The notes beneath the pieces are model-generated. The model was not told the DNA's origin, did not search any database, and was given only the letters and a program-made list of their open reading frames with translations. A stretch of 64,000 bases of DNA from Aequorivita soesokkakensis (GTDB lineage Bacteria; Bacteroidota; Bacteroidia; Flavobacteriales; Flavobacteriaceae). The stretch covers positions 1 to 64,000 of the forward strand of contig NZ_LXIE01000050.1 in assembly GCF_001641085.1 (NCBI RefSeq), given 5' to 3'. The position numbers and the translations under genes were made by a program. Below, in pieces: positions 1 to 64,000 of this stretch; position 1 is the stretch's first letter, and every line of letters starts with the position of its first letter.

Positions 1-33
1 AAGGCGCAGAGAACGCAGAGAGAAAAATAAAAA

Positions 34-2730
34 ATGAAAAATAAAAAATATCTAAAATTAAGCGGTCTTGAACCATTGATTATCACCCCCGAAAGCAATT
101 TCATAAACGTGGGAGAACGCACCAATGTGGCAGGTTCAAAGAAATTTCTTCGACTCATAAAAGAACGAAATTTTGAGGAAGCCCTTTCCGTTGCCCGCGA
201 ACAGGTGGAAAACGGCGCACAGATCATCGACGTAAATATGGACGACGGACTGATTGACGGGAAAGAGGCGATGGTGAAATTCTTGAACCTTGTGGTCGCC
301 GAGCCGGATATTTCCCGCGTTCCAATAATGATAGACAGCAGCAAGTGGGAAATAATCGAAGCTGGATTACAGGTTGTGCAGGGAAAATGTGTGGTAAATT
401 CCATTAGCTTAAAAGAAGGCGAAGCGGAATTTATCCATCACGCAAAACTCATAAAACGCTACGGAGCCGCAGTGATCGTGATGGCTTTTGATGAAACCGG
501 CCAAGCCGATAATTACGACAGAAGAATTGAAATTGCCAAACGGTCTTATAATATTTTGGTGAACCACGTGAAATTCGCGCCAGAGGATATTATTTTCGAT
601 TTAAACATATTTCCTGTGGCAACGGGAATGGATGAACACAGAAAAAATGCGATCGATTTTATTGAAGCTACGCGTTGGGTTCGTGAGAATTTGCCACACG
701 TTAGCGTAAGCGGTGGCGTAAGCAATGTTTCTTTCAGTTTCCGCGGAAATGATCCCGTTCGTGAGGCGATGCACTCCGTGTTTTTGTATCACGCCATCCA
801 AGCTGGAATGAATATGGGTATCGTAAATCCGGCAATGCTGGAGGTTTACGATGATATTCCAAGGGATTTGTTAGAGCGTGTTGAAGATGTAATGCTCGAC
901 CGTCGCGAAGATGCCACGGAACGTTTATTGGATTTTGCCGAAACCGTAAAAGGAACCACAAAGGAAAGTAAAGTTGATCTTTCGTGGCGAGAGGAGCCAC
1001 TGCAAAACCGCATTACAAGGGCATTGGTAAAAGGAATTGACGAATTTATTTTAGAGGATATTGAAGAAGCAAGGCAAAATGCTGACAAGCCAATTGAAGT
1101 AATTGAAGGTAATTTAATGATTGGAATGAACGTAGTCGGCGATCTTTTCGGAAGCGGGAAAATGTTTTTGCCACAAGTGGTAAAAAGCGCTCGTGTAATG
1201 AAAAAAGCTGTAGCGTATTTACTTCCATACATCGAAGATGAAAAACTAAAAAATCCTCAAATAAATGATTCAAAAAATGCTGGCCGGATTTTAATGGCAA
1301 CTGTAAAAGGTGATGTTCATGACATCGGCAAAAATATTGTCGGGGTTGTTTTGGCGTGTAATAATTATGAAATAATCGATTTGGGCGTGATGGTTCCGCC
1401 GGAAAAAATTATTGCTACAGCAAAAGAGGAAAACGTGGATGCCATTGGTTTGAGTGGTTTAATAACCCCTTCATTGGACGAAATGGTTTTTTTGGCGAAG
1501 GAAATGCAGCGGCAAAATTTTAAAGTTCCGTTGTTGATTGGCGGCGCAACCACGAGTCGGGCGCATACCGCGGTAAAAATTGATCCTGAGTACGAATGTG
1601 CCGTGGTGCACATAAACGATGCTTCGCGGGCAGTTACCGTTGTGGGCGATTTGCTGAAAAAGGAAACTTCGGCTTCGTATAAGGACAATTTGAAAAAGGA
1701 ATATGACACTTTCCGACAGGATTTTTTGAAGCGACAAAAGGTAAAAACCTATTTACCTATTTCCGAAGCGCGGAAAAACAGATTTCAAATTGACTGGAAT
1801 TCTTCAGAAATAGTGAAACCCAACAAACTGGGAGTCCAAGTTTTAAAGGATTTCGATTTAAATCTGTTGTTGGATTTCATGGATTGGACCCCGTTTTTCA
1901 GAAGTTGGGAACTGCACGGAAAGTATCCAAACATTTTAACAGATGAAATTGTGGGCGAACAAGCTTCGGAATTATTTGAGGATGCGAAAAAAATGCTTCA
2001 GAAATTAATTTCAGAAAAACTGTTGGAAGCGAGGGCTGTCCTTGGAATTTTTGAAGCAAATACTGTTAATGATGATGATATTTCTTTGGAAATCCCAAAT
2101 CCCAAATCCCAAATCCCAAATCCAGTATTCCGAACCCTTCGCCAACAATCCCAAAAGGCAAAAGGAAAACCAAATCTCGCCTTGGCAGATTTTATCGCTC
2201 CGAAAGAAACTGGAATTCAAGATTACATCGGCTGTTTCTGTGTAAGTACAGGTTTTGGAACTGCGGAATTGGCCGCAAAATATATTGCAGAACACGACGA
2301 TTATAACGCCATAATGGTGAAAGCGTTGGCAGACCGCTTGGCGGAAGCCTTTGCGGAATATCTTCACAAAGAAGTACGTACCAACTATTGGGGCTACGCT
2401 TCCGAGGAAAATCTTTCAAATGAAGACTTGATTTCCGAAAAATACAAGGGCATTCGTCCCGCGCCCGGCTATCCTGCCTGTCCAGATCATTTGGAGAAAC
2501 GAACCATTTGGGAAGTTTTAAAAGTTATGGAAAATATAGGCGTTGAATTGACCGAAAGTTTGGCAATGTGGCCGGCAGCTTCGGTTTCGGGCTATTATTT
2601 TGCAAACCCTGAAGCGCGCTATTTCGGACTTGGAAAAATTAAGGAAGATCAAGTGGAAGATTTCGCAAAGCGAAAAAATATGAATTTAGAAGAAGCCACG
2701 AATTGGCTGAAAACAAACCTTGCAGATTAG
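34..2730 (+). CDS. metH: Methionine synthase (cobalamin-dependent), C-terminal part of a split MetH
   Basis: Carries the methyl-tetrahydrofolate, cobalamin and reactivation modules of B12-dependent methionine synthase, which moves a methyl group from methyl-THF via cobalamin to homocysteine. Domain order: pterin-binding (about residues 20-285, starting [14 protein letters not shown]), cobalamin cap (about 315-395), B12-binding Rossmann domain with the DVHDIG motif (H429 would be the lower axial ligand), then the SAM-dependent activation domain with [10 protein letters not shown] near residue 808. The homocysteine-binding barrel is absent; in Bacteroidetes it is normally a separate gene just upstream, here outside the window. 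Odd: a heptamer repeat (AAATCCC, 2090-2123) inserts the 7-residue repeat IPNPKSQ at about residues 686-697 in the activation domain. The 33 bases before the start contain a 9-bp direct repeat (4-12 and 13-21). metF follows with no gap, so the two are surely co-transcribed. Confidence 0.97.
2090..2123. repeat. AAATCCC heptamer tandem repeat inside metH
   Basis: Four full copies of AAATCCC plus six bases of a fifth, within the coding sequence. Because three 7-mers make seven codons, it is read as a 7-residue peptide repeat. It sits in what is a short variable linker of the activation domain in relatives, so it probably does not inactivate the enzyme. Confidence 0.95.
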
Positions 2731-3687
2731 ATGAAAGTTACAGAACACATAAAAAACGGAAACGGAAAAACGCAATTTTCGTTTGAGATTTTACCGCCAT
2801 TAAAAGGGGAAAATATACATTCCATTTTTGAGAATATTGATCCGCTGATGGAGTTTAAACCACCATACATTAACGTAACCTATCATCGCGAGGAATATGT
2901 TTTTAAGGAATTGAAGGATGGTTTAATAGAGAAAAAAGTTGTTCGTAAGCGTCCTGGAACGGTGGGGATTTGCGCGGCAATTCAAAATAGATATGAAGTA
3001 GATGCCGTGCCGCACATTCTCTGCGGCGGTTTTACAAAGGAAGAAACTGAGAATTTTTTAATAGATCTTCAGTTTTTAGGAATTGATAACGTAATGGCCT
3101 TACGTGGTGATGCGGTAAAAAGCGAAACCTATTTCACGCCTGAAAAAAACGGACATAAATATGCTTGCGATCTTGTTTCGCAAATAAATGCTTTGAATAA
3201 AGGAACATATTTGGATGACGAACTTCAGCATACTTTCCCGACGGATTTTTGTGTGGGCGTGGCGGGTTATGCCGAAAAACATATGGAAGCGCCAAGCAGT
3301 GAAAGCGACATTCATTTCCTAAAAAAGAAAATTAAAAATGGCGCAGAATACATTGTAACACAAATGTTTTTTGACAATGAAAAATTCTTTCAGTTTGAAA
3401 AAAAATGCAGGGCAGAAGGCATTACCGTTCCAATTATTCCGGGGTTAAAACCCATTGCCGTAAAATCACATCTCAATTTAATTCCGCATAGATTTAAAGT
3501 TGATTTACCAGATTCGTTGGTGATGGAAGTGGTGAAAGCCAAGGATAATAAGGCTGTTCGGCAGATTGGGATTGATTGGTGCGTAAAGCAAAGTCAAGAA
3601 CTTGTAAAAGCTGGAGTTCCGTTTCTACATTATTACTCAATGGGAAAAAGTAGCAATATTAAGGAAATCGCTTCGCAGGTATTTTAA
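2731..3687 (+). CDS. metF: 5,10-methylenetetrahydrofolate reductase
   Basis: Reduces 5,10-methylene-THF to 5-methyl-THF, the methyl donor used by the MetH encoded immediately upstream. The 318-residue protein is a normal MetF length and shows the family landmarks: FSFEILPP near the N-terminus (catalytic Glu), the NVMALRGD segment near residue 120, and VTQMFFDN followed by VPIIPGLKPI. The ATG directly abuts the metH stop, indicating one transcript and probably translational coupling. A cytoplasmic FAD enzyme is expected. Confidence 0.97.
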   Translation: MKVTEHIKNGNGKTQFSFEILPPLKGENIHSIFENIDPLMEFKPPYINVTYHREEYVFKELKDGLIEKKVVRKRPGTVGICAAIQNRYEVDAVPHILCGGFTKEETENFLIDLQFLGIDNVMALRGDAVKSETYFTPEKNGHKYACDLVSQINALNKGTYLDDELQHTFPTDFCVGVAGYAEKHMEAPSSESDIHFLKKKIKNGAEYIVTQMFFDNEKFFQFEKKCRAEGITVPIIPGLKPIAVKSHLNLIPHRFKVDLPDSLVMEVVKAKDNKAVRQIGIDWCVKQSQELVKAGVPFLHYYSMGKSSNIKEIASQVF

Positions 3688-3707
3688 GATTGCTTTATTT
3701 TGCGGTA

Positions 3708-4799
3708 ATGTCCCGAATTGCGTTTTTGGTGTTTTTTCTCACAACTTCTTTTGTTTTTTCACAGGAAAAAAACAGAGACTTTTTCGTGGACGCCAATTAT
3801 TTCTACGGAACCATTCTTCGGCACAATAAGGATATTTCACATTTGGTGAAAGCCCATCCCGATGGTTTTATCGTTGGCTTTAACCGAAAAACTTACGGAG
3901 CCGAGCGATGGCAACAGGAATACAATTACCCCGATTGGGGTTTTTCATTTGTACATCAAAATGCAAATTATGATGTTTTGGGTGAAAATTATGGGCTGTA
4001 CGGGCATTTCAATTTTTACTTTTTAAAACGAAATCTTTTCTTCCGAATAGGGCAGGGTATTGCCTATAATACTAACCCTTTTGACTTTGAAACCAATTTC
4101 AAAAACAATGCTTACGGCAGCCATTTGTTGAGTTCAACTTATTTGATGCTGAATTACAACAAGCAAAATCTTTTCAAAAACTTTGGGGTTCAAGCGGGAA
4201 TTGCCTTGGTGCATTATTCCAACGGAAATTTTAAGGCGCCAAATTCGAGCACAAATGCCTTCACTTTAAATATTGGCGTGCAATATTCGTTGGCTGACGA
4301 GACTCAAGAATATATCTCCGATTCGCTTCCGAAGAAAATCGCAGAGCCCATAAAATACAACTTCGTGCTTCGAGGCGGGTTGAACGAAAGCGATTATTTA
4401 AATCTTGGGCAGCATCCGTTTTTTGTGGTTTCGGCCTTTGCGGACAAGCGGTTGAGCTATAAAAGTACCCTTCAGTTGGGTGCGGATTTTTTCTACTTGC
4501 CATTTCTGAAAAAGGAAATTGAATACCTTTCCATTGCTTTTCCAAATATGGGCGTGGAAGGCGATGAAGATTTTAAACGCGTCGGCATTTTTGCGGGCCA
4601 CGAATTGCACATTAACAAATTGGCGGTAGTTTCACAAGTAGGTTATTATGTTTATTATCCCTATGATTTTGAGGGAAGAACGTATTTTCGGGTAGGTTTG
4701 AAATATTATTTAACCGAAAAACTTTTCAGCGCAATCACTTTAAAATCGCACGGTGCGAAAGTGGAAGGCGTGGAATTTGGCGTGGGAATTAGAATATAG
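3708..4799 (+). CDS. PagL-like acyloxyacyl hydrolase / lipid A deacylase, copy 1
   Basis: Predicted outer-membrane beta-barrel of the lipid A 3-O-deacylase (PagL, acyloxyacyl hydrolase) type as found in Bacteroidetes. An ATG at 3708 is preferred over an in-frame TTG at 3690, giving 363 residues with a hydrophobic signal peptide ending near VFSQE. The HYSNGNFKAPN segment (H169, S171) matches the His-x-Ser catalytic motif of PagL; many alternating aromatic strands follow. It lies 20 bases after metF. The gene and its 3' neighbour are repeated as a pair just downstream (5583-7526). Family assignment is from sequence motifs; the substrate is inferred. Confidence 0.8.
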   Translation: MSRIAFLVFFLTTSFVFSQEKNRDFFVDANYFYGTILRHNKDISHLVKAHPDGFIVGFNRKTYGAERWQQEYNYPDWGFSFVHQNANYDVLGENYGLYGHFNFYFLKRNLFFRIGQGIAYNTNPFDFETNFKNNAYGSHLLSSTYLMLNYNKQNLFKNFGVQAGIALVHYSNGNFKAPNSSTNAFTLNIGVQYSLADETQEYISDSLPKKIAEPIKYNFVLRGGLNESDYLNLGQHPFFVVSAFADKRLSYKSTLQLGADFFYLPFLKKEIEYLSIAFPNMGVEGDEDFKRVGIFAGHELHINKLAVVSQVGYYVYYPYDFEGRTYFRVGLKYYLTEKLFSAITLKSHGAKVEGVEFGVGIRI

Positions 4800-4802
4800 A
4801 TT

Positions 4803-5555
4803 ATGAAGAAGTTATTTTTTGTCAGCTTGGTTTTTTTGTTGCTTTCATGCGATTCCGAAAATGGTTGGGATTGTGTGCAAGCTGCGGGAAGTTCGGTTTC
4901 CAAAGAATATTTTGTTTCAGATTTTACAAAAATCAGGATTGAGGATGACGTGACTTTACATTTGAAACAGGGCGATTCCACAAAGATAATTCTTGAAACG
5001 GGCGAAAACCTTTTAAGCGATATTTCCGTAAGTGTTGAAGGCGTAACATTAGTGGTGAAGGATCATAACAATTGCAATTTGGTGCGCGATTACGGAATTA
5101 CAAAAATATATGTAACCGTTCCAAACATTACTGAAATCAGAAACAGCTCGGCTTACGACGTTATTGGCGAAGGAGTTTTGCAATTTCCGAGACTCACTTT
5201 GGTGAGCAATAGTTCAGCTGGTCCAGAAACAATTAGAAAGAGTGGCGATTTTTATTTGAACATTATTTGCGAAGAATTCCGTGTAAATGCAAACGGCCAA
5301 AGTGTTTTTTATATAACTGGCACTGCTGAAAAAGCCAATCTAAGCTTCGCTGATGAAATGCCACGTTTTGATGGAATGGATTTTTTAATAAATGAACTCA
5401 CTGTTTTTCAAAGAAGTGCAAACAAAATGATTGTCAATCCACAGCAAAGTATCATCGGAAAAATCGTGGCAACGGGCGATATTATTAGTTATAACCGTCC
5501 GCCATTGGTGGATGTAAAAGAATTATTTACTGGCAGGCTATTATTTGAAGATTAG
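4803..5555 (+). CDS. GIN-domain (DUF2807) lipoprotein, copy 1
   Basis: A lipoprotein with a signal peptide ending in LLLSC (Cys16), followed by a region of short repeated beta strands typical of the GIN domain (DUF2807, 'putative auto-transporter adhesin head'), a right-handed beta-helix-like fold of unknown function common in Bacteroidetes. The start DSENGWDC and the segment NCNLVRDYGITK are shared closely with the protein at 6702-7526. It begins 3 bases after the PagL-like gene, so the two are very likely co-translated and may act together at the outer membrane. Function is not known. Confidence 0.8.
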   Translation: MKKLFFVSLVFLLLSCDSENGWDCVQAAGSSVSKEYFVSDFTKIRIEDDVTLHLKQGDSTKIILETGENLLSDISVSVEGVTLVVKDHNNCNLVRDYGITKIYVTVPNITEIRNSSAYDVIGEGVLQFPRLTLVSNSSAGPETIRKSGDFYLNIICEEFRVNANGQSVFYITGTAEKANLSFADEMPRFDGMDFLINELTVFQRSANKMIVNPQQSIIGKIVATGDIISYNRPPLVDVKELFTGRLLFED

Positions 5556-5582
5556 TTTATCTTTACCGGCGTTGAAAAAAAT

Positions 5583-6695
5583 ATGAAGCACCTTCTTTCC
5601 TTATTTACAATATTGCTTTTAAGCTTTCCCCTTTTTGCGCAGGAAGAAAAAGAATTGAAACCCGTTTCGCTGGAAGCAGATTTTTTCTACGGAAGTGTTT
5701 TGGAGCACAATCCGGATATTGAACATTTAATATCGGGGCATCCTACCGGATTTATTTTTTCCTTCAACAGAAAAACATACGGTTTTAATGAGTGGGAACG
5801 CCGCTATAATTATCCTGATTGGGGTGTTACGGTCGCTTTTCAAAATTTGCACAATGAGTATTTGGGAAATGTTCTGGGTGCTTACGGACACATAAACTGG
5901 TATTTTTTAAACCGAAATCTGATGGTGCGTGTTGGGCAGGGAATTGCCTATTCCGATCTTAATTATGATCCAGAAAACAACTACAATAACAATGCATACG
6001 GCACAAACCTTTTAAGCACCACTTTTTTAAAGGGAAATTATGTGCGTGAAAATATTTGGAAGGGGCTCGGTTTTCACGCTGGCTTTACTGTAATTCATTA
6101 TAGCAATGCCAATTTTAAAGCGCCTAACAATAGTACAAATTCATTTTTGCTAAATGCTGGAGTAAGCTATCAATTGGATTACAAGGAATTTCCAGAATAC
6201 ATACATAAAGAAGATTCCCTCAGTAAAACGCACGCCGAAAGGTTTAAGTACAATCTTGCTTTCAGAACAGGTTTGAATGAAAGTGATGTAGTGGGTCTTG
6301 GGCAGGAACCGTTTTATGAATTGTCTTTTTTCGTTGATAAACGATTAAATTATAAAAGCACACTTACTGCTGGGGTAGATGTTTTCTTTTCCACTTTTTT
6401 AAAGGAATTGATTAAGTATCGTTCCATAGCTTACCCTGAAGACGGACTTTCGGGCGATGAAGATTACAAACGTGTCGGTATTTTTGTGGGGCACGAATGG
6501 CGTTTTAATCGTGTAGCTTTTGTTTCGCAGTTGGGCTATTATGTGTATTGGCCGTATGCTTTTGAAAATCGAATTTATAACCGCTTGGGGTTGAAGCGTT
6601 ATTTCTTTGATGATAATATATTCGCCTCCGTAACAGTGCATGCGCATTGGGCAAAGGCGGAAGCTGTGGAATTTGGAGTGGGATATAGATTGTGA
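5583..6695 (+). CDS. PagL-like acyloxyacyl hydrolase / lipid A deacylase, copy 2
   Basis: Paralogue of the protein at 3708-4799. It has a signal peptide ending near LFAQE, then DFFYGSVLEHNPDIEHL, and FSFNRKTYGF in place of VGFNRKTYGA. The predicted catalytic HYSNANFKAPN (H172, S174) is intact. The C-terminal half (GLNESD, DKRLNYKSTL, GDEDYKRVGIF) aligns along its whole length with copy 1, so both copies appear functional and neither is truncated. Likely an outer-membrane barrel that trims acyl chains from lipid A or related lipids; this is inferred from family. Confidence 0.8.
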   Translation: MKHLLSLFTILLLSFPLFAQEEKELKPVSLEADFFYGSVLEHNPDIEHLISGHPTGFIFSFNRKTYGFNEWERRYNYPDWGVTVAFQNLHNEYLGNVLGAYGHINWYFLNRNLMVRVGQGIAYSDLNYDPENNYNNNAYGTNLLSTTFLKGNYVRENIWKGLGFHAGFTVIHYSNANFKAPNNSTNSFLLNAGVSYQLDYKEFPEYIHKEDSLSKTHAERFKYNLAFRTGLNESDVVGLGQEPFYELSFFVDKRLNYKSTLTAGVDVFFSTFLKELIKYRSIAYPEDGLSGDEDYKRVGIFVGHEWRFNRVAFVSQLGYYVYWPYAFENRIYNRLGLKRYFFDDNIFASVTVHAHWAKAEAVEFGVGYRL

Positions 6696-6701
6696 TGCAA
6701 A

Positions 6702-7526
6702 ATGATGGAAAAAATGAGAAACAATAAAAGTATCGAATTTTGCAAAAGAACATCAAAGCTTTTCCGAAAAGTCTTGCTTCTTGTTTCTTGCAGCGCAGCG
6801 TTCTTGGTTCTTTTTTCTGGATGTGATTCAGAAAATGGTTGGGACTGCACACAGAAAGCCGGCACTATTGTACAAACGGAATTTACCGTCCAGCCATTTT
6901 CAAAAATCCTAGTGTGGGAACGCATTAAACTTTTTGTAAAGCAAGGTGATGAACAAAAAGTAGTTGTTGAAACTGGTGAAAATTTAATGAACGATATTGA
7001 AGTTACCGTAACAGATGGAAAACTTGAAATACACAACAACAATTCCTGTAATTTGGTTCGTGATTATGGTTTGACTAAAGTATATATCACTTCACCAAAC
7101 ATAACTGAAATCCGCAGTAGCACAGGTTTGCCTATTGAAAGCATTGGCGTGCTTCAATATCCTTCCTTAAAACTTTTGTCAGAAGACCAACAAAATGAAG
7201 ATCAATATCATACCGATGGTGATTTTACGATGAATCTGGAAGTAGAAAATTTGACTATCGTAGCTAATGGTTTGTCCAAATTTTATTTAAGTGGAAGCGC
7301 TACAAGTGCCAACTTTGGGCTTTACGCTAGTGATTGTAGAATTTTTTCTGAAAATCTTATCGTACAAAATCTGATTGTTTTCCACAGAAGCACTGCCGAA
7401 ATGATTGTGAATCCACAGCAATCTATCCGAGGAAAAATAGTAAGCCTGGGGGATGTAATTTCCAAAAACCGACCGCCGATTGTTGAGGTTGAGGAATTGT
7501 ATCGCGGCAAGCTTATTTTTGAATAG
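6702..7526 (+). CDS. GIN-domain (DUF2807) lipoprotein, copy 2
   Basis: Paralogue of 4803-5555. After the lipobox Cys (Cys41, LFSGC) the protein begins DSENGWDCTQKAG, nearly the same as copy 1, and ends with the shared MIVNPQQSI.GKIV segment. The N-terminal region before the hydrophobic stretch is unusually long and basic (about 22 residues); the true start may be the second ATG (6705) or the one at 6714. It starts 6 bases after its PagL-like partner. Its 3' end overlaps the end of the convergent gldA by 14 bases. Function unknown. Confidence 0.78.
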   Translation: MMEKMRNNKSIEFCKRTSKLFRKVLLLVSCSAAFLVLFSGCDSENGWDCTQKAGTIVQTEFTVQPFSKILVWERIKLFVKQGDEQKVVVETGENLMNDIEVTVTDGKLEIHNNNSCNLVRDYGLTKVYITSPNITEIRSSTGLPIESIGVLQYPSLKLLSEDQQNEDQYHTDGDFTMNLEVENLTIVANGLSKFYLSGSATSANFGLYASDCRIFSENLIVQNLIVFHRSTAEMIVNPQQSIRGKIVSLGDVISKNRPPIVEVEELYRGKLIFE

Positions 7527-8412
7527 TAAGCTCGCTGAAAAGCTTTTCCAAAGTAGTATTCTTTTGGTGCAGTTGAAGTATTTTTAACCCATTGTCGTGC
7601 GCAAAATCGAATACTTTTCCACGCATATCCTGTTCGGTTTCAAAATAAAGTTGATACACAAAACCTAATGAATTTTCAACCTTTTCAATCTTTGGAAGTT
7701 TTTGTAACGCAATTTCTTCAACGCGATAATCAAACTCCACTTCAATAATTTGTTGCTTGTTGTTTTTTAAATCTGAAAGCTTTTTATCGAGGACTATTTC
7801 GCCTTTATTTATAATAATTACTCGGTCACAAATTGCTTCAACTTCCTGCATAATGTGGGTAGAAAGCAAAACGGTTTTTTCTTTTCCAACGCTTTTTATA
7901 AGTTGTCTTATTTCAATTAATTGATTTGGATCTAAACCGGTAGTTGGCTCATCAAGAATCAAAACTTCAGGATTGTGCAAAAGTGCATTTGCAAGTCCAA
8001 CACGCTGACGATATCCTTTTGAAAGCTGTCCAATTTTCTTGTTCGCTTCGGGCGTTAAGCCAGTCTTTTCAATAACATTTTCAACTTCTGTTTTTGAAAT
8101 ATTATAAATCCCAGCATTGAAAAGAAGATATTCGCGAACGTACATATCCAAATAAAGCGGGTTGTGTTCCGGCAGATACCCAACGCTTTTTTTAATGGAA
8201 ATATCATCTTTGGTTACTTCAAAACCATTTACAACAGCAACCCCTTCCGAAGCTGGAAGAAAAGTGGTCAAAATCTTCATCATCGTAGATTTTCCCGCGC
8301 CGTTTGGCCCGAGAAAACCAACAATTTCACCTTTTTCAATTGTGAAGGAAACCTTGTTCAGCGCTTTTTGTTCGCCGTAGGTTTTGGTAATATTTTCTAC
8401 TTGTATCGACAT
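7513..8412 (-). CDS. gldA: Gliding motility ABC transporter ATP-binding protein GldA
   Basis: ATPase subunit of the GldAFG ABC transporter needed for gliding in Flavobacterium. The 299-residue protein has Walker A GPNGAGKST (about residue 35), the signature LSKGYRQRVGLA, Walker B VLILDEPTTGLDP, the H-loop LSTHIMQE, and a C-terminal about 80-residue extension typical of GldA/CcmA-like subunits. gldF and gldG are not adjacent, which is usual in this family. A promoter -7 element lies at 8429-8436. It could be another DrugA-type exporter subunit, but overall similarity favours GldA. Confidence 0.88.
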   Translation of the reverse strand: MSIQVENITKTYGEQKALNKVSFTIEKGEIVGFLGPNGAGKSTMMKILTTFLPASEGVAVVNGFEVTKDDISIKKSVGYLPEHNPLYLDMYVREYLLFNAGIYNISKTEVENVIEKTGLTPEANKKIGQLSKGYRQRVGLANALLHNPEVLILDEPTTGLDPNQLIEIRQLIKSVGKEKTVLLSTHIMQEVEAICDRVIIINKGEIVLDKKLSDLKNNKQQIIEVEFDYRVEEIALQKLPKIEKVENSLGFVYQLYFETEQDMRGKVFDFAHDNGLKILQLHQKNTTLEKLFSELTIQK

Positions 8413-8428
8413 ATTTTCAGAAGTTGAA

Positions 8429-8436
8429 CAAAGTTA
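8429..8436 (-). promoter_or_regulatory. Promoter -7 element for gldA
   Basis: Reads TAACTTTG on the minus strand, a perfect match to the Bacteroidetes -7 consensus TAnnTTTG, 16 bases before the gldA start. No good -33 TTG is seen. Confidence 0.55.
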
Positions 8437-8483
8437 AGCAAATAAAAAAATGAAAAAAGGCTTTTTCGTTTTTAAGAATTAAC

Positions 8484-8491
8484 TACATTAG
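8484..8491 (+). promoter_or_regulatory. Possible -7 element for the pheA leader transcript
   Basis: TACATTAG resembles TAnnTTTG with one mismatch and lies 17 bases before the leader peptide start. It is weak and has no clear -33 element, but position fits. Confidence 0.35.
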
Positions 8492-8508
8492 CAATCTATT
8501 AAAACACA

Positions 8509-8580
8509 ATGAGCACACTTTTTACTTTCAACAATTTTTGGTTTTTCTATTTTAACGATAGAACCGGGATTGTTGTATAG
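8509..8580 (+). CDS. Phe-rich leader peptide of the pheA attenuator
   Basis: A 23-codon ORF, ATG to TAG, with Phe at codons 5, 7, 10, 12, 13 and 15, Trp at 11 and Tyr at 14; eight of 23 codons are aromatic. It ends 22 bases before a strong intrinsic terminator that precedes pheA (prephenate dehydratase). This is the classic arrangement of a ribosome-mediated attenuator: when charged tRNA-Phe is scarce the ribosome stalls on the Phe codons. The peptide has no role other than being translated. Too short for routine gene calling and probably not annotated elsewhere. Confidence 0.9.
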   Translation: MSTLFTFNNFWFFYFNDRTGIVV

Positions 8581-8640
8581 GTAATTGAACCATAAAACAT
8601 TTAAAGTCCCGGAAATATTTTCCGGGACTTTTTTTTTAAC
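8564..8640 (+). promoter_or_regulatory. Phe attenuator: antiterminator and terminator arms
   Basis: CCGGGA at 8564-8569, inside the end of the leader ORF, is complementary to TCCCGG at 8607-8612, which is also the 5' arm of the terminator. A ribosome stalled at the Phe codons (8542-8553) leaves 8564-8569 free to pair with and sequester the terminator arm, so pheA is read. A ribosome that reaches the stop at 8578 covers 8564-8569 and the terminator forms. The pairing is seen in the sequence; the mechanism is inferred from known amino acid attenuators. Confidence 0.85.
8603..8637 (+). terminator. Intrinsic terminator of the pheA attenuator
   Basis: Perfect 13-bp stem (8603-8615 with 8619-8631), 3-base loop TAT, and a run of nine T from 8629 to 8637. 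It lies 17 bases before the pheA ATG, so it must be a regulated terminator, not the end of a gene. Confidence 0.95.
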
Positions 8641-8654
8641 CTAAATTTAAAATT

Positions 8655-9527
8655 ATGAGCCTAAAAGTAGCAATACAGGGAATTGAAAGTTCGTTCCACC
8701 ACCAAGCCGTTCAAAAACTTTTTCCCAATGAGGAAATTAATCTTTTGACTTGCGATTCTTTTGAAAAGGTAACGACCGCAGTAAATAATAGTAATGCTGA
8801 TTTTGGCGTGATTGCAATTGAAAATACTATCGTTGGCTCGATTTTGCCGAATTATGGGTTGATTGATGCAGGCAATTTTGAAATCTTGGCAGAAACCGTT
8901 TTAAATATTCAAATGTACGTGATGGCTTTGGAAAGTGAATCCATTCACGATATAAAAGAGATACATTCACATCCTGTGGCGCTGCTTCAGTGTCGGGATT
9001 ATTTGCAGAAATTTCCGCCGCAATTCAAGGTTATTGAAGGAAAAGACACCGCTTCCGAAGCAAAAAGAATCAAAAATCAAAACTTAACAGGCGTTGCTGC
9101 AATTGCTGGGAAACAAGTTGCAGAGAAATTCGGACTTAAAATTTTGGACAGTAATATCCAAGATATAAAGGAAAACCATACGCGCTTTGTACTTTTGGGC
9201 AAAAAAGAAAAGCAAAGTATTCGGCAAGCCGACAAAGCTTCTCTTAAATTTGTACTGGACCATAATGTTGGGAGTTTAGGAAATGTTCTGAGTCTTTTAA
9301 CGACTTTCAACATAAATTTAACCAAGATACAATCGCTGCCAATTGTCGGCAAACCTTGGCAGTATGCTTTTTTTGTCGATGTGGTTTTTGAGGAGGAGAA
9401 TTTCTTTTTTGAAGTGGTGGAAATGCTCAAAAAAACAGTAAAAGAATTAAAAATATTGGGTGTTTACAAACAAGATGAAACACATGCCCAAGCTCAATTT
9501 TCAAATGCAATTTTAAATGGAAAATAA
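8655..9527 (+). CDS. pheA: Prephenate dehydratase
   Basis: Converts prephenate to phenylpyruvate, the committed step to phenylalanine. The 290-residue protein has the periplasmic-binding-like catalytic lobes (GVIAIENTIVGSI around residues 55-67, NHTRFVLLG at about 178) followed by a C-terminal ACT domain (from about 195, LDHNVGSLGNVLSLL) that normally senses Phe for feedback inhibition. Unlike E. coli PheA it has no chorismate mutase domain; that activity is fused to the next gene product. Its end overlaps the start of the DAHP synthase gene by 11 bases. Transcription is probably controlled by the Phe-rich leader/terminator at 8509-8637. Many relatives have an aminotransferase and tyrA between these two genes; here they are absent. 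Confidence 0.95.
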   Translation: MSLKVAIQGIESSFHHQAVQKLFPNEEINLLTCDSFEKVTTAVNNSNADFGVIAIENTIVGSILPNYGLIDAGNFEILAETVLNIQMYVMALESESIHDIKEIHSHPVALLQCRDYLQKFPPQFKVIEGKDTASEAKRIKNQNLTGVAAIAGKQVAEKFGLKILDSNIQDIKENHTRFVLLGKKEKQSIRQADKASLKFVLDHNVGSLGNVLSLLTTFNINLTKIQSLPIVGKPWQYAFFVDVVFEEENFFFEVVEMLKKTVKELKILGVYKQDETHAQAQFSNAILNGK

Positions 9528-10599
9528 TAAAAATCTACGCAATTGGCTAAATAAAATGGAACTGGCACACCCAATTGTAATTGCGGGTCCGTGCAGTGCC
9601 GAAACGGAAGAACAAGTGCTGAAAATAGCACACCAACTAAAGGAAACCGATACAACCGTAATGCGTGCCGGAATCTGGAAACCCAGAACCCGTCCAGGAA
9701 ATTTTGAAGGCGTTGGTGCTTTGGGATTGAAGTGGCTTCAAAAAGCGAAACAGGAAACTGGTTTGATGACCGCGACCGAAGTTGCAAACGCAAACCACGT
9801 AGATTTGGCGTTGAAACACGATGTGGATATTCTTTGGGTTGGCGCGCGCACAACAGTTTCGCCTTTTATTGTTCAGGAAATAGCCGATGCTTTAAAGGGA
9901 ACCGATAAAATAGTTTTGATAAAAAACCCAGTGAATCCAGATTTAGCACTTTGGTTGGGAGCAGTGGAGCGTTTTTATGAAAGCGATGTAAAAAATCTGG
10001 GTGTAATTCACCGCGGATTTTCAACTTATGAAAAAACGCGTTACCGAAATAATCCGGAATGGCAGATACCGATTGACCTTCAAAATAAATTTCCAGATTT
10101 ACCTTTGATTTTGGATCCTTCGCATATTGCGGGACGTCGTGATATTATATTTGATTTATGTCAAACCGCCTTGGATCTAAATTATGACGGATTGATGGTA
10201 GAAACACATTTTGACCCAGATAACGCTTGGAGCGATGCCGCACAGCAAATTACACCAGCCGCTTTAAGGCAAATGACTATCGATTTGCGAATTCGGAAAC
10301 AGGAAGGCGATGCAGTTGAATTTAGAAATAAATTGAACACATTGCGTACAAAGATTGATGTTTTGGACCATCAGCTTATAGAATCATTGGGCAAAAGAAT
10401 GAAGATTGCAGATAGTATTGGAGCTTTAAAAAAGAAAAATAACGTGGCTATTCTTCAAACAAAAAGATGGAATGAGGTTTTAGGGAAAATGATTTTGGAA
10501 GGCGAAGAAAACCAACTGAGTGAGGAATTTATTTTGAAAATTTTTAAAGCCATTCATCAAGAATCCATCAATCACCAAAAAAAGGTTATTAATGAATAA
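9517..10599 (+). CDS. Bifunctional 3-deoxy-7-phosphoheptulonate synthase / chorismate mutase type II
   Basis: N-terminal part (about residues 1-260) is a DAHP synthase of the KDO8P-like class: IVIAGPCSAETEEQ, RAGIWKPRTRPGNFEG, and ILDPSHIAGRRD. It condenses PEP with erythrose-4-phosphate to open the shikimate pathway. The C-terminal about 95 residues are an AroQ-type chorismate mutase (RTKIDVLDHQLIESLGKRM). The fusion supplies prephenate for PheA, whose gene overlaps it. The last three codons and the stop lie within the first copies of an AATGAAT heptamer array. 360 residues is the normal length for this fusion in flavobacteria. Confidence 0.95.
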   Translation: MENNKNLRNWLNKMELAHPIVIAGPCSAETEEQVLKIAHQLKETDTTVMRAGIWKPRTRPGNFEGVGALGLKWLQKAKQETGLMTATEVANANHVDLALKHDVDILWVGARTTVSPFIVQEIADALKGTDKIVLIKNPVNPDLALWLGAVERFYESDVKNLGVIHRGFSTYEKTRYRNNPEWQIPIDLQNKFPDLPLILDPSHIAGRRDIIFDLCQTALDLNYDGLMVETHFDPDNAWSDAAQQITPAALRQMTIDLRIRKQEGDAVEFRNKLNTLRTKIDVLDHQLIESLGKRMKIADSIGALKKKNNVAILQTKRWNEVLGKMILEGEENQLSEEFILKIFKAIHQESINHQKKVINE

Positions 10600-10649
10600 T
10601 GAATAATGAATAATGAATAATGAATAATGAATAATGAATAATGAATAAT
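10591..10649. repeat. AATGAAT heptamer tandem array, 8.4 copies
   Basis: Eight perfect copies of AATGAAT from 10591 to 10646 plus AAT. The first copy encodes the last residues of the DAHP synthase and the stop codon (10597-10599) spans copies 1 and 2. AT-rich; no stable secondary structure. Confidence 0.97.
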
Positions 10650-10673
10650 ATTGTAATATAGATTGAATATTTT

Positions 10674-10746
10674 TGAAACCTGAAACCTGAAACCTGAAAC
10701 CTGAAACCTGAAACCTGAAACCTGAAACCTGAAACCTGAAACCTGA
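10674..10746. repeat. TGAAACC heptamer tandem array, 10.4 copies, abutting the rsgA start
   Basis: Ten perfect copies of TGAAACC (10674-10743) plus TGA, directly followed by the rsgA ATG at 10747. The array therefore occupies the entire ribosome-binding region. Separated by only 24 bases from the unrelated AATGAAT array. The perfect copies suggest recent expansion or copy-number instability. Confidence 0.97.
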
Positions 10747-11694
10747 ATGAAAGGCCTTGTCTATAAATCTACCGGAAGTTGGTACAGCGTAAAAGCCGAA
10801 AGCGGAACTTTTTACGATTGCCGCATAAAAGGCAAGTTCCGTATGGATGGAATAAAAAGCACAAATCCTGTTGCGGTAGGCGATCACGTAGATTTTGATA
10901 TCGAAAAAAAAGGCGATGAAACCGTTGGGGTAATCAAACATATTGACGAGCGCGAAAACTACATCATCCGAAAATCTGTAAATCTTTCAAAGCAAACCCA
11001 TATAATTGCGGCTAATATTGATGTTGCTTTTTTGTTGATTACCCTAAACAATCCACCAACCTTTACAACTTTTATAGATCGGTTTTTAGTTACTGCGGAA
11101 GCATATCACATTAAAGCGGTTTTGCTTTTCAATAAAATTGACACTTACAACGAAGACGAATTATTAGAGATAAAATTCCTTGCGGCACTGTATCGAAAAA
11201 TTGGGTACGAATGCATCGGAATTTCAGCAATCACAGGAAAAAATATTGATAAAGTAAAAGCTTTGATGCAGGACAAAGTAACTATGTTTTCTGGCCATAG
11301 TGGCGTGGGCAAATCTACTTTGATAAATGCTTTAGAGCCGGGCTTGAGTTTAAAAACCTCAAATATTTCTGAACAACATTTGCAGGGACAACACACAACT
11401 ACTTTTGCCGAAATGTTTGATTTATCCTTTGGCGGACAAATAATAGACACTCCCGGAATTAAAGGTTTTGGAGTGGTTGAAATGGATAAAGAAGAATTGG
11501 GTGATTATTTCCCTGAGTTTTTTGAGCTGAAGGAAAACTGCAAATTCAACAACTGCCTTCATTTGGAAGAGCCACATTGTGCGGTGAAAGAAGCCTTGGA
11601 AAATGAAGAAGTAGCGTGGTCCCGATATAAAAGTTATTTGCAGATTTTAGAAGGCGAAGAGGATCATTTCAGAAAAGATATTTATGAGAAGTAA
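10747..11694 (+). CDS. rsgA: Ribosome small subunit-dependent GTPase RsgA
   Basis: Circularly permuted GTPase that helps mature the 30S subunit. The 315-residue protein has an N-terminal OB fold (about 1-75), then G4 LFNKID, G1 SGHSGVGKSTLINAL, G3 DTPG in permuted order, and a C-terminal zinc motif (CKFNNCLHLEEPHC) that binds Zn through Cys-His-Cys residues. The start MKGLVYKSTGSWY is typical of the family and begins exactly at the end of a TGAAACC heptamer array. Same strand and context as pheA/DAHP synthase, an arrangement common in this family of bacteria. Confidence 0.96.
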   Translation: MKGLVYKSTGSWYSVKAESGTFYDCRIKGKFRMDGIKSTNPVAVGDHVDFDIEKKGDETVGVIKHIDERENYIIRKSVNLSKQTHIIAANIDVAFLLITLNNPPTFTTFIDRFLVTAEAYHIKAVLLFNKIDTYNEDELLEIKFLAALYRKIGYECIGISAITGKNIDKVKALMQDKVTMFSGHSGVGKSTLINALEPGLSLKTSNISEQHLQGQHTTTFAEMFDLSFGGQIIDTPGIKGFGVVEMDKEELGDYFPEFFELKENCKFNNCLHLEEPHCAVKEALENEEVAWSRYKSYLQILEGEEDHFRKDIYEK

Positions 11695-11729
11695 AATTCC
11701 AAATCTCAAGCACCAAATACCAAAATTCC
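11694..11729. repeat. Degenerate AAATNCC heptamer repeat after rsgA
   Basis: Four consecutive 7-mers AAATTCC, AAATCTC, AAGCACC, AAATACC (11694-11721) and an 8-base AAAATTCC. The first unit shares the last base of the rsgA stop codon. Closely related in sequence to the AAATCCC array inside metH. Confidence 0.75.
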
Positions 11730-11737
11730 ACTAATCG

Positions 11738-11773
11738 AACTATCCAACAATCTAAAAATCCAACGATCCAAAA
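11738..11773. repeat. Degenerate octamer repeat (AANNATCC) abutting the dtd start
   Basis: AACTATCC, AACAATCT, AAAAATCC, AACGATCC in phase from 11738 to 11769, then AAAA and the dtd ATG at 11774. Period 8 here, in contrast to the neighbouring period-7 repeats. Confidence 0.75.
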
Positions 11774-12226
11774 ATGCGCGTTTTAATCCAAAGAGTAAAA
11801 AAAGCATCCGTAATTATTGAAGAAAAAGTTTTTTCCGAGATAAATCAAGGGTTGCTGATTTTATTGGGAATTGAAGCGGAAGATACCCAAGAAGACATCA
11901 ACTGGTTAGCTGGAAAAATTGCCCGTTTGCGGATTTTTTCTGATGAAAATGATGCGATGAATCTTTCGGTGCAGGACATAGACGGCGAATGTTTGGTGGT
12001 TAGTCAATTTACACTTCATGCAAACACAAAAAAGGGAAATCGTCCTTCTTTTATAAACGCCGCAAAGCCAGAAATTGCTATCCCACTTTATGAAAATTTT
12101 GTGTTACAACTTGAAAGGGAAACCAATAAAAAAGTTGAGACCGGTAGCTTCGGAGCAATGATGGATGTAGCTTTAATTAATGATGGGCCGGTTACTATTT
12201 GGATTGATTCGAAAAATAAGGAATAA
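11774..12226 (+). CDS. dtd: D-aminoacyl-tRNA deacylase
   Basis: Hydrolyses D-amino acids mischarged on tRNA. The 150-residue length and the two catalytic motifs of the DTD fold are present: SQFTLHA near residue 78 and [10 protein letters not shown] near residue 136. The start [13 protein letters not shown] is the typical N-terminus. It is separated from rsgA by 79 bases made mostly of degenerate 7- and 8-bp repeats. Cytoplasmic housekeeping enzyme; no unusual residues seen. Confidence 0.96.
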
Positions 12227-12289
12227 ACTCTTTAACTTTTTTTTAACCTTTCGGAAATTTTATATATTGCCAAGCATTAAAATGAATTC

Positions 12290-14191
12290 ATGAAAAAGAT
12301 TTTTTGCTTTGCAATCCTACTTTGCTCAGCTCATACGTTTTCCCAAAAGGGTTATTCTATAGCATCCATTCCCAGTGAATTAACTGAATATTCAAACAGT
12401 GTATTGATAGATGAACTTGTTGAAATTGATGTAACCGACATCAATAAAATGAAGGAAAAAACACACAGAGTTATAGCCGTTTTTAACAAACTTGGCGATG
12501 AAGACACCAATCTTTACGAATATTACAACGAAAATTCACGTGTAAAAGACGTGGAGGTACGCATCTATGATTCCTTTGGAAAAGAAATGGAGCATTTCAG
12601 AAAAAAGGATTTTATGGACGTAAGCCGGACCGGCAATAATATGTATGTAGATTCTAGGGCATTGTATATAAATTACACTCCAACAACCTATCCGTATATT
12701 GTGGTTTATGACAGTGAGACTGAAACAGGCGATTCTGCATTTATAAGTCCTTGGTATCCTTTGGGCGGGTATGCCGAAAGCACTCAAAAAAGTACGTTGA
12801 AAATTAAGTTCGATCCGTTGAACAAACCAAAATACAAGTCCAAAAATTTGGAAGATTTTGATATTTCAATTTCTGAAAGTGCTGATGAAATTACCTTTTC
12901 GGCTTCAAATATTTCGGCAATTCGTTATGAAGAGCACAGCCCTTCCTTCAGCAATATTTTCCCCAATGTAACCATCGCACTCGATAATTTTCGGTTAAAA
13001 GGTACTTCTGGTTCTGGCAAGGATTGGCAACAATTTGGAAGCTGGATGGACAAAAGTTTGCTTTCTGATGTTCGTGACCTGCCCGAAGGTACGTTAGCGC
13101 GTGTAAAAAGTCTTGTTGCAAATGAAACAACAAACGAAGGAAAGGCGCGAAAAATTTATCAATTTCTTCAGAATAAAGTGCGCTATGTAAGCATACAAAT
13201 AGGTATTGGTGGATGGAAACCTATGCTGGCATCAGATGTGGACAAGCTTAGTTATGGGGACTGCAAAGCGCTGACCAATTATACAAAAGCAATGCTTGAG
13301 GCAGTGGGTGTTCCTTCTTATTATACCATATTATATGGCGATACAACGGAACGGAATATTGTTTCGGATTTTTCTTCACTTCAAGGAAATCATATGATTT
13401 TGGCAATTCCAAACGGAGAAGAAATGACTTGGCTTGAATGTACAAGCCAAGATACGCCCTATGGCTTTATAGGCGATTTTACTGATGATAGGGATGTTTT
13501 GATAATTACTCCCGAAGGCGGAAAAATTGCACATACCAAAGTTTACAAAACCGAAGAAAATACCCAAGAGAATGTTTCAAAAGTAAAAATTGATCCAAAA
13601 GGAAATGTTACTGCCAGCTTTCAAAGTATTTCCAAAGGACTTCAGTATGACGATAAATATTTGCTTCCCAAAGAAAAAAAGGAAGATTTGGATGAAAAGT
13701 ATAAAAACAAATGGAGCTACATTAATGGTTTTGCAATAAACAGTGTGGAATTAAATAATAATAAGGAAGATGTAGTTTTTACTGAAAACTTATCGCTCAC
13801 TATTCCAAATTACGCCAACCCGGTTGGTAATGATTTTCTTTTCTGTGCCAATATTTTTAACCAGAGTCAATACATTCCGCCGCGAATTGAAACCAGAAAG
13901 CAAAACTTATATATAGGAAGCGGATTTATAGATGTTGATACTGTTGAAGTTGAAATTCCAGAAAACTTCGAAATTGATGGGCTTCCAGAAGAAACTATTT
14001 TGGAAACAAAATTTGGAAAATACCAGATTGGTTTCAGTAAAAATCCTGATAATAAATTAATCTATAGTCGAAAAATGACTCTAAACAAAGGCGAGTATCC
14101 ACCTTCAGAATATGAAAACTTTAGAGATTTTTTAAGGTCTATAGCAAGGTTGGACAAAACAAAAATTCTTTTAAAACAAAGCGTACAATAA
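12290..14191 (+). CDS. Secreted DUF3857 / transglutaminase-like protein, catalytic triad mostly kept
   Basis: A 633-residue exported protein with a signal peptide ending near TFSQKG, an N-terminal DUF3857 beta-sandwich domain (about 40-230), a transglutaminase-like papain-fold domain (about 260-400), and a C-terminal beta domain. The predicted nucleophile lies in YGDCKALTNY (C325), with His in QGNHMILAIP (H368) and an acidic residue in WLECTSQ (E383 where Asp is usual). Such proteins are widespread in Bacteroidetes and their substrates are unknown; they may act as periplasmic or surface cysteine proteases or transferases. It forms a pair with the gene 13 bases downstream, which lacks these residues. 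Confidence 0.85.
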   Translation: MKKIFCFAILLCSAHTFSQKGYSIASIPSELTEYSNSVLIDELVEIDVTDINKMKEKTHRVIAVFNKLGDEDTNLYEYYNENSRVKDVEVRIYDSFGKEMEHFRKKDFMDVSRTGNNMYVDSRALYINYTPTTYPYIVVYDSETETGDSAFISPWYPLGGYAESTQKSTLKIKFDPLNKPKYKSKNLEDFDISISESADEITFSASNISAIRYEEHSPSFSNIFPNVTIALDNFRLKGTSGSGKDWQQFGSWMDKSLLSDVRDLPEGTLARVKSLVANETTNEGKARKIYQFLQNKVRYVSIQIGIGGWKPMLASDVDKLSYGDCKALTNYTKAMLEAVGVPSYYTILYGDTTERNIVSDFSSLQGNHMILAIPNGEEMTWLECTSQDTPYGFIGDFTDDRDVLIITPEGGKIAHTKVYKTEENTQENVSKVKIDPKGNVTASFQSISKGLQYDDKYLLPKEKKEDLDEKYKNKWSYINGFAINSVELNNNKEDVVFTENLSLTIPNYANPVGNDFLFCANIFNQSQYIPPRIETRKQNLYIGSGFIDVDTVEVEIPENFEIDGLPEETILETKFGKYQIGFSKNPDNKLIYSRKMTLNKGEYPPSEYENFRDFLRSIARLDKTKILLKQSVQ

Positions 14192-14204
14192 ATATTAATA
14201 ACCA

Positions 14205-16226
14205 ATGAAAACAAATATACTTACAGCAATTACAGTTTTATGCTTTTTGAATTTGTCAATTGCCCAAAACTATAAATTTGGAAAAGTTTCCAAAGAAGAA
14301 CTGGTTCAAAAGGAACACCCGCAAGAACCTACGGCAGATGCAGCAATTCTGTATAGGGAAATCCACACAAACTTTGATTATTCAAGCGATTCGGGATTTT
14401 ATATGATTACTGACGTTTTTGAACGTGTGAAAATTTACAAAAAAGAAGGATTCGATTGGGCAACAAAAGAAATAGATTTATATCAGGGGAGCTCAGGGGC
14501 CAACGATGAAATTTCGGGATTAAAGGCCTATACCTATTACTTGGGAGCCAATGACAAAATTGAAGAGATAAAACTTAGAAGTGAAGGTATTTTTGAAGAA
14601 GCAACTACCAAATACATCCACAAAGTAAAGTTCACGATGCCCGATGTAAAAGAAGGCTGCGTTATTGAATACAAATACACCATTAAATCGCCATTCATAA
14701 ACAATATTGACGAGTTCCGTTTTCAGGAAATGATTCCAGTGGATAATGTTGAGGTGACTTTTGCTTCCCCAGAATATTTTATTTTCAAGACACATCAAAA
14801 AGGATGGATTCCCTATAAAGTTGATAAAGGCGGAAAAGACCGCATTATCCCTTTGGCCAATTCGCGTTCGGAATTTGACAGACATGGAAACATGACCAGT
14901 AAAGCCAGTACGAGAGATTTAAAGTTTAAGGAAGACGTATATACCATAAAACTGAATAATGTTCCCGCAATGAAGGAAGAAGCATTTGTGGGTAATATTG
15001 ACAACTATTCCACCAGTCTCAAATTTGAATTGAGTTATGTGGATTTTCCAGGATCTCCAATGAAAACCTATTCTACAACCTGGGAAGATGTTTCAAAAGG
15101 TATTTATGAAGTGGATTCCTTTGGAAATGAATTGGAGCGAAGCAATTATTTTGAAGACGATCTAAACAGCCTCATAAACGGAGTCAGCAATCCCGAAGAA
15201 AAGGTAAATCGTATATTTTCATATGTGGTAAACAAAATGACTTGGAACAAGTTTACAGGCTATTATACAAATGAAGGCGTTAAAGAGGCCTATAAAAAAG
15301 GCTCGGGAAATGTAGCCGATATCAATTTGATACTTGTGGCCATGCTTCGTAAAGCAAACTTGAATGCCGACCCTGTTTTGGTCAGTACCAAAGACCACGG
15401 TATGCCTTTGTTTCCAACCCGAAATGGTTTCAATTATGTAATTGCTGGGGTTGAGCTTCCACAGGGTGTTATCCTGCTTGACGCCACCAACAAAGATGCT
15501 GAAATGGGCATTTTAAAATCCAGCATAATGAATTGGCAAGGAAGAATGATTAAGAAGGACGGTTCTTCCGGATGGGTTTCATTAACTCCACAAACTCCCG
15601 CAGTAAAGAGCGCAATGGTGACTGCTGAAATAAAACCTGATTTGTCCGTTTCAGGGAAAGCACAAAATAGATTTACGGGCAATTATGCTTTTAAATACAG
15701 AACAGAATTTAAAAGCTTAAACGAAGATGCACAGCGCAAGGAAATCGAAAAAAACAGTAATCAAGTGGAACTTTCCGCGCTGCATTTTGAAAATTTGGAT
15801 ACCACCGGAAAACCGGTTTCGTTGGAATATGATTTTGAATCACTGGACGCGGTAGAAGATGTTGCCGGAAAACTATACTTTTCGCCAATGGTGTTTATGG
15901 CCACAAAAGAAAGCCCCTTTAAACCTGAAACACGCGACTATCCAATTGATTTTGGCTATCCAATGAAAGACCGCTACATCATAAACATAGCGTTGCCCGA
16001 AGGTTATAAAGTAGAATCCCTTCCTGAAAATGCAGTGTTTAATTTAGGCGAAAATACAGGTAGCTATCGTTATTTAATTTCACAGGTTGGCAACAAATTG
16101 CAACTTTCAGTAGAATTTACAATAAATAAAGCTTACATCGCAGCCGAGGAATACGGAAATTTGAAAAAATTCTACGAGCTTTTAATAGCGAAGGAAAACG
16201 AAAAAGTTGTACTTTCAAAGGCATAA
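14205..16226 (+). CDS. Secreted DUF3857 / transglutaminase-like protein, catalytically degenerate
   Basis: A 673-residue exported protein (signal peptide ending LSIAQN) with the same DUF3857 plus transglutaminase-like layout as its upstream neighbour. The Cys motif (G-D-C-K-D in active relatives) reads GNVADINLILVAMLR, putting Val370 at the nucleophile position, and the His position (FNH in relatives) is Tyr411; only the Asp of LLDAT (D426) remains. Thus the fold is kept but the active site is not. It may bind ligand or regulate the active paralogue. Its stop codon overlaps the ATG of the MazG-like gene by one base. Confidence 0.82.
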   Translation: MKTNILTAITVLCFLNLSIAQNYKFGKVSKEELVQKEHPQEPTADAAILYREIHTNFDYSSDSGFYMITDVFERVKIYKKEGFDWATKEIDLYQGSSGANDEISGLKAYTYYLGANDKIEEIKLRSEGIFEEATTKYIHKVKFTMPDVKEGCVIEYKYTIKSPFINNIDEFRFQEMIPVDNVEVTFASPEYFIFKTHQKGWIPYKVDKGGKDRIIPLANSRSEFDRHGNMTSKASTRDLKFKEDVYTIKLNNVPAMKEEAFVGNIDNYSTSLKFELSYVDFPGSPMKTYSTTWEDVSKGIYEVDSFGNELERSNYFEDDLNSLINGVSNPEEKVNRIFSYVVNKMTWNKFTGYYTNEGVKEAYKKGSGNVADINLILVAMLRKANLNADPVLVSTKDHGMPLFPTRNGFNYVIAGVELPQGVILLDATNKDAEMGILKSSIMNWQGRMIKKDGSSGWVSLTPQTPAVKSAMVTAEIKPDLSVSGKAQNRFTGNYAFKYRTEFKSLNEDAQRKEIEKNSNQVELSALHFENLDTTGKPVSLEYDFESLDAVEDVAGKLYFSPMVFMATKESPFKPETRDYPIDFGYPMKDRYIINIALPEGYKVESLPENAVFNLGENTGSYRYLISQVGNKLQLSVEFTINKAYIAAEEYGNLKKFYELLIAKENEKVVLSKA

Positions 16227-16552
16227 TGGATATTAAAAACGCACAAAAAGCAGTTGATGCCTGGATACAGGAACACGGCGTTCGCTATTTCAATGAGTTG
16301 ACAAATATGGCACAACTCACGGAAGAGGTAGGTGAAGTGGCCCGTATTATAGCGCGTCGTTATGGAGAACAAAGCGAGAAGGAAAGCGACAAAAACAAAG
16401 ATTTGGGCGAAGAACTTGCAGATGTTATTTTTGTGGTACTGTGTCTCGCCAATCAAACCGGTGTTAATCTTGAAGAAGCGTTCAAAAAAAAGTTAGAACT
16501 TAAAACCAAACGTGACCACGACAGACATCACGGAAACAAAAAATTGAAATAA
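16226..16552 (+). CDS. MazG-type nucleotide pyrophosphohydrolase
   Basis: A 108-residue all-alpha NTP pyrophosphohydrolase of the MazG superfamily. The metal-binding acidic residues are visible in LTEEVGEVARII (about residues 31-42) and GEELADVIFVVL (about 67-78). It probably hydrolyses non-canonical or excess nucleoside triphosphates to NMP and PPi. The start overlaps the previous stop (TAATG) and the next gene begins immediately after, so it is embedded in the transcription unit leading to aroA. Substrate not predictable from sequence. Confidence 0.9.
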   Translation: MDIKNAQKAVDAWIQEHGVRYFNELTNMAQLTEEVGEVARIIARRYGEQSEKESDKNKDLGEELADVIFVVLCLANQTGVNLEEAFKKKLELKTKRDHDRHHGNKKLK

Positions 16553-16795
16553 ATGTTCAAAAAAGTACTAAATACAAAAGGTTTTTGGAAATCGGTTTTT
16601 GTTTTGGCCATCTCTTTTGCTGTGCTTTTTACACTTATAAAATGGGCTATAGAGGGGTTTGAAATGGCTTACTTCACAGAAAGAAATCCCGTAATGTTTA
16701 TACTCACTATTTTACTTGCCGGGTTTGTGTATGGCTTTTTTGTAACTTTTGGAAAGTTCAGGGCGAAGCTAAAAGAAAACGATCCTGGGCGATGA
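16553..16795 (+). CDS. Small two-helix membrane protein, unknown function
   Basis: An 80-residue protein with two predicted transmembrane segments (about 13-33 and 50-68), a basic N-terminus (MFKKVLNTKGFWKS) and a basic C-terminal tail (KFRAKLKENDPGR). It starts directly after the MazG-like stop and overlaps aroA by four bases (ATGA), so it is a true gene in the operon. I recognise no named family, though the position between MazG and aroA suggests a conserved flavobacterial hypothetical protein. Confidence 0.8.
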   Translation: MFKKVLNTKGFWKSVFVLAISFAVLFTLIKWAIEGFEMAYFTERNPVMFILTILLAGFVYGFFVTFGKFRAKLKENDPGR

Positions 16796-18030
16796 AAGCC
16801 AATCTTGAACGCGGAAGTTTCCCAACGGAAAATATAAAAATCAACATTAGTGGATCTAAAAGTGAATCCAACAGAATGCTGATTTTGCAAGCACAATTCC
16901 CGAATATTTCAATAGAAAATCTATCAGAAAGTGATGACACGGTAGTTCTTCAACAAGCACTTAAAATCTTAAAAGGTTCAGTTGATATTCATCACGCAGG
17001 AACAGCAATGCGGTTTTTGACGGCTTATTTTTCCGCAAAGGAAGGAGCTGAAATTACTCTCACGGGAAGTCAGCGCATGCAGGAACGCCCCATTGGAGTT
17101 TTGGTAAATGCGCTAAAAAGTTTAGGGGCAGATATTGAATACCTTAAAAACGAAGGTTTTCCTCCACTGAAAATAAAAGGTAAATCACTTCAAAAAAGGG
17201 AAGTGAATATTGAAGCCAACATTAGCAGTCAATACATTTCTGCGTTAATGCTCATAGCGCCGATGCTTCCCAATGGCTTAAAAATTTCTTTGGAAGGAAA
17301 AACCACTTCCATTCCATATATTGAAATGACCTTGTCCTTACTTAAAAATTTAGGGATAAAAGGAAGTTTCAGTAATAATGAAATCGAAATTTCCGCAGCA
17401 AAAAATGTTGAAAATACCAAATTGATCGTAGAATCTGATTGGAGTTCGGCATCCTATTTTTATAGCTTAGTCGCACTTTCTGAAAATGCTGAAATCACCC
17501 TTGGAAGTTTTTCTGAAGATAGTTTGCAAGGCGATGCTGCTTTAGTGCAAATCTATAATTCTTTGGGCGTACAGACGGTTTTTAATTCTTCCAAAAAAAC
17601 CATTTCAATTTCAAAAAAGAAGATTGAATTGCCGGATTCGTTATTGCTGGATTTGGCAAACACACCTGATTTGGCGCAGACAATTGCCGTAACGTGCTTC
17701 GGTTTGGGCATTGGCTGTAAACTTACTGGTCTGCACACATTGAAAATTAAGGAGACTGATAGGCTTTCAGCCTTAAAAAATGAATTGGAGAAATTGGGTG
17801 CTACAATTCAAATTGATGAAAATTCTTTAAACCTTGAAATAGCTTTACAAATTCACCCGAACAAAATCATTGAAACCTATCAAGACCACAGAATGGCTAT
17901 GGCTTTTGCGCCACTTTCATTAAAAACAAATCTCACTATAAACAATGCCGGGGTGGTTTCGAAATCATACCCAGCCTTTTGGGATGATTTTCAGAAAGCG
18001 GGTATTAAATGCGAAATTGAAAATTCCTAA
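16792..18030 (+). CDS. aroA: 3-phosphoshikimate 1-carboxyvinyltransferase (EPSP synthase)
   Basis: Makes 5-enolpyruvylshikimate-3-phosphate from shikimate-3-phosphate and PEP. The 412-residue protein shows GSKSESNRMLIL (substrate loop, about 20-31), HAGTAMRFLTAYF (about 66-78; the usual NAGTAMR), GSQRMQERPIG, and LKIKETDRLSALKNEL plus the C-terminal DHRMAMAFAPL. Slightly shorter than E. coli AroA, as is usual in flavobacteria. It completes the aromatic theme of the region begun by pheA and the DAHP synthase fusion, and overlaps the small membrane protein gene by four bases. Confidence 0.96.
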   Translation: MKANLERGSFPTENIKINISGSKSESNRMLILQAQFPNISIENLSESDDTVVLQQALKILKGSVDIHHAGTAMRFLTAYFSAKEGAEITLTGSQRMQERPIGVLVNALKSLGADIEYLKNEGFPPLKIKGKSLQKREVNIEANISSQYISALMLIAPMLPNGLKISLEGKTTSIPYIEMTLSLLKNLGIKGSFSNNEIEISAAKNVENTKLIVESDWSSASYFYSLVALSENAEITLGSFSEDSLQGDAALVQIYNSLGVQTVFNSSKKTISISKKKIELPDSLLLDLANTPDLAQTIAVTCFGLGIGCKLTGLHTLKIKETDRLSALKNELEKLGATIQIDENSLNLEIALQIHPNKIIETYQDHRMAMAFAPLSLKTNLTINNAGVVSKSYPAFWDDFQKAGIKCEIENS

Positions 18031-18106
18031 AAAAACTAATTTCCTTCCCGCTTTCGGCGCTTAGCGCCCAGCATCAAACATTTCCAAATAATAATCAGCC
18101 ATTTAC

Positions 18107-18138
18107 TTGACAACGCCTGTTTTGAGGTTGTATATTTG
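18107..18138 (+). promoter_or_regulatory. Promoter of queA
   Basis: TTGACA at 18107-18112 as -33 and TATATTTG at 18131-18138 as -7, with 21 bases between TTG and the -7 element. Perfect match to Bacteroidetes TAnnTTTG. Transcription would start about 18144, leaving a leader of about 30 bases. Confidence 0.75.
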
Positions 18139-18176
18139 CGCCCTTGTAAAATCTAAAGACACGACGAATTATGGGA

Positions 18177-19226
18177 ATGAAACTTTCAAATTTTAACTTT
18201 AACCTTCCTGAGGAATTATTGGCCGAATATCCAGCTCCAAACCGCGACGAATCTCGCTTAATGGTCCTCAACAGAAAAACCAAAACCATTGAGCACAAAA
18301 TGTTCAAGGACCTTATTGATTATTTTGAAGAAGATGATGTGTTGGTAACCAATAATACAAAGGTTTTTCCAGCACGCTTGTTTGGAAACAAAGAGAAAAC
18401 AGGCGCGCGTATTGAAGTTTTTCTTTTGAGGGAATTGAATTCTGAAACCCGTCTTTGGGACGTTTTGGTAGATCCCGCAAGGAAAATCAGGATTGGAAAC
18501 AAATTGTATTTTGGCGATGATGAAACGCTTGTGGCTGAAGTTATAGACAACACAACTTCCCGTGGAAGAACACTTCGTTTTCTTTTTGATGGTTCTTATG
18601 AAGAATTCCGAAATAAATTGACAGAATTGGGTGAAACACCACTTCCAAAATATATTAAAAGAGAAGTAGAGCCAGAAGATGCAGAACGTTACCAAACCAT
18701 TTTCGCGAAAAATGAAGGAGCCGTAGCTGCGCCAACCGCTGGGTTGCATTTCTCAAAACATCTTTTAAAGCGACTTGAAATTAAAGGTGTGAATGTGGCT
18801 GAAGTTACATTGCATGTTGGTTTGGGAACCTTTAGTTCTGTGGAGGTTGAGGATCTTTCAAAACATAAAATGGATTCTGAAGAGATGAGCATTCTCCAAG
18901 ACGCTGTAGATATTATAAATACGGGTATTAAAAAGAAGAAGCGAGTTTGTGCCGTGGGAACAACCGCAATGCGTGCTTTGGAAAGCTCGGTTTCTTCAAA
19001 CCATACTTTAAACTCTTATTCAGGCTGGACTAATAAATTTATTTTTCCTCCCTATGATTTTAGTATTGCAAATGCAATGGTTACTAATTTTCACACCCCG
19101 AAATCTACTTTATTGATGATGGTTTCTGCGTTTGCGGGGCATGATTTTATAAAGCAAGCCTATGCCGAAGCCATTAAAGAAAAATACAGGTTTTATACCT
19201 ATGGCGATGCCATGTTGATTATTTAG
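18177..19226 (+). CDS. queA: S-adenosylmethionine:tRNA ribosyltransferase-isomerase
   Basis: Transfers the ribosyl part of SAM to preQ1 in tRNA to make epoxyqueuosine. Conserved features include the N-terminal [41 protein letters not shown], and [10 protein letters not shown] followed by HVGLGTF. An upstream in-frame ATG at 18171 would add only Met-Gly; the MKLS start matches the family. It has its own promoter and ends in a good terminator, so it is probably monocistronic. Confidence 0.95.
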
Positions 19227-19244
19227 TGAGAAGTTTTAAATAGC

Positions 19245-19276
19245 AAAAATCCTGATGAGAATCAGGATTTTTTATT
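19245..19276 (+). terminator. Terminator after queA
   Basis: 10-bp stem (AAATCCTGAT, 19247-19256, with 19261-19270) closed by a GAGA (GNRA-type) tetraloop, followed by a T-rich tail. Confidence 0.9.
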
Positions 19277-19354
19277 TTATAAGCATTTGGTTTTCAAATG
19301 TCAAAATAAAAATTTACCTTAGTCTTCCTTATTAAAAACTAACTAGCCGTCTGA

Positions 19355-21013
19355 ATGAAAAAAACATTACTTTTCTTCATTTTTTGCATAATTTTCTCCA
19401 ATGCCTTTTCACAAGACGGTGATGGGGATTTGCCAGAAAGCTGGGGCCTAAACTTAGCGGAACTGCCCAATGTAGTTCGTCTTCCCGCATTAGATTTTGA
19501 AATGATAATCCAGCAGGACAGCATTAACGATTTAGACAAAAGCATGCCTTGGCGTTACGGTATTGAAAGATCCGTTGTACTGAACATGCAAAATGGAGGG
19601 CTTTGGACGGTTTTGCCAAATGGCGGGAAGATATGGCAAGCAACCATAAAATCACCCAGAGCATTAAACCTCAGCGTAAATTTTGACGATTATTATCTGC
19701 CCCATGGTTCACGTCTTCAGCTATATAATCAAGACCATACTGATATTACAAATACATATACAAATTCCCAAAACAGATTGAATGGCCAAATAGGAACTTG
19801 GTTTGTTGAAGGGGATATAATTTGGGTAGAATATTATCAACCTCCAGGAACACAAGACTCGCCAAGACTCCAAATTAACAGTGTTATTCACGGTTATAGA
19901 ATGGGAAAGGTAAACACCCTATTTGAAGGAAATCGTGGTTTAAATGATTCAGGGGAATGTAATTACGACGTAAACTGCCCGATAGGAAGTGATTTTGATT
20001 CAAAAAAGGACTTGGTTAAAAAAACTGTCGCACTTTTGAATTTGGGGAATGGGTATTTATGCTCTGCTGCATTGATGAACAATACTACTAATGACAAAAC
20101 CCCATATCTGCTAACGGCCAATCATTGTTTGGAAAACAGCAATCCTAGCCTTTGGTCCGTTCGGTTTAACTGGGTAAGTCCGGTGCCGGTTTGTGGAACG
20201 GGTGATGAAAGTGGGGATTTGCAAACCAATTTCACAATTAGTGGCGCAGAACTAAGAGCAAACAATAGCAAAAGTGATTTTGCATTGGTAGAACTTTTTG
20301 ATCCCATTCCTGAAGCTTGGGATGTTGCTTTTGCCGGCTGGGACAATTCAGACGGTAATCCTTCGTATGAAGTAGGAATCCATCATCCAAATGGCGATAT
20401 AATGAAAATATGCCGCGATGATTCCGGGGCACAAAAAGTAGATGCTAATGGTACCCAAGTTTGGCTTATTGGTGGAGGTTCTCATGGAACTGGCAATGGC
20501 TGGGAAATTGGCACTACGGAAAGTGGATCTTCGGGCTCGCCTTTATTTGATGAAAACGGAAGAATTATTGGCCAGCTTTATGCAGGACAATCTGCTTGCA
20601 TCGGTCAATCCAACAATCACGATTATGATATTTACGGTAGGTTCGGTGTTTCTTGGGATGCCGGGACAACTCCCGAAACCCGATTATTGGATTGGTTGGA
20701 TCCAATCAATTCAGGCCACACCAATATTGAAACCCTTCAAAATCTCTTGAATACTCCAGATTTTGAACTTATTGGAGATCTTAAAATTTATCCAAATCCG
20801 GCAAGCACTTCTATTACAGTTATGAACAACAGGTATCCGCATTTATCATTTCAGTTTATAAATGTAATTGGGCAGCGCATACTCTCCGGATCATTGTCAA
20901 ATACTATGAATACCATCACCGTTGATAATCTTGCTGAAGGTATTTATTTCCTTTATTTATTAGATGAAGACAGCAAGGACAGTATCACCAAAAAGGTAAT
21001 AATTAAAAAGTAA
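19355..21013 (+). CDS. Secreted trypsin-like serine protease (lysyl endopeptidase type) with T9SS sorting domain
   Basis: A 552-residue exported protease. Signal peptide ends near NAFSQD. A pre-domain of about 200 residues is followed by a chymotrypsin-fold domain with predicted triad His257 (LLTANHCLE), Asp308 (KSDFALVELF) and Ser393 (SGSSGSPLF). The pattern, including paired cysteines (YLCSAALMNN, NHC), resembles lysyl endopeptidases. The last about 80 residues (LKIYPNPASTSITV to ITKKVIIKK) are a type A T9SS C-terminal sorting domain, so it is predicted to cross the outer membrane through the Por/Gld secretion system and be anchored or released. Flanked by terminators on both sides, hence monocistronic. 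Confidence 0.9.
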   Translation: MKKTLLFFIFCIIFSNAFSQDGDGDLPESWGLNLAELPNVVRLPALDFEMIIQQDSINDLDKSMPWRYGIERSVVLNMQNGGLWTVLPNGGKIWQATIKSPRALNLSVNFDDYYLPHGSRLQLYNQDHTDITNTYTNSQNRLNGQIGTWFVEGDIIWVEYYQPPGTQDSPRLQINSVIHGYRMGKVNTLFEGNRGLNDSGECNYDVNCPIGSDFDSKKDLVKKTVALLNLGNGYLCSAALMNNTTNDKTPYLLTANHCLENSNPSLWSVRFNWVSPVPVCGTGDESGDLQTNFTISGAELRANNSKSDFALVELFDPIPEAWDVAFAGWDNSDGNPSYEVGIHHPNGDIMKICRDDSGAQKVDANGTQVWLIGGGSHGTGNGWEIGTTESGSSGSPLFDENGRIIGQLYAGQSACIGQSNNHDYDIYGRFGVSWDAGTTPETRLLDWLDPINSGHTNIETLQNLLNTPDFELIGDLKIYPNPASTSITVMNNRYPHLSFQFINVIGQRILSGSLSNTMNTITVDNLAEGIYFLYLLDEDSKDSITKKVIIKK

Positions 21014-21034
21014 ACCATAATTCTATTTATTGGT

Positions 21035-21067
21035 AAGCCTCTATTCTGAAAAGGAAAGGGGCTTTTT
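21035..21067 (+). terminator. Terminator after the T9SS protease
   Basis: AAGCCTC (21035-21041) pairs with GGGGCTT (21058-21064, one G-T), with a 16-base loop and T run to 21067. Confidence 0.65.
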
Positions 21068-21081
21068 ACTTTAAAATAAAG

Positions 21082-21089
21082 TAATTTTG
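21082..21089 (+). promoter_or_regulatory. Promoter -7 element of rlmN
   Basis: TAATTTTG, a perfect -7 match, ends only four bases before the rlmN ATG, so the transcript would be leaderless or nearly so. No -33 TTG is present at the expected place. Confidence 0.55.
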
Positions 21090-21093
21090 CGCA

Positions 21094-22134
21094 ATGGTTT
21101 CAGAAAAAAAAGATATTAGGGCACTTTCAAAAGAAGAATTGCGAAGCTTTTTTGTAAGCATTGGTGATAAAGCCTTTCGCGGTACGCAAGTTTATGAATG
21201 GCTTTGGAGCAAAGGCAGCCACAGTTTTGATGAAATGACAAACTTGTCAAAAGAAACCCGTGCACATTTGAATGAAAATTTCGTAATCAACCACATAAAG
21301 GTGGACCATCTTCAAAAAAGTGCGGACGGTACTATAAAAAATGCAGTAAAGCTTCACGACGATTTGGTAGTGGAATCTGTTTTAATTCCCACAAAAAAGC
21401 GAACAACTGCCTGTGTTTCCTCTCAAGTGGGCTGCAGTTTGGATTGTACTTTCTGCGCCACGGCCAGACTTAAAAGAATGCGAAACCTAAACCCGGACGA
21501 AATTTATGACCAAGTAGTTGCAATAGATAAAGAAAGCCGTTTGTATTATGACAAACCACTTTCAAATATTGTGTTTATGGGTATGGGAGAACCGCTGATG
21601 AACTATAAAAACGTGCTCGAATCCATAGAGAAAATAACCAGTGATGAAGGTTTGGGAATGTCTCCAAAACGCATTACGGTTTCTACTTCAGGTGTGCCGA
21701 AAATGATTAAAAAATTGGCGGACGATGAAGTGAAATTCCATCTCGCCGTTTCGTTACATTCCGCAATCCAAGAGACTCGGGAACAGATTATGCCTTTTGC
21801 CAAAAACTTTACATTACCCGATTTGCGAGAAGCTTTGGAATATTGGTACAGCAAAACAAAAGGCAAAATAACTTATGAATACATAGTTTGGAAAGGCATC
21901 AATGACAAGAGGGCAGATATTGAGGCGCTGGTCACGTTCTGCAAATATGTGCCGTGCAAAGTAAATATTATAGAATACAACCCAATAGACGATGGCCATT
22001 TTCAGCAGGCTTCGTCAACAATTATAGACGATTATATTGAAGCTTTGGAGCAAGATAGAATTCCAGTAACCGTCCGCCGAAGCAGGGGAAAGGATATTGA
22101 TGCCGCCTGCGGACAGTTGGCAAACAAACAATAA
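21094..22134 (+). CDS. rlmN: 23S rRNA (adenine2503-C2)-methyltransferase RlmN
   Basis: Radical SAM enzyme that methylates A2503 of 23S rRNA and A37 of several tRNAs. The radical SAM cysteines are in CSLDCTFCATARLKRM (CxxxCxxC), the SAM site is GMGEPLMNYKNV, and the C-terminal mono-methylated Cys lies in DIDAACGQL; the second methyl-carrying Cys region precedes the [4Fe-4S] loop. 346 residues is normal. The start MVSEKKDIRALSKEEL agrees with relatives and lies just four bases after a perfect -7 element. Confidence 0.96.
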   Translation: MVSEKKDIRALSKEELRSFFVSIGDKAFRGTQVYEWLWSKGSHSFDEMTNLSKETRAHLNENFVINHIKVDHLQKSADGTIKNAVKLHDDLVVESVLIPTKKRTTACVSSQVGCSLDCTFCATARLKRMRNLNPDEIYDQVVAIDKESRLYYDKPLSNIVFMGMGEPLMNYKNVLESIEKITSDEGLGMSPKRITVSTSGVPKMIKKLADDEVKFHLAVSLHSAIQETREQIMPFAKNFTLPDLREALEYWYSKTKGKITYEYIVWKGINDKRADIEALVTFCKYVPCKVNIIEYNPIDDGHFQQASSTIIDDYIEALEQDRIPVTVRRSRGKDIDAACGQLANKQ

Positions 22135-22163
22135 AAAAGAGCGGCTTTTGGCCGCTCTTTTCA
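22135..22163. terminator. Bidirectional terminator between rlmN and the adhesin-like gene
   Basis: GAGCGGC (22139-22145) pairs with GCCGCTC (22151-22157), flanked by A run on the left and T run on the right, so it can end transcription from both converging genes. Confidence 0.9.
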
Positions 22164-22182
22164 ATTCAGTATAAAACGTAAA

Positions 22183-23067
22183 TTAGTTTTTTACAATTTT
22201 GAATGACTTGCTTGCTCCGTCAATAGATACCGTAGCAATGTAAACGCCAGACTGTAATCCTGAAATTTCAACAGTTTCGTTGTTGCTGTTCAATTTTTGG
22301 GAAACAACTTGTTGGCCCAACATATTGTAAAGTGCAACTTGCTCCATTGAAGTGTTTGCAGAAAGGTTCAATTGGTTGTTTGCTACAAAATAGTTGAAGC
22401 CTGAAAAAGCAATATCGTTCACTCCCAAAACATCCGCAGTAACTTTAAAGTCGTCTACTTGGAAACCAAACTGATCAGCACCTACGTGGTTAATTGCGAT
22501 ATAAACATCCTGTCCTGCATATGCATCAAGATCAACTGTGAATTCTTCCCAATCAATTGCTTGAGGAACTAAGCCTGTTTCAAGTGGTGAAAAGTTGCTT
22601 GGATCTGTATCAACTGTTGAAATTAAAATGTTGAAGGTTTCTTCCGAATATAAAGCATCGGCAGCTTTTGCCCAAAAAGATAAAGTATTTCCAGCTGCTC
22701 CAAGAGTCATTTGTGGAGAAATTAGCCAATCATTGTTTGCGTTAGTTGTTCCATCTGGTACAGCTGCGAAAGATGTCATTGCTTTTACACCACTATATGC
22801 TGTCCAGTCCGAATCAGCTGTAGGATCTAACGGAGGATTTGTTGTAGTTGAATTGAAAACAATAAAAGCTCCAGTGTACCCAGAATTATCAAATGTAATG
22901 CCTGTGAAACCATAAGTAGGTAAAAGGTCAAGATCTACTAAAGTCCAATCTCCAACATTCTCAATTATGAAGTCATCGTAAGCTTCAAAATCGTCTTCAA
23001 AAATTGTAGTCTGTGCATTCATAGCAAAGCCAGCAAATAATGCTGCCAATAATGTAATTTTTTTCAT
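22183..23067 (-). CDS. Secreted adhesin-like protein with choice-of-anchor J domain and T9SS sorting domain
   Basis: A 294-residue exported protein: signal peptide MKKITLLAALFAGFAMNAQ, then a beta-sandwich of the 'choice-of-anchor J' (cleaved adhesin/MAM-like) type (about 22-210; FEDDFEAYDDF, WLISPQM, FWAKAADALYSEETFNI, VDDFKV), then a type A T9SS sorting domain (LSANTSMEQVALYNMLGQQV to GASKSFKIVKN). Likely surface-exposed and involved in binding polysaccharide, protein or surfaces; the ligand is unknown. The gene has its own promoter element and shares a terminator with rlmN. Confidence 0.88.
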   Translation of the reverse strand: MKKITLLAALFAGFAMNAQTTIFEDDFEAYDDFIIENVGDWTLVDLDLLPTYGFTGITFDNSGYTGAFIVFNSTTTNPPLDPTADSDWTAYSGVKAMTSFAAVPDGTTNANNDWLISPQMTLGAAGNTLSFWAKAADALYSEETFNILISTVDTDPSNFSPLETGLVPQAIDWEEFTVDLDAYAGQDVYIAINHVGADQFGFQVDDFKVTADVLGVNDIAFSGFNYFVANNQLNLSANTSMEQVALYNMLGQQVVSQKLNSNNETVEISGLQSGVYIATVSIDGASKSFKIVKN

Positions 23068-23102
23068 TGTAAATATAAATTAAGGAGTTAAAATGATTTT
23101 TC

Positions 23103-23110
23103 CAAAAATA
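23103..23110 (-). promoter_or_regulatory. Promoter -7 element of the adhesin-like gene
   Basis: TATTTTTG on the minus strand, 35 bases before the start codon; perfect consensus. No convincing -33 element. Confidence 0.55.
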
Positions 23111-23349
23111 GGGCTAGCACCTTTATTTTCGAGGGTTTCCAAATATTTTAACGTCTTTTTGAAGATTGGCAGAATATTACCATAATATTAAATTTTCTGT
23201 ATTTTTATTAACAGCCTTTTTAAAACATTCTATTTATAAGACAGAAATAATTGCTTTTTTTATTTCTTCCTGTGCTGGACATTTATATAAAAAAATGTTA
23301 AATAAATTTTTTCGGTCTTCGAAGCAAGCAATTCTAGTTGTTTGCCAGC

Positions 23350-23381
23350 TTGAAACCGTCATCCAATTTTAACTATCTTTG
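23350..23381 (+). promoter_or_regulatory. Promoter of the polyprenyl diphosphate synthase gene
   Basis: TTG at 23350-23352, 21-base spacer, TATCTTTG at 23374-23381: same spacing as the queA promoter. The ATG is at 23389, only seven bases on, implying a very short 5' leader. Confidence 0.7.
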
Positions 23382-23388
23382 AGCCTTT

Positions 23389-24366
23389 ATGAAGATAGTT
23401 TCGCGCATCAAACTTCCCATTGAAAAGGAAATGGAGCTTTTTGAAAAAAAGTTCACGGCTTCCATGTCTTCAAAAGTTTCCCTTTTAAACCGAATCACAC
23501 ATTATGTAGTAAACCGAAAGGGAAAACAGATGCGCCCTATGTTCGTTTTCCTCATTGCAAAAATGACAGGCGGTGGCGAAGTGAACGAACGTACCTATCG
23601 CGGAGCTTCGGTAATAGAACTCATCCACACCGCAACCTTGGTGCACGATGATGTGGTGGACGACAGCAACCGCCGCCGCGGATTTTTCTCTATAAACGCA
23701 CTTTGGAAAAATAAAATCGCCGTACTGGTTGGTGATTATTTGCTTTCCAAAGGTTTATTGCTTTCCATTGACAACGACGATTTTGATTTGCTGAAAATAA
23801 TTTCGGTCGCCGTTCGTGAGATGAGCGAGGGCGAATTACTTCAAATTGAAAAAGCGCGAAAACTAGATATTACCGAAGAGGTATATTTTGAAATAATCCG
23901 TCAAAAAACAGCAACATTAATTGCCGCGTGTTGTGCAATGGGCGCACGTTCCGTAATGGCTCCCGACGAAGAAGTTGAAAAAATGCGCAAATTTGGTGAA
24001 CTCATCGGTACGGCCTTTCAAATAAAAGACGACCTTTTTGATTATGGCAACGAGCATATCGGCAAACCCACGGGCATAGATATTAAGGAGCAAAAAATGA
24101 CGCTACCTTTAATATATGCCTTAAATAATTCCACTTCCGAAGAAAAAAAATGGCTTATCAATTCGGTTAAAAACCATAACAAAGACAAACAGCGTGTAAA
24201 GGAAGTTATCAGTTTTGTAAAAGAAAACGGTGGTTTGGATTATGCCGTTGAAAAAATGAAGGAATATCAACAAGAAGCATTGCAACTTTTGGAAACCTAT
24301 CCCGCATCGCCATACAAGGAATCACTGGAATTGATGGTGAATTATGTTATTGACCGGAAAAAATAG
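23389..24366 (+). CDS. Polyprenyl diphosphate synthase (long-chain trans-prenyltransferase)
   Basis: Builds the all-trans isoprenoid tail of the respiratory quinone (menaquinone in flavobacteria) from IPP. The 325-residue protein has the first Asp-rich motif HDDVVDDSNRRRG (about residues 85-97) and the second KDDLFDYG (about 211-218), plus GKQMRPMFVFLIAK for substrate diphosphate binding. The length and lack of bulky residues just before the first Asp motif suggest a C35-C40 product, an inference. It has its own promoter; the region behind it is a repeat-rich gap. Confidence 0.92.
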   Translation: MKIVSRIKLPIEKEMELFEKKFTASMSSKVSLLNRITHYVVNRKGKQMRPMFVFLIAKMTGGGEVNERTYRGASVIELIHTATLVHDDVVDDSNRRRGFFSINALWKNKIAVLVGDYLLSKGLLLSIDNDDFDLLKIISVAVREMSEGELLQIEKARKLDITEEVYFEIIRQKTATLIAACCAMGARSVMAPDEEVEKMRKFGELIGTAFQIKDDLFDYGNEHIGKPTGIDIKEQKMTLPLIYALNNSTSEEKKWLINSVKNHNKDKQRVKEVISFVKENGGLDYAVEKMKEYQQEALQLLETYPASPYKESLELMVNYVIDRKK

Positions 24367-24382
24367 TAGTCAGTAATCAGTT

Positions 24383-24433
24383 CGCAGTAGTCAGTTTTTA
24401 CTGCGTACTGAATACTGCGTACTGAATACTGAA
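24383..24433. repeat. TACTGAA/TACTGCG heptamer repeats with an inverted CGCAGTA arm
   Basis: Five consecutive 7-mers TACTGCG, TACTGAA, TACTGCG, TACTGAA, TACTGAA (24399-24433). CGCAGTA at 24383-24389 is the exact reverse complement of TACTGCG at 24399-24405 and can form a 7-bp hairpin; it may act as a weak terminator or is a by-product of the repeats. Similar words (CAGTA, ACGCAGT) recur before ftsZ. Confidence 0.85.
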
Positions 24434-24499
24434 AACCCAGACAACCATTCTTCAAAAATCTGCGTCTATTAAAATAGAAGCACAAACAGCAAAGCTTGC

Positions 24500-25066
24500 G
24501 TGAAAATTATACCATTACATAAAAACTATTCAAATTTAATTGACAAAGCGTCCAAAGGCGATCGCCGCGCGCAGCATCAATTGTTTGAAATGTTTTCACC
24601 AAAAATGTTGGGAGTTTGCAGACAGTATTTAAAAAACAACGATTTAGCGGAAGAAGTAATGCTTTCGGGCTTTTTCAAAATGTTTACACATTTAAAGGAT
24701 TTTAAAAACGAAGGCAGTTTTGAAGGCTGGATAAGAAGAATAATGGTGAACGAAAGCATTTCACAACTCCGGAAGGACAAAAAGTTGCATTTCGTTTCAG
24801 AAACCGAAATTGAAAATACAACAGAGCATTCCACTTTTATTGAAACCGAACTTGAGGAGGCCGATATCCAAAAAATGATAGACAGTCTGCCGGACGGTTA
24901 TAAAACGGTGTTTGTGCTTTATGCGGTGGAAGGTTACAAACACAGTGAAATAGGGGAGTTGTTGCAGATAAGTGAGAACACTTCAAAAACACAACTTTTC
25001 AAAGCGCGTAAAATGCTTCAAAATATGGTAAAACAACAAAACAATTTAAGCTATGGCATCCTATAA
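24500..25066 (+). CDS. RNA polymerase ECF-type sigma factor
   Basis: A 188-residue sigma-70 family factor: region 2 (about 25-95, RRAQHQLFEMFSPKML, AEEVMLSGFFKMFTHL, FEGWIRRIMVNESISQLRK) and region 4 (about 125-180, LPDGYKTVFVLYAVEGYKHSEIGELL, a helix-turn-helix). It starts with GTG; MKIIPLHKNYSNLI matches related proteins. The next gene overlaps it by 14 bases and looks like its membrane anti-sigma partner, followed by an outer-membrane protein that may be a target or part of the same sensory unit. Confidence 0.92.
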   Translation: MKIIPLHKNYSNLIDKASKGDRRAQHQLFEMFSPKMLGVCRQYLKNNDLAEEVMLSGFFKMFTHLKDFKNEGSFEGWIRRIMVNESISQLRKDKKLHFVSETEIENTTEHSTFIETELEEADIQKMIDSLPDGYKTVFVLYAVEGYKHSEIGELLQISENTSKTQLFKARKMLQNMVKQQNNLSYGIL

Positions 25067-25829
25067 ACTGGAAGACAACATCCGTGAAAAACTGGAGACG
25101 AGGGAACTGAAACCTTCTGCGGACGCATGGAAAAAACTGGAAGCAAAATTGGATGCCGAGCAGCCCAAAAAGAAAAGTAATGTTTTGTATTACGTGGCAG
25201 CAAGCTTTGTTGGGATTCTCATTTTGGCCTCTGTTCTTTTTAGCAGAAATAATTCAGAAGTGGATAATCAAATAGTGGAAGAAAAAATTCAGCAAAACCA
25301 AACCAATTCGCAACCCGAAATTATTCCCAATAAAACTCTTTCTGAAGAAATTGTTTCCGAGGAAAGAAATTCTGAAAAGATAAATTCTGAAGAAAAACAA
25401 AAACCGAATACGAGGGAAGTAAAAGTGATTCCGCCGAAAAAATCGACAATTGATAAAAAAATGGAAAGCACGGAAGCGCTTGCAAATGTTTCAAACGAAA
25501 AAATAAAAAAGCCTGTAATTAAAGAGGATTTAATCATTTCCGAAGAAGACAAACTCATCAATAATAAGGTTGATGAAGTGGTTGCCTCAGTAAAAAAACT
25601 ACAGGAAGACAATGCGGAAATATCGACGACGGAAGTGGAAAGGTTGTTAAATAATGCACGTCGCGATATTCAAACCCAGCGAATTCTAAACAGCCCAAAA
25701 GTAGATGCAACGGCCTTGTTGCAAGATGTGGAATGGGAGCTTGATAAAAGTTTCCGCGATAAGGTTTTCGACGCTCTTGGCGAAGGTTTTCAAAAAGTGC
25801 GGACAGCTGTTTCAGAAAGAAACGATTAG
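25053..25829 (+). CDS. Putative anti-sigma factor / single-pass membrane protein
   Basis: A 258-residue protein with a short cytoplasmic N-terminus (about 1-43, charged, DNIREKLETRELKPSADAWKKLEAKLD), one transmembrane helix (about 45-62, VLYYVAASFVGILILASVLF), and a long, highly charged Glu/Lys-rich C-terminal region with helical character. The layout and the 14-base overlap with the sigma factor gene suggest an anti-sigma factor; no zinc-binding HxxxCxxC motif is present. Not recognised as a named family; function is inferred from position. Confidence 0.7.
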   Translation: MASYKLEDNIREKLETRELKPSADAWKKLEAKLDAEQPKKKSNVLYYVAASFVGILILASVLFSRNNSEVDNQIVEEKIQQNQTNSQPEIIPNKTLSEEIVSEERNSEKINSEEKQKPNTREVKVIPPKKSTIDKKMESTEALANVSNEKIKKPVIKEDLIISEEDKLINNKVDEVVASVKKLQEDNAEISTTEVERLLNNARRDIQTQRILNSPKVDATALLQDVEWELDKSFRDKVFDALGEGFQKVRTAVSERND

Positions 25830-25837
25830 CAATTTTA

Positions 25838-25872
25838 ATTCTCAATTTTCAATAAACAATAAACATTCATCA
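25838..25872. repeat. Degenerate period-7 repeat (ATTTTCA / ATAAACA)
   Basis: Consecutive 7-mers ATTCTCA, ATTTTCA, ATAAACA, ATAAACA, TTCATCA, all ending in CA, occupy the gap before the outer-membrane protein gene. ATAAACA recurs three times before ftsW (41486-41506). Confidence 0.75.
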
Positions 25873-25896
25873 TCATTAATCAAAAATCGAATAGTT

Positions 25897-26970
25897 ATGA
25901 AATCATTAATTACAATTACAAGTGCGCTTACAATTTGGTTGCTTGCGTCGTGTTATTCCAACGCACAGGAAAATGACCAAGATACCCAGGCTTCCATAGA
26001 GAAACTCACCAATCTGAAGGAAAAAATAATTCAAGAAGAAAAGGATGCTTTAAAGTTAGATGTTGAAAACATCAATGCCAGACTCCAAAGTGAAGCCATT
26101 ACAGAAGAAGAAGCTGAAACGCTAAAAAAAGAAGCTGCAGAAAAGCATGCGCTTAATATTGAAAACAGAATTGCGATTGTTGACAATCAAGTGGCATTAG
26201 TAAAACGAAATGGAACCATAGAAGATGACGAAGATAACGGAATGATCATTCGGATTGGATCCAGCGGAAAAAATAGTGAGAATGACAACGTTCTCTACAT
26301 TGGACCCAAAAATAAAAAGCGCAAATTTGACCGTCGCACTACCTCAGATATGGTATTTGCTTTTGGATTGAACAATGTAATTACTGAAGGAGAATCTTTG
26401 CAGGATTCAGATTTTAAGATAGCTGGCAGCCGTTTTGCAGAGTTGGGCTGGGCTTGGAAAACCCGCGTATTTAAAAACACAAATTGGTTGCGGATTAAGT
26501 ATGGCGTTTCTTTTCAATTTAATGGTTTAAAACCAACGGACAATCGTTTTTATGTAGATGCTGGCGAGCAGACCAAACTTCAAAATTATCCATTGGACTT
26601 GGACAAATCAAAATTCCGGATGGACAATCTTGTTGTTCCAATCCACTTTGAGTTTGGCCCATCCAAGAAAGAAGAATACGATGGTTACTTCCGTTATAAC
26701 ACAGAAAACCAAATTAAAGTAGGTTTAGGCGGGTATGCAGGAATAAATCTCGGGGCCCGCCAAAAACTAAAGTTTGAAGAAGATGGCGAAGACCAAAAAC
26801 TAAAATTAAAAGCAGATTACAACACAAATAAATTTATCTACGGTTTAAGCGCTTATATAGGCTGGCAAGGTGTAGCGCTTTATGGTAAGTATGATTTAAA
26901 CACAATCTTTAAGAACAACCCAATAGATCAGCGCAATGTTTCCCTCGGACTTCGGTTTGATGTGGATTAG
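25897..26970 (+). CDS. Outer-membrane beta-barrel protein with N-terminal coiled coil
   Basis: Exported protein of 357 residues. The reading frame is open from 25705 but the signal peptide (MKSLITITSALTIWLLASC, then NAQ) fixes the start at 25897. Residues about 25-95 form a strongly helical, charged coiled coil (IEKLTNLKEKIIQEEKDALK), followed by a beta-rich part (about 130-357) ending in a Phe-x-Asp-like strand (LGLRFDVD) typical of outer-membrane barrels. Cys19 lies in a lipobox-like LLASC, so lipidation cannot be excluded. It follows the sigma/anti-sigma pair and may be regulated by it. Function unknown. Confidence 0.8.
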   Translation: MKSLITITSALTIWLLASCYSNAQENDQDTQASIEKLTNLKEKIIQEEKDALKLDVENINARLQSEAITEEEAETLKKEAAEKHALNIENRIAIVDNQVALVKRNGTIEDDEDNGMIIRIGSSGKNSENDNVLYIGPKNKKRKFDRRTTSDMVFAFGLNNVITEGESLQDSDFKIAGSRFAELGWAWKTRVFKNTNWLRIKYGVSFQFNGLKPTDNRFYVDAGEQTKLQNYPLDLDKSKFRMDNLVVPIHFEFGPSKKEEYDGYFRYNTENQIKVGLGGYAGINLGARQKLKFEEDGEDQKLKLKADYNTNKFIYGLSAYIGWQGVALYGKYDLNTIFKNNPIDQRNVSLGLRFDVD

Positions 26971-26999
26971 CCATAAACACTTTCATTATTCGTTGTTTA

Positions 27000-27042
27000 A
27001 AACCTGCATGGATTTTTAAAATTCGTGCAGGTTTCTTTTCTT
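27000..27042 (+). terminator. Terminator after the barrel protein gene
   Basis: AAACCTGCA (27000-27008) pairs perfectly with TGCAGGTTT (27026-27034) and is followed by CTTTTCTT. The 17-base loop is long but AT-rich and can extend the stem. Confidence 0.8.
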
Positions 27043-27059
27043 AATATCCCTATTTTTAC

Positions 27060-27073
27060 AAATCAAAAATCAA
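27060..27073. repeat. AAATCAA heptamer, two copies, before dnaG
   Basis: AAATCAA twice in tandem, followed by further AAAACC/AAAATTCC words up to the TTG start of dnaG at 27103. Too few copies to be convincing alone; noted because of the repeated pattern across the window. Confidence 0.5.
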
Positions 27074-27102
27074 ACCGTCCAAAAACCTAAAATTCCAATA
27101 AT

Positions 27103-29061
27103 TTGATTTCCAAAACCACCATAGACAATGTTTTTGAAACCGCCCGCGTAGAGGAGGTGATCGGTGATTTTGTTCAGTTGAAAAAATCCGGAAGCAACTA
27201 TAAAGGGTTAAGTCCGTTTACTGACGAGCGTTCGCCGAGTTTTATGGTTTCGCCGGTGAAACAGATTTGGAAAGATTTCAGTAGCGGAAAAGGTGGAAAC
27301 GTAGTTGCTTTTTTGATGGAGCACGAACATTTCACCTATCCCGAGGCCATAAAATTTTTGGCAAAAAAATACGGGATTGAAGTAGAGGAAACCGAACAAA
27401 CCGCCGAAGACAAAGAACAGGCAAATGAACGGGAAAGCCTTTATTTAGTAAGCGAATTCGCTAAAGATTATTTTCACAGTACGCTTTTAAAAACCGAAGA
27501 GGGGAAAGCCATCGGCCTTTCATACTTTAAAGAAAGAGGTTTTACGGACGAAACCATCAAAAAATTTGAACTGGGTTATTCTCCCGATTTTTGGGATGCT
27601 TTCACAAGCCACGCAATAAAAAAGGGCTACAAGCTGGAGTTTTTGGAAAAGACGGGTCTGTCGATTGTAAAAGAAGAAAAACAGTTTGATCGTTTTAAGG
27701 GAAGGGTAATGTTCCCAATTCTCAGTATGAGCGGCCGCACCCTTGGTTTTGGCGGTCGTATTTTAACATCGGATAAAAAAGCGGCGAAATATTTAAACTC
27801 TCCCGAAAGCGATATTTACCACAAAAGCAAAGTGCTTTACGGTATTTTTCACGCGAAACAAAGTATTGCGAAAGAAGACAATTGTTATTTGGTGGAAGGT
27901 TATACAGATGTTATCCAGTTTCACCAAACGGGAATCCACAATGTGGTTTCGTCTTCGGGAACGGCATTGACTTCGGAACAAATTCGGCTTATAAATCGAC
28001 TTACCAAAAACATTACCGTTCTTTTTGATGGCGATGCGGCGGGGCTTCGTGCATCGCTTCGCGGAATCGACCTGATTTTGGAACAGGGAATGAACGTGAA
28101 AATCTGCACTTTTCCTGAAGGCGAGGATCCCGACAGTTTTTCGCGTAAAAATACGTTGGAAGAATTGACGCTTTATTTAGAAGAAAACGCCAAGGATTTT
28201 ATCACTTTCAAGGCTTCTTTACTCGCTAATGAAGCAAAAAATGACCCCATAAAAAAGAGCGAGACCATACACGATATGGTGAACAGTATTGCCAAAATTC
28301 CCGATGTTATAAAGCGGGAAGTGTATATAAAGGAATGTTCACGGATTATGGATATTTCGGAGCAGGTTCTTTTTAATACGCTGGCGCAGATTTTTCAAAA
28401 GGACAAAAAAGATGCGGCTAAAAGGGAAACTATTCCGCAGGAGGCTTTTGAGGTTATTCCCACAGAAAAAAAGATTGAAAAAGTAGATGTACAGTTTCAA
28501 CTGGAACAAAAAATAATCGAGCTGTTGCTTCTTTATGGCAATGTTGAAGAGGATTTTGAGGAACTTATTCTTGAAGCGAACGAAAAAGGCGAAATTTCAT
28601 TAAAACCAGAAATTCATAAATCGCGCGTTTATGAAAAAATATTTTTGGATTTGCAGGAAGACGAAATTGAGTTTACAAACCAGGAATTTAAAGATTTGTA
28701 TTACGAAGTTGTAAATCGTTTTACACAAAATCCAGATGCGAAAGCAGAAACTTTTATAAACGAACTTCAGCCAGAAATGGCTTCTGCAATTACGCACGTT
28801 TTGATGGAAGAGGAAAGATATATTCTCCACGATTGGGAGCGAAAGGAAATTTATGTAAAGGAGAAAGAACAGACCATTGCCCAAATGGTGAGTGAAACTA
28901 TTTTAAATCTTCGAAGGCATTTGGTTTCCCAAAAAATAAATGAATTGTCCGAAACAATGAAGCAAGAGGACAATACTGAAAAAGAAACAGGACTACAGGA
29001 AATTGTAGATTACATCAGTCTAAAAAAAGTGCTTTCCGATAAATTGAATAGAGTACTGTAG
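27103..29061 (+). CDS. dnaG: DNA primase DnaG with zinc ligands lost
   Basis: Synthesises RNA primers on the lagging strand. 652 residues: N-terminal zinc-ribbon-fold domain (about 1-100), TOPRIM catalytic core (VEGYTDVIQFHQTG near 265, FDGDAAGLRAS near 308), and a C-terminal helicase-binding domain. The start is TTG (MISKTTIDNVFETARVEEV fits relatives). The four zinc ligands of CHC2 primases are replaced: NYKGLSPFTDERSPSF has Ser37 and Thr40 for Cys and His, and QIWKDFSSGKGG has Asp58 and Ser61 for two Cys. This appears to be normal in flavobacteria but means a metal-free template-binding domain. The 3' end abuts the convergent response regulator gene with no gap. Confidence 0.95.
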   Translation: MISKTTIDNVFETARVEEVIGDFVQLKKSGSNYKGLSPFTDERSPSFMVSPVKQIWKDFSSGKGGNVVAFLMEHEHFTYPEAIKFLAKKYGIEVEETEQTAEDKEQANERESLYLVSEFAKDYFHSTLLKTEEGKAIGLSYFKERGFTDETIKKFELGYSPDFWDAFTSHAIKKGYKLEFLEKTGLSIVKEEKQFDRFKGRVMFPILSMSGRTLGFGGRILTSDKKAAKYLNSPESDIYHKSKVLYGIFHAKQSIAKEDNCYLVEGYTDVIQFHQTGIHNVVSSSGTALTSEQIRLINRLTKNITVLFDGDAAGLRASLRGIDLILEQGMNVKICTFPEGEDPDSFSRKNTLEELTLYLEENAKDFITFKASLLANEAKNDPIKKSETIHDMVNSIAKIPDVIKREVYIKECSRIMDISEQVLFNTLAQIFQKDKKDAAKRETIPQEAFEVIPTEKKIEKVDVQFQLEQKIIELLLLYGNVEEDFEELILEANEKGEISLKPEIHKSRVYEKIFLDLQEDEIEFTNQEFKDLYYEVVNRFTQNPDAKAETFINELQPEMASAITHVLMEEERYILHDWERKEIYVKEKEQTIAQMVSETILNLRRHLVSQKINELSETMKQEDNTEKETGLQEIVDYISLKKVLSDKLNRVL

Positions 29062-29694
29062 TTAATTAAACTGAAACAAGCGCGCCTGGTTAATAAGCTC
29101 TGCCAGGCTGGTAACGTTTAATTTTTTCAAAAGCCGGGTCTTGTAGGTGCTCACGGTTTTTTCGTTAATTTCAAGTAGGGTAGCAATGTCTTTGTTGCGT
29201 TTGCCGTTTGAGAGAAGGTTCAACACTTCAATTTCCCTTGCGGAAAGTTTTTTATAGCGGCCCACAATGGTATTGTCGTTTACGGCTTTGCTGTTTAGAG
29301 CCGCCGCAAGTTGTTCGTTTAAAAATACCCCGCCCATAGCTATGCGCTTAATGGCTTGAATAAATGTCTCTTTGGAAGCCGTTTTCGGAATATAGCCAGC
29401 AGCGCCAGATTTTATGGAGCGCAAGGCATAAATTTCTTCTGGATGTGATGAAAAAATTGCGATTCTTGTTTTTGGAAATTCTTCACGAATGCTTCGTAAA
29501 GCGTGGAAACCATTAATTTCCGGGATGTCGAGCTCTAAAATTAAAATATCCGGGCGTTCTTTTTCCAGACATTTCAATAATTCCGAACCTCGCGAAACCT
29601 TCCCAACTATTGTATAATCGTTTGTATTATTGAGCAAAACTGATACCCCTTTTCTGGTAATAGGGTGGTGGTCTGCAATTACAACTTTTTTCAT
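29062..29694 (-). CDS. NarL/LuxR-type response regulator with atypical receiver
   Basis: A 210-residue two-domain regulator: receiver (1-120) and LuxR helix-turn-helix (about 145-205; LSAREIEVLNLLSNGKRNKDIATLL). The receiver lacks the usual phospho-acceptor: the aligned position in PDILILELDIPEING is Glu54 rather than Asp, and the acidic pair near the N-terminus is Asp8-His9 rather than Asp-Asp. The conserved Lys (YIPKTA) and Ser/Thr (IFSSH) are kept. It may be constitutively active or respond to something other than phosphorylation. No histidine kinase is adjacent. Lies between dnaG and nadE, a common flavobacterial neighbourhood. Confidence 0.85.
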   Translation of the reverse strand: MKKVVIADHHPITRKGVSVLLNNTNDYTIVGKVSRGSELLKCLEKERPDILILELDIPEINGFHALRSIREEFPKTRIAIFSSHPEEIYALRSIKSGAAGYIPKTASKETFIQAIKRIAMGGVFLNEQLAAALNSKAVNDNTIVGRYKKLSAREIEVLNLLSNGKRNKDIATLLEINEKTVSTYKTRLLKKLNVTSLAELINQARLFQFN

Positions 29695-29861
29695 CTTATG
29701 GTATTTTATAGATTCTTAAAAATATAAAACCTTCAGATTTGGGGGGAGAAATTAAGGTTTAACAACGTAATATTAATACTACATTTTGGATATATAAAAT
29801 CTTAAGGAGAAGAATGATAAACCTTTCGTTTAATGGTTAAATTATTCGATAAATAACAAGA

Positions 29862-30650
29862 CTACCTAAGTTTTTCAGGGATTTCGCAAACGGGAATAGG
29901 TATCATTTTGTGTTGATTTGCCCGATTCAATCTATGGAATATATCAAAAACTACTTTTTGCCTTCCCGAAAAATCTGAAGTGGTTTTGCCATTTTCCTTC
30001 ATTTTCATCGCCCATTCCAGTTCGTCATAGCTTGCGCCAAGTTGGTCTTCATCGGTCCGGTCATCACCCCACAGGCCATCCGTTGGGGCTGCGTCAATAA
30101 TTTCTTTGTTAATACCCAAATGACGGGCAATTTGATAGACTTCACTTTTCATTAAATCGGCAATCGGACTTAAATCCACCCCGCCGTCGCCATATTTTGT
30201 GTAGAAACCTACGCCAAAATCCTCTACTTTATTGCCGGTCCCTGCTACCAAATATTTTTCCAAAGCCGCAAAATAATAAAGTGTCGTCATTCGCAAACGG
30301 GCACGCGTATTTGCAAGCGACATAAAACGATCTTCCTCTTTTTCAACTTTTGGTAAAACATCAATCAGGGTATCAAAAACAGGCGTGAGGTTAATCTCAA
30401 TTTTTTCAACGCTTGCAAAATTTTCCTTAAGCCAAGCAATATGGTTGTAGGCCCGACTAACTTGTGAGGCCGCTTGGTGTATTGGCATTTCCACACATAA
30501 AAGCTTAAGTCCTGTTTTTGCGCATAAAGCGGAAGTTACGGCAGAATCAATCCCGCCGCTAATGCCAATTACAAAACCTTCCATTTTTGCATTTACGGCG
30601 TATGTTTTTAACCAATTTACAATATGATCTACAACTTTTTCGGTTTGCAT
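29862..30650 (-). CDS. nadE: NAD(+) synthase
   Basis: Amidates deamido-NAD to NAD. The 262-residue length without a glutaminase domain indicates the ammonia-dependent form. The ATP-pyrophosphatase loop is ISGGIDSAVTSALC (about residues 28-41); GTGNKVEDFGVGFYTKYGDGGVDLSP and APTDGLWGDDRTDEDQLG are the substrate-binding regions. The gene is divergent from gldB and converges on nothing downstream but a 167-bp AT-rich gap. Cytoplasmic housekeeping enzyme. Confidence 0.95.
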   Translation of the reverse strand: MQTEKVVDHIVNWLKTYAVNAKMEGFVIGISGGIDSAVTSALCAKTGLKLLCVEMPIHQAASQVSRAYNHIAWLKENFASVEKIEINLTPVFDTLIDVLPKVEKEEDRFMSLANTRARLRMTTLYYFAALEKYLVAGTGNKVEDFGVGFYTKYGDGGVDLSPIADLMKSEVYQIARHLGINKEIIDAAPTDGLWGDDRTDEDQLGASYDELEWAMKMKENGKTTSDFSGRQKVVFDIFHRLNRANQHKMIPIPVCEIPEKLR

Positions 30651-30678
30651 TTTCTGTGTTTTTAATCTTTTATAATAA

Positions 30679-30686
30679 TACCTTTG
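30679..30686 (+). promoter_or_regulatory. Promoter -7 element of gldBC
   Basis: TACCTTTG, perfect -7 consensus, 72 bases before the gldB start at 30759 in the gap between divergent nadE and gldB. Confidence 0.6.
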
Positions 30687-30758
30687 CAGCGCAAAAGTTG
30701 TTAAAGATAAAATTAATAAAAAGGAATGGCGTTAACCAACAATAACATTTTTTCTACT

Positions 30759-31715
30759 ATGAAGTATTCCGTTTTGGTTCTTTTTCTGGTCCTTCTTTTT
30801 TCCTGCAATAACGAAAGTAAGGTTGAAAAGGAAATTGAAAAAATTCCTATTGATTTTGAAATGATTCGTTTCGACAAAGAATTTGCAAATGCATCTCCCG
30901 TAGAACTTCCAAAGTTAAAAGCTGAATTTCCAGCTTTTTTTCCGAAACAGTACAACGATAGTATCTGGATTGAAAAATTGACGGATACCCTTCAAAATCA
31001 ACTGGAAATTGAAGTGATAAAAACATTTCCAACGGATGGGATTTTGGAAGATGATTTGGTTCCGTTGTTTCAACACATAAAGTATTATTTTCCCAAATTT
31101 CAAACTCCAATTGTTGTAACTACGACTTCAGACGTTGATTACCGAAATAAAATAATTCTTGCAGACAGTTTGCTGATTATAGGTTTGGACAATTATTTAG
31201 GAAGTGAACATCGTTTTTACGAGGGCATAGATAAATACATTTCAAAGGAAATGAAACCTTCACAAATTGGTCCCGATGTTGCAGAAACCTATGCAAGACT
31301 TTATATAAAACCGCCAAACAAGGCTTCATTTTTGGGGCAAATTGTTTATTACGGAAAGCAACTTTACTTGAAGGATATTTGGCTTCCAAATGCATCCGAT
31401 GCCGAAAAAATAGGATATACTGAACAGGAATATAAATGGGCCGAAGAAAATGAGGAATATATGTGGCGCTATTTTGTGGAAAAGGAATTGCTTTATAGCA
31501 CCGACCCCAAACTTGGCGCACGCTTTATAAGTCCGGCACCTTTTTCAAAATTCTATCTTGAACTAGACAACGAATCTCCCGGCATGTTGGGGCGTTATTT
31601 GGGCTGGAAAATTGTTCGTGCATATATGGAAAACAATGATACAAACGTGCAGCAACTAATGGTAACAGAGGCTGACGAAATATTTACAAACTCAAAATAC
31701 AAACCAAAAAAGTAA
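30759..31715 (+). CDS. gldB: Gliding motility lipoprotein GldB
   Basis: Lipoprotein required for gliding motility and T9SS function in Flavobacterium. The frame is open from 30726, but MKYSVLVLFLVLLFSC (lipobox Cys16) fixes the start at 30759, giving 318 residues. The rest (IPIDFEMIRFDKEF, AEFPAFFPKQYNDS, GLDNYLGSEHRFY, ISPAPFSKFYLELDNESPGMLGRYLGWKIV) follows GldB throughout. Its stop overlaps the gldC ATG by one base. Its exact biochemical role is unknown. Confidence 0.93.
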   Translation: MKYSVLVLFLVLLFSCNNESKVEKEIEKIPIDFEMIRFDKEFANASPVELPKLKAEFPAFFPKQYNDSIWIEKLTDTLQNQLEIEVIKTFPTDGILEDDLVPLFQHIKYYFPKFQTPIVVTTTSDVDYRNKIILADSLLIIGLDNYLGSEHRFYEGIDKYISKEMKPSQIGPDVAETYARLYIKPPNKASFLGQIVYYGKQLYLKDIWLPNASDAEKIGYTEQEYKWAEENEEYMWRYFVEKELLYSTDPKLGARFISPAPFSKFYLELDNESPGMLGRYLGWKIVRAYMENNDTNVQQLMVTEADEIFTNSKYKPKK

Positions 31716-32056
31716 TGGCAATAAAACATACTTCTGAAATAAAGCTAAACGTAGGCCTTGACGAAAATAAAATCCCTGAAACCATTCATTGGACCGCTGA
31801 AGATGGCGGTATTTCAAATGAAGAAACAAAGGCGGTGATGCTCTCGGTTTGGGACAGCAAAAAAAAGGAATCGCTTAGAATTGATCTTTGGACAAAAGAA
31901 ATGCCCGTTGATGAAATGAAAATCTTCTTCCACCAAACTTTAAGCGCGATGGCTGATACTTTTCAACGTGCTACAAATGATGATAAAATGAGCGCTACCA
32001 TGCGCGATTTCTGTGATTATTTTGCTGAAAAGCTAGAGCTGAAGCGGGATAATTAA
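31715..32056 (+). CDS. gldC: Gliding motility protein GldC
   Basis: A 113-residue soluble protein encoded directly after gldB with a TAATG overlap, as in other flavobacteria. Landmarks: EIKLNVGLDENKIPETIHWTA, SVWDSKKKESLRIDLWTKEM and MRDFCDYFAEKLEL. In Flavobacterium johnsoniae gldC supports efficient gliding; molecular function is not known. Ends one base before the end of the convergent engB gene. Confidence 0.93.
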   Translation: MAIKHTSEIKLNVGLDENKIPETIHWTAEDGGISNEETKAVMLSVWDSKKKESLRIDLWTKEMPVDEMKIFFHQTLSAMADTFQRATNDDKMSATMRDFCDYFAEKLELKRDN

Positions 32057-32057
32057 T

Positions 32058-32669
32058 TTAGAATTCAGAAGTTTGAATTGAATTGTTGAGTTCATTAATA
32101 TAATTCAAAACTTCATCCCTTCCCGTGGAATCGCTGGCTGAGGTTATAAAAAACGGGGGCATTTCTTCCCAAGTTTCCAGCATTTTTTCGGAGTATGTTT
32201 TAATATTTCTTTCCAATGCTTTTGGTTTCAGTTTATCAGCTTTTGTGAAAATTATGTTGAAGGGAATTCCTGTTTCGCCCATCCATTCCATAAATTCCAG
32301 GTCGATGGGTTGTGGTTCGTGGCGACAATCTACCAAAACAAAAGCGAGTACCATTTGTTCCCTTTTTTCAAAATAATTGGTAATAAATTTCTGAAAAACT
32401 TTCTTACTGCTTTTTGAAACACGGGCATAACCGTACCCTGGCAAATCTACCAAATACCAGTTTTTGTTTACGAGAAAATGATTGATAAGCTGCGTCTTTC
32501 CGGGTCTTCCAGAAGTTTTTGCCAAGCTTTTGCGCTGCATCAACATATTGATAAGCGAAGATTTCCCAACATTACTTCTTCCAATAAATGCATATTCCGG
32601 CAAGCGGTCCTTCGGGCATTTGGCAACATCACTGTTGCTCATCACAAATTCTGCGGATTTTATATGCAT
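32058..32669 (-). CDS. engB: Ribosome biogenesis GTP-binding protein EngB/YihA/YsxC
   Basis: GTPase for 50S assembly. 203 residues with G1 [14 protein letters not shown] (about 29-42), G3 [13 protein letters not shown]4 FTKADK and G5 ITSASD. Note [14 protein letters not shown] in switch I. Preceded (in its reading direction) by a degenerate period-7 repeat that reaches to within eight bases of its ATG. Ends against gldC. The alpha/beta hydrolase gene upstream on the same strand may be co-transcribed. Confidence 0.95.
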
Positions 32670-32677
32670 TGTTTAAA

Positions 32678-32705
32678 AGTTAAGAATTAGGAATTAAGAA
32701 TTATG
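32678..32705. repeat. Degenerate AATTANG heptamer repeat before engB
   Basis: AGTTAAG, AATTAGG, AATTAAG, AATTATG in register at 32678-32705. In the direction of transcription (minus) the array leads into the engB start region. Confidence 0.8.
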
Positions 32706-32736
32706 TGGGAAATATTTTTTAGAAACCAGAAACCCT

Positions 32737-33501
32737 TTAAAACCCACGCTTTTCCAGCCAAGCATAAAGCAATTGGTTAAATTCTGCAGGATGCTCCATC
32801 ATTGCGGCATGGCCACATTTATCAATCCAATAAAGTTCAGAATCAGGCAGGAGTTCATCAAATTCTATAGCAACTTCGGGCGGTGTAACATTGTCGTTTT
32901 TTCCCCAAATGATGCACGTTGGCGTGTGCATTTTTGGTAAATCTTTCGCCATATTATGTCTAATGGCACTTTTGGCAATGGCAAGAGTGCGTATCAATTT
33001 ATTTCGGTCGTTTACGGTTTCATAAACATCGTCCACAATTTCTTTGGTAGCAACCGCAGGATCGTAAAATACATTTTCTGCTTTCTGCCTAATGTATTCA
33101 TAATCGCCTCGTTTTGGGTAGCTTTCGCCCATTGCGCTCTCATAAAGGCCAGAACTTCCGGTTATTACTAAAGCCTTAACTTTTTCAGGATACATTTTCG
33201 TACAGAGCAAACCGATGTGTCCGCCAAGCGAGTTCCCTAAAAGAATAACTTCTTCATACCCCAAATGATCAATGAATTGCGCCACGTATTTTGCAAAATT
33301 TTTCACATTCGTGCGCAACAAAGTCATTTTGTAAATGGGCAATTCGGGAATTAAAATTTTATAGCCTTTCGGCGGAAAGAAATCTGCAACGCCGTCAAAA
33401 TTGCTCAACCCGCCCATAAGCCCGTGAAGGATGATTATTGGAGTGCCTTCACCTATTTCTAAATATGAAAATTTTCCTTCTTTCTTTAAGTTTTCCGACA
33501 T
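32737..33501 (-). CDS. Alpha/beta hydrolase
   Basis: A 254-residue alpha/beta-hydrolase-fold protein. The frame is open to 33585, but MSENLKKEGKFSYLEIGEG at 33501 is preferred because a promoter -7 element sits at 33528-33535, upstream of this start and downstream of the longer one. Oxyanion region ILHGLMGG, nucleophile elbow LLGNSLGGHIGL (Ser), acid in IIWGKNDNVTPP (Asp) and catalytic His in DKCGHAAMMEHP give a complete triad. Substrate is not predictable. Followed 67 bases later by engB on the same strand. Confidence 0.9.
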   Translation of the reverse strand: MSENLKKEGKFSYLEIGEGTPIIILHGLMGGLSNFDGVADFFPPKGYKILIPELPIYKMTLLRTNVKNFAKYVAQFIDHLGYEEVILLGNSLGGHIGLLCTKMYPEKVKALVITGSSGLYESAMGESYPKRGDYEYIRQKAENVFYDPAVATKEIVDDVYETVNDRNKLIRTLAIAKSAIRHNMAKDLPKMHTPTCIIWGKNDNVTPPEVAIEFDELLPDSELYWIDKCGHAAMMEHPAEFNQLLYAWLEKRGF

Positions 33502-33527
33502 GCGTTGGTTGCTGCAATTTAGAATGA

Positions 33528-33535
33528 CAAAAGTA
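33528..33535 (-). promoter_or_regulatory. Promoter -7 element of the alpha/beta hydrolase gene
   Basis: TACTTTTG on the minus strand, perfect consensus, 26 bases before the preferred start at 33501. It argues against the longer ORF starting at 33585. Confidence 0.6.
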
Positions 33536-33610
33536 AACAAAATTATTTCATAAGGTCTATTTAAAAGAAGCCTTTGTTTTTTCAAATTTTCAATCTGGGT
33601 TATTTACAAA

Positions 33611-33674
33611 GTGGTAAAACTTATCAACAAAGTGGTAGAATGTGGTAAAATGTGGTAAAAGTTATATATATTTG
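33611..33674 (+). promoter_or_regulatory. mraZ promoter with four MraZ-box-like repeats
   Basis: GTGGTA occurs at 33611, 33632, 33642 and 33652; the last three are spaced exactly 10 bp, one helical turn, and lie in the -33 region of a perfect -7 element TATATTTG (33667-33674). MraZ is known to bind phased repeats (TGGG-type in E. coli, AAAGTG-type in mollicutes) ahead of its own operon, so this is a strong candidate autoregulatory operator for the dcw cluster. Confidence 0.85.
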
Positions 33675-33706
33675 AAACTACAAATTACAAATCGGGAATT
33701 TCTACA

Positions 33707-34180
33707 ATGCTCAATCTAATAGGCACATACGAATGTAAAGCAGACGTAAAGGGACGGGTCATGGTGCCCGCGCCTTTAAAAAAGCAATTGGCATCCGTAG
33801 CGCAAGAAGGTTTTGTTATTAAACGTGCCGTTTTTCAGCCCTGTTTGGAGATGTATCCAATGAAAGAATGGGACGCCCTGATGCTGAAAATGGGCGAACT
33901 AAACCGCTTCAGCAGAAAGAACAACGATTTCATAAGAAGATTTACCGCCGGCGTAAAAACGGTTGAACTGGATTCAACTGGCAGATTGCTCATTCCCAAA
34001 GACTTAATGGCTTTCGCTGGAATTGATAAGGAATTGGTTATTTCTTCCGCAATAAATATTGTTGAAATCTGGGATAAAGATAAATACGAACAGGCCATAG
34101 ACGATGCGGCAAGTGATTTTGCCGACTTGGCTGAGGAAGTAATGGGAAACAAAAGCAATGATGGTGATGGAGTATCATAA
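33707..34180 (+). CDS. mraZ: Transcriptional regulator MraZ
   Basis: First gene of the division and cell wall cluster; a ring-forming DNA-binding protein with two SpoVT/AbrB-like halves. 157 residues; half 1 has YECKADVKGRVMVPAPLKKQL (split: DVKGRVMVPAPLK) and half 2 VELDSTGRLLIPKDLMAF, both showing the conserved D-x-x-GR pattern. Probably autorepresses through the phased boxes at 33611-33657. Its end overlaps the rsmH start. Confidence 0.95.
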   Translation: MLNLIGTYECKADVKGRVMVPAPLKKQLASVAQEGFVIKRAVFQPCLEMYPMKEWDALMLKMGELNRFSRKNNDFIRRFTAGVKTVELDSTGRLLIPKDLMAFAGIDKELVISSAINIVEIWDKDKYEQAIDDAASDFADLAEEVMGNKSNDGDGVS

Positions 34181-35063
34181 TCCGGTTTTGCTAAATGAAA
34201 CTGTAGAGGGGCTAAACATAAAGCCAGACGGGGTTTATGTGGATGTTACTTTCGGCGGCGGCGGCCACTCCAGGGAAATTCTTAGTCGATTGGGTCCAAA
34301 CGGAAAACTTATAGCTTTTGACCAAGATAAAGATGCTTTGGAAAATGCTTTTGACGACCCAAGATTTTTATTAATCAATCAAAACTTTCGATTTCTGAAG
34401 CAATTTTTGAGATTTCATGGCTATAAAACTGTAGATGGAATTTTAGGTGATTTCGGCGTTTCCTCGCATCAATTTGACGTTGCCGAAAGAGGCTTTTCAA
34501 CACGTTTTGAGGCCAATTTGGATATGCGGATGAATCGCGACACAAATTTTTCGGCATATACGGTGGTCAATAAATATGAAGAAGCACAATTGCGAAATGT
34601 GCTTTCAAATTATGGTGAATTGCGCAGTGCAGCCGGAATGGCACGTGTTATTGTTGAAGCCCGTGAAACCGAAAAAATAAAGACCAGCGAACAACTTAAA
34701 AAAGTGCTCAGTAGATTTCTGCCAGCACATAAAGAAAACAAAATCTTGGCCCAAATCTATCAAGCAATTAGGATTGAGGTTAACCAAGAATTGGAGGCGC
34801 TTAAGGAATTTTTGCTTCAAACAAACGAAGTTCTGAAACCTGGCGGACGTATCAGTTTGATAAGCTATCATTCTTTGGAAGACAGATTGGTAAAGAGATA
34901 CATAAGAAACGGAATGTTTGAAGGGGAGCCAGAAAAAGATGTTTTTGGAAGGGTGGAAGTTCCTTTTAAAGCAGTGGAAAAATTTATAATCCCTTCCGAA
35001 GAAGAAATAAAACAAAACAACCGCGCCCGAAGCGCAAAGCTTCGCATTGCGGAAAAACTATAA
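34167..35063 (+). CDS. rsmH: 16S rRNA (cytosine1402-N4)-methyltransferase RsmH
   Basis: SAM-dependent methyltransferase acting on C1402 of 16S rRNA. Motifs: MEYHNPVLLNETVEGL at the N-terminus, DVTFGGGGHSREIL (SAM binding), DGILGDFGVSSHQFD, RGFSTRFEANLDMRM, and RISLISYHSLEDRLVK. Several in-frame starts (34158, 34161, 34167) exist; MEYHNP matches relatives. Overlaps mraZ by 14 bases. Second gene of the dcw cluster, as in most bacteria. Confidence 0.95.
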   Translation: MEYHNPVLLNETVEGLNIKPDGVYVDVTFGGGGHSREILSRLGPNGKLIAFDQDKDALENAFDDPRFLLINQNFRFLKQFLRFHGYKTVDGILGDFGVSSHQFDVAERGFSTRFEANLDMRMNRDTNFSAYTVVNKYEEAQLRNVLSNYGELRSAAGMARVIVEARETEKIKTSEQLKKVLSRFLPAHKENKILAQIYQAIRIEVNQELEALKEFLLQTNEVLKPGGRISLISYHSLEDRLVKRYIRNGMFEGEPEKDVFGRVEVPFKAVEKFIIPSEEEIKQNNRARSAKLRIAEKL

Positions 35064-35064
35064 A

Positions 35065-35385
35065 ATGAAAGACGGTTTTTACAATATAATAAAAGGAAAA
35101 TTTTTGGTGAGTGACGATGCCTTGAAAAACTGGCGCTTCATCATTTTTCTTTCTGTCTTGGCTTTGATAATGATTGGCAGCTCGCACACCGCAGACAAAA
35201 AAGTGCATAAAATTTCAAAACTGAACGCTGAAGTTAAAGAATTGAAAAGCGAATACGTTGACGTTCGGATGCTGTTGATGCAAGCAAGAATGGAAAGTAA
35301 AATTATAGCCGCAATGGAAAATCGGGGCCTCCAGCCTTCCGGAACGCCACCAAAGAGAATCCGAATTGTAGAAACGAAAAAATAG
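35065..35385 (+). CDS. ftsL: Cell division protein FtsL (FtsL-like)
   Basis: A 106-residue bitopic membrane protein between rsmH and the PBP gene, where ftsL lies in dcw clusters. N-terminal cytoplasmic part (about 1-27), one transmembrane helix (about 29-46, RFIIFLSVLALIMIGSS), then a heptad-rich coiled coil (KISKLNAEVKELKSEYVDVRMLLMQARMES split over 55-85). The frame is open from 35047, but the ATG at 35065 directly after the rsmH stop is preferred. Confidence 0.85.
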   Translation: MKDGFYNIIKGKFLVSDDALKNWRFIIFLSVLALIMIGSSHTADKKVHKISKLNAEVKELKSEYVDVRMLLMQARMESKIIAAMENRGLQPSGTPPKRIRIVETKK

Positions 35386-35417
35386 AATTTAGAAAATAGC
35401 GAAGAGCGAAAAAAAAC

Positions 35418-35445
35418 CTGACAACAGACAACTGATAACTGAAAA
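35418..35445. repeat. Degenerate CTGANAA heptamer repeat abutting the ftsI start
   Basis: CTGACAA, CAGACAA, CTGATAA, CTGAAAA (35418-35445), then ATG at 35446 with no gap. Four in-phase 7-mers in the position of the ribosome-binding site. Confidence 0.85.
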
Positions 35446-37446
35446 ATGGCTTTTGAAGAAAAAAACATATTAAACCGTTTGTACATCGTGGCCGGATGTA
35501 TGTTTCTTTTCGCGCTTGCCATCAGCATCAAGTTGATGAACATTCAGTTTGTGGATGGTGAAAAATACCGTGAATTGGCAAAGGAAAACACTACAAAAAA
35601 CTTTGTAATTCCGGCAAATCGTGGAAATGTTTATGCAGATGACGGCAGTTTGTTGGCAACGTCGGTGCCGAAATATGACATTCGTTTTGATGCAGTTACG
35701 GTTTCTTCCGAAGATTTCAATGAAAACGTAAAACCACTTTCCGAAGGATTGAGCAAAATGTTCGGAAAGCCGGTAGCTTATTATCTGGATATGTTCAGAA
35801 AAGCTCGCGCCGATAAAAACCGCTACCAATTGGTGGTTAAAAATCTAGGTTATTCAAATTATATTAAAGTGAAGAATTTACCGCTTTTTAACAAAGGTCC
35901 GTACAAAGGCGGAATTATTGTTGAACAGCGCACCGTTCGCGAGCATCCCATTGGGCAGATTGCACAACGAACTGTTGGCGATGAGGCTTTTGACCGTCCC
36001 GGCTATTACGCAGTAGGTTTAGAAGGCGCCTTCAATGATTTGTTGACTGGGAAAGAAGGCCATCGCCTAAAACAAAAAATTGCCCAAGGCCAATGGAAGC
36101 CAGTTTATGACGAAAACGAAATTGAACCACAGGATGGGTATGATATTGTTTCAACCATAAATGTAAACATACAGGATATTGCCCACCATGCGCTGTTAAA
36201 ACAGCTGGAATACTACGAAGCAGAACACGGGAGCGTAATTGTAATGGAAGTTGCCACGGGTGAAATTAAAGCCGTTTCAAATCTTGGTCGAACTTCTGAC
36301 GGAACATATTACGAAAAATTGAACTACGCCATTGGCGAATCACACGAGCCTGGTTCTACTTTTAAAGTGATGGCTTTTATGGCCGCTTTGGAAGATAAGG
36401 TTATCGATACCAGTTCGGTAATAGATACTGGTAATGGCGTGAAAGTTTTTTACGGAAGAAAAATATATGATTCGCACCGTGGAGGCTTCGGAAAAATTTC
36501 TGCAGCTCGTGCTTTGGAAGTTTCCTCAAACATTGGTTTGGCTACGATTATAAACGATAATTATTCAAAAAACCCGAACAAGTTTATCGATCGCTTGAAA
36601 AGTTGGCATTTAAATGAAAAAACTGGAGTTGCCATAAAAGGCGAGGGAACCCCAATGATTCCACAACCGGGTGACAAAAAATGGAGCCGAAATGCACTCC
36701 CTTCTATGGCTTATGGCTATAATCTGAGACTGACGCCTTTGCAAACGCTAACTTTTTATAACGCAATCGCAAATCATGGCGTAATGGTAAAACCCCGATT
36801 TATAAAAGAAGTTAGGGCTTGGAATGAAAAAGTTACTGCCTATGATACCAAGATTATAAATCCTAAAATATGTTCTGATGAAACGTTGAAGCAGGTTCGG
36901 GAAATACTAAAAAATACTGTGAAAAGAGGTACTGGTAAATCACTTTATTCGCCAGATTTTTCGATGGCAGGAAAAACGGGAACTGCCCAAACCGAATATT
37001 GGATGCCGGATTGGAAGAGCAATCGCCGCTACATTTCATCATTCGCAGGATTTTTTCCTGCGGAAAACCCGAAGTATTCCTGCATCGTGATTATTCACAA
37101 ACCGAGTACAAAAAAAGGATTTTACGGAGCCGATGTTTCGGGTCCAGTTTTTAAAAGAATCGCCCAGAAAATCTTTACCGATTCCCAAATTATTGATTCT
37201 GTGGAAGGCGTAGAAAAGACCGATCCAGCAATTGAAAAAGATTTTGAACAGTACTATGCAAAGTTGCAACAACCCGCCAAAACCGTTCCAAATGTTACCG
37301 GAATGGCGGGAATGGACGCTGTTTCACTTTTGGAAAACCTTGGGCTGCGAGTGCAAGTTGTGGGCAATGGAACTGTTTCAAGCCAATCCATAAAATCTGG
37401 CGAAAACCTGAAAAAAGGACAATTAATAACATTGAACTTATCGTGA
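35446..37446 (+). CDS. ftsI: Division penicillin-binding protein (FtsI/PBP3) with C-terminal PASTA domain
   Basis: Septal peptidoglycan transpeptidase. 666 residues: short cytoplasmic tail, one transmembrane anchor (about 10-32), dimerisation domain (about 45-220), transpeptidase domain with SxxK S304-T-F-K307, SxN S360-x-N362 and KTG K510-T-G512, then a PASTA domain (about 610-666, VPNVTGMAGMDAVSLLENLG). The PASTA module is typical of Bacteroidetes FtsI and absent from E. coli. Its stop overlaps the GTG start of murE. Confidence 0.95.
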   Translation: MAFEEKNILNRLYIVAGCMFLFALAISIKLMNIQFVDGEKYRELAKENTTKNFVIPANRGNVYADDGSLLATSVPKYDIRFDAVTVSSEDFNENVKPLSEGLSKMFGKPVAYYLDMFRKARADKNRYQLVVKNLGYSNYIKVKNLPLFNKGPYKGGIIVEQRTVREHPIGQIAQRTVGDEAFDRPGYYAVGLEGAFNDLLTGKEGHRLKQKIAQGQWKPVYDENEIEPQDGYDIVSTINVNIQDIAHHALLKQLEYYEAEHGSVIVMEVATGEIKAVSNLGRTSDGTYYEKLNYAIGESHEPGSTFKVMAFMAALEDKVIDTSSVIDTGNGVKVFYGRKIYDSHRGGFGKISAARALEVSSNIGLATIINDNYSKNPNKFIDRLKSWHLNEKTGVAIKGEGTPMIPQPGDKKWSRNALPSMAYGYNLRLTPLQTLTFYNAIANHGVMVKPRFIKEVRAWNEKVTAYDTKIINPKICSDETLKQVREILKNTVKRGTGKSLYSPDFSMAGKTGTAQTEYWMPDWKSNRRYISSFAGFFPAENPKYSCIVIIHKPSTKKGFYGADVSGPVFKRIAQKIFTDSQIIDSVEGVEKTDPAIEKDFEQYYAKLQQPAKTVPNVTGMAGMDAVSLLENLGLRVQVVGNGTVSSQSIKSGENLKKGQLITLNLS

Positions 37447-38906
37447 TTTTGTTAAAGGACATATTGTACAAAGTTACCATCGAAAGCGTCGTTGGCAGTA
37501 CATCCGTGGCCATAAACAATCTTGAATTTGATTCGCGAAAAGTTTCATTGAACGATGTTTTTATTGCAATAAAAGGAACCGTTTCAGACGGACATCAGTT
37601 CATAAAAAAGGCAGCCGATCAAGGCGCTTTGGCCATTATTTGCGAGACCTTACCGGAAAATATAGTCAACGGAATTACGTATGTTCAGGTTGCAGATTCA
37701 CACAAAGCTTTGGCTATTATGGCCGCCAATTATTACGGAAATCCTTCAGAAGAATTAAAGCTTGTGGGTATAACGGGAACCAACGGGAAAACAACGGTTT
37801 CCTCTCTTTTATACCAACTTTTCAAAAAAGCGGGGTTGGAGGCTGGACTGCTTTCCACCGTAAAAATAATGATCGGCGATGCTGAATTTAAGGCTACACA
37901 CACAACGCCGGATTCTTTAACCATAAATAAATACCTGCGCGAAATGGTGGATGCAGGTGTGGAATATTGCTTTATGGAAGTGAGTTCCCACGGAATCCAT
38001 CAAAAACGTACAGAAGCGCTTCATTTTACGGGGGGCGTTTTTACGAATCTTTCCCACGATCATTTAGATTATCACAAGGATTTTGCGGAATACCGAGATG
38101 TAAAAAAATCTTTTTTTGATGAATTGCCAAAAACCGCTTTTGCATTGGTAAATGTGGATGATAAAAATGGTGTGGTAATGCTTCAAAACACAAAAGCAAA
38201 AAAATACACCTACGCCCTAAAAACCTATGCTGACTATAAAGCGCAGATTTTGGAAAGTCAATTTACTGGCCAACTTCTTAAAATAAACAATCAGGAATTG
38301 TGGGTTAAATTGATTGGCGGTTTTAATGCTTATAATCTACTTGCAATTTTCGGAACTGCACAACTTTTAGGCTTGAAGGAACTGGAAATCCTTCAAATAA
38401 TGAGCACTTTGAATAGTGTTGATGGACGTTTCCAATATTTAATTTCAGAAAAGAAAATTACCGCCATTGTAGATTATGCACACACGCCCGATGCATTGAA
38501 AAATGTTTTGGAAACCATAAATAGCATCCGCACCGGAAATGAAGAAGTGATTACTGTAGTTGGCTGCGGCGGCGATCGCGATGCGCAAAAACGCCCTGTG
38601 ATGGGGAACATCGCAGCTTCATTGAGCACAAAAGTGGTTTTTACAAGTGACAATCCGCGGACTGAAAATCCAGAAAAAATTATAGAACAAATAGAAACAG
38701 GCGTGCCTGCGGAACATTATAAAAAAACAATTTCCATAACAAATAGAAAGGAAGCCATAAAAGCCGCCTGCCAAATGGCGCAGGAAAATGACATCATTTT
38801 GATTGCCGGAAAAGGCCACGAAACCTATCAGGAAATAAACGGAGAGCGCTTCAATTTTGATGATTTTAAAATAGTAAACGAAATTTTAATAGCCCTAAAC
38901 AAATAG
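37443..38906 (+). CDS. murE: UDP-MurNAc-L-Ala-D-Glu:meso-DAP ligase MurE
   Basis: Adds the third residue to the peptidoglycan stem peptide. 487 residues, ATP-binding GITGTNGKTTVSSLLY, and the amino acid-selecting motif SDNPRTENP: DNPR indicates meso-diaminopimelate. Starts with GTG inside the ftsI stop (4-base overlap), so translational coupling is likely. The start MILLKDILYKVTIES agrees with relatives. Confidence 0.95.
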   Translation: MILLKDILYKVTIESVVGSTSVAINNLEFDSRKVSLNDVFIAIKGTVSDGHQFIKKAADQGALAIICETLPENIVNGITYVQVADSHKALAIMAANYYGNPSEELKLVGITGTNGKTTVSSLLYQLFKKAGLEAGLLSTVKIMIGDAEFKATHTTPDSLTINKYLREMVDAGVEYCFMEVSSHGIHQKRTEALHFTGGVFTNLSHDHLDYHKDFAEYRDVKKSFFDELPKTAFALVNVDDKNGVVMLQNTKAKKYTYALKTYADYKAQILESQFTGQLLKINNQELWVKLIGGFNAYNLLAIFGTAQLLGLKELEILQIMSTLNSVDGRFQYLISEKKITAIVDYAHTPDALKNVLETINSIRTGNEEVITVVGCGGDRDAQKRPVMGNIAASLSTKVVFTSDNPRTENPEKIIEQIETGVPAEHYKKTISITNRKEAIKAACQMAQENDIILIAGKGHETYQEINGERFNFDDFKIVNEILIALNK

Positions 38907-38909
38907 CCA

Positions 38910-40142
38910 ATGCTTTATTATCTTTTTGAATATTTAGATAAAACATACGACTTGCCAGGTGCGGGATTATTCAATTTCATTACGTTTCGGGCTATTTTGG
39001 CGGTTATTCTTTCGCTTTTTATTGCTTCGGTTTACGGAAAAAAAATAATCAATTATTTAAGAAAAAAACAAGTTGGTGAATCTATCCGCGACCTTGGTTT
39101 GGAAGGACAAAACGAAAAAGCGGGAACGCCAACAATGGGCGGAATCATTATAATTCTCGCTACGTTGGTTCCGGTTTTACTATTCGCAAAGCTTGAAAAT
39201 ATATATGTAATACTTCTGATTGTAACCACACTGTGGATGGGAATTATTGGATTTATAGACGATTATATAAAGAAATTTAAAAATGACAAACAAGGTTTAC
39301 CCGGAAAATTTAAAATAATAGGGCAGGTTGGCTTAGGATTGTTTGTTGGCGCAACAATGTATTTTCACCCAGATATCATCGTGCAGCGAAATATTGCCGA
39401 TCCAGGAACCGAAACTGAAATTATTGCGAAAGGGCCAACCAATGAATTTTACGTGAAGGACAAAGCAATGCTCACAACCATTCCTTTTGTAAAAGAAAAC
39501 GAGTTTAACTATTCCGAATTGATCAGTTGGGCTGGTGATAATTACAAAAGCTATGTATGGCTAATTTTCATTCCGATCGTAATTTTTATCATCACCGCAG
39601 TTTCAAACGGGGCCAATCTCACCGATGGAATAGATGGGCTTGCGGCAGGAACATCGGCAATTATTGGAGTTACGCTCGCACTTTTTGCTTGGGTTTCGGG
39701 TAACGTAATTCTTTCTGACTATCTCAATATTATGTACATCCCGAACACGGGTGAAATGACCATTTTCATCACCGCATTTGTTGGAGCGCTTATCGGGTTT
39801 TTATGGTACAATACCTACCCTGCACAAGTATTTATGGGCGATACAGGCAGTTTGACCATTGGCGGAATTATAGCAGTAATAGCAATTGCCGTTCGAAAAG
39901 AATTGTTGATACCGATTCTCTGCGGAATATTTCTGATGGAAAATCTTTCAGTGGTTTTGCAAGTAAGTTGGTTCAAATACACAAAAAAGAAATTTGGTGA
40001 AGGAAGGCGCATTTTCAGAATGTCGCCATTACATCATCACTATCAAATTAAAGGTTTTCACGAAAGTAAAATTGTAACACGATTTTGGATTGTGGGAATT
40101 TTTTTGGCAATAATTACAATTGTTACACTAAAAATTAGATAA
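38910..40142 (+). CDS. mraY: Phospho-N-acetylmuramoyl-pentapeptide transferase MraY
   Basis: Integral membrane enzyme transferring phospho-MurNAc-pentapeptide to undecaprenyl phosphate to make lipid I. 410 residues with about ten transmembrane helices; motifs [24 protein letters not shown] (catalytic Asp pair), [17 protein letters not shown] and [12 protein letters not shown]. An insertion of about 40 polar residues between helices around residues 150-195 is typical of the Bacteroidetes form. Located 3 bases after murE. murF, which usually precedes mraY in other phyla, is missing here. Confidence 0.96.
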
Positions 40143-40143
40143 A

Positions 40144-41481
40144 GTGAAACAACGGCTGGTGATTTTAGGAGGTGGAGAAAGTGGAGTAGGAACAGCCATT
40201 TTAGGATTAAAGAAGGGGTTTGAAGTATTCGTTTCAGACTTCGGAAAAATAAAGGATAAGTACAAAGAAGTTCTTATAAATAATGGGATTGAATGGGAAG
40301 AGGAAGGTCATTCCGAAGAGAAAATCCTTTCCGCAACAATAGTGATGAAAAGCCCGGGAATTCCCGATAAGGCACCAATCATCAAAAAGTTGCACGAAAA
40401 AGGAGTGAAGGTTATTTCTGAAATTGAGTTCGCTGCAAAATTCACGAAAGCAACAATCGTAGGAATCACTGGAAGCAACGGAAAAACCACAACGGCAAGC
40501 TTGACCTATGAATTGCTAAAAAATGGCGGATTGAATGTGGCTTTGGGCGGAAATATCGGGAAGAGTTTCGCAGAACAGGTTTCCGAGGAAAAGTATGAAA
40601 ATTTTGTACTTGAGCTAAGTAGTTTTCAGCTTGACGGAATTGAAACCTTTGCGCCACACATCGCAGTTTTGACCAATTTGAGTCCGGATCATTTGGATAG
40701 ATATGATTATAAATATGAAAACTATATCGCTTCAAAATTCAGGATAACGATGAACCAAACGTCGCAAGATTATTTCATCTATGACGCAGATGATGTTGAA
40801 ATAATAAAATGGCTTTCGCAAAACCCAATCAAATCGCAGCCGCTGCCATTTTCAACAAAAAAAGAATTGAATCAGGGGGCGTTCAAAAGAAATAAAGAAA
40901 TAATAATAAAAATAAATAATAAAGAATTCAATATGCCAATCGCAACAATCGGAATCCAAGGGGAACACAATGTAAAGAATGCTATGGCCGCTTCAACGGT
41001 AGCCACATTATTGAGAATACGGAAACAGACTATTCGTGAAAGCCTGGAAGGTTTTCAAGGTGTGGAACATCGACTTGAAAAAGTATTGAAAATTAACAAT
41101 GTGATGTACATCAATGATTCCAAGGCCACCAATGTGAACGCAACATTTTTTGCGTTGGACAGCATGGAAAATCCAACCGTTTGGATTTTGGGCGGCGTTG
41201 ACAAGGGCAATGATTACACTGAATTGCTTCCATTGGTAAACGAAAAAGTAAAGGCAATAATCTGTTTAGGAGTTGATAATGAAAAAATTATTAGTGCTTT
41301 TGGAAACGTTGTGGATACTATTGTTGAAACAGATTCTATGAAGATGGCGGTGCAGGTTGCTTATAAATTGGCCGAACGAAACAACACTGTTCTCCTTTCT
41401 CCCGCCTGCGCAAGTTTCGATTTATTTGAAAACTACGAAGACCGCGGAAGACAATTTAAAGAAGCGGTTAGAAATTTATAA
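40144..41481 (+). CDS. murD: UDP-MurNAc-L-Ala:D-Glu ligase MurD
   Basis: Adds D-glutamate to UDP-MurNAc-L-Ala. 445 residues; N-terminal Rossmann-like GGGESGVGTAILG, ATP loop GITGSNGKTTTASL, NLSPDHLDRYD (Mg/ATP) and DSKATNVNATFFAL in the C-terminal domain. Starts with GTG one base after the mraY stop; no in-frame ATG lies upstream. Confidence 0.95.
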   Translation: MKQRLVILGGGESGVGTAILGLKKGFEVFVSDFGKIKDKYKEVLINNGIEWEEEGHSEEKILSATIVMKSPGIPDKAPIIKKLHEKGVKVISEIEFAAKFTKATIVGITGSNGKTTTASLTYELLKNGGLNVALGGNIGKSFAEQVSEEKYENFVLELSSFQLDGIETFAPHIAVLTNLSPDHLDRYDYKYENYIASKFRITMNQTSQDYFIYDADDVEIIKWLSQNPIKSQPLPFSTKKELNQGAFKRNKEIIIKINNKEFNMPIATIGIQGEHNVKNAMAASTVATLLRIRKQTIRESLEGFQGVEHRLEKVLKINNVMYINDSKATNVNATFFALDSMENPTVWILGGVDKGNDYTELLPLVNEKVKAIICLGVDNEKIISAFGNVVDTIVETDSMKMAVQVAYKLAERNNTVLLSPACASFDLFENYEDRGRQFKEAVRNL

Positions 41482-41485
41482 TTTC

Positions 41486-41506
41486 AATAAACAATAAACA
41501 ATAAAC
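41486..41506. repeat. AATAAAC heptamer tandem repeat before ftsW
   Basis: Three perfect copies of AATAAAC filling most of the 31-bp gap between murD and the GTG start of ftsW. The same unit occurs twice at 25851-25864. Confidence 0.9.
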
Positions 41507-41512
41507 GGAAAA

Positions 41513-42703
41513 GTGAAAAACATTTTTCAATACATACAAGGCGATAGAGCAATTTGGGGAGTAGTGGGGCTTTTGGCGTTGTTTTCCTTTTTGCCGGTTT
41601 ACAGCGCGAGTAGTAATCTTGCGTATTTGTATGGCGATGGAAGTACACTGCCTTATCTATTTAAACATTTCGCCCATTTAGTATTGGGGTTTGCCATTTT
41701 GTATGGCGTTCACAAAATTCCGTATAACTACTTTCGTGGACTTTCAATTATTGCTATTCCGGTAGTTGTATTGCTTTTGATAATTACAATGGCCGAAGGA
41801 ACCACTATTGAAGGCGCCAACGCGAGCAGGTGGATTCGTGTGCCTTTTGTTGGGGTTACATTCCAAACTTCAACTTTGGCTGGAGTGGTTTTGATGACTT
41901 ATGTAGCGCGTTATTTATCGCGAATAAAAGATAAAGCGGTTACTTTTAAAGAAACATTGTTGCCGCTTTGGGTTCCGGTATTTATTGTACTTGCTTTAAT
42001 ACTTCCGGCAAATTTTTCTACCACGGCAATCTTCTTTTTAATGATCGTATTATTGGTGTTTATCGGCGGGTATCCATTGCGATATTTAGGAATTATTTTA
42101 GGCGCAGGCCTAATTTTTCTCACCCTTTTTGTGATTTCAGCAAAAGCGTTTCCGGGAGTTTTCCCGAACCGTGTAGATACTTGGATAAGTAGGGTTGAAA
42201 ATTTCAGTGATGATAAAGATACTGAAGCAGACTATCAAATAGAAAAAGCGAAAATAGCAATTGCCTCGGGTGGTGTAACAGGTCTTGGACCGGGCAAAAG
42301 TGTCCAAAAAAACTTTTTGCCGCAGTCGTCGTCAGATTTTATTTATGCAATAATTGTAGAAGAATTTGGTCTTTTTGGTGGTCTGTTTTTAATGGTGCTG
42401 TATTTATTTCTATTATTCCGAATTGTAATAGTTGCACATAAATCAACTTCCGTTTTTGGAAAACTGCTCGTCATTGGCGTGGGCTTGCCAATTATTTTTA
42501 GAGCGATGATAAATATGGCTGTTGCCGTGGAATTGTTTCCTGTAACGGGTCAAAACCTACCATTAATAAGTAGTGGAGGAACTTCAATTTGGATGACCTG
42601 TTTGGCCTTGGGAATGGTTTTGAGCGTAAGCGCAAAAAGAGAAATAGTTGCAAAAGAAGAAAAGGAAGAAAACCCATTGGATATTTTAAGCGAAGCGATT
42701 TAG
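41513..42703 (+). CDS. ftsW: Septal peptidoglycan glycosyltransferase FtsW (SEDS family)
   Basis: Polymerises lipid II at the septum together with FtsI. 396 residues, about ten transmembrane helices; SEDS landmarks GDRAIWGVVGLLALFSFLPVYSAS (in two parts), ANASRWIRVP, PQSSSDFIYAIIVEEFG and ISSGGTSIWMTCLALG. Starts with GTG. Follows murD after a short heptamer repeat. Confidence 0.95.
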   Translation: MKNIFQYIQGDRAIWGVVGLLALFSFLPVYSASSNLAYLYGDGSTLPYLFKHFAHLVLGFAILYGVHKIPYNYFRGLSIIAIPVVVLLLIITMAEGTTIEGANASRWIRVPFVGVTFQTSTLAGVVLMTYVARYLSRIKDKAVTFKETLLPLWVPVFIVLALILPANFSTTAIFFLMIVLLVFIGGYPLRYLGIILGAGLIFLTLFVISAKAFPGVFPNRVDTWISRVENFSDDKDTEADYQIEKAKIAIASGGVTGLGPGKSVQKNFLPQSSSDFIYAIIVEEFGLFGGLFLMVLYLFLLFRIVIVAHKSTSVFGKLLVIGVGLPIIFRAMINMAVAVELFPVTGQNLPLISSGGTSIWMTCLALGMVLSVSAKREIVAKEEKEENPLDILSEAI

Positions 42704-42737
42704 AAATACGAAATACAAAATTGAATAAATAGAAATC
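42703..42737. repeat. Degenerate GAAATAC heptamer repeat between ftsW and murG
   Basis: GAAATAC, GAAATAC, AAAATTG, AATAAAT, AGAAATC in phase; the first unit begins on the last base of the ftsW stop and the last ends two bases before the murG TTG start at 42740. Confidence 0.7.
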
Positions 42738-42739
42738 TT

Positions 42740-43834
42740 TTGAAACACAAATTCATCATAAGCGGCGGCGGCACCGGAGGTCATATTTACCCGGCGGTTG
42801 CCATTGCGAACGAGTTAAAAATCCGTTTCCCCTATGCTGAATTTTTGTTCGTGGGCGCTGAAGATAGAATGGAAATGGAGAAAGTGCCGCAAGCGGGCTA
42901 TAAAATAAAAGGTCTTTGGATTTCTGGTCTGCAACGAAGTTTATCACTTCAAAATTTAGCTTTTCCCTTAAAACTCGTTTCCAGTTTGCGAAAATCCCAA
43001 AAAATCCTGAAAAATTTTAAACCAGATATTGCAATAGGAACGGGAGGTTATGCAAGCGCTCCGTTATTGCGAATGGCTGCATTGCGTAATATTCCCTGCT
43101 TAATCCAAGAACAGAACAGTCATGCCGGAATCACAAACAAATGGCTGAGTGGGAAAGTTCAAAAAATATGTGTGGCTTATGAAGGGATGGAGAAATTCTT
43201 CCCATCGGAAAAAATAATACTTACGGGAAATCCAGTTCGGCAGGATTTGCTGGATATTTCTTCCAAAAAAGAAGAAGCTATTTCTTTCTTCAATTTAAAA
43301 AATGAAAAGAAAACATTGTTGGTTTTGGGCGGAAGCTTGGGCGCAAGACGCATCAACCAATTAATTGAGAAATCATTGCCATTTTTTGAAAAGAACGATT
43401 TACAACTAATCTGGCAATGCGGAAAATATTACGAAGAAACCTATAAAAACAAAGGAAGCGAAACAGTGCAAGTCCACGCTTTTTTAAACCGAATGGATTT
43501 GGCGTATGCTGCGGCAGATTTCATTATTTCAAGAGCGGGAGCACTTTCTGTTTCTGAATTGTGTTTGGTTGGAAAGCCTGTTGTTTTCATTCCATCACCA
43601 AATGTTGCCGAAGATCACCAAACAAAAAATGCAAAAGCAATTTCTGAAAAAAATGCTGCGTTGCTGATTAAAGAAAACGATTTGGATTCCAGCTTTGAAA
43701 GTGAATTTTCAGAATTGATTACTTCCGAAGAAAAACAAAAAACCCTTTCGGAAAGCATAAAAAAACTGGCGAAACCAAATGCCACAAAAGAAATTGTGGA
43801 GGAGATTGAGAAATTATTAGAAAAAAGTCGATGA
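42740..43834 (+). CDS. murG: UDP-GlcNAc:lipid I N-acetylglucosaminyltransferase MurG
   Basis: Converts lipid I to lipid II at the inner face of the membrane. 364 residues, GT-B fold; [17 protein letters not shown] (N-terminal G-loop), [24 protein letters not shown] and [18 protein letters not shown] plus [11 protein letters not shown]. The start is TTG. The last codons and stop lie in the first copy of a 16-bp tandem repeat. Confidence 0.95.
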
Positions 43835-43895
43835 GTTGAGAAGTCGATGAGTTGAGAAGAAGACTCAACTCCTAAACTTATCGACTCATCGACTA
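43826..43895. repeat. 16-bp direct repeat with inverted partner between murG and murC
   Basis: AGTCGATGAGTTGAGA at 43826-43841 and again at 43842-43857; the first copy contains the murG stop. Further on, CTCAACT (43864-43870) and ACTCATCGACT (43884-43894 region) are reverse complements of parts of the unit, so the RNA can fold into alternative hairpins between murG and murC. No T tract, so not a simple terminator. Confidence 0.8.
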
Positions 43896-43911
43896 AATTA
43901 AACCTGAAACA

Positions 43912-45267
43912 TTGAATAACCTAAAAGACATACAAACTTTCTACTTCGTCGGCATCGGCGGCATTGGGATGAGTGCGCTTGCGCGTTATTTTAAAATGCA
44001 GGGGAAAGCGGTTTTTGGGTATGACAAAACTTCAACAGATTTGACGGAGGAATTGGTTGCCGAAGGAATTTCGGTGACTTTCATTGATGAAATTTCTGAA
44101 CTTCAAAAAGAAGTCATTTCAAAAGAAAACGTTTTGGTGGTTTATACCCCCGCAATTCCGAAGCATAACAAGATTTTAAATTATTTCTTTTCCGAAGAAT
44201 TTTATATCGTGAAACGCGCCGAGCTTTTGGGTGAAGTTTCAAAAAACACCCTTTGCCTTGCCGTTGCCGGAACGCACGGCAAGACAACAACTTCAGCAAT
44301 TTTGGGGCATTTATTGGCAGAATGCAATATGCCCGTAACAGCATTTTTGGGTGGAATTGCAGAGAATTATAATTCAAATTTTATCTATAAAGGCAGTGAA
44401 ATAACAGTTGTTGAAGCCGATGAATTTGATCGTTCGTTTCTCCAACTCCGTCCAGATATTGCTTGCGTTACATCAATGGACGCGGACCATTTGGATATTT
44501 ATGGCGATGCCGCTGAAATAGAAACCGCCTTTAGAACATTTGCGAAATTGGTTGAAAAAGAGGAAAATGTTTTCATCAAAAAGAACCTTCCTCTTGACGG
44601 AATGACTGTTGCGGTAGAAGAAACCGCCGATTACGAAGCGCAAAACGTAAAAATAAAGGGCGGTGCCTATCTTTTCGATTTAAAGACTCCGAATGGAACT
44701 TTGGAAAATTTAACTTTCCATCTTCCCGGGCACCATAATCTTACAAATGCCATCATGGCTTTGGGCATGGCAATTTTAGCAGGCTCCCCAACCGATTGCC
44801 TGCCCAAAGCATTGGCAACTTTTAAAGGCGTGAAGCGTCGTTTTTCGTATAAAATTAAATCTGAAAATTTGGTTTTGATAGACGATTACGCACATCATCC
44901 CACAGAAATTGATGCTTTATTTCAAGCAGTGGATGAAATGTATCCGAACGATCACAAACAGATTGTTTTTCAGCCGCATCTTTTTAGCAGAACACGTGAT
45001 TTTGCAGTAGGTTTTGCAAAAAGCCTTTCCCAATTTGATGAAGTTGTGTTGCTTGATATTTATCCCGCACGGGAGGAACCTATTGAAGGAATTACTTCAG
45101 AATGGCTTTTAAATCAAGTTGTTTCAGAAAAGAAAAGATTGGTTTTTAAATCTGCTTTGCCAGAAGTTTTATTGAAATCGAAATGTAGAATAAAATTGCT
45201 TGTAGGCGCTGGAGACATTGGTGCCGAGGTAAATAAACTAACCCAAAAATTGAAAGATGAAGCGTAG
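43912..45267 (+). CDS. murC: UDP-N-acetylmuramate:L-alanine ligase MurC
   Basis: Adds L-alanine to UDP-MurNAc, the first stem-peptide step. 451 residues; VGIGGIGMSALARYF (N-terminal), ATP loop AVAGTHGKTTTSAIL, SMDADHLDIYGD, PGHHNLTNAIMAL, DDYAHHPTEI and FQPHLFSRTRDF. The start is TTG (family N-terminus begins just before the G-loop). Overlaps ftsQ by 11 bases. Confidence 0.95.
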   Translation: MNNLKDIQTFYFVGIGGIGMSALARYFKMQGKAVFGYDKTSTDLTEELVAEGISVTFIDEISELQKEVISKENVLVVYTPAIPKHNKILNYFFSEEFYIVKRAELLGEVSKNTLCLAVAGTHGKTTTSAILGHLLAECNMPVTAFLGGIAENYNSNFIYKGSEITVVEADEFDRSFLQLRPDIACVTSMDADHLDIYGDAAEIETAFRTFAKLVEKEENVFIKKNLPLDGMTVAVEETADYEAQNVKIKGGAYLFDLKTPNGTLENLTFHLPGHHNLTNAIMALGMAILAGSPTDCLPKALATFKGVKRRFSYKIKSENLVLIDDYAHHPTEIDALFQAVDEMYPNDHKQIVFQPHLFSRTRDFAVGFAKSLSQFDEVVLLDIYPAREEPIEGITSEWLLNQVVSEKKRLVFKSALPEVLLKSKCRIKLLVGAGDIGAEVNKLTQKLKDEA

Positions 45268-45973
45268 TTTAGAAATCATAAAATTTATTTTTCTGCTTGG
45301 ATTAATGGCGCTTCTTTTCAGCTTCACCAAAAAGCGAAATGATGCCCGAAAACTCACGAAACTGGATGTGGAATTTGTGGATGAAAACAGCCCATTCATC
45401 ACCTACAATTCAGTTAATAAATTGTTGATACAAAATCATGGGAAGGTTACGAGCATAGATAAAGAAACTTTAGTTTTGAAGAAGATGGAGCAAAGACTGC
45501 GTGAAAACCCTATGGTTCGTGATGCTCAGGTCTATGTATCGGTTGACGGTACTTTGGGGGCAAAAATTGAACAGCGCAAACCTATAGGTAGGGTGTCTGC
45601 TTCGCCGGATTATTACTTGGATGCAGACGGAAAAAAGATGCCGTTGTCCAATGTTTATTCAGCGAGGGTACCCATAATTACGGGAACTTCAAAGAATAAT
45701 TTCACCGAAGTTACCCCATTGTTGCTTAAAATTGAGAAAGATGAATTTATGAGAAGCAGCGTAGTAGGTTTAAACCGAAAAACAGATGGTGACATCGAGT
45801 TGGAGCTTCGAAAAATAAATTTTAAAGTTCTTTTCGGGAAGCCGGAAAATATTGAAAAGAAGTTTCAAAATTTTAAAGCGTTTTATAAAAAAACAAAACA
45901 GGACAGTACGCTGTATGGGTACAATATGGTAAACCTGAAATTTGACAATCAGGTAATCGCCACAAAAAAGTAA
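45257..45973 (+). CDS. ftsQ: Cell division protein FtsQ
   Basis: Bitopic divisome scaffold. 238 residues with a transmembrane helix (about 9-25, IKFIFLLGLMALLFSFT) and a POTRA/FtsQ-like periplasmic region (VNKLLIQNHG, VLKKMEQRLRENPMVRDAQVYVSVDGTLGAKI split, INFKVLFGKPENIEKKFQNF). Divergent from E. coli FtsQ but placed exactly between murC and ftsA. Confidence 0.9.
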   Translation: MKRSLEIIKFIFLLGLMALLFSFTKKRNDARKLTKLDVEFVDENSPFITYNSVNKLLIQNHGKVTSIDKETLVLKKMEQRLRENPMVRDAQVYVSVDGTLGAKIEQRKPIGRVSASPDYYLDADGKKMPLSNVYSARVPIITGTSKNNFTEVTPLLLKIEKDEFMRSSVVGLNRKTDGDIELELRKINFKVLFGKPENIEKKFQNFKAFYKKTKQDSTLYGYNMVNLKFDNQVIATKK

Positions 45974-45977
45974 GGCC

Positions 45978-47348
45978 ATGGAAAACGAAAATATTGCTGT
46001 AGGATTGGATATTGGGACTACCAAAATTGTTGCTATGATTGGTAGAAAAAATGATTACGGCAAAATGGAAGTATTGGGAATTGGAAAAGCGAAAAGCCTT
46101 GGCGTGCACCGTGGCGTCGTAAACAATATTACCCAAACCATTCAATCTATTCAACAGGCGGTGCAGGATGCAGAAACTTCTTCAGGAATGAAGATTAAAG
46201 AAGTGGTTGTAGGTATTGCGGGGCAGCACATTCGCAGCCTTCAACACAGCGATTATATTACCCGCCCGAATGGCGAGGATGTTATTAGTGAAGCCGATAT
46301 TGACAGGCTTTGCAACCAAGTTCACAAGTTGGTGATGCTTCCCGGGGAAGAGATATTGCACGTATTGCCACAGGATTTTAAGGTTGATGGGCAGGCAGAA
46401 ATAAAAGAACCCATCGGAATGTACGGTGCGCGTTTGGAAGCTAATTTCCACGTTGTTGTGGGGCAGGTTTCTTCTATCAGAAATGTGGGTAGATGTATTA
46501 AAAGTGCGGGTTTGGAACTTTCAGCAATAACCTTGGAGCCATTGGCTTCGGCAAAGGCTGTTTTGAGCCAAGAAGAGAAAGAGGCTGGTGTTGCCTTGAT
46601 TGACATAGGAGGTGGAACGACGGATTTGGCAATTTTTAAAGATGGAATCATACGTCATACGGCAGTAATTCCTTTCGGTGGAAATGTTATTACGGAAGAC
46701 ATAAAAGAAGGTTGCTCAATAATTGAAAAGCAGGCAGAATTGCTGAAAATAAAATTTGGCTCTGCTTGGCCTGGGGAAAATAAAGACAATGAAATTGTTT
46801 CAATTCCCGGTCTGCGCGGAAGGGAACCGAAGGAAATCAGCTTAAAAAACCTTTCAAAAATAATCCATGCACGTGTTATCGAAATTATCGAGCAGGTGTA
46901 TATGGAAATCAAAAATTACGGACACGAAGACCAAAAAAAGAAACTTATTGCGGGAATAGTACTTACAGGGGGTGGAGCCCAGCTTCAGCATATAAAACAA
47001 TTGGTTGAATACATTACTGGAATGGACACCCGTATTGGTTATCCAAACGAGCATTTGGCAGGCGATAGCGATGCTGAAACTACCAGCCCAATGTACGCAA
47101 CCGCAGTAGGTTTGGTGCTGAATAGTTTGGAAAGCAAAGAAAAATCTTCTTTGATGAAACGTTTTTCGCACGAAGATACTGCTCAAACTGAAGAAGCTGC
47201 ATCGGATACAACGCAAGCAGAAACTGAGCTAGAAACGGAAACAGAAAAGAAAGACAAAAAAAGCAAAGAAAAAGAATCAAAGACTTCAAAAAAGTTTTTT
47301 GATAAATGGGCTGAAAAATTCAAAGAGTTTTTGGATAACGCCGAGTAA
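45978..47348 (+). CDS. ftsA: Cell division protein FtsA
   Basis: Actin-like ATPase that anchors FtsZ to the membrane. 456 residues; VGLDIGTTKIVAMIGRK (phosphate 1), IDIGGGTTDLAIF (phosphate 2), GIVLTGGGAQL (adenosine), and a Glu/Lys-rich linker of about 45 residues (EETETEKKDKK-like) ending in an amphipathic helix KKFFDKWAEKFKEFLDNAE that would bind the membrane. Starts 4 bases after ftsQ. Confidence 0.95.
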   Translation: MENENIAVGLDIGTTKIVAMIGRKNDYGKMEVLGIGKAKSLGVHRGVVNNITQTIQSIQQAVQDAETSSGMKIKEVVVGIAGQHIRSLQHSDYITRPNGEDVISEADIDRLCNQVHKLVMLPGEEILHVLPQDFKVDGQAEIKEPIGMYGARLEANFHVVVGQVSSIRNVGRCIKSAGLELSAITLEPLASAKAVLSQEEKEAGVALIDIGGGTTDLAIFKDGIIRHTAVIPFGGNVITEDIKEGCSIIEKQAELLKIKFGSAWPGENKDNEIVSIPGLRGREPKEISLKNLSKIIHARVIEIIEQVYMEIKNYGHEDQKKKLIAGIVLTGGGAQLQHIKQLVEYITGMDTRIGYPNEHLAGDSDAETTSPMYATAVGLVLNSLESKEKSSLMKRFSHEDTAQTEEAASDTTQAETELETETEKKDKKSKEKESKTSKKFFDKWAEKFKEFLDNAE

Positions 47349-47353
47349 AAAGT

Positions 47354-47420
47354 GTTCAGTATGCAGTAACAGTACGCAGTAAAAATTAAAAATAAAAAAT
47401 TGCAATAAAAAATATAAAAT
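47354..47420. repeat. Degenerate period-7 repeat abutting the ftsZ start
   Basis: GTTCAGT, ATGCAGT, (AACAGT), ACGCAGT, AAAAATT, AAAAATA, AAAAATT, GCAATAA, AAAATAT in near-perfect 7-base phase, ending at the ftsZ ATG (47421). The CAGT words resemble those at 24383-24433. Confidence 0.65.
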
Positions 47421-49382
47421 ATGAGCAGCAAAACAGAATTTGACAACATTTCCTTCGACCTGCCAAAGAACCAATCCAACGTGATTAAGGTAATTGGAGT
47501 TGGTGGTGGAGGGAGTAACGCCATTAACCATATGTTCAGCCAGGGCATAAAGGGAGTTGACTTTGTAATTTGTAATACAGATTCACAAGCATTGGAAAAC
47601 AGTCCGGTGCCAATCAAAATCCAACTGGGGGTTTCACTCACAGAAGGTTTGGGAGCTGGTGCAAATCCTAAGGTTGGCGAACAATCTGCCGTGGAAAGCA
47701 TGGAAGAAATTCGCAGTATGCTCACCACCAATACCAAAATGATTTTCATTACCGCCGGAATGGGCGGAGGTACGGGCACTGGCGCAGCGCCAATTATTGC
47801 AAAAATGGCCAAGGATATGGACATTCTTACCGTGGGAATCGTTACCATTCCATTTCAATTTGAAGGTAAAACCCGAAACGATCAGGCCCATATTGGGGTT
47901 GAAAAACTGCGTCAAAATGTGGATTCGTTAGTGGTTATCAATAATAATAAATTACGTGAAGTTTACGGAAATCTTGGTTTTAAAGCAGGTTTTTCAAAAG
48001 CTGATGAAGTTTTGGCCACTGCTGCTCGTGGTATAGCCGAAGTAATCACACATCACTACACCCAAAACATTGACCTTCGCGATGCTAAAACAGTATTGGC
48101 TAATAGCGGAACCGCTATTATGGGAAGTTCTACCGCTTCGGGTGCCAATAGAGCCAAAGAGGCTATTGGTAAAGCTTTGGATTCCCCATTGCTGAACGAT
48201 AACAAAATAAAAGGTGCCAAAAACGTGTTGCTGCTTATCGTTTCTGGAACTGATGAAATTACCATTGATGAAATTGGAGAAATCAGTGATCACATTCAAG
48301 ATGAAGCTGGCCACAGCGCAAACATCATTATGGGGGTTGGCGAAGAGGAAAGCCTTGAAGGTTCAATCTCTATTACTGTAATTGCGACCGGTTTCAATGT
48401 GGAACAACAAAACGAAATAGTAAATACCGAAACAAAAAAAATAATCCACACCTTGGAAGATGAGCAAAGGGCTGAGCAAAACCTTACTCCGAAAGCAACC
48501 GCTTCACCTGTAAGATTGCCTGAAAAGCCTTTGAATGCAACTCAAAAGGCCGAAATTCCCGTTGTGAAACATACATTGTTTGACGAAACTGAAGTTGAAG
48601 AAAAATTGCCGTTTAAGGGGTATATTAAAACTTCCGAATTGCTTAAAAACCTACATGTTTCTTATGAAGAGGTTGAAGTTGAAAACATTGAGGAATTCAA
48701 CCAAGTGGAAATTAATAGAATAAACGTCAATGAGTTTGTGATTCTTGAAGCGCCAAAGAAGCAAGTTGAAGAAGAGGTGCAAGCTTCTGAAAATGATTCT
48801 GATGAGCAAATATTAATGTTTGACCTTCCTATAAATTCCGCAAAAAAACCTTTACAAAGCGAAGAGAAGGAAGAAACAGTTTTCTTTAATTTGGAAGAAA
48901 TTGAAGTGCAGGATCACGTAGAGATTATTCCTATTACAGAAGTTTCGGGCGATGGAATAAAGCGTTATAGCTTGGACGATTACCAAGAGGTGGAAAATCA
49001 ATTAAACAGCGCTAAGCCTTCAAAATTGGTTGCTGAAGAAGTGGAAGACGAAGAAATAGTCTTTGAAAAAAGAACTGTTGTTGAGCCCAATACCAATGAA
49101 ACGGAAACCCAAGAAGAAGATCCATTGAATTCACCAATCTCAAAAATCTTGAGCGATCGCACCGAAGAGCGCAAAAGAAAGATGAAAGAATTCAACTATA
49201 AATTCAAAAACAGTCCTTCGCGAATTGATGAGATTGAAAAACAACCCGCATACAAGCGTATGGGCATTGATTTGAATGAAACCAAAAACGAACCGAATAT
49301 CTCCAGAACTTCTGTAAATACAGAAGATGATGAGATTGAGTTGCGGAAAAACAATTCATTTCTACATGATAATGTAGATTAA
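47421..49382 (+). CDS. ftsZ: Cell division protein FtsZ with long acidic C-terminal linker
   Basis: Tubulin-like GTPase forming the Z ring. 653 residues: GTPase core to about residue 325 (GVGGGGSNAINHMF, GGGTGTGAAP signature near residue 115, NIDLRDAKTVL as T7 loop), then an unusually long, Glu-rich disordered linker (about 325-600), a basic segment (DRTEERKRKMKEFNYKF) and a C-terminal tail (AYKRMGIDLNE and beyond) that probably binds FtsA. E. coli FtsZ is 383 residues; long versions are usual in flavobacteria. Last gene of the dcw cluster, followed by a terminator. Confidence 0.96.
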   Translation: MSSKTEFDNISFDLPKNQSNVIKVIGVGGGGSNAINHMFSQGIKGVDFVICNTDSQALENSPVPIKIQLGVSLTEGLGAGANPKVGEQSAVESMEEIRSMLTTNTKMIFITAGMGGGTGTGAAPIIAKMAKDMDILTVGIVTIPFQFEGKTRNDQAHIGVEKLRQNVDSLVVINNNKLREVYGNLGFKAGFSKADEVLATAARGIAEVITHHYTQNIDLRDAKTVLANSGTAIMGSSTASGANRAKEAIGKALDSPLLNDNKIKGAKNVLLLIVSGTDEITIDEIGEISDHIQDEAGHSANIIMGVGEEESLEGSISITVIATGFNVEQQNEIVNTETKKIIHTLEDEQRAEQNLTPKATASPVRLPEKPLNATQKAEIPVVKHTLFDETEVEEKLPFKGYIKTSELLKNLHVSYEEVEVENIEEFNQVEINRINVNEFVILEAPKKQVEEEVQASENDSDEQILMFDLPINSAKKPLQSEEKEETVFFNLEEIEVQDHVEIIPITEVSGDGIKRYSLDDYQEVENQLNSAKPSKLVAEEVEDEEIVFEKRTVVEPNTNETETQEEDPLNSPISKILSDRTEERKRKMKEFNYKFKNSPSRIDEIEKQPAYKRMGIDLNETKNEPNISRTSVNTEDDEIELRKNNSFLHDNVD

Positions 49383-49407
49383 GTGAAATTTTTTCACTTA
49401 AAGCAGG

Positions 49408-49447
49408 GCCCGAATTTCAGTATTGATTTCGGGCTTTTCTTTTTAAT
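49408..49447 (+). terminator. Terminator of the dcw cluster
   Basis: GCCCGAA (49408-49414) pairs with TTCGGGC (49428-49434), 13-base loop, then TTTTCTTTTTT. A smaller AGTGAAA/TTTCACT hairpin (49382-49398) precedes it, overlapping the ftsZ stop. Confidence 0.9.
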
Positions 49448-49532
49448 GCCAATTCATTGCGAATAATCTAAATTTTACTGTTTCGGGTTTCCGCATTATT
49501 AAGTATCTTCGCACTCTATAAAAAACAAAGAA

Positions 49533-49982
49533 ATGAGCTTACAGGAAAAGGTAATGGAGGCGATGAAGACTGCAATGAAAGCAAAAGACACCCAGTCTTT
49601 GGAAGCCTTGCGCGCCGTAAAGTCAGCCTTGCTTTTAGCGCAGACGGAGACAGGTTCTAAAGCAGATTTAACTGAAGATGAAGAACTGAAATTACTTCAG
49701 AAACAAGTTAAACAACGAAAGGATAGTGCTGCAATTTATACAGCCCAAAACCGTCCAGATCTCGCTGAACCTGAACTGATTCAGGCAAAAGTGATTGAGC
49801 AGTTTTTACCGCAGCAATTAAGTGAAGAAGAAGTAAGCAAAATTGTAGATCAAATTATTGCTGAAACTGGTGCCTCATCTATGGCAGATATGGGAAAGGT
49901 TATGGGTTTGGCAAGTGCTAAGCTTGCAGGAAAAGCTGATGGCAAAACCATTTCAACCGTGGTGAAGGCGAGACTTTCTTGA
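49533..49982 (+). CDS. GatB/YqeY domain-containing protein
   Basis: A 149-residue helical protein of the YqeY family, resembling the tRNA-binding tail of GatB amidotransferase subunits: MSLQEKVMEAMKTAMKAKD, LEALRAVKSALLLAQTE, LLQKQVKQRKDSA, FLPQQLSEEE, MGKVMGLASAKLAGKADG. Function not established; proposed to bind tRNA or act in translation. A weak promoter-like TATCTTCG (49504-49511) lies 21 bases before the ATG. Followed 43 bases later by tRNA-Arg. Confidence 0.93.
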   Translation: MSLQEKVMEAMKTAMKAKDTQSLEALRAVKSALLLAQTETGSKADLTEDEELKLLQKQVKQRKDSAAIYTAQNRPDLAEPELIQAKVIEQFLPQQLSEEEVSKIVDQIIAETGASSMADMGKVMGLASAKLAGKADGKTISTVVKARLS

Positions 49983-50025
49983 TTATTAATTAATAAGTTA
50001 TTGATTATTTATAAATACTGAATAA

Positions 50026-50099
50026 GGCCGCGTGGCGCAACTGAATAGCGCATCAGATTTCGGCTCTGAGGGTTGGGGGTTTGAATCCCTCCGCGGTCA
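50026..50099 (+). tRNA. tRNA-Arg (anticodon UCG)
   Basis: 74-nt cloverleaf: acceptor GGCCGCG/CGCGGTC, D stem GCGC/GCGC, anticodon stem TCAGA/TCTGA with loop TTTCGGC (anticodon TCG at positions 34-36), T stem GGGGG/CCCTC, discriminator A; CCA is not encoded. Odd: the normally invariant G19 is A (D loop AACTGAATA) and C56 is T (T loop TTTGAAT), so the tertiary G19-C56 pair becomes A19-U56, a matched double change. Confidence 0.95.
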
Positions 50100-50107
50100 C
50101 GAATAAA

Positions 50108-50161
50108 TGAAAAGGAAGAAAAAAGTTCTGAGCTTGCTCAAGAATTTTTTCTTCCTTTTCA
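50108..50161 (+). terminator. Strong hairpin after tRNA-Arg
   Basis: Perfect 17-bp inverted repeat (50108-50124 with 50145-50161) around a 20-base loop, with T-rich 3' arm. Starts 9 bases after the tRNA and could end or process its transcript. Confidence 0.7.
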
Positions 50162-50357
50162 TTTTCAAAGCGGAGCTTTGAGGGATGCGCGCGGCGAATC
50201 CCATTCGTGAATTTGTGGTTCAGTTCTGAGCTTACTCAAGAATTTTTTTCTTCCTTTTCATTTTCAAAGCGGAGCTTTGAGGGATGCGCGCGGCGAATCC
50301 CATTCGTGAATTTGTGGTTCAGTTCTGAGCTTGCTCAAGAATTTTTTTCTTCCTTTT
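50124..50357. repeat. 98/99-bp tandem direct repeat, about 2.3 copies
   Basis: Copy 1 50124-50221, copy 2 50222-50320 (one extra T and one G to A change), partial copy 3 from 50321. Each begins with the near-palindrome TTCTGAGCTTGCTCAAGAA, then a T-rich arm, an AAAGCGGAGCTTT palindrome, a GC-rich GCGCGCGGC core and ends CGTGAATTTGTGGTTCA. Read as an ORF it gives only a translated repeat. Not a CRISPR: no spacers. Confidence 0.95.
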
Positions 50358-50379
50358 TTTTTAACACAGATTGTTCGTT

Positions 50380-50823
50380 TCAAACCCCAAACTGCTTTAA
50401 ATGATGGTCCAAATGTTTGTATTGTATCTGTCCCCATTGTTGTTTTGTAAAATAACCAAATCCTGGATGGGCCTTCCATTCTTCCCGTTTTCTTTGGCTT
50501 TCAAATTCATCCAGTAAAGTGGTAAGTTTTCCCTTTTCAATGTTAAAATCCCGAGCTTCAGATTCTTTTAAAAATTTAGCGGTGGGCAAATTTTTTCGAA
50601 ATGGGGTATCGTTATAAAGCATTTTTTTGAAAAATAACTTGGCCAGTAAATTTGGCTTCATACCATAATCATCCTTTTCCAACATAATGTTAAAAGGACC
50701 TTGGCAATGGTGCATCATTTGTCCAACGGTCATCTTGCCCCATTGTCTTTCAGAGTTTTCAGAAAGCTTATCCAATCTATTTCGCGTTTCAGAATACGTT
50801 TCGGCATCAAAAAGTGATTTCAT
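50380..50823 (-). CDS. DUF1569 (DinB-like) protein
   Basis: A 147-residue four-helix protein of the DinB/YfiT-like metalloenzyme superfamily, DUF1569 subgroup. Candidate metal-binding His residues are in KMTVGQMMHHCQGPF (about 31-45) and the C-terminal QYKHLDHHLKQFG. Other members are thiol-dependent or unknown-function enzymes. Transcribed toward the 98-bp repeat region and divergently from radC, which starts 129 bases away. Function not predictable. Confidence 0.85.
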   Translation of the reverse strand: MKSLFDAETYSETRNRLDKLSENSERQWGKMTVGQMMHHCQGPFNIMLEKDDYGMKPNLLAKLFFKKMLYNDTPFRKNLPTAKFLKESEARDFNIEKGKLTTLLDEFESQRKREEWKAHPGFGYFTKQQWGQIQYKHLDHHLKQFGV

Positions 50824-50952
50824 CTTTATGTATATGTGTTTGAAGGAATAAATTTATTCAATAAAATATGAAATCTTCTATTTAATAAGATTGTTTTCAA
50901 ATCTTTATGTAGTTTAAACATTCGTTATTATCTTTAATGAAAAGCTTAGAAT

Positions 50953-51648
50953 ATGGAAGAAACTACTTCTTTTTCCATAAAAAACTGGAACGAAGACGAT
51001 CGCCCGCGCGAAAAATTGCTGCTGAAAGGTAGAACCGCGCTTAGCGATGCCGAGTTGATTGCAATTCTGATTGGTTCTGGCAGCCGCAACGAAAGCGCCG
51101 TTTCATTAAGTCAGCGTATTTTGGCTTCAGTGGGCAATAATTTAAGCGAATTGGGAAGGCTTTCCATTCCTGAATTAATGGAATTCAAAGGTATAGGCGA
51201 GGCCAAGGCCATAAGCATCGCCGCTGCAATGGAACTGGGGCGAAGAAGAAGAACGGGCGAAGCTTTGGAACGAAAAAAAATAACTTCAAGTAACTCGGTT
51301 TTTGAATATGTGCAGCCCATAATTGGAGAACTTCCGCACGAGGAGTTTTGGATACTTTATTTAAACAACTCAAACAAAATTATAAAAAGCGCCCAACTAA
51401 GTAAAGGTGGAATTACTGGAACGGTTGTAGATGTGCGGCTGGCTTTTAAGGAAGCTTTGCAGTTAGGTGCCGTTGGAATTATTTTAGCGCACAATCATCC
51501 CTCGGGAACGTTGAAGCCCAGTCAAGCAGATATTCAACTTACCAAAAAACTGAAAACGGCAGGCGAAAGTCTGGACATAAAAGTGCTGGACCACCTCATA
51601 ATTACCGAAAAAGCGTACTTTAGCTTTGCCGATGAAAATATGCTGTAA
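50953..51648 (+). CDS. radC: RadC family (JAB1/MPN domain) protein
   Basis: 231 residues: N-terminal helix-hairpin-helix region (about 1-100, LSIPELMEFKGIGEAKAISIAA) and C-terminal MPN+ domain with the JAMM metal motif AHNHPSGTLKPSQAD (HxHP...S..D). Named RadC after an old repair assignment, but the true function of the family is unknown; a nuclease or peptidase role is possible. Six bases before the next gene, so likely the first gene of an operon. Confidence 0.93.
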   Translation: MEETTSFSIKNWNEDDRPREKLLLKGRTALSDAELIAILIGSGSRNESAVSLSQRILASVGNNLSELGRLSIPELMEFKGIGEAKAISIAAAMELGRRRRTGEALERKKITSSNSVFEYVQPIIGELPHEEFWILYLNNSNKIIKSAQLSKGGITGTVVDVRLAFKEALQLGAVGIILAHNHPSGTLKPSQADIQLTKKLKTAGESLDIKVLDHLIITEKAYFSFADENML

Positions 51649-51654
51649 TCCGCT

Positions 51655-52950
51655 ATGCTTTTAATTTATACCCAAAAACTCACACCTCGAATTTCCTATA
51701 TTTTCAAGCATATTTGCTTGCGTATTTTGGGTATTGATGTTGTTTTCACTTCAGGAATTGAGGAATTTATTGCCCATACTGGCCCTAAAATTTCCTATGG
51801 GAAAAAACCTATGGGCAACGAACTTTTTTTCCAGAGTTATGGTCTTTTGGAACAGCAAGGTTTTGAAGCCATTGAAATAACGGTAAAAAAATGGGGGGAC
51901 ACCTTTGGTTTTTTTGCTGTTTCGGCAAACAGCCATTTGCCTTTTGATATTTTTTCCGCTAGCTTTTATATGATCTCGCGCTATGAGGAATATCTGCCGC
52001 ACGTAAAAGATGAAACGGGTAGGTTTATGGCTTCGGAAAGTCTTGCTTTTAAGGAAGGATTTCTCCAGCAGCCCATTGTGGACATCTGGGCCTATATTTT
52101 TAAAGGCAAGCTGGAGGAAGCTTTCCCCGATATGACTTTTCCCGAAAAGAAACTCACTGTTCACCCAGTGATTGAGGCGGCCCAGCCTTATGCTTACAAA
52201 CAAAAGGGTATTTTCCGTTCTGTGGTGGGTTATGCAAATAATCTCTTTCAAGGGAAATTCCGCAATATTATAGCGCGTACGCAAGTAATTTTGGGCTTCA
52301 AACGCGATCCTTTGGACACATTTAAATGGGTTGTGAACAAAGCAACAAGAAGTAAGTTCAATTTTACTGTTTTCTTTCTTTTGGGCAATTCCTTGGTTTT
52401 TGATGAGAGTATGAACACACATAGGCAGAAGTTCAAAATGCTTATAAAATATGTATCTGATTACAAAGAAGTGGGGCTCATTTTCTCGTTTAACGCCTTG
52501 AGTGACTATGAAATTCTTAAAAGTGAAAAACGCCGAATGGAGGAAATTACAAACCGTTCCCTTTCAAGTTCAATGAACTCTGAGTTTTTAGTAAACTTAC
52601 CGGATATTTACCGCCATTTGATAGAATTGGAAGTGAAGCGCGATTTCACAATGGTCTTCCGCGATACTATTGGTTTTAGGGCCGGAACTTGTACGCCATT
52701 TCTTTTTTATGATTTGGACTATGAAATCAAGACGCCTTTGGTTGTTCAGCCTGCGGCGATGACTACCTTGGCTTTTCAAAAGAAATATGCTTCAGATATT
52801 GAGAAAACCGTAAATAATCTAATCGCTACGGTAGCTAAAGTGAACGGAACCTTCACAATTATCTTTTCAAACAAGGATTTTACTTCCACTGAAAATAATA
52901 AAGTTTGGCGAAGTATTTTTTCCGAAAAATTAGATGAGTATGCCCAATAA
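51655..52950 (+). CDS. Polysaccharide deacetylase-like protein with degenerate active site
   Basis: 431 residues resembling the Bacteroidetes polysaccharide deacetylase family that carries an N-terminal DUF7033-type domain (ISRYEEYLPHVKDETGRF, PIVDIWAYIF) and a NodB-like barrel (PYAYKQKGIFRSVVGY, GFKRDPLDTFKW, IGFRAGTCTPFLFYDLDYEI). The scaffold is intact but the expected metal/catalytic residues are not: DxD of the first motif is E174-A-A176, the HPS motif is IFS (276-278), and later His positions are Ser309 and Ser405. Thus probably a non-catalytic relative, or one with changed chemistry. Overlaps the HAD gene by 17 bases. Confidence 0.8.
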   Translation: MLLIYTQKLTPRISYIFKHICLRILGIDVVFTSGIEEFIAHTGPKISYGKKPMGNELFFQSYGLLEQQGFEAIEITVKKWGDTFGFFAVSANSHLPFDIFSASFYMISRYEEYLPHVKDETGRFMASESLAFKEGFLQQPIVDIWAYIFKGKLEEAFPDMTFPEKKLTVHPVIEAAQPYAYKQKGIFRSVVGYANNLFQGKFRNIIARTQVILGFKRDPLDTFKWVVNKATRSKFNFTVFFLLGNSLVFDESMNTHRQKFKMLIKYVSDYKEVGLIFSFNALSDYEILKSEKRRMEEITNRSLSSSMNSEFLVNLPDIYRHLIELEVKRDFTMVFRDTIGFRAGTCTPFLFYDLDYEIKTPLVVQPAAMTTLAFQKKYASDIEKTVNNLIATVAKVNGTFTIIFSNKDFTSTENNKVWRSIFSEKLDEYAQ

Positions 52951-53626
52951 TATTACAGATGTTTTTTTTGACTTGGACCACACCCTTTGGGACTTTGACC
53001 GAAATTCTGCTTTGGCATTTGCACGCGTTTTTCAAAAGCATAAAATTGATTTGTCGCTGACGGATTTTTTAAAAGAATACGAACCCATCAATTTGATTTA
53101 TTGGAAAAGATTCAGGGAAGAGACCGTTTCCAAGGAACAGCTTCGCAGAGGAAGACTGACGGATACTTTTGATGTTTTTAAAATACAATTTCCCCTGGAA
53201 ACCATAGATGCGCTTGCCATTTCCTATATTGAAGAACTTCCTGTGGACAACCATCTTTTTTTGGATACGATTGAAATTCTGGAATATCTTTCAAAAAAAT
53301 ATAATCTTCATATAATTACCAACGGTTTTGAGGAAGTACAATACCTTAAGTTACATAATAGCGGTATAAAAAAATATTTTTCCACAATTACCACTTCCGA
53401 AGAGGTAGGGTTAAAGAAGCCCCATCCTGTTATATTTGAAATTGCCCTAAAGAAGGCTTCGGTAGCGCCACAGAAAAGCATTATGATTGGTGATAGCTTG
53501 GAAGCAGACATTATAGGAGCGAAAAATGTAGGTATGAATACGCTATTTTTTAATTACAGAAATGAAATTGTTGCAGAAAACTTTTTTGCAATTAATGAGC
53601 TTTCGGAAATTAAAAACCATCTGTAA
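52934..53626 (+). CDS. HAD hydrolase, YjjG-like nucleotidase
   Basis: 230 residues, haloacid dehalogenase fold, close to YjjG-type noncanonical pyrimidine nucleotidases: motif I DVFFDLDHTLWDFDRNS (catalytic Asp), motif II HIITNGFEEVQYLKLHNSG, motif III/IV KKPHPVIFEIALKKA and MIGDSLEADIIGAKNVGM. Probably dephosphorylates nucleoside monophosphates or related metabolites. The first ATG (52934) lies within the previous gene; the second (52940) is equally plausible. Confidence 0.9.
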   Translation: MSMPNNITDVFFDLDHTLWDFDRNSALAFARVFQKHKIDLSLTDFLKEYEPINLIYWKRFREETVSKEQLRRGRLTDTFDVFKIQFPLETIDALAISYIEELPVDNHLFLDTIEILEYLSKKYNLHIITNGFEEVQYLKLHNSGIKKYFSTITTSEEVGLKKPHPVIFEIALKKASVAPQKSIMIGDSLEADIIGAKNVGMNTLFFNYRNEIVAENFFAINELSEIKNHL

Positions 53627-53676
53627 TAATAATACTACAGAAAAGAGCGTTAATAACTCGTAAACTATCCCCACTT

Positions 53677-54222
53677 ATGAATAAAACCCTATTCCTGCCC
53701 ATCTTTGTGGTATGCATTTGCCTATTTTTCACGGGTTGCATAAAGAATACCGATTTTGATCAAGCCGAGGATATTGCACTTACCCCGGTTGTTGAACTGG
53801 ATTTGATATACTTCAATCTTCGCGCGGAGCAGTTTTTTGATTCTATAAATTCCAACCCCATACTTACCGTTCGCGACACGACCGATATTAAATTTTTAGA
53901 TGATGGTACTTTGCAGGAAAGTCTAAAAAGAGCGGAATTCTATTTTAATTTTACCAACAGCATTCCCCGAAGTTTCCAAGTTGATTTTCAGTTTTTAAGT
54001 GAAGTGAATGACACTACCTATGTAACCCAAACCTCAGTAAGCCAAGGTACGCCAAATGCTCCCGTTATATCTGAATTTATTGAAAACATTGAAGGCGATG
54101 ACATTTTGCAACTTACGAAGGCACATAAGGTTGTGGTTTCAGTAACCATACCTTCTTCCGATGAAAACCTTGAGGGCACATTGAATCTAAAATCCAAAAC
54201 TACCTACTTTTTGGAATATTAA
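53677..54222 (+). CDS. Lipoprotein of unknown function
   Basis: 181 residues with signal peptide and lipobox LFFTGC (Cys21), then a beta-rich domain (LKRAEFYFNFTNSIPRSFQVDF, QLTKAHKVVVSVTIPSS in parts) of immunoglobulin-like appearance. Five bases before a DUF5723 outer-membrane barrel gene, suggesting they form a unit. No named family recognised; seen only as a conserved flavobacterial lipoprotein. Confidence 0.8.
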   Translation: MNKTLFLPIFVVCICLFFTGCIKNTDFDQAEDIALTPVVELDLIYFNLRAEQFFDSINSNPILTVRDTTDIKFLDDGTLQESLKRAEFYFNFTNSIPRSFQVDFQFLSEVNDTTYVTQTSVSQGTPNAPVISEFIENIEGDDILQLTKAHKVVVSVTIPSSDENLEGTLNLKSKTTYFLEY

Positions 54223-54226
54223 TACA

Positions 54227-55642
54227 ATGCAACATTACTTAACTATCATATTATCCCTTGTGGGCTTTTTTGCTATATCTCAAAATAAGCAAATACTTTA
54301 CGGTTTTGATGACGTTCCGCAGTCGTTAATGCTCAATCCCGGAATGAAAGTGACCCAGAAAAAGCACTACGGAATTCCTTTTTTGTCTCAAATACATTTT
54401 AATGGCGGTTCTTCTGGCGTATCTGTTTATGACATTTTTAAAGATGGAAGTGATAATATAAACGACCGGATTACGGCAAAGATTTTCGAAATGAAAAATA
54501 CTGATTTCTTCACGGCCACCCAGCAGTTGGAGCTTATCAACTTTGGGTGGCGCGCAAAAAACGAAATATATTTTTCCGGCGGAATTTATCAGGAATTTGA
54601 TTTTATAGCCTATTTCCCGCGAGATTTGGCCATTCTTGCTTGGGAAGGAAATCGCGATTATCTGGATTATGAATTTGATTTGGGAGAAATAAGTACGACC
54701 GGCGATTTTATGACCGTTTACCATTTCGGGCTAAACAAGCAGATTACGGATAAATTGACAGTGGGAGCACGGCTTAAACTATATTCCAGTATGTTCAGTT
54801 ACAGAAGTGTAAACAATGCAGGAACTTTCGTCACCACCTTGGGCGATGAAAATTCGGAAAATATTTATGAACACACAGTTAGAAATGCCGATGTTACTGT
54901 GGAAACCTCTGGCTATGCGTCACTGCGCGAATTGGATGGAGCGTCCCAGGTTACAAATGAAATTTTAGGCCGTGCTTTTTTTGGGGGCAACTTTGGAGTA
55001 GGAGTGGACTTGGGTTTTACCTATGATTTTAATGAAGCTTGGACGCTTTCAGCAAGCGCACAGGATGTGGGCGCCATTTTTCATTCAAAAGATGTTGAAA
55101 ATTATCGCGCCCATGGCAATTATACTTTAGATGGTATAAACCTTATTTTCCCGCCTTTAAGTCAAGGGGAATCAACCTTTCCGTACTATGACGATCTTGA
55201 GGATGAAATAGAGCGTGAAATTCCGATAGACACACTTCACAATTCATATACTCAGTTACGTCCCGTAAAATTCAATGCGGCACTGAGTTTTGGTTTTGGT
55301 AGGTTTAATGCTTCTGGCGATTGTGATTGTTTGAATATGGGTGGAGGCAAGCTTCACAAACAGAATGTTGGGCTTCAGTTCTATTCTATTTTTAGGCCGA
55401 AGGGACCACAAATGGCGGGTACACTTTTTTACCACAGAAGGCTTACGGACTATCTTTCCGCCAAGGCAACTTATACGGTAGATTCCTATTCGTTATCCAA
55501 TGTTGGCCTTGGTGTTTCGGCAGATATTGGTAAAATAAATTTTTATATCGCAGCAGACAATCTCATAAAGTATGGCAATTTGGCAAAAGCAAAAAGTGTA
55601 TCTTTACAATTAGGTTTTAATATTATAATTGACGAAGAATGA
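54227..55642 (+). CDS. DUF5723 outer-membrane beta-barrel protein
   Basis: 471 residues, signal peptide ending near FAISQN, then NPGMKVTQKKHYGIPFLSQIHF-like opening (split), GGIYQEFDFIAYFP, NFGVGVDLGFTYDFN, and a C-terminal strand series ending SLQLGFNIIIDEE. The pattern matches the DUF5723 family, thought to be an outer-membrane barrel of PorV/FadL-like shape. Overlaps the next gene by four bases (ATGA). Role unknown; could be a T9SS-related or transport protein. Confidence 0.85.
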   Translation: MQHYLTIILSLVGFFAISQNKQILYGFDDVPQSLMLNPGMKVTQKKHYGIPFLSQIHFNGGSSGVSVYDIFKDGSDNINDRITAKIFEMKNTDFFTATQQLELINFGWRAKNEIYFSGGIYQEFDFIAYFPRDLAILAWEGNRDYLDYEFDLGEISTTGDFMTVYHFGLNKQITDKLTVGARLKLYSSMFSYRSVNNAGTFVTTLGDENSENIYEHTVRNADVTVETSGYASLRELDGASQVTNEILGRAFFGGNFGVGVDLGFTYDFNEAWTLSASAQDVGAIFHSKDVENYRAHGNYTLDGINLIFPPLSQGESTFPYYDDLEDEIEREIPIDTLHNSYTQLRPVKFNAALSFGFGRFNASGDCDCLNMGGGKLHKQNVGLQFYSIFRPKGPQMAGTLFYHRRLTDYLSAKATYTVDSYSLSNVGLGVSADIGKINFYIAADNLIKYGNLAKAKSVSLQLGFNIIIDEE

Positions 55643-56436
55643 CACGATTATTACTGATTTTTATTTCTTTATTTTTTGCCACAAATGCTATTTCGCAAAA
55701 TGCAAACCTGAGTGATTATAGCTATGTAATTGTTCCGAACCAATTTGATTTCTTAAAAGAGAAAGATCAGTATCAAATGAATTCCATGTCAAAATTCTAT
55801 TTTGAGAAAAACGGATTCAATGCATATTTTGCTGAAGATGCGCCCAATGCAAATCGTTGCGATGGTCTTTACGCAAATGTGGAAGAGCTTAAAACCATCC
55901 TAGGAACAAAGTTGCAAATAGTTATAAAAGACTGCAATGACAACGAAATATACAGAAGCCAAGAAGGGAAAAGTAAATACAAAGAGTTTGATAAAACCTA
56001 CCAAGATGCTCTAAGAAAAGCGTTCAATAGCATTGAAGGGATGCGCGTGAAACAGAAAGATGTAATCCTTCTAAGTGATAACTCCAGCAATACAACTGTT
56101 TCTGATCAAACAAAATTAAAAACAGAAGAGGCTGAATTAACAAAACCAAAAGTTTCAAGAGTTTCGGGGAATTTGCTTCCCGACGCAAAATTTTCAAATT
56201 ATTCCAACAGTGGAAAAACATTTCTACTTAGAAAAACCACGGAAGGTTATTCATTATATGAAGAATCTGCCAACGCTTCGGATGGCCTTCTTTTAATAGG
56301 GAAAATAATAGTTATGGATAAAGTTGTGAAATATATGGATACCTCTGGAAAAGTTTCTGATGCTTCTTTTGATCCTTCCGGGAATCTTACAATTAAGGAT
56401 GGTTCCTCGGTTACAAACTATCTCTCTGAAAACTAA
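55639..56436 (+). CDS. Secreted protein of unknown function
   Basis: 265 residues with signal peptide ending NAISQN; then YVIVPNQFDFLKEKDQYQMNS, NCDGLYANVEELKTIL-like (NRCDGLYANVEELKTI), DCNDNEIYRSQEGKSKYKEFDKTY, and a C-terminal beta-rich part. The first half resembles periplasmic proteins found beside flavobacterial outer-membrane proteins. Third gene of the lipoprotein/DUF5723 module. Tail overlaps the convergent rarA end by four bases. Confidence 0.8.
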   Translation: MTRLLLIFISLFFATNAISQNANLSDYSYVIVPNQFDFLKEKDQYQMNSMSKFYFEKNGFNAYFAEDAPNANRCDGLYANVEELKTILGTKLQIVIKDCNDNEIYRSQEGKSKYKEFDKTYQDALRKAFNSIEGMRVKQKDVILLSDNSSNTTVSDQTKLKTEEAELTKPKVSRVSGNLLPDAKFSNYSNSGKTFLLRKTTEGYSLYEESANASDGLLLIGKIIVMDKVVKYMDTSGKVSDASFDPSGNLTIKDGSSVTNYLSEN

Positions 56437-57710
56437 AAATCATATTTATCCTTCCAAAGTTGTTTCAAATAGCTTTTTAGCGCATTTTCCTTGGGATTAT
56501 TTCCCGGCCTGTAAAAAGTGGTGCCCGCTAGTTCTTCGGGCAAAAATTCGTGCGGCACAAAATTACCTTCATAATTGTGCGCATATTCATATTCCTTTCC
56601 GTAGCCCAATTGCTTCATAAGCTTTGTTGGCGCATTTCTAATTGATAATGGAACAGATAGATCGCCTGTTTGCCGAACGGTTTGTTGTGCTTCGCCAATG
56701 GCTTTATAGGAAGCATTACTTTTATGTGAAGTTGCCAAATAAATAGCGCACTGGCTCAAAATGATTCGTGCTTCGGGATAGCCGATAGTGTTTACGGCTT
56801 GAAAAGTACTGTTGGCGAGTAATAATGCATTGGGGTTTGCATTGCCGATATCTTCGGAAGCGAGGATGACCATTCTTCGCGCGATGAATTTTATATCTTC
56901 TCCACCTTCAATCATCCGCGCCAGCCAATAAACCGCAGCATTTGGATCACTACCGCGAATGGATTTTATAAATGCTGAAATAATATCGTAATGTTGCTCG
57001 CCAGTTTTGTCATAAAGCACCGTGTTTTTTTGTGCTTTTTGCATTACAAGTTCGTTTGTAATTGAAACCTTTTCTGCGCTTTCAGAAAGAATGACCAGTT
57101 CCAAAATATTCAGAAGTTTTCGTGCATCACCACCGGAAAGTCTTATTAAAGCTTCTGTTTCCTGCAGTTTTACTTTTTTTGAGGACAACATTTTATCTTC
57201 CTTTAAGGCCCTTTTCAATAAGGCTTCCAAGTCCTCGCGGCTAAATGCTTCCAAGACATATACCTGACAGCGCGATAAAAGTGCGGGAATTACTTCGAAA
57301 CTCGGGTTTTCAGTAGTTGCACCAATAAGCGTTATCCAACCCTTTTCAACAGCGCCGAGCAATGAATCCTGCTGCGATTTGCTGAAACGGTGTATTTCGT
57401 CAATAAATAGAATTGGGTTTTTTGTAGAAAATAGCGTATCGCTTTTCTTTGCCTTTTCAATCACTTCCCTAACAGCTGCCACGCCACTATCTACAGCACT
57501 TAACGTATAAAAAGGTCTTCCGCTTTCATTGGCAATAATGTTTGCGAGTGTGGTTTTTCCTGTTCCCGGCGGTCCCCAAAAGATCATTGAGGGAATCATT
57601 CCGGACTTTAATTGCGAAGTAAGCGAACCCTTTGGGCCAACCAAATGTTGCTGACTTAAATATCCTTCAAGAGTATTGGGACGGATTCGTTCGGCGAGGG
57701 GAGCATTCAT
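56433..57710 (-). CDS. rarA: Replication-associated recombination protein A (MgsA/RarA)
   Basis: AAA+ ATPase acting at stalled forks. 425 residues: Walker A GPPGTGKTTLAN (about 45-56), Walker B LFIDEIHRFSK, sensor TENPSFEV, then a helical tetramerisation domain (SAFIKSIRGSDPNAAVYWLARM). The start MNAPLAERIRPNTLEGYLSQ matches relatives. A -7 element ends seven bases before the ATG. Confidence 0.95.
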   Translation of the reverse strand: MNAPLAERIRPNTLEGYLSQQHLVGPKGSLTSQLKSGMIPSMIFWGPPGTGKTTLANIIANESGRPFYTLSAVDSGVAAVREVIEKAKKSDTLFSTKNPILFIDEIHRFSKSQQDSLLGAVEKGWITLIGATTENPSFEVIPALLSRCQVYVLEAFSREDLEALLKRALKEDKMLSSKKVKLQETEALIRLSGGDARKLLNILELVILSESAEKVSITNELVMQKAQKNTVLYDKTGEQHYDIISAFIKSIRGSDPNAAVYWLARMIEGGEDIKFIARRMVILASEDIGNANPNALLLANSTFQAVNTIGYPEARIILSQCAIYLATSHKSNASYKAIGEAQQTVRQTGDLSVPLSIRNAPTKLMKQLGYGKEYEYAHNYEGNFVPHEFLPEELAGTTFYRPGNNPKENALKSYLKQLWKDKYDF

Positions 57711-57717
57711 ATATATA

Positions 57718-57725
57718 CAAAATTA
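57718..57725 (-). promoter_or_regulatory. Promoter -7 element of rarA
   Basis: TAATTTTG on the minus strand, perfect consensus, only seven bases before the ATG: transcript likely nearly leaderless. Confidence 0.55.
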
Positions 57726-57761
57726 CAATTTTAATAAATCGGTTTCACTGACAATTTATCA

Positions 57762-57769
57762 TAAATTTG
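57762..57769 (+). promoter_or_regulatory. Promoter -7 element of the rhomboid gene
   Basis: TAAATTTG, perfect consensus, 31 bases before the ATG. No clear -33 TTG. Confidence 0.55.
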
Positions 57770-57800
57770 AGTTTGGGATTGTTTTTGTAATCACGTATCT

Positions 57801-58553
57801 ATGTCAAATCAATTAAAGTTTTCTAATTCTATAATCTATTACCCGTTGCTGTTTGTGATGGTGTTGTGGATTATATTTTGGGTAGAGACTGTTTTTGGTT
57901 TTAATTTCAACTCCTACGGAATTTATCCAAGAAGGGTAGAAGGTTTACGGGGCATTATTTTTAGTCCTTTTATTCACGGAAGTTTGGAGCATCTTTTTAA
58001 TAACTCTGTTCCATTGTTCGTTTTGACTGCGGCCTTATTTTATTTTTATAGAAATATACGTTGGAGAATTTTAATTTTTGGCCTCTTGTTGACAGGTTTG
58101 GCCACTTGGTGCATTGGTAGAGCATCTTTGCATATTGGCGCAAGTGGCGTAGTATATATGCTTGTGGCATTTTTATTTTTTAGGGGAATCTTTTCCAAAA
58201 AGTTTCAGCTTACCGCCTTGGCCTTGGTTGTTGTTTTTCTTTATGGGGGAATGTTGTGGTATGTATTTCCCATAAATTCCAGTATATCGTGGGAAGGGCA
58301 TCTTTCGGGATTTTTCGTTGGAATTTTCCTTGCTTTTTTCTTTAAGGAAAATCACATAGAAAATAAAAAGTACGAATGGGAAAAAGAGGATTACAATCCA
58401 GAAAACGACCCATTTTTAAGACAGTTTGACGAAAAGGGTAATTTTATTGAATTGCCAAAGGAACTGCCAATAGAAGAGGAGATTGAGCGTAAGCCTCGTG
58501 GGATTAGAATAATATACAGTTTAAAAAAGACGCCAGACACTAAATCTGAGTGA
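57801..58553 (+). CDS. Rhomboid-family intramembrane serine protease
   Basis: 250 residues, about six transmembrane helices followed by a charged cytosolic tail (about 183-250, EWEKEDYNPENDPFLRQFDE). The catalytic dyad is predicted as Ser115 (HIGASGVVYML) and His167 (SWEGHLSGFFVG), with the N-terminal HGSLEHLFNN motif. Six-helix form without the extra helix of eukaryotic rhomboids. Converges on rlmB with one intervening base. Substrates unknown. Confidence 0.92.
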   Translation: MSNQLKFSNSIIYYPLLFVMVLWIIFWVETVFGFNFNSYGIYPRRVEGLRGIIFSPFIHGSLEHLFNNSVPLFVLTAALFYFYRNIRWRILIFGLLLTGLATWCIGRASLHIGASGVVYMLVAFLFFRGIFSKKFQLTALALVVVFLYGGMLWYVFPINSSISWEGHLSGFFVGIFLAFFFKENHIENKKYEWEKEDYNPENDPFLRQFDEKGNFIELPKELPIEEEIERKPRGIRIIYSLKKTPDTKSE

Positions 58554-58554
58554 A

Positions 58555-59295
58555 CTACAAACGCCGTTGGCGCGTTACTTCATAGAGAAAAGCTCCACAG
58601 GCTACAGATACGTTCAACGAATTAATTTCACCAAGTAGGGGTAAAGAAGCTTTTTGGTCTACCAGGTTCAATACAGATTTTGAAACTCCTTTTTCTTCTG
58701 AACCCATAATGATTGCCAAGGGCATGGTTAAATCTAAGGAATAAATATCAGTTTGGGTTTTTTCAGTTGCCGCTACAGTGGTAATTCCTGAGCCTTGCAT
58801 ATAAAAAATAGCGTCCTTTATATGTTCCACTTTACAAATTGGAATTTTAAATATAGCCCCAGCTGAAGTTTTTACGGTATCACCTGAAACAGGCGCACCT
58901 CCACTTTTTTGAATTATAACGGCATCAACGCCGGTACATTCTCCTGTGCGCAAAATGGCCCCGAAATTTCTAACGTCGGTTATTTGATCGAGAATTAAAA
59001 ACAGTGGATTTTTTTTATTGGCTAAAGCTTTTTCCACAACGTCTTCCAATGAATGAAAAGCAACTGGTGATGTTACTGCCACAATGCCTTGGTGATTACC
59101 TTTTGTAAGTCTATTAAGTTTTTCAAAAGGAACTATGCTTACAGCTATGTTTTCTCTTTCAAGATCCTTAATAAGGTTTTCAATTTTATCACTATCAACC
59201 CCTTTTTGGATAAACACTTTATCAAAGATAACTTTTGAAGCTAAGGCCTCTTTTACTGGGTAAATTCCAAAGATTGTATTTGTTTTTTCTTTCAT
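58555..59295 (-). CDS. rlmB: 23S rRNA (guanosine2251-2'-O)-methyltransferase RlmB
   Basis: SpoU/TrmH (SPOUT) methyltransferase of G2251 in 23S rRNA. 246 residues: N-terminal substrate-binding part (IFGIYPVKEALASK) and knot domain with DVRNFGAILRTGECTGVDAVII (motif 1), IIMGSEEKGVS (motif 2) and LPLLGEINSLNVSVACGAFLYE (split; motif 3). A TACCTTTA near-consensus -7 element lies at 59337-59344. Could be another SpoU-family enzyme, but length and motifs favour RlmB. Confidence 0.9.
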   Translation of the reverse strand: MKEKTNTIFGIYPVKEALASKVIFDKVFIQKGVDSDKIENLIKDLERENIAVSIVPFEKLNRLTKGNHQGIVAVTSPVAFHSLEDVVEKALANKKNPLFLILDQITDVRNFGAILRTGECTGVDAVIIQKSGGAPVSGDTVKTSAGAIFKIPICKVEHIKDAIFYMQGSGITTVAATEKTQTDIYSLDLTMPLAIIMGSEEKGVSKSVLNLVDQKASLPLLGEINSLNVSVACGAFLYEVTRQRRL

Positions 59296-59336
59296 AATGC
59301 TTGCAATTAATTCTTCTTTTTGGAATTAAAAACGCG

Positions 59337-59344
59337 TAAAGGTA
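59337..59344 (-). promoter_or_regulatory. Likely promoter -7 element of rlmB
   Basis: TACCTTTA on the minus strand, one base off TAnnTTTG, 41 bases before the rlmB start. Confidence 0.45.
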
Positions 59345-59381
59345 AAGAGAATAATTTTTCTTTTGGATCTAAATTATTTGT

Positions 59382-59413
59382 AAAAAAAAGCACCCCTTAA
59401 AAAAGGGGTGCTT
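59382..59413 (-). terminator. Terminator of the susCD operon
   Basis: Perfect 11-bp stem AAGCACCCCTT (59388-59398) / AAGGGGTGCTT (59403-59413) with a 4-base loop; on the minus strand it is followed by a run of eight T. Confidence 0.95.
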
Positions 59414-59449
59414 GATAAACTGATTGTTTAATATGTGGAATATTAAAAT

Positions 59450-59878
59450 TTAATTTTTAACACCTACTAAAACTAAACCACCTGAAACTACATCTGGACC
59501 TCCCTGAATAGCAAGTTTGAAGAAATTTCTTTCATCAGTTATTGAATTATCAATCGCGGTAACCACGATAGATGCTTCACGCGTATTTGCTGGAAAAGTT
59601 ACTGTAGCGTCATAAGTATAGTTCTCTGATGCTGTTTCCATTGAATCTAAAGGTACTTGTATAACAGTATAGGTTCTATCTGCACTAGACAAATCTGATA
59701 CAAATAAATTTACAGTTTCACTTTTTGTACCACCTTCAGGAATATTATTAATATTCTTTGTGGCTGTTGTAAAACCTACAACAGTTGTGCGATCTGTGTT
59801 ATAATCATCATAAGTCTCACAAGAAACTGCTACTAGAGCTATGGTAAGAATAACAATTAATATATTAACTTTTTTCAT
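59450..59878 (-). CDS. Lipoprotein of the SusCD operon, unknown function
   Basis: 142 residues with signal peptide and lipobox VAVSC (Cys20), then a beta-sandwich resembling Calx-beta-like or Ig-like domains (TYTVIQVPLDSMETASENYT, ATVTFPANTREASIVVTAID, RNFFKLAIQGG). Third gene of the susC-susD operon, 21 bases after susD; such additional surface lipoproteins often bind the transported glycan or peptide. Confidence 0.8.
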   Translation of the reverse strand: MKKVNILIVILTIALVAVSCETYDDYNTDRTTVVGFTTATKNINNIPEGGTKSETVNLFVSDLSSADRTYTVIQVPLDSMETASENYTYDATVTFPANTREASIVVTAIDNSITDERNFFKLAIQGGPDVVSGGLVLVGVKN

Positions 59879-59899
59879 TTTGATAGATTTTAAAAATTA

Positions 59900-61336
59900 T
59901 TAATACCCAGGATTCTGAACAAGGTTAGGGTTTACGTCCAATGAACTTTGTGCTATTGGCAATTGGAATTTAAAATTACCAGCAGGTAGCGATTGAGCAT
60001 CTGAAGGTGTTCCACTTCCATCGGCAAGATCACCATTTCCATCACGTTCAATACTCACGCCCCAACGTTTAAGATCGAAATATCTTTGATATTCAAAAGC
60101 AAATTCGAATCTTCTTTCCAAACGTATTGCATTACGAAGTGCAGTTCCGGTCTCACCACTTGGAGGTGAAGTATATCTCTTGGTTCTCACAACATCCAAA
60201 GCAGTTCTTGCTGGACCTTCTTGGCCTAGATTATATAAAGCTTCAGCTTTGTTCAAATATGCCTCAGCTGCACGTAAAATTTTAATGTCTACTTGACCAT
60301 TAGATTGGCCAGGTCTTCCATATAATTTTTTAATTGCATTAAACTGAAGACCATCAGCGTTGTTTGCTGCTTGCATTGTATATGCATCTTTACGAATATC
60401 GTCACTAGCAAAAGAGTTGTAGAAATCGTAAGAAACAACATATTCAGGAATTAAGTTGGTAAGACCACCTTGGCTCCAAGTAACTCCAACATTTAATCCT
60501 AAAACAGGTAGAGTGTTAGGGATGTAAAACAACAAGCCAGATTGCTTAGTGTCTTCCCATACATCTACAACATCTGCTCTTGGAGCAACTGGAGTTGTTA
60601 CCAAATTAGCTGCGTTTACAGCATTTTGCCATTGACCCATATACAAATAAACTCTAGAAAGCAAAGTGTTTACAGCATCTCTACTCATTCTACCTGCATC
60701 ATTATCTGTGTTAATATCTGCAGCAGCGTCAGTAAGATCTTGAACAATCAAATCATATACTGCCCCTACAGTTAGTCTTGCAGGCTCAACATTTGGATCT
60801 GGTTCTGTAACATAAGCAATTCCAAGACTTCCGTTAGCATCTCCTGATTGTGTTGGTATTTTTCCGAAGAAAGTTATTACATCAAAATGAGCCAAAGCTC
60901 TTAGCGCCTTTGCTTCCGCAACTACGTTTGCTTTGTTTTCACCATCAAAACCTTCACTATTTGCCAATAATAAATTAGCTCTATAGATTACGGTGTAAGC
61001 AGCAGTATATAATCCGTTCATTGGACCATCTGCAGCTCCATACTGCCAGTTATGTAATGTTCTTCTTGTTCCACGTCCTTTTTGTGCAAAAGTAACGTTG
61101 TCTGAAAGCACGTCAGGAGCATCTAGCATTCCGCCGGCATCGCTACCACCGTAAAAACCTCCGGCAGTTAATCCTGAATAGATACCACGAACAGCATTTT
61201 CAAAGTCTGCTGTTGTAACATAAGCATTCTCGTTACCAAACGAATCAAATGGGATTTGGTCCAGTTCCTTGTCACAAGAAGCAAACGCTCCAACGATCAA
61301 GGCTAAAACTGTTATTTTATAAACTATTTTTTTCAT
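59900..61336 (-). CDS. SusD/RagB family nutrient-binding outer membrane lipoprotein
   Basis: Cell-surface lid of a SusCD importer. The frame is open from 61369 but the signal peptide MKKIVYKITVLALIVGAFASC (Cys21) fixes the start at 61336, giving 478 residues. TPR-rich alpha-helical SusD fold: NAYVTTADFENAVRGIYSGL, AEAKALRALAHFDVITFFGKIP-like (split), LSRVYLYMGQWQNAVNAANLV, RAAEAYLNKAEALYNLGQEG and the C-terminal RLERRFEFAFEYQRYFDLKRWG (split). Begins 19 bases after susC; substrate not predictable, but no sugar-active enzymes are present in the window. Confidence 0.92.
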   Translation of the reverse strand: MKKIVYKITVLALIVGAFASCDKELDQIPFDSFGNENAYVTTADFENAVRGIYSGLTAGGFYGGSDAGGMLDAPDVLSDNVTFAQKGRGTRRTLHNWQYGAADGPMNGLYTAAYTVIYRANLLLANSEGFDGENKANVVAEAKALRALAHFDVITFFGKIPTQSGDANGSLGIAYVTEPDPNVEPARLTVGAVYDLIVQDLTDAAADINTDNDAGRMSRDAVNTLLSRVYLYMGQWQNAVNAANLVTTPVAPRADVVDVWEDTKQSGLLFYIPNTLPVLGLNVGVTWSQGGLTNLIPEYVVSYDFYNSFASDDIRKDAYTMQAANNADGLQFNAIKKLYGRPGQSNGQVDIKILRAAEAYLNKAEALYNLGQEGPARTALDVVRTKRYTSPPSGETGTALRNAIRLERRFEFAFEYQRYFDLKRWGVSIERDGNGDLADGSGTPSDAQSLPAGNFKFQLPIAQSSLDVNPNLVQNPGY

Positions 61337-61355
61337 TGTATCAATTTTTTTTAAA

Positions 61356-64000
61356 TTAGAAACTAACATCCAAACCTAATTGGTATGATTTAGTGTTTGG
61401 ATAGCTATAAAGGGTAGCCTCACCCGGTGCAACAGCATTTACGAATGAAATGGTTTCTCCAGAAGAAAGTCCAACTTCAGGATCTCCCCAGAATTTAGTA
61501 AAGGTCAACAAGTTTTGTCCCTGAACATATAATCTTAATGAGCTTATTGGAGTTTTCTCCAAAGTTTCTCTTGGGAATGAATAGGAAAGGGTTACGTTAC
61601 GCATACGTATGTAATCTCCTCTCTCTAACCATCTGTCTGAGTTACCAGTAACAGTAGCATCAGTAGTAGCATAAATTGGGCTTGGTAAAACACCAGTGTC
61701 ACCAGGTTGTTGCCAGTAATTGAATGCTCCTACAGATTGGTTGTCAGCAATAGCTAAACCATCAGATTCACGGTCAGAACGTACAAAGTTGTTAATCCAG
61801 TTTCCGTATTTGAATACGAAGTCAGTACGAAGTCCAAAACCTTTATAGGTAATGTTTGAGAAGAATCCACCTTCCTTATCGGCAATAGTAGATTTTCCTT
61901 GGAATACTCTGTTTTCCATATCTGGCATTTCATCAGCAAAATAAATATTGCCATCACCACCGTAGAATTGAGATCTACCAGTAGCTGGATCTACACCTGC
62001 ATAACGGATTAAATAATGCTCATTAATTTTTCTACCTTCACTAAAACGAACGAAGAATGTATTTGTAGCATCAATATCTTCTCCCTCAGGTAAACTTACA
62101 ATTTCGTTATCCAAGAAAAGAATGTTTCCTCCTAAAGTCCAAGTGAAATCTGAATTACGGAAAACATCAGCTTGTAAAGAAACTTCTAAACCTTTGTTGC
62201 GAATATCTCCTAAGTTACCATTAACAGTACCCACTCCAGACTCGTCAGCTTTAGGGATAGTAAATAGAAGATCCGTGGTATTTCTGATAAAGTAATCACT
62301 TACAAGACGTAATCTTTTACTGAACATGTTCAATTCAAGACCTATATTGGTTGTAGTTGTTGTTTCCCAAGTTAATTCTGGGTTGGCAACGTTATTAGGC
62401 AGTGTACTTGATCCACCTGGATAAGAACCAAAACCAACTGTACCTTGAGAGGCGTAGTTAGGCAATGATGATCTGTTACCTACTGAACCGTAAGATCCTC
62501 TTAATTTTAGGTCATTAACCGCATCAACTTGGAAGAAAGATTCTTTTGCAATGTTCCATCCAACACTTCCACTATAAAAAGTACCGTATTGTACATCTTT
62601 ACCAAAGTTTGAAGAACCATCACGACGAACAGAACCTTGTACAAGGTATCTTTGTTTGTAGTCATAATCAGCGAAAACACCATAAGAAACCAAAGTCAAT
62701 CTACTTCTGTTGGTGAAACCATCAGTAAGCATAGACGCGTTAGCTTGAGTAGTTAACAAAGCAGAAGGAAAACCGATGCTTCTAACAAATGCACGATTAA
62801 ATTCGTTCATGTTGTATTCATATAATCCTAATACGTTCACAGAGTGTGCGTCAGTTGAAAGATTATAGTTAAGTCGATTACTAATAGTAAAATCTACTCT
62901 GTGTTGTTGGTCATCAAACTTATTACCTGGGTTAGCTGGATCTCCAATAAGGGCATCCAAAATACCTCCTGGCTTAGAATAGCTTTCTCTACGGGTTGAT
63001 AACCAGTTTGCAGCTACAGTGAAGTTATAACTCCAGTGTTTGTCAAATGTTACCAATGCATCCACACTACCAAGAGTGGTGTTATCTATATCTTCGCTAG
63101 GTTCAGACAATAATGCCCCTCTAATAGGGAATGTTGTGTGAGTAGGGTTGTAGATTGGGTTTCCGTTTTCATCAAGTACGGTATTTCCATCTTCATCCAA
63201 AACAAATTCTGTTTCATAACCATTATAGTCAAGTAATCCTCTAAATGGGTTTTGAGTGTTGTTTCTATCTCTTGGTTCATCACTCATTGATCTAGAATAT
63301 CCAACGTTAACACCTACTTTTAGCCAATCTTTAGCATCGAAGTTAACATTCAATCGAGCACCAGTTCTTTCAAAACCATCTATATCGTCTATAATACCTG
63401 TATTACGGTCATTTGTTACTGAGAAATAGTAGTCCATTTTTTCGGCACCACCAGAGATGGACACACTGTTATTTTGGATTATACCATCCTTAAGAATAAG
63501 TTCAGCCCAATCAACTTCGTTGTCAAGTAAGAATTGACGTTCAGGAGAACCTGGCTGAGTAGTAACCCCAGGAAGTCCTGAAGCACCAGAAACACCTAAA
63601 GCGTATAATTCAGCTTCGTACTGCATTTTTTCAGAAGCAGTCATCATAGTATAGTTTGGTTTTATCCTAGAGGATACACCATAACGAGAACTAAAGCGAA
63701 TTACGGCATCTTTATTACGGTTACCATTTTTAGTAGTAATAACCACAACCCCGTTTGAACCCCTAGATCCGTAACGAGCTGTCATTGCAGCATCCTTTAA
63801 AATGGTAATGTTTTCGATGTCTTCGTTAGGAATGTTTGCAAGATCTTGTTCTCTAATAGGAGCTCCATCCACAATATATAATGGTGAAGATGCCCCCGCA
63901 ACAAGAGATCCTGTTCCACGAATTCGAACAAAAGCTCCTTGCCCTGGCTTACCGTTGGCTGCAGTTACCTGCACACCAGCCGCTTTACCTTGCAGCATAT
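61356..64000 (-). CDS. SusC/RagA family TonB-linked outer membrane protein (partial, 5' end outside window)
   Basis: 880 residues of the C-terminal part of a SusC-type TonB-dependent transporter. Visible plug domain: VRIRGTGSLVAGASSPLYIV (split) DGAPIREQDLANIPNEDIENI and DAAMTARYGSRGSNGVVVITT, then a 22-strand barrel ending KSYQLGLDVSF. The start, TonB box and carboxypeptidase-like N-terminal domain lie beyond position 64000. Pairs with susD 19 bases downstream. Confidence 0.94.
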   Translation of the reverse strand, partial: MLQGKAAGVQVTAANGKPGQGAFVRIRGTGSLVAGASSPLYIVDGAPIREQDLANIPNEDIENITILKDAAMTARYGSRGSNGVVVITTKNGNRNKDAVIRFSSRYGVSSRIKPNYTMMTASEKMQYEAELYALGVSGASGLPGVTTQPGSPERQFLLDNEVDWAELILKDGIIQNNSVSISGGAEKMDYYFSVTNDRNTGIIDDIDGFERTGARLNVNFDAKDWLKVGVNVGYSRSMSDEPRDRNNTQNPFRGLLDYNGYETEFVLDEDGNTVLDENGNPIYNPTHTTFPIRGALLSEPSEDIDNTTLGSVDALVTFDKHWSYNFTVAANWLSTRRESYSKPGGILDALIGDPANPGNKFDDQQHRVDFTISNRLNYNLSTDAHSVNVLGLYEYNMNEFNRAFVRSIGFPSALLTTQANASMLTDGFTNRSRLTLVSYGVFADYDYKQRYLVQGSVRRDGSSNFGKDVQYGTFYSGSVGWNIAKESFFQVDAVNDLKLRGSYGSVGNRSSLPNYASQGTVGFGSYPGGSSTLPNNVANPELTWETTTTTNIGLELNMFSKRLRLVSDYFIRNTTDLLFTIPKADESGVGTVNGNLGDIRNKGLEVSLQADVFRNSDFTWTLGGNILFLDNEIVSLPEGEDIDATNTFFVRFSEGRKINEHYLIRYAGVDPATGRSQFYGGDGNIYFADEMPDMENRVFQGKSTIADKEGGFFSNITYKGFGLRTDFVFKYGNWINNFVRSDRESDGLAIADNQSVGAFNYWQQPGDTGVLPSPIYATTDATVTGNSDRWLERGDYIRMRNVTLSYSFPRETLEKTPISSLRLYVQGQNLLTFTKFWGDPEVGLSSGETISFVNAVAPGEATLYSYPNTKSYQLGLDVSF

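Follow-up and report, generated by a model that had tools for sequence, protein, structure and literature searches.

In a stretch of 64,000 nucleotides of DNA from Aequorivita soesokkakensis (Flavobacteriaceae; the window), which starts at base 1 of contig C50, direct repeats with a period of 7 bp occur at many gene boundaries although their units differ. This raises the question of whether the step length rather than the unit is what these arrays share, and how such arrays arise. We ran TRF on the window and scored 11 ranges, listed in a first-pass annotation as having period 7, at lags 4-16, comparing the lag-7 score of each range with 500 dinucleotide shuffles of that segment. Ten of the 11 ranges proved to be period-7 loci (P = 0.000-0.006), and the clean arrays were also called by TRF (Table 1). 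The exception is 11694-11721 in the rsgA-dtd gap, where period 7 is weak (score 6, P = 0.022) and is followed by 8-mer units of the ATCCAACA type that reach the dtd start; TRF assigns periods 8, 16 and 24 to positions 11720-11775.

Table 1. Repeat arrays in the window
Array	Position	Strand	Context	TRF call	Lag-7 score
(AAAAATA)n-like	22..50	+	near contig start	yes	
(AAATCCC)4.9	2090..2123	+	within a variable linker (DDDI..FRTLRQQ) of metH-like ORF 34-2730	yes	27
(TAATGAA)8.6	10590..10649	+	starts in last codons of DAHP synthase-like ORF 9517-10599 and crosses its stop codon	yes	53
(TGAAACC)10.6	10674..10747	+	extends into rsgA start	yes	67
degenerate	11694..11775	+	rsgA-dtd gap	yes	see text
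TACTGCG/TACTGAA	24399..24433	+	flanked by polyprenyl synthetase and sigma factor genes (Pfam)	yes	10
CAATTTT/CAATAAA	25838..25872	+	directly past stop at 25829; downstream start uncertain, as longest ORF overlaps array	yes	10
TTAAGAA-type	32673..32705	-	flanked by two minus-strand ORFs	yes	12
CTGACAA/CAGACAA/CTGATAA	35418..35445	+	ends where penicillin-binding protein gene (called ftsI) starts		10
(CAATAAA)3	41485..41506	+	murD-ftsW gap	yes	15
AAATACG x2, second unit imperfect	42703..42737	+	3' of ftsW stop		9
CAGTANN units, then AAAAATA-type	47354..47420	+	upstream of ORF at 47421	yes	11

The autocorrelation of the noncoding DNA of the window is highest at lag 7 (z = 9.2), followed by lags 21 (4.6) and 14 (4.3), and lag 7 retains a z of 6.1 once the pair of arrays at 10586-10750 is removed. 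A second sample of the genome (310 kb), drawn from contig starts that are themselves array-rich, gave a lag-7 z of 9.0, with 10.1 for gaps of up to 200 bp and 1.2 for longer gaps; lags 2 and 3 were raised too (4.7 and 4.8). We then made an array census of about 0.76 Mb containing 62.9 kb of noncoding DNA, for which each contig-start stretch was trimmed of its first 1 kb and the window was kept whole. The noncoding DNA contained 48 period-7 arrays versus 1.0 in shuffles, and the excess of lag 7 over other lags is thereby confirmed. No noncoding arrays of periods 3-5 were found in this census, and periods 6, 8, 9, 10 and 11 were represented by one, nine, two, four and three arrays, respectively. 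The 658 kb of coding DNA contained eight period-7 arrays. Two features of heptanucleotide simple sequence repeats of the Mrazek type (LSSRs), over-representation against a composition-preserving null and a mainly intergenic location, are thus present. Runs of period 1 in the window are below the shuffle level (2 versus 24).

The units indeed differ, as had been claimed, and three consecutive copies of TGAAACC are found in a single array in the whole A. soesokkakensis genome; yet some units recur across the genus. TACTGAN is present in 18 of 28 Aequorivita genomes and two copies of TAACTGA in 15 of 28, the latter unit forming two 5-copy arrays among many other units in A. soesokkakensis. Contig ends lie in arrays in 9 of the 38 cases tested, and the arrays probably break short-read assemblies.

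Arrays are nearly absent from divergent gaps (4/193, versus 86/764 co-directional and 14/148 convergent gaps). The statement that they fill most gaps of 25-150 bp was too strong: of the co-directional gaps, they occupy 8 of 17 within the window and 23 of 201 in a genome sample that includes it. Their reported tendency to begin on the upstream stop codon is real, with 23 of 58 gaps showing this arrangement against 12.3 ± 2.5 under random placement (P = 0.0004), and the excess is seen separately in A. soesokkakensis (10/25, P = 0.013) and in the other Aequorivita (13/33, P = 0.003). No excess was obtained for arrays ending at the next start (17/58 versus 16.2 ± 2.7 by random placement), a test that is weakened because genes were called by longest ORF and start positions are therefore rough. 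Of the mechanism first suggested, the part in which the step of 7 matters and not the unit is supported, but selection on the ribosome-binding side is not: array position follows the upstream stop codon rather than the downstream start codon.

A phased pattern before a start was seen at the ftsL-ftsI gap, which was scored in 26 of 28 genomes (our script failed to locate it in two). Two phased AYYGA cores precede the start in 13 of these 26 genomes, and lag 7 is significant (P ≤ 0.05) in 10 of them. With 13/26, a phased ACTGA before ftsI was dropped as a trait of most of the genus.

The arrays are also biased by strand. The sense-strand unit contains a stop codon in 48 of 68 arrays against a background of 49.7% (P = 0.0006), counts that are not fully independent as related genomes share arrays by descent. 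The bias is found in A. soesokkakensis alone (21/30, P = 0.028) and in the other Aequorivita alone (27/38, P = 0.009), and it persists in arrays away from a stop codon (34/45, P = 0.0005); the antisense strand shows no such enrichment per unit. A single stop in a unit of 3n+1 nucleotides results in stops in all three frames, and all three sense frames are stopped in 32 of 68 arrays versus 11.0 ± 2.8 expected. The antisense strand has stops in all three frames in 21 of 68 arrays, which is also above background. In addition, sense-strand folding is weaker in arrays than in array-free gaps (-1.83 versus -3.82 kcal/mol, P = 0.0025), and GG is present in 3 of 68 sense units (background 13-15%) and GGG in none of the 68.

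Next, orthologous gaps were compared among relatives, and both the lengths and the units of the arrays differ. In the ftsW-murG gap, inspection by eye revealed AAATACG at 2, 2, 5 and 14 copies across genomes, the 5 copies of G019 and the 14 of G014 being located at the same place as the two units of the window, and a similar flank without AAATACG in G012. Species therefore differ here by whole units. Because AAATACG arrays turn up on branches scattered over the tree, one has to assume homoplasy, loss or gene exchange. In some species a palindromic repeat lies beside the heptamers of this gap. The murD-ftsW gap contains CAATAAA in the window and other heptamers in other species. A period-7 array of the AAATCCC or AATTCAG type is present at the metH site in 12 of the 16 loci covering it, including the window; some species have further inserted sequence at this site. 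Between the DAHP synthase gene and rsgA, a short gap that starts with AAAAGTTTTG is all that is present in 16 of 27 genomes. The degenerate 8-mer array of the rsgA-dtd gap is common to relatives, being similar by eye in G007, G014 and G011.

The indel spectrum among congeners of 82-91% identity showed no clear 7-nt peak. In the closest pair (94-97% identity, not the same species), seven noncoding indels of ≥4 nt were detected, of which none was 7 nt and two were 21 nt, both in 7-mer arrays. Variation within arrays was analyzed by a minimum-spanning-tree test, for which 96 of 247 distinct arrays were usable. This gave 34 same-position pairs versus 28.8 ± 4.9 expected (P = 0.18); the variation thus does not cluster at certain positions of the unit, which fits random decay. 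A model with a fixed 5-nt core and two free positions, suggested by the look of several arrays, was dropped, there being no significant same-position excess.

Taken together, these arrays are probably microsatellite-like and made by slippage with a preferred 7-nt step that is largely sequence-independent. Slipped-strand copying, during replication or repair, would create an array and enlarge it, mostly in steps of 7 nt, with 8 nt as a minor second step; the grown array would then decay and be subject to a retention filter. Purifying selection would keep arrays out of promoters and reading frames, and the sense-strand bias may stem from selection for an inter-cistron transcript that is unstructured and has stops in all three frames. 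What speaks against slippage is the congener indel spectrum without a clear 7-nt peak, the fact that only two of the seven indels of the closest pair fit, the scattered occurrence of AAATACG, and a theory that does not say why the step should be 7 instead of 5 or 6. Mismatch repair has a size limit, but this alone does not explain the absent periods 5 and 6. Loss of mismatch repair is an unlikely cause because every one of the 28 genomes searched has a mutS1 match, with 27 of them over the cut-off and one split, and this candidate was discarded also in view of the lack of noncoding arrays of periods 3-5.

A bolder version, which we regard as rather doubtful, is that a replication or repair activity enhanced in the Aequorivita lineage stutters in 7-nt steps on almost any template, preferentially at and after translation stop codons, and writes unstructured spacers with stops in three frames faster than selection clears them. 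If true, intergenic DNA would be generated irrespective of sequence, in steps whose length is given by a polymerase footprint.

Arrays of binding sites, in which a regulator or an RNA-binding protein (e.g., a cold-shock protein that covers about 7 nt) selects tandem sites near starts, are unlikely. The phased cores before ftsI, the sense-strand bias with weak folding, and the recurrence of TACTGAN and TAACTGA would all suit such a protein, but the units are diverse within one genome without one conserved unit, their variation is not confined to certain positions, and the arrays lack anchoring to starts and occur also in convergent gaps and inside metH. It is quite unlikely that the arrays are cassettes retained since one stop in a 7-mer closes all frames. 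The sense-strand excess of such arrays, the enrichment of stops per unit in sense and not in antisense, and the position at the stop codon argue for this view; however, 36 of 68 arrays do not stop all frames, the antisense strand does so above background, periods 5, 10 and 11 should do just as well yet are seldom found (0, 4 and 3), arrays in convergent gaps and metH need another reason, and retention at best, not origin, would be explained. We consider it very improbable that pre-made arrays spread as mobile or copied elements by transposition, conversion or horizontal transfer: one unit does occur at one site in scattered lineages, and the inserted sequence at metH and the palindromic repeat in the ftsW-murG gap point in this direction, but different sites mostly have different units, as illustrated by the single TGAAACC array. 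Chance, composition or assembly artefact is a negligible explanation despite AT-rich noncoding DNA and a draft assembly, given the shuffle controls, the arrays in single-contig genomes (2 in G005, 4 in G022, 6 in G009 and 9 in G007, with 10-15 kb noncoding each) and their absence from the 4.3 kb of noncoding DNA in 50 kb of E. coli sequence.

Phase-variation contingency loci likewise contain tandem repeats whose copy number can change. Those loci sit at surface genes, whereas the arrays of the window adjoin housekeeping genes (penicillin-binding protein, ftsW, rsgA, metH-like). Heptamer-rich intergenic DNA is already known from Xanthomonas, cyanobacteria and Beggiatoaceae (PMC4679880, PMC4692102). 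The first-pass annotation knew of nothing similar in flavobacteria, but the sections of MacGregor 2015 (PMC4679880) considered here describe TAACTGA direct repeats in marine Beggiatoaceae, cyanobacteria and five Bacteroidetes, with TAACTGA arrays alongside further heptamers in Gramella forsetii and Aequorivita sublithincola (two TAACTGA sets in the latter, other heptamers being intergenic) and heptamer assemblages in Elizabethkingia. They also report that two Cyanothece strains differ by "mostly indels in 7 nt increments", suggest for TAACTGA a cold-shock protein whose footprint would span about 7 nt, and propose horizontal spread and translational regulation. Our arrays resemble those repeats in having 7-nt, mostly intergenic units, which are strain-specific there. 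However, the main genome of that study has a single prevailing unit and few related heptamers (PMC4679880), whereas in Aequorivita TAACTGA is just one unit among many and what stays constant is the period. The TAACTGA sites lie within a few nt upstream of starts, whereas here there is no start-side excess apart from the phased pattern at ftsI. The GGGAATC and GGGGA(C/T)T repeats of Xanthomonas and Nostoc are likewise imperfect heptamers that are largely intergenic and vary strongly in length among closely related species, but they are G-rich, quadruplex-forming and of a single unit family according to the parts of Rehm 2015 (PMC4692102) drawn on here, unlike the GG-poor, weakly folding arrays of Aequorivita. 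As relayed in passages of PMC4679880 and PMC4692102, Mrazek 2007 found LSSRs with units of 5-11 nt, among which heptanucleotides ranked first in abundance in most genomes, and proposed that slippage results from a contact of about 7 nt made by the polymerase; for that study these passages mention no Bacteroidota case and no strand, stop-codon or orthologous-gap analysis. In the papers considered here, the explanation of why bacterial repeats with longer units favour seven rests on this suggestion, as credited there to Mrazek 2007.

As far as the literature was searched, the unit-independent period 7, the sense-strand stop bias and the turnover of units at orthologous gaps are new. Changing units with a fixed period in one genus separate step length from sequence, so that mutation accumulation combined with long-read sequencing can be used to test the question of step length. 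The bias in stops and structure suggests how operon spacer DNA arises and is filtered in bacteria that depend little on Shine-Dalgarno sites.

Such arrays are widespread but patchily distributed, and high density was shown only for part of Aequorivita. G010 and G027 together have 4 arrays in 33.7 kb of noncoding DNA, and the rsgA neighbourhoods of 18 other Aequorivita loci have 5 in 26.3 kb. Other Flavobacteriaceae, represented by the rsgA neighbourhood only, have 5 arrays in 101.8 kb (0.7 in shuffles), with period 6 giving 4 as well. Other Bacteroidota families yielded one array in 30.9 kb from 16 genomes, 4 of the 20 requested having been dropped for being under 2 kb. Over 149 family genomes, the TGAA core was found with period 7 in 60, period 8 in 8 and period 6 in 42, and the reversed core AAGT, tallied by hand, in 63, 12 and 4, respectively; because the reversed core gives only 4/149 at period 6, the high period-6 TGAA counts probably stem from coding repeats. 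At the level of the phylum, the TGAANNN pattern is present in 56 of 148 genomes.

TRF recovered the arrays of the first-pass annotation, which are tandem repeats with a 7-nt period whose unit differs from place to place and which lie mostly between genes. When each of the 11 listed loci was scored against 500 dinucleotide shuffles, 10 showed P≤0.006 at lag 7, the exception being 11694-11721 (P=0.022). The lag-7 excess in the noncoding DNA of the window amounted to z=9.2, or 6.1 without the two large arrays upstream of rsgA. A second sample of 310 kb, taken from contig starts of the host genome (G000; 3.19 Mb in 51 contigs, the window being positions 1-64000 of contig C50), gave z=9.0, nearly all of it from gaps of at most 200 bp; lags 2 and 3 were also raised (z 4.7 and 4.8). 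We then determined a period spectrum at score ≥10 over about 0.76 Mb, for which the first kilobase was removed from each contig-start stretch and the window was kept whole. Period 7 was represented by 48 arrays, compared with 1.0 expected from shuffles, and its multiples 14 and 21 by 20 and 24; there was one array of period 6, and none of periods 3-5 was found in this noncoding sample. Period 8 follows with nine arrays, second among the short periods in G000 noncoding DNA. Relaxing the score threshold to 8 gave an array in 60 of 457 gaps. Period-7 arrays are a real, strong and genome-wide feature, and the shared period claimed by the first-pass annotation stands.

Arrays also accumulate where contigs end. 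Among 38 ends tested, out of about 102, nine carried a period-7 array in their terminal 60 bp, compared with none in the adjacent 60 bp inward; as controls, periods 5 and 6 gave none and periods 8 and 9 one each. It is therefore probable that the assembly breaks at arrays longer than the reads and that long arrays are under-counted.

Four copies of TGAANNN were found in 60 of 149 Flavobacteriaceae genomes and in 56 of 148 Bacteroidota genomes. Versions of the TGAA core with period 8 occurred in 8 genomes of the family set and with period 6 in 42. The reversed core served as a control because it should escape the bias that GAA-rich coding sequence introduces at period 6; it was present with periods 7, 8 and 6 in 63, 12 and 4 of the 149 family genomes, respectively (hand count). 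Array density is high in G000 (48 in 62.9 kb) and in the relatives G002, G026 and G007 (27 in 30.8 kb together), and lower in G010 and G027 (4 in 33.7 kb). The neighbourhood of rsgA, whose product in the host is 85-97% identical to those in records labelled Aequorivita (single exception, 81%), contained 5 arrays in 26.3 kb at 18 other Aequorivita loci, which is lower than in G000, and 5 in 101.8 kb in other Flavobacteriaceae (low; shuffle 0.7). Sixteen genomes of other Bacteroidota families yielded one array in 30.9 kb, and a 50-kb stretch of E. coli K-12 none in 4.3 kb.

Intergenic DNA rich in heptamers is an established feature of bacteria. MacGregor 2015 (PMC4679880) describes TAACTGA repeats, with other heptamers nearby, in Beggiatoaceae, in cyanobacteria and in five Bacteroidetes, Aequorivita sublithincola among them, so the supposed novelty for flavobacteria does not hold; it credits Mrazek 2007 with heptamer abundance and a polymerase hypothesis. 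Two sets of TAACTGA are present in G022. Rehm 2015 (PMC4692102) reports G-rich heptamers in Xanthomonas and Nostoc, and heptameric repeats over-represented in many bacterial genomes without detailed literature, and PMC6749651 mentions heptamer-derived satellites. A search limited to the open literature gave no further flavobacterial account.

Placement was analyzed for 104 arrays from G000 and the other Aequorivita samples; the P values are single-test values on overlapping samples, and some arrays of related genomes are shared through common ancestry. Arrays occupied 44 of 412 ++ gaps, 42 of 352 -- gaps and 14 of 148 convergent gaps, and were seldom present in divergent gaps (4 in 193). Among 58 co-directional gaps of at most 300 bp, 23 had an array starting at the stop codon, versus 12.3±2.5 by random placement (P=0.0004). 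The array ended at the start codon in 17 of 58, with 16.2 expected, and the proposed link to start codons was thus not borne out. Units contained a stop codon in the sense orientation in 48/68 cases (background 49.7%, P=0.0006) and in the antisense orientation in 32/68 (background 50.0%). This sense bias is more than a copied stop codon, because it is clearest in arrays starting elsewhere (34/45, P=0.0005; 14/23 in those starting at the stop codon, P=0.30). Stops in all three frames occurred in 32/68 arrays in sense and 21/68 in antisense, versus 11.0±2.8 in equal-length background. Six-unit sense RNA folds more weakly than background (-1.83 vs -3.82 kcal/mol, P=0.0025), and GG is present in 3/68 units versus 13-15% of background 7-mers. 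The placement and stop biases agree in G000 and the other Aequorivita taken separately: sense stops 21/30 (P=0.028) and 27/38 (P=0.009), starts at the stop codon 10/25 (P=0.013) and 13/33 (P=0.003), occupied divergent gaps 3/83 and 1/110, and occupied co-directional gaps 32/305 and 38/459, respectively.

The neighbouring genes are ordinary ones, named here from our reading of Pfam families: DAHP synthase-chorismate mutase, rsgA, dtd, polyprenyl synthetase, sigma factor, ftsL, penicillin-binding protein (ftsI here), murD and ftsW. In the ftsL-ftsI gap, 13 of 26 genomes scored have two phased AYYGA cores before the start, lag 7 reaches significance (P≤0.05) in 10, and the gap of G008 contains ACAACCA 19 times (hand count). 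By eye, the murD-ftsW gap contains CAATAAA, CCAGAAA, CAACAGA, GGAACTA or CAATTAA depending on the species, and is bare (13-17 bp) in some. AAATACG in the ftsW-murG gap is present in two copies in G000 (the second imperfect), two in G008, five in G019 and 14 in G014, carriers that appear scattered in a three-protein tree. The flanks of three carriers are alike over 25 nt and that of G008 over a shorter stretch; G012 shows such a flank as well, but no array. In 16 of 27 genomes, rsgA is separated from the upstream stop codon by a short gap beginning AAAAGTTTTG (AAAAGTTTTGCAACTTTG in many), which looks promoter-like; it is missing from the window, where two arrays make up most of the 147 bp. The array in the metH-like gene (the label is that of the first-pass annotation) is located in a variable linker. 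Counting the window, 16 loci gave a covering hit (four others did not), and 12 of these have a period-7 array there, of AAATCCC type in six and of AATTCAG type in six; of the remainder, three have other sequence and one was weak (P=0.02).

Unit variants are spread over positions as under random substitution (34 same-position pairs vs 28.8±4.9, P=0.18; 96 usable of 247 distinct arrays), and because internal variation matches this expectation, imperfect arrays are best seen as old ones. A mismatch-repair defect as the cause was rejected, because mutS1 was matched in 28/28 genomes (27 over the cut-off, one split) and no arrays of periods 3-5 were found in noncoding DNA. Arrays probably arise by slipped-strand duplication with a preferred step of 7 nt, less often 8 nt, and selection would then act on the products. 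Such a process, already suggested in the first-pass annotation, fits what we observe, because the step is constant, unit choice is free, orthologues differ by whole units, decay appears random and divergent gaps rarely hold arrays. In the closest pair of genomes, two of seven noncoding indels of at least 4 nt are 21 nt long, both within arrays; the indel spectrum between congeners lacks a clear 7-nt peak. Mismatch repair has a size limit, which does not by itself explain the missing periods 5 and 6, and the fixed step of seven is the interesting point.

Several other repeats were observed (see the table). Degenerate 8-bp arrays extend to the dtd start in several species, and by eye the one between rsgA and dtd is common to G000, G007, G014 and G011. 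A REP-like palindrome, GTAGAGACGCAC-N4-GTGCGTCT, occurs in gaps next to ftsW in G022, G023 and G009 (3 of the 351 loci retrieved), and in the last two lies close to GAACAAA-type heptamers. A 99-bp unit is repeated 2.4 times in the window (99% identity between the two full copies) and is accompanied by a 29-bp inverted repeat. The insertion-tolerant metH-like linker, between ..ANTVNDDDI and FRTLRQQ.., contains, depending on the species, either of two kinds of heptamer array or a different in-frame sequence (PLTPKGG.., CQSELVED..), the latter presumably typical of dispersed repeats. In G014, mutS1 is matched in two separate pieces, which may mean that the gene is split; the 14-copy AAATACG array occurs in the same genome.

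Positions of repeats and associated features in the window and in relatives
Feature	Sequence	Position
metH-like ORF	window	34-2730
metH-like linker	window	2060-2140
metH-like linker	L036, L042, L033, L079, L037, L031	
Two large arrays before rsgA	window	10590-10649, 10674-10747
Degenerate 8-bp array (ATCCAACA type)	window	11720-11775
Degenerate 8-bp arrays, downstream of rsgA	L247-L273	
99-bp repeat	window	50124-50357
ORFs on either side of 99-bp repeat	window	49533-49982, 50380-50823
Short AAAAGTTTTG gap upstream of rsgA, examples	L257, L258, L259	
REP-like palindrome, ftsW flanks	L223	1405-1428, 2694-2717
REP-like palindrome, ftsW flanks	L229	1433-1456, 1472-1495
REP-like palindrome, ftsW flanks	L238	1472-1495
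mutS1, two matches	G014:C15	663792-666354
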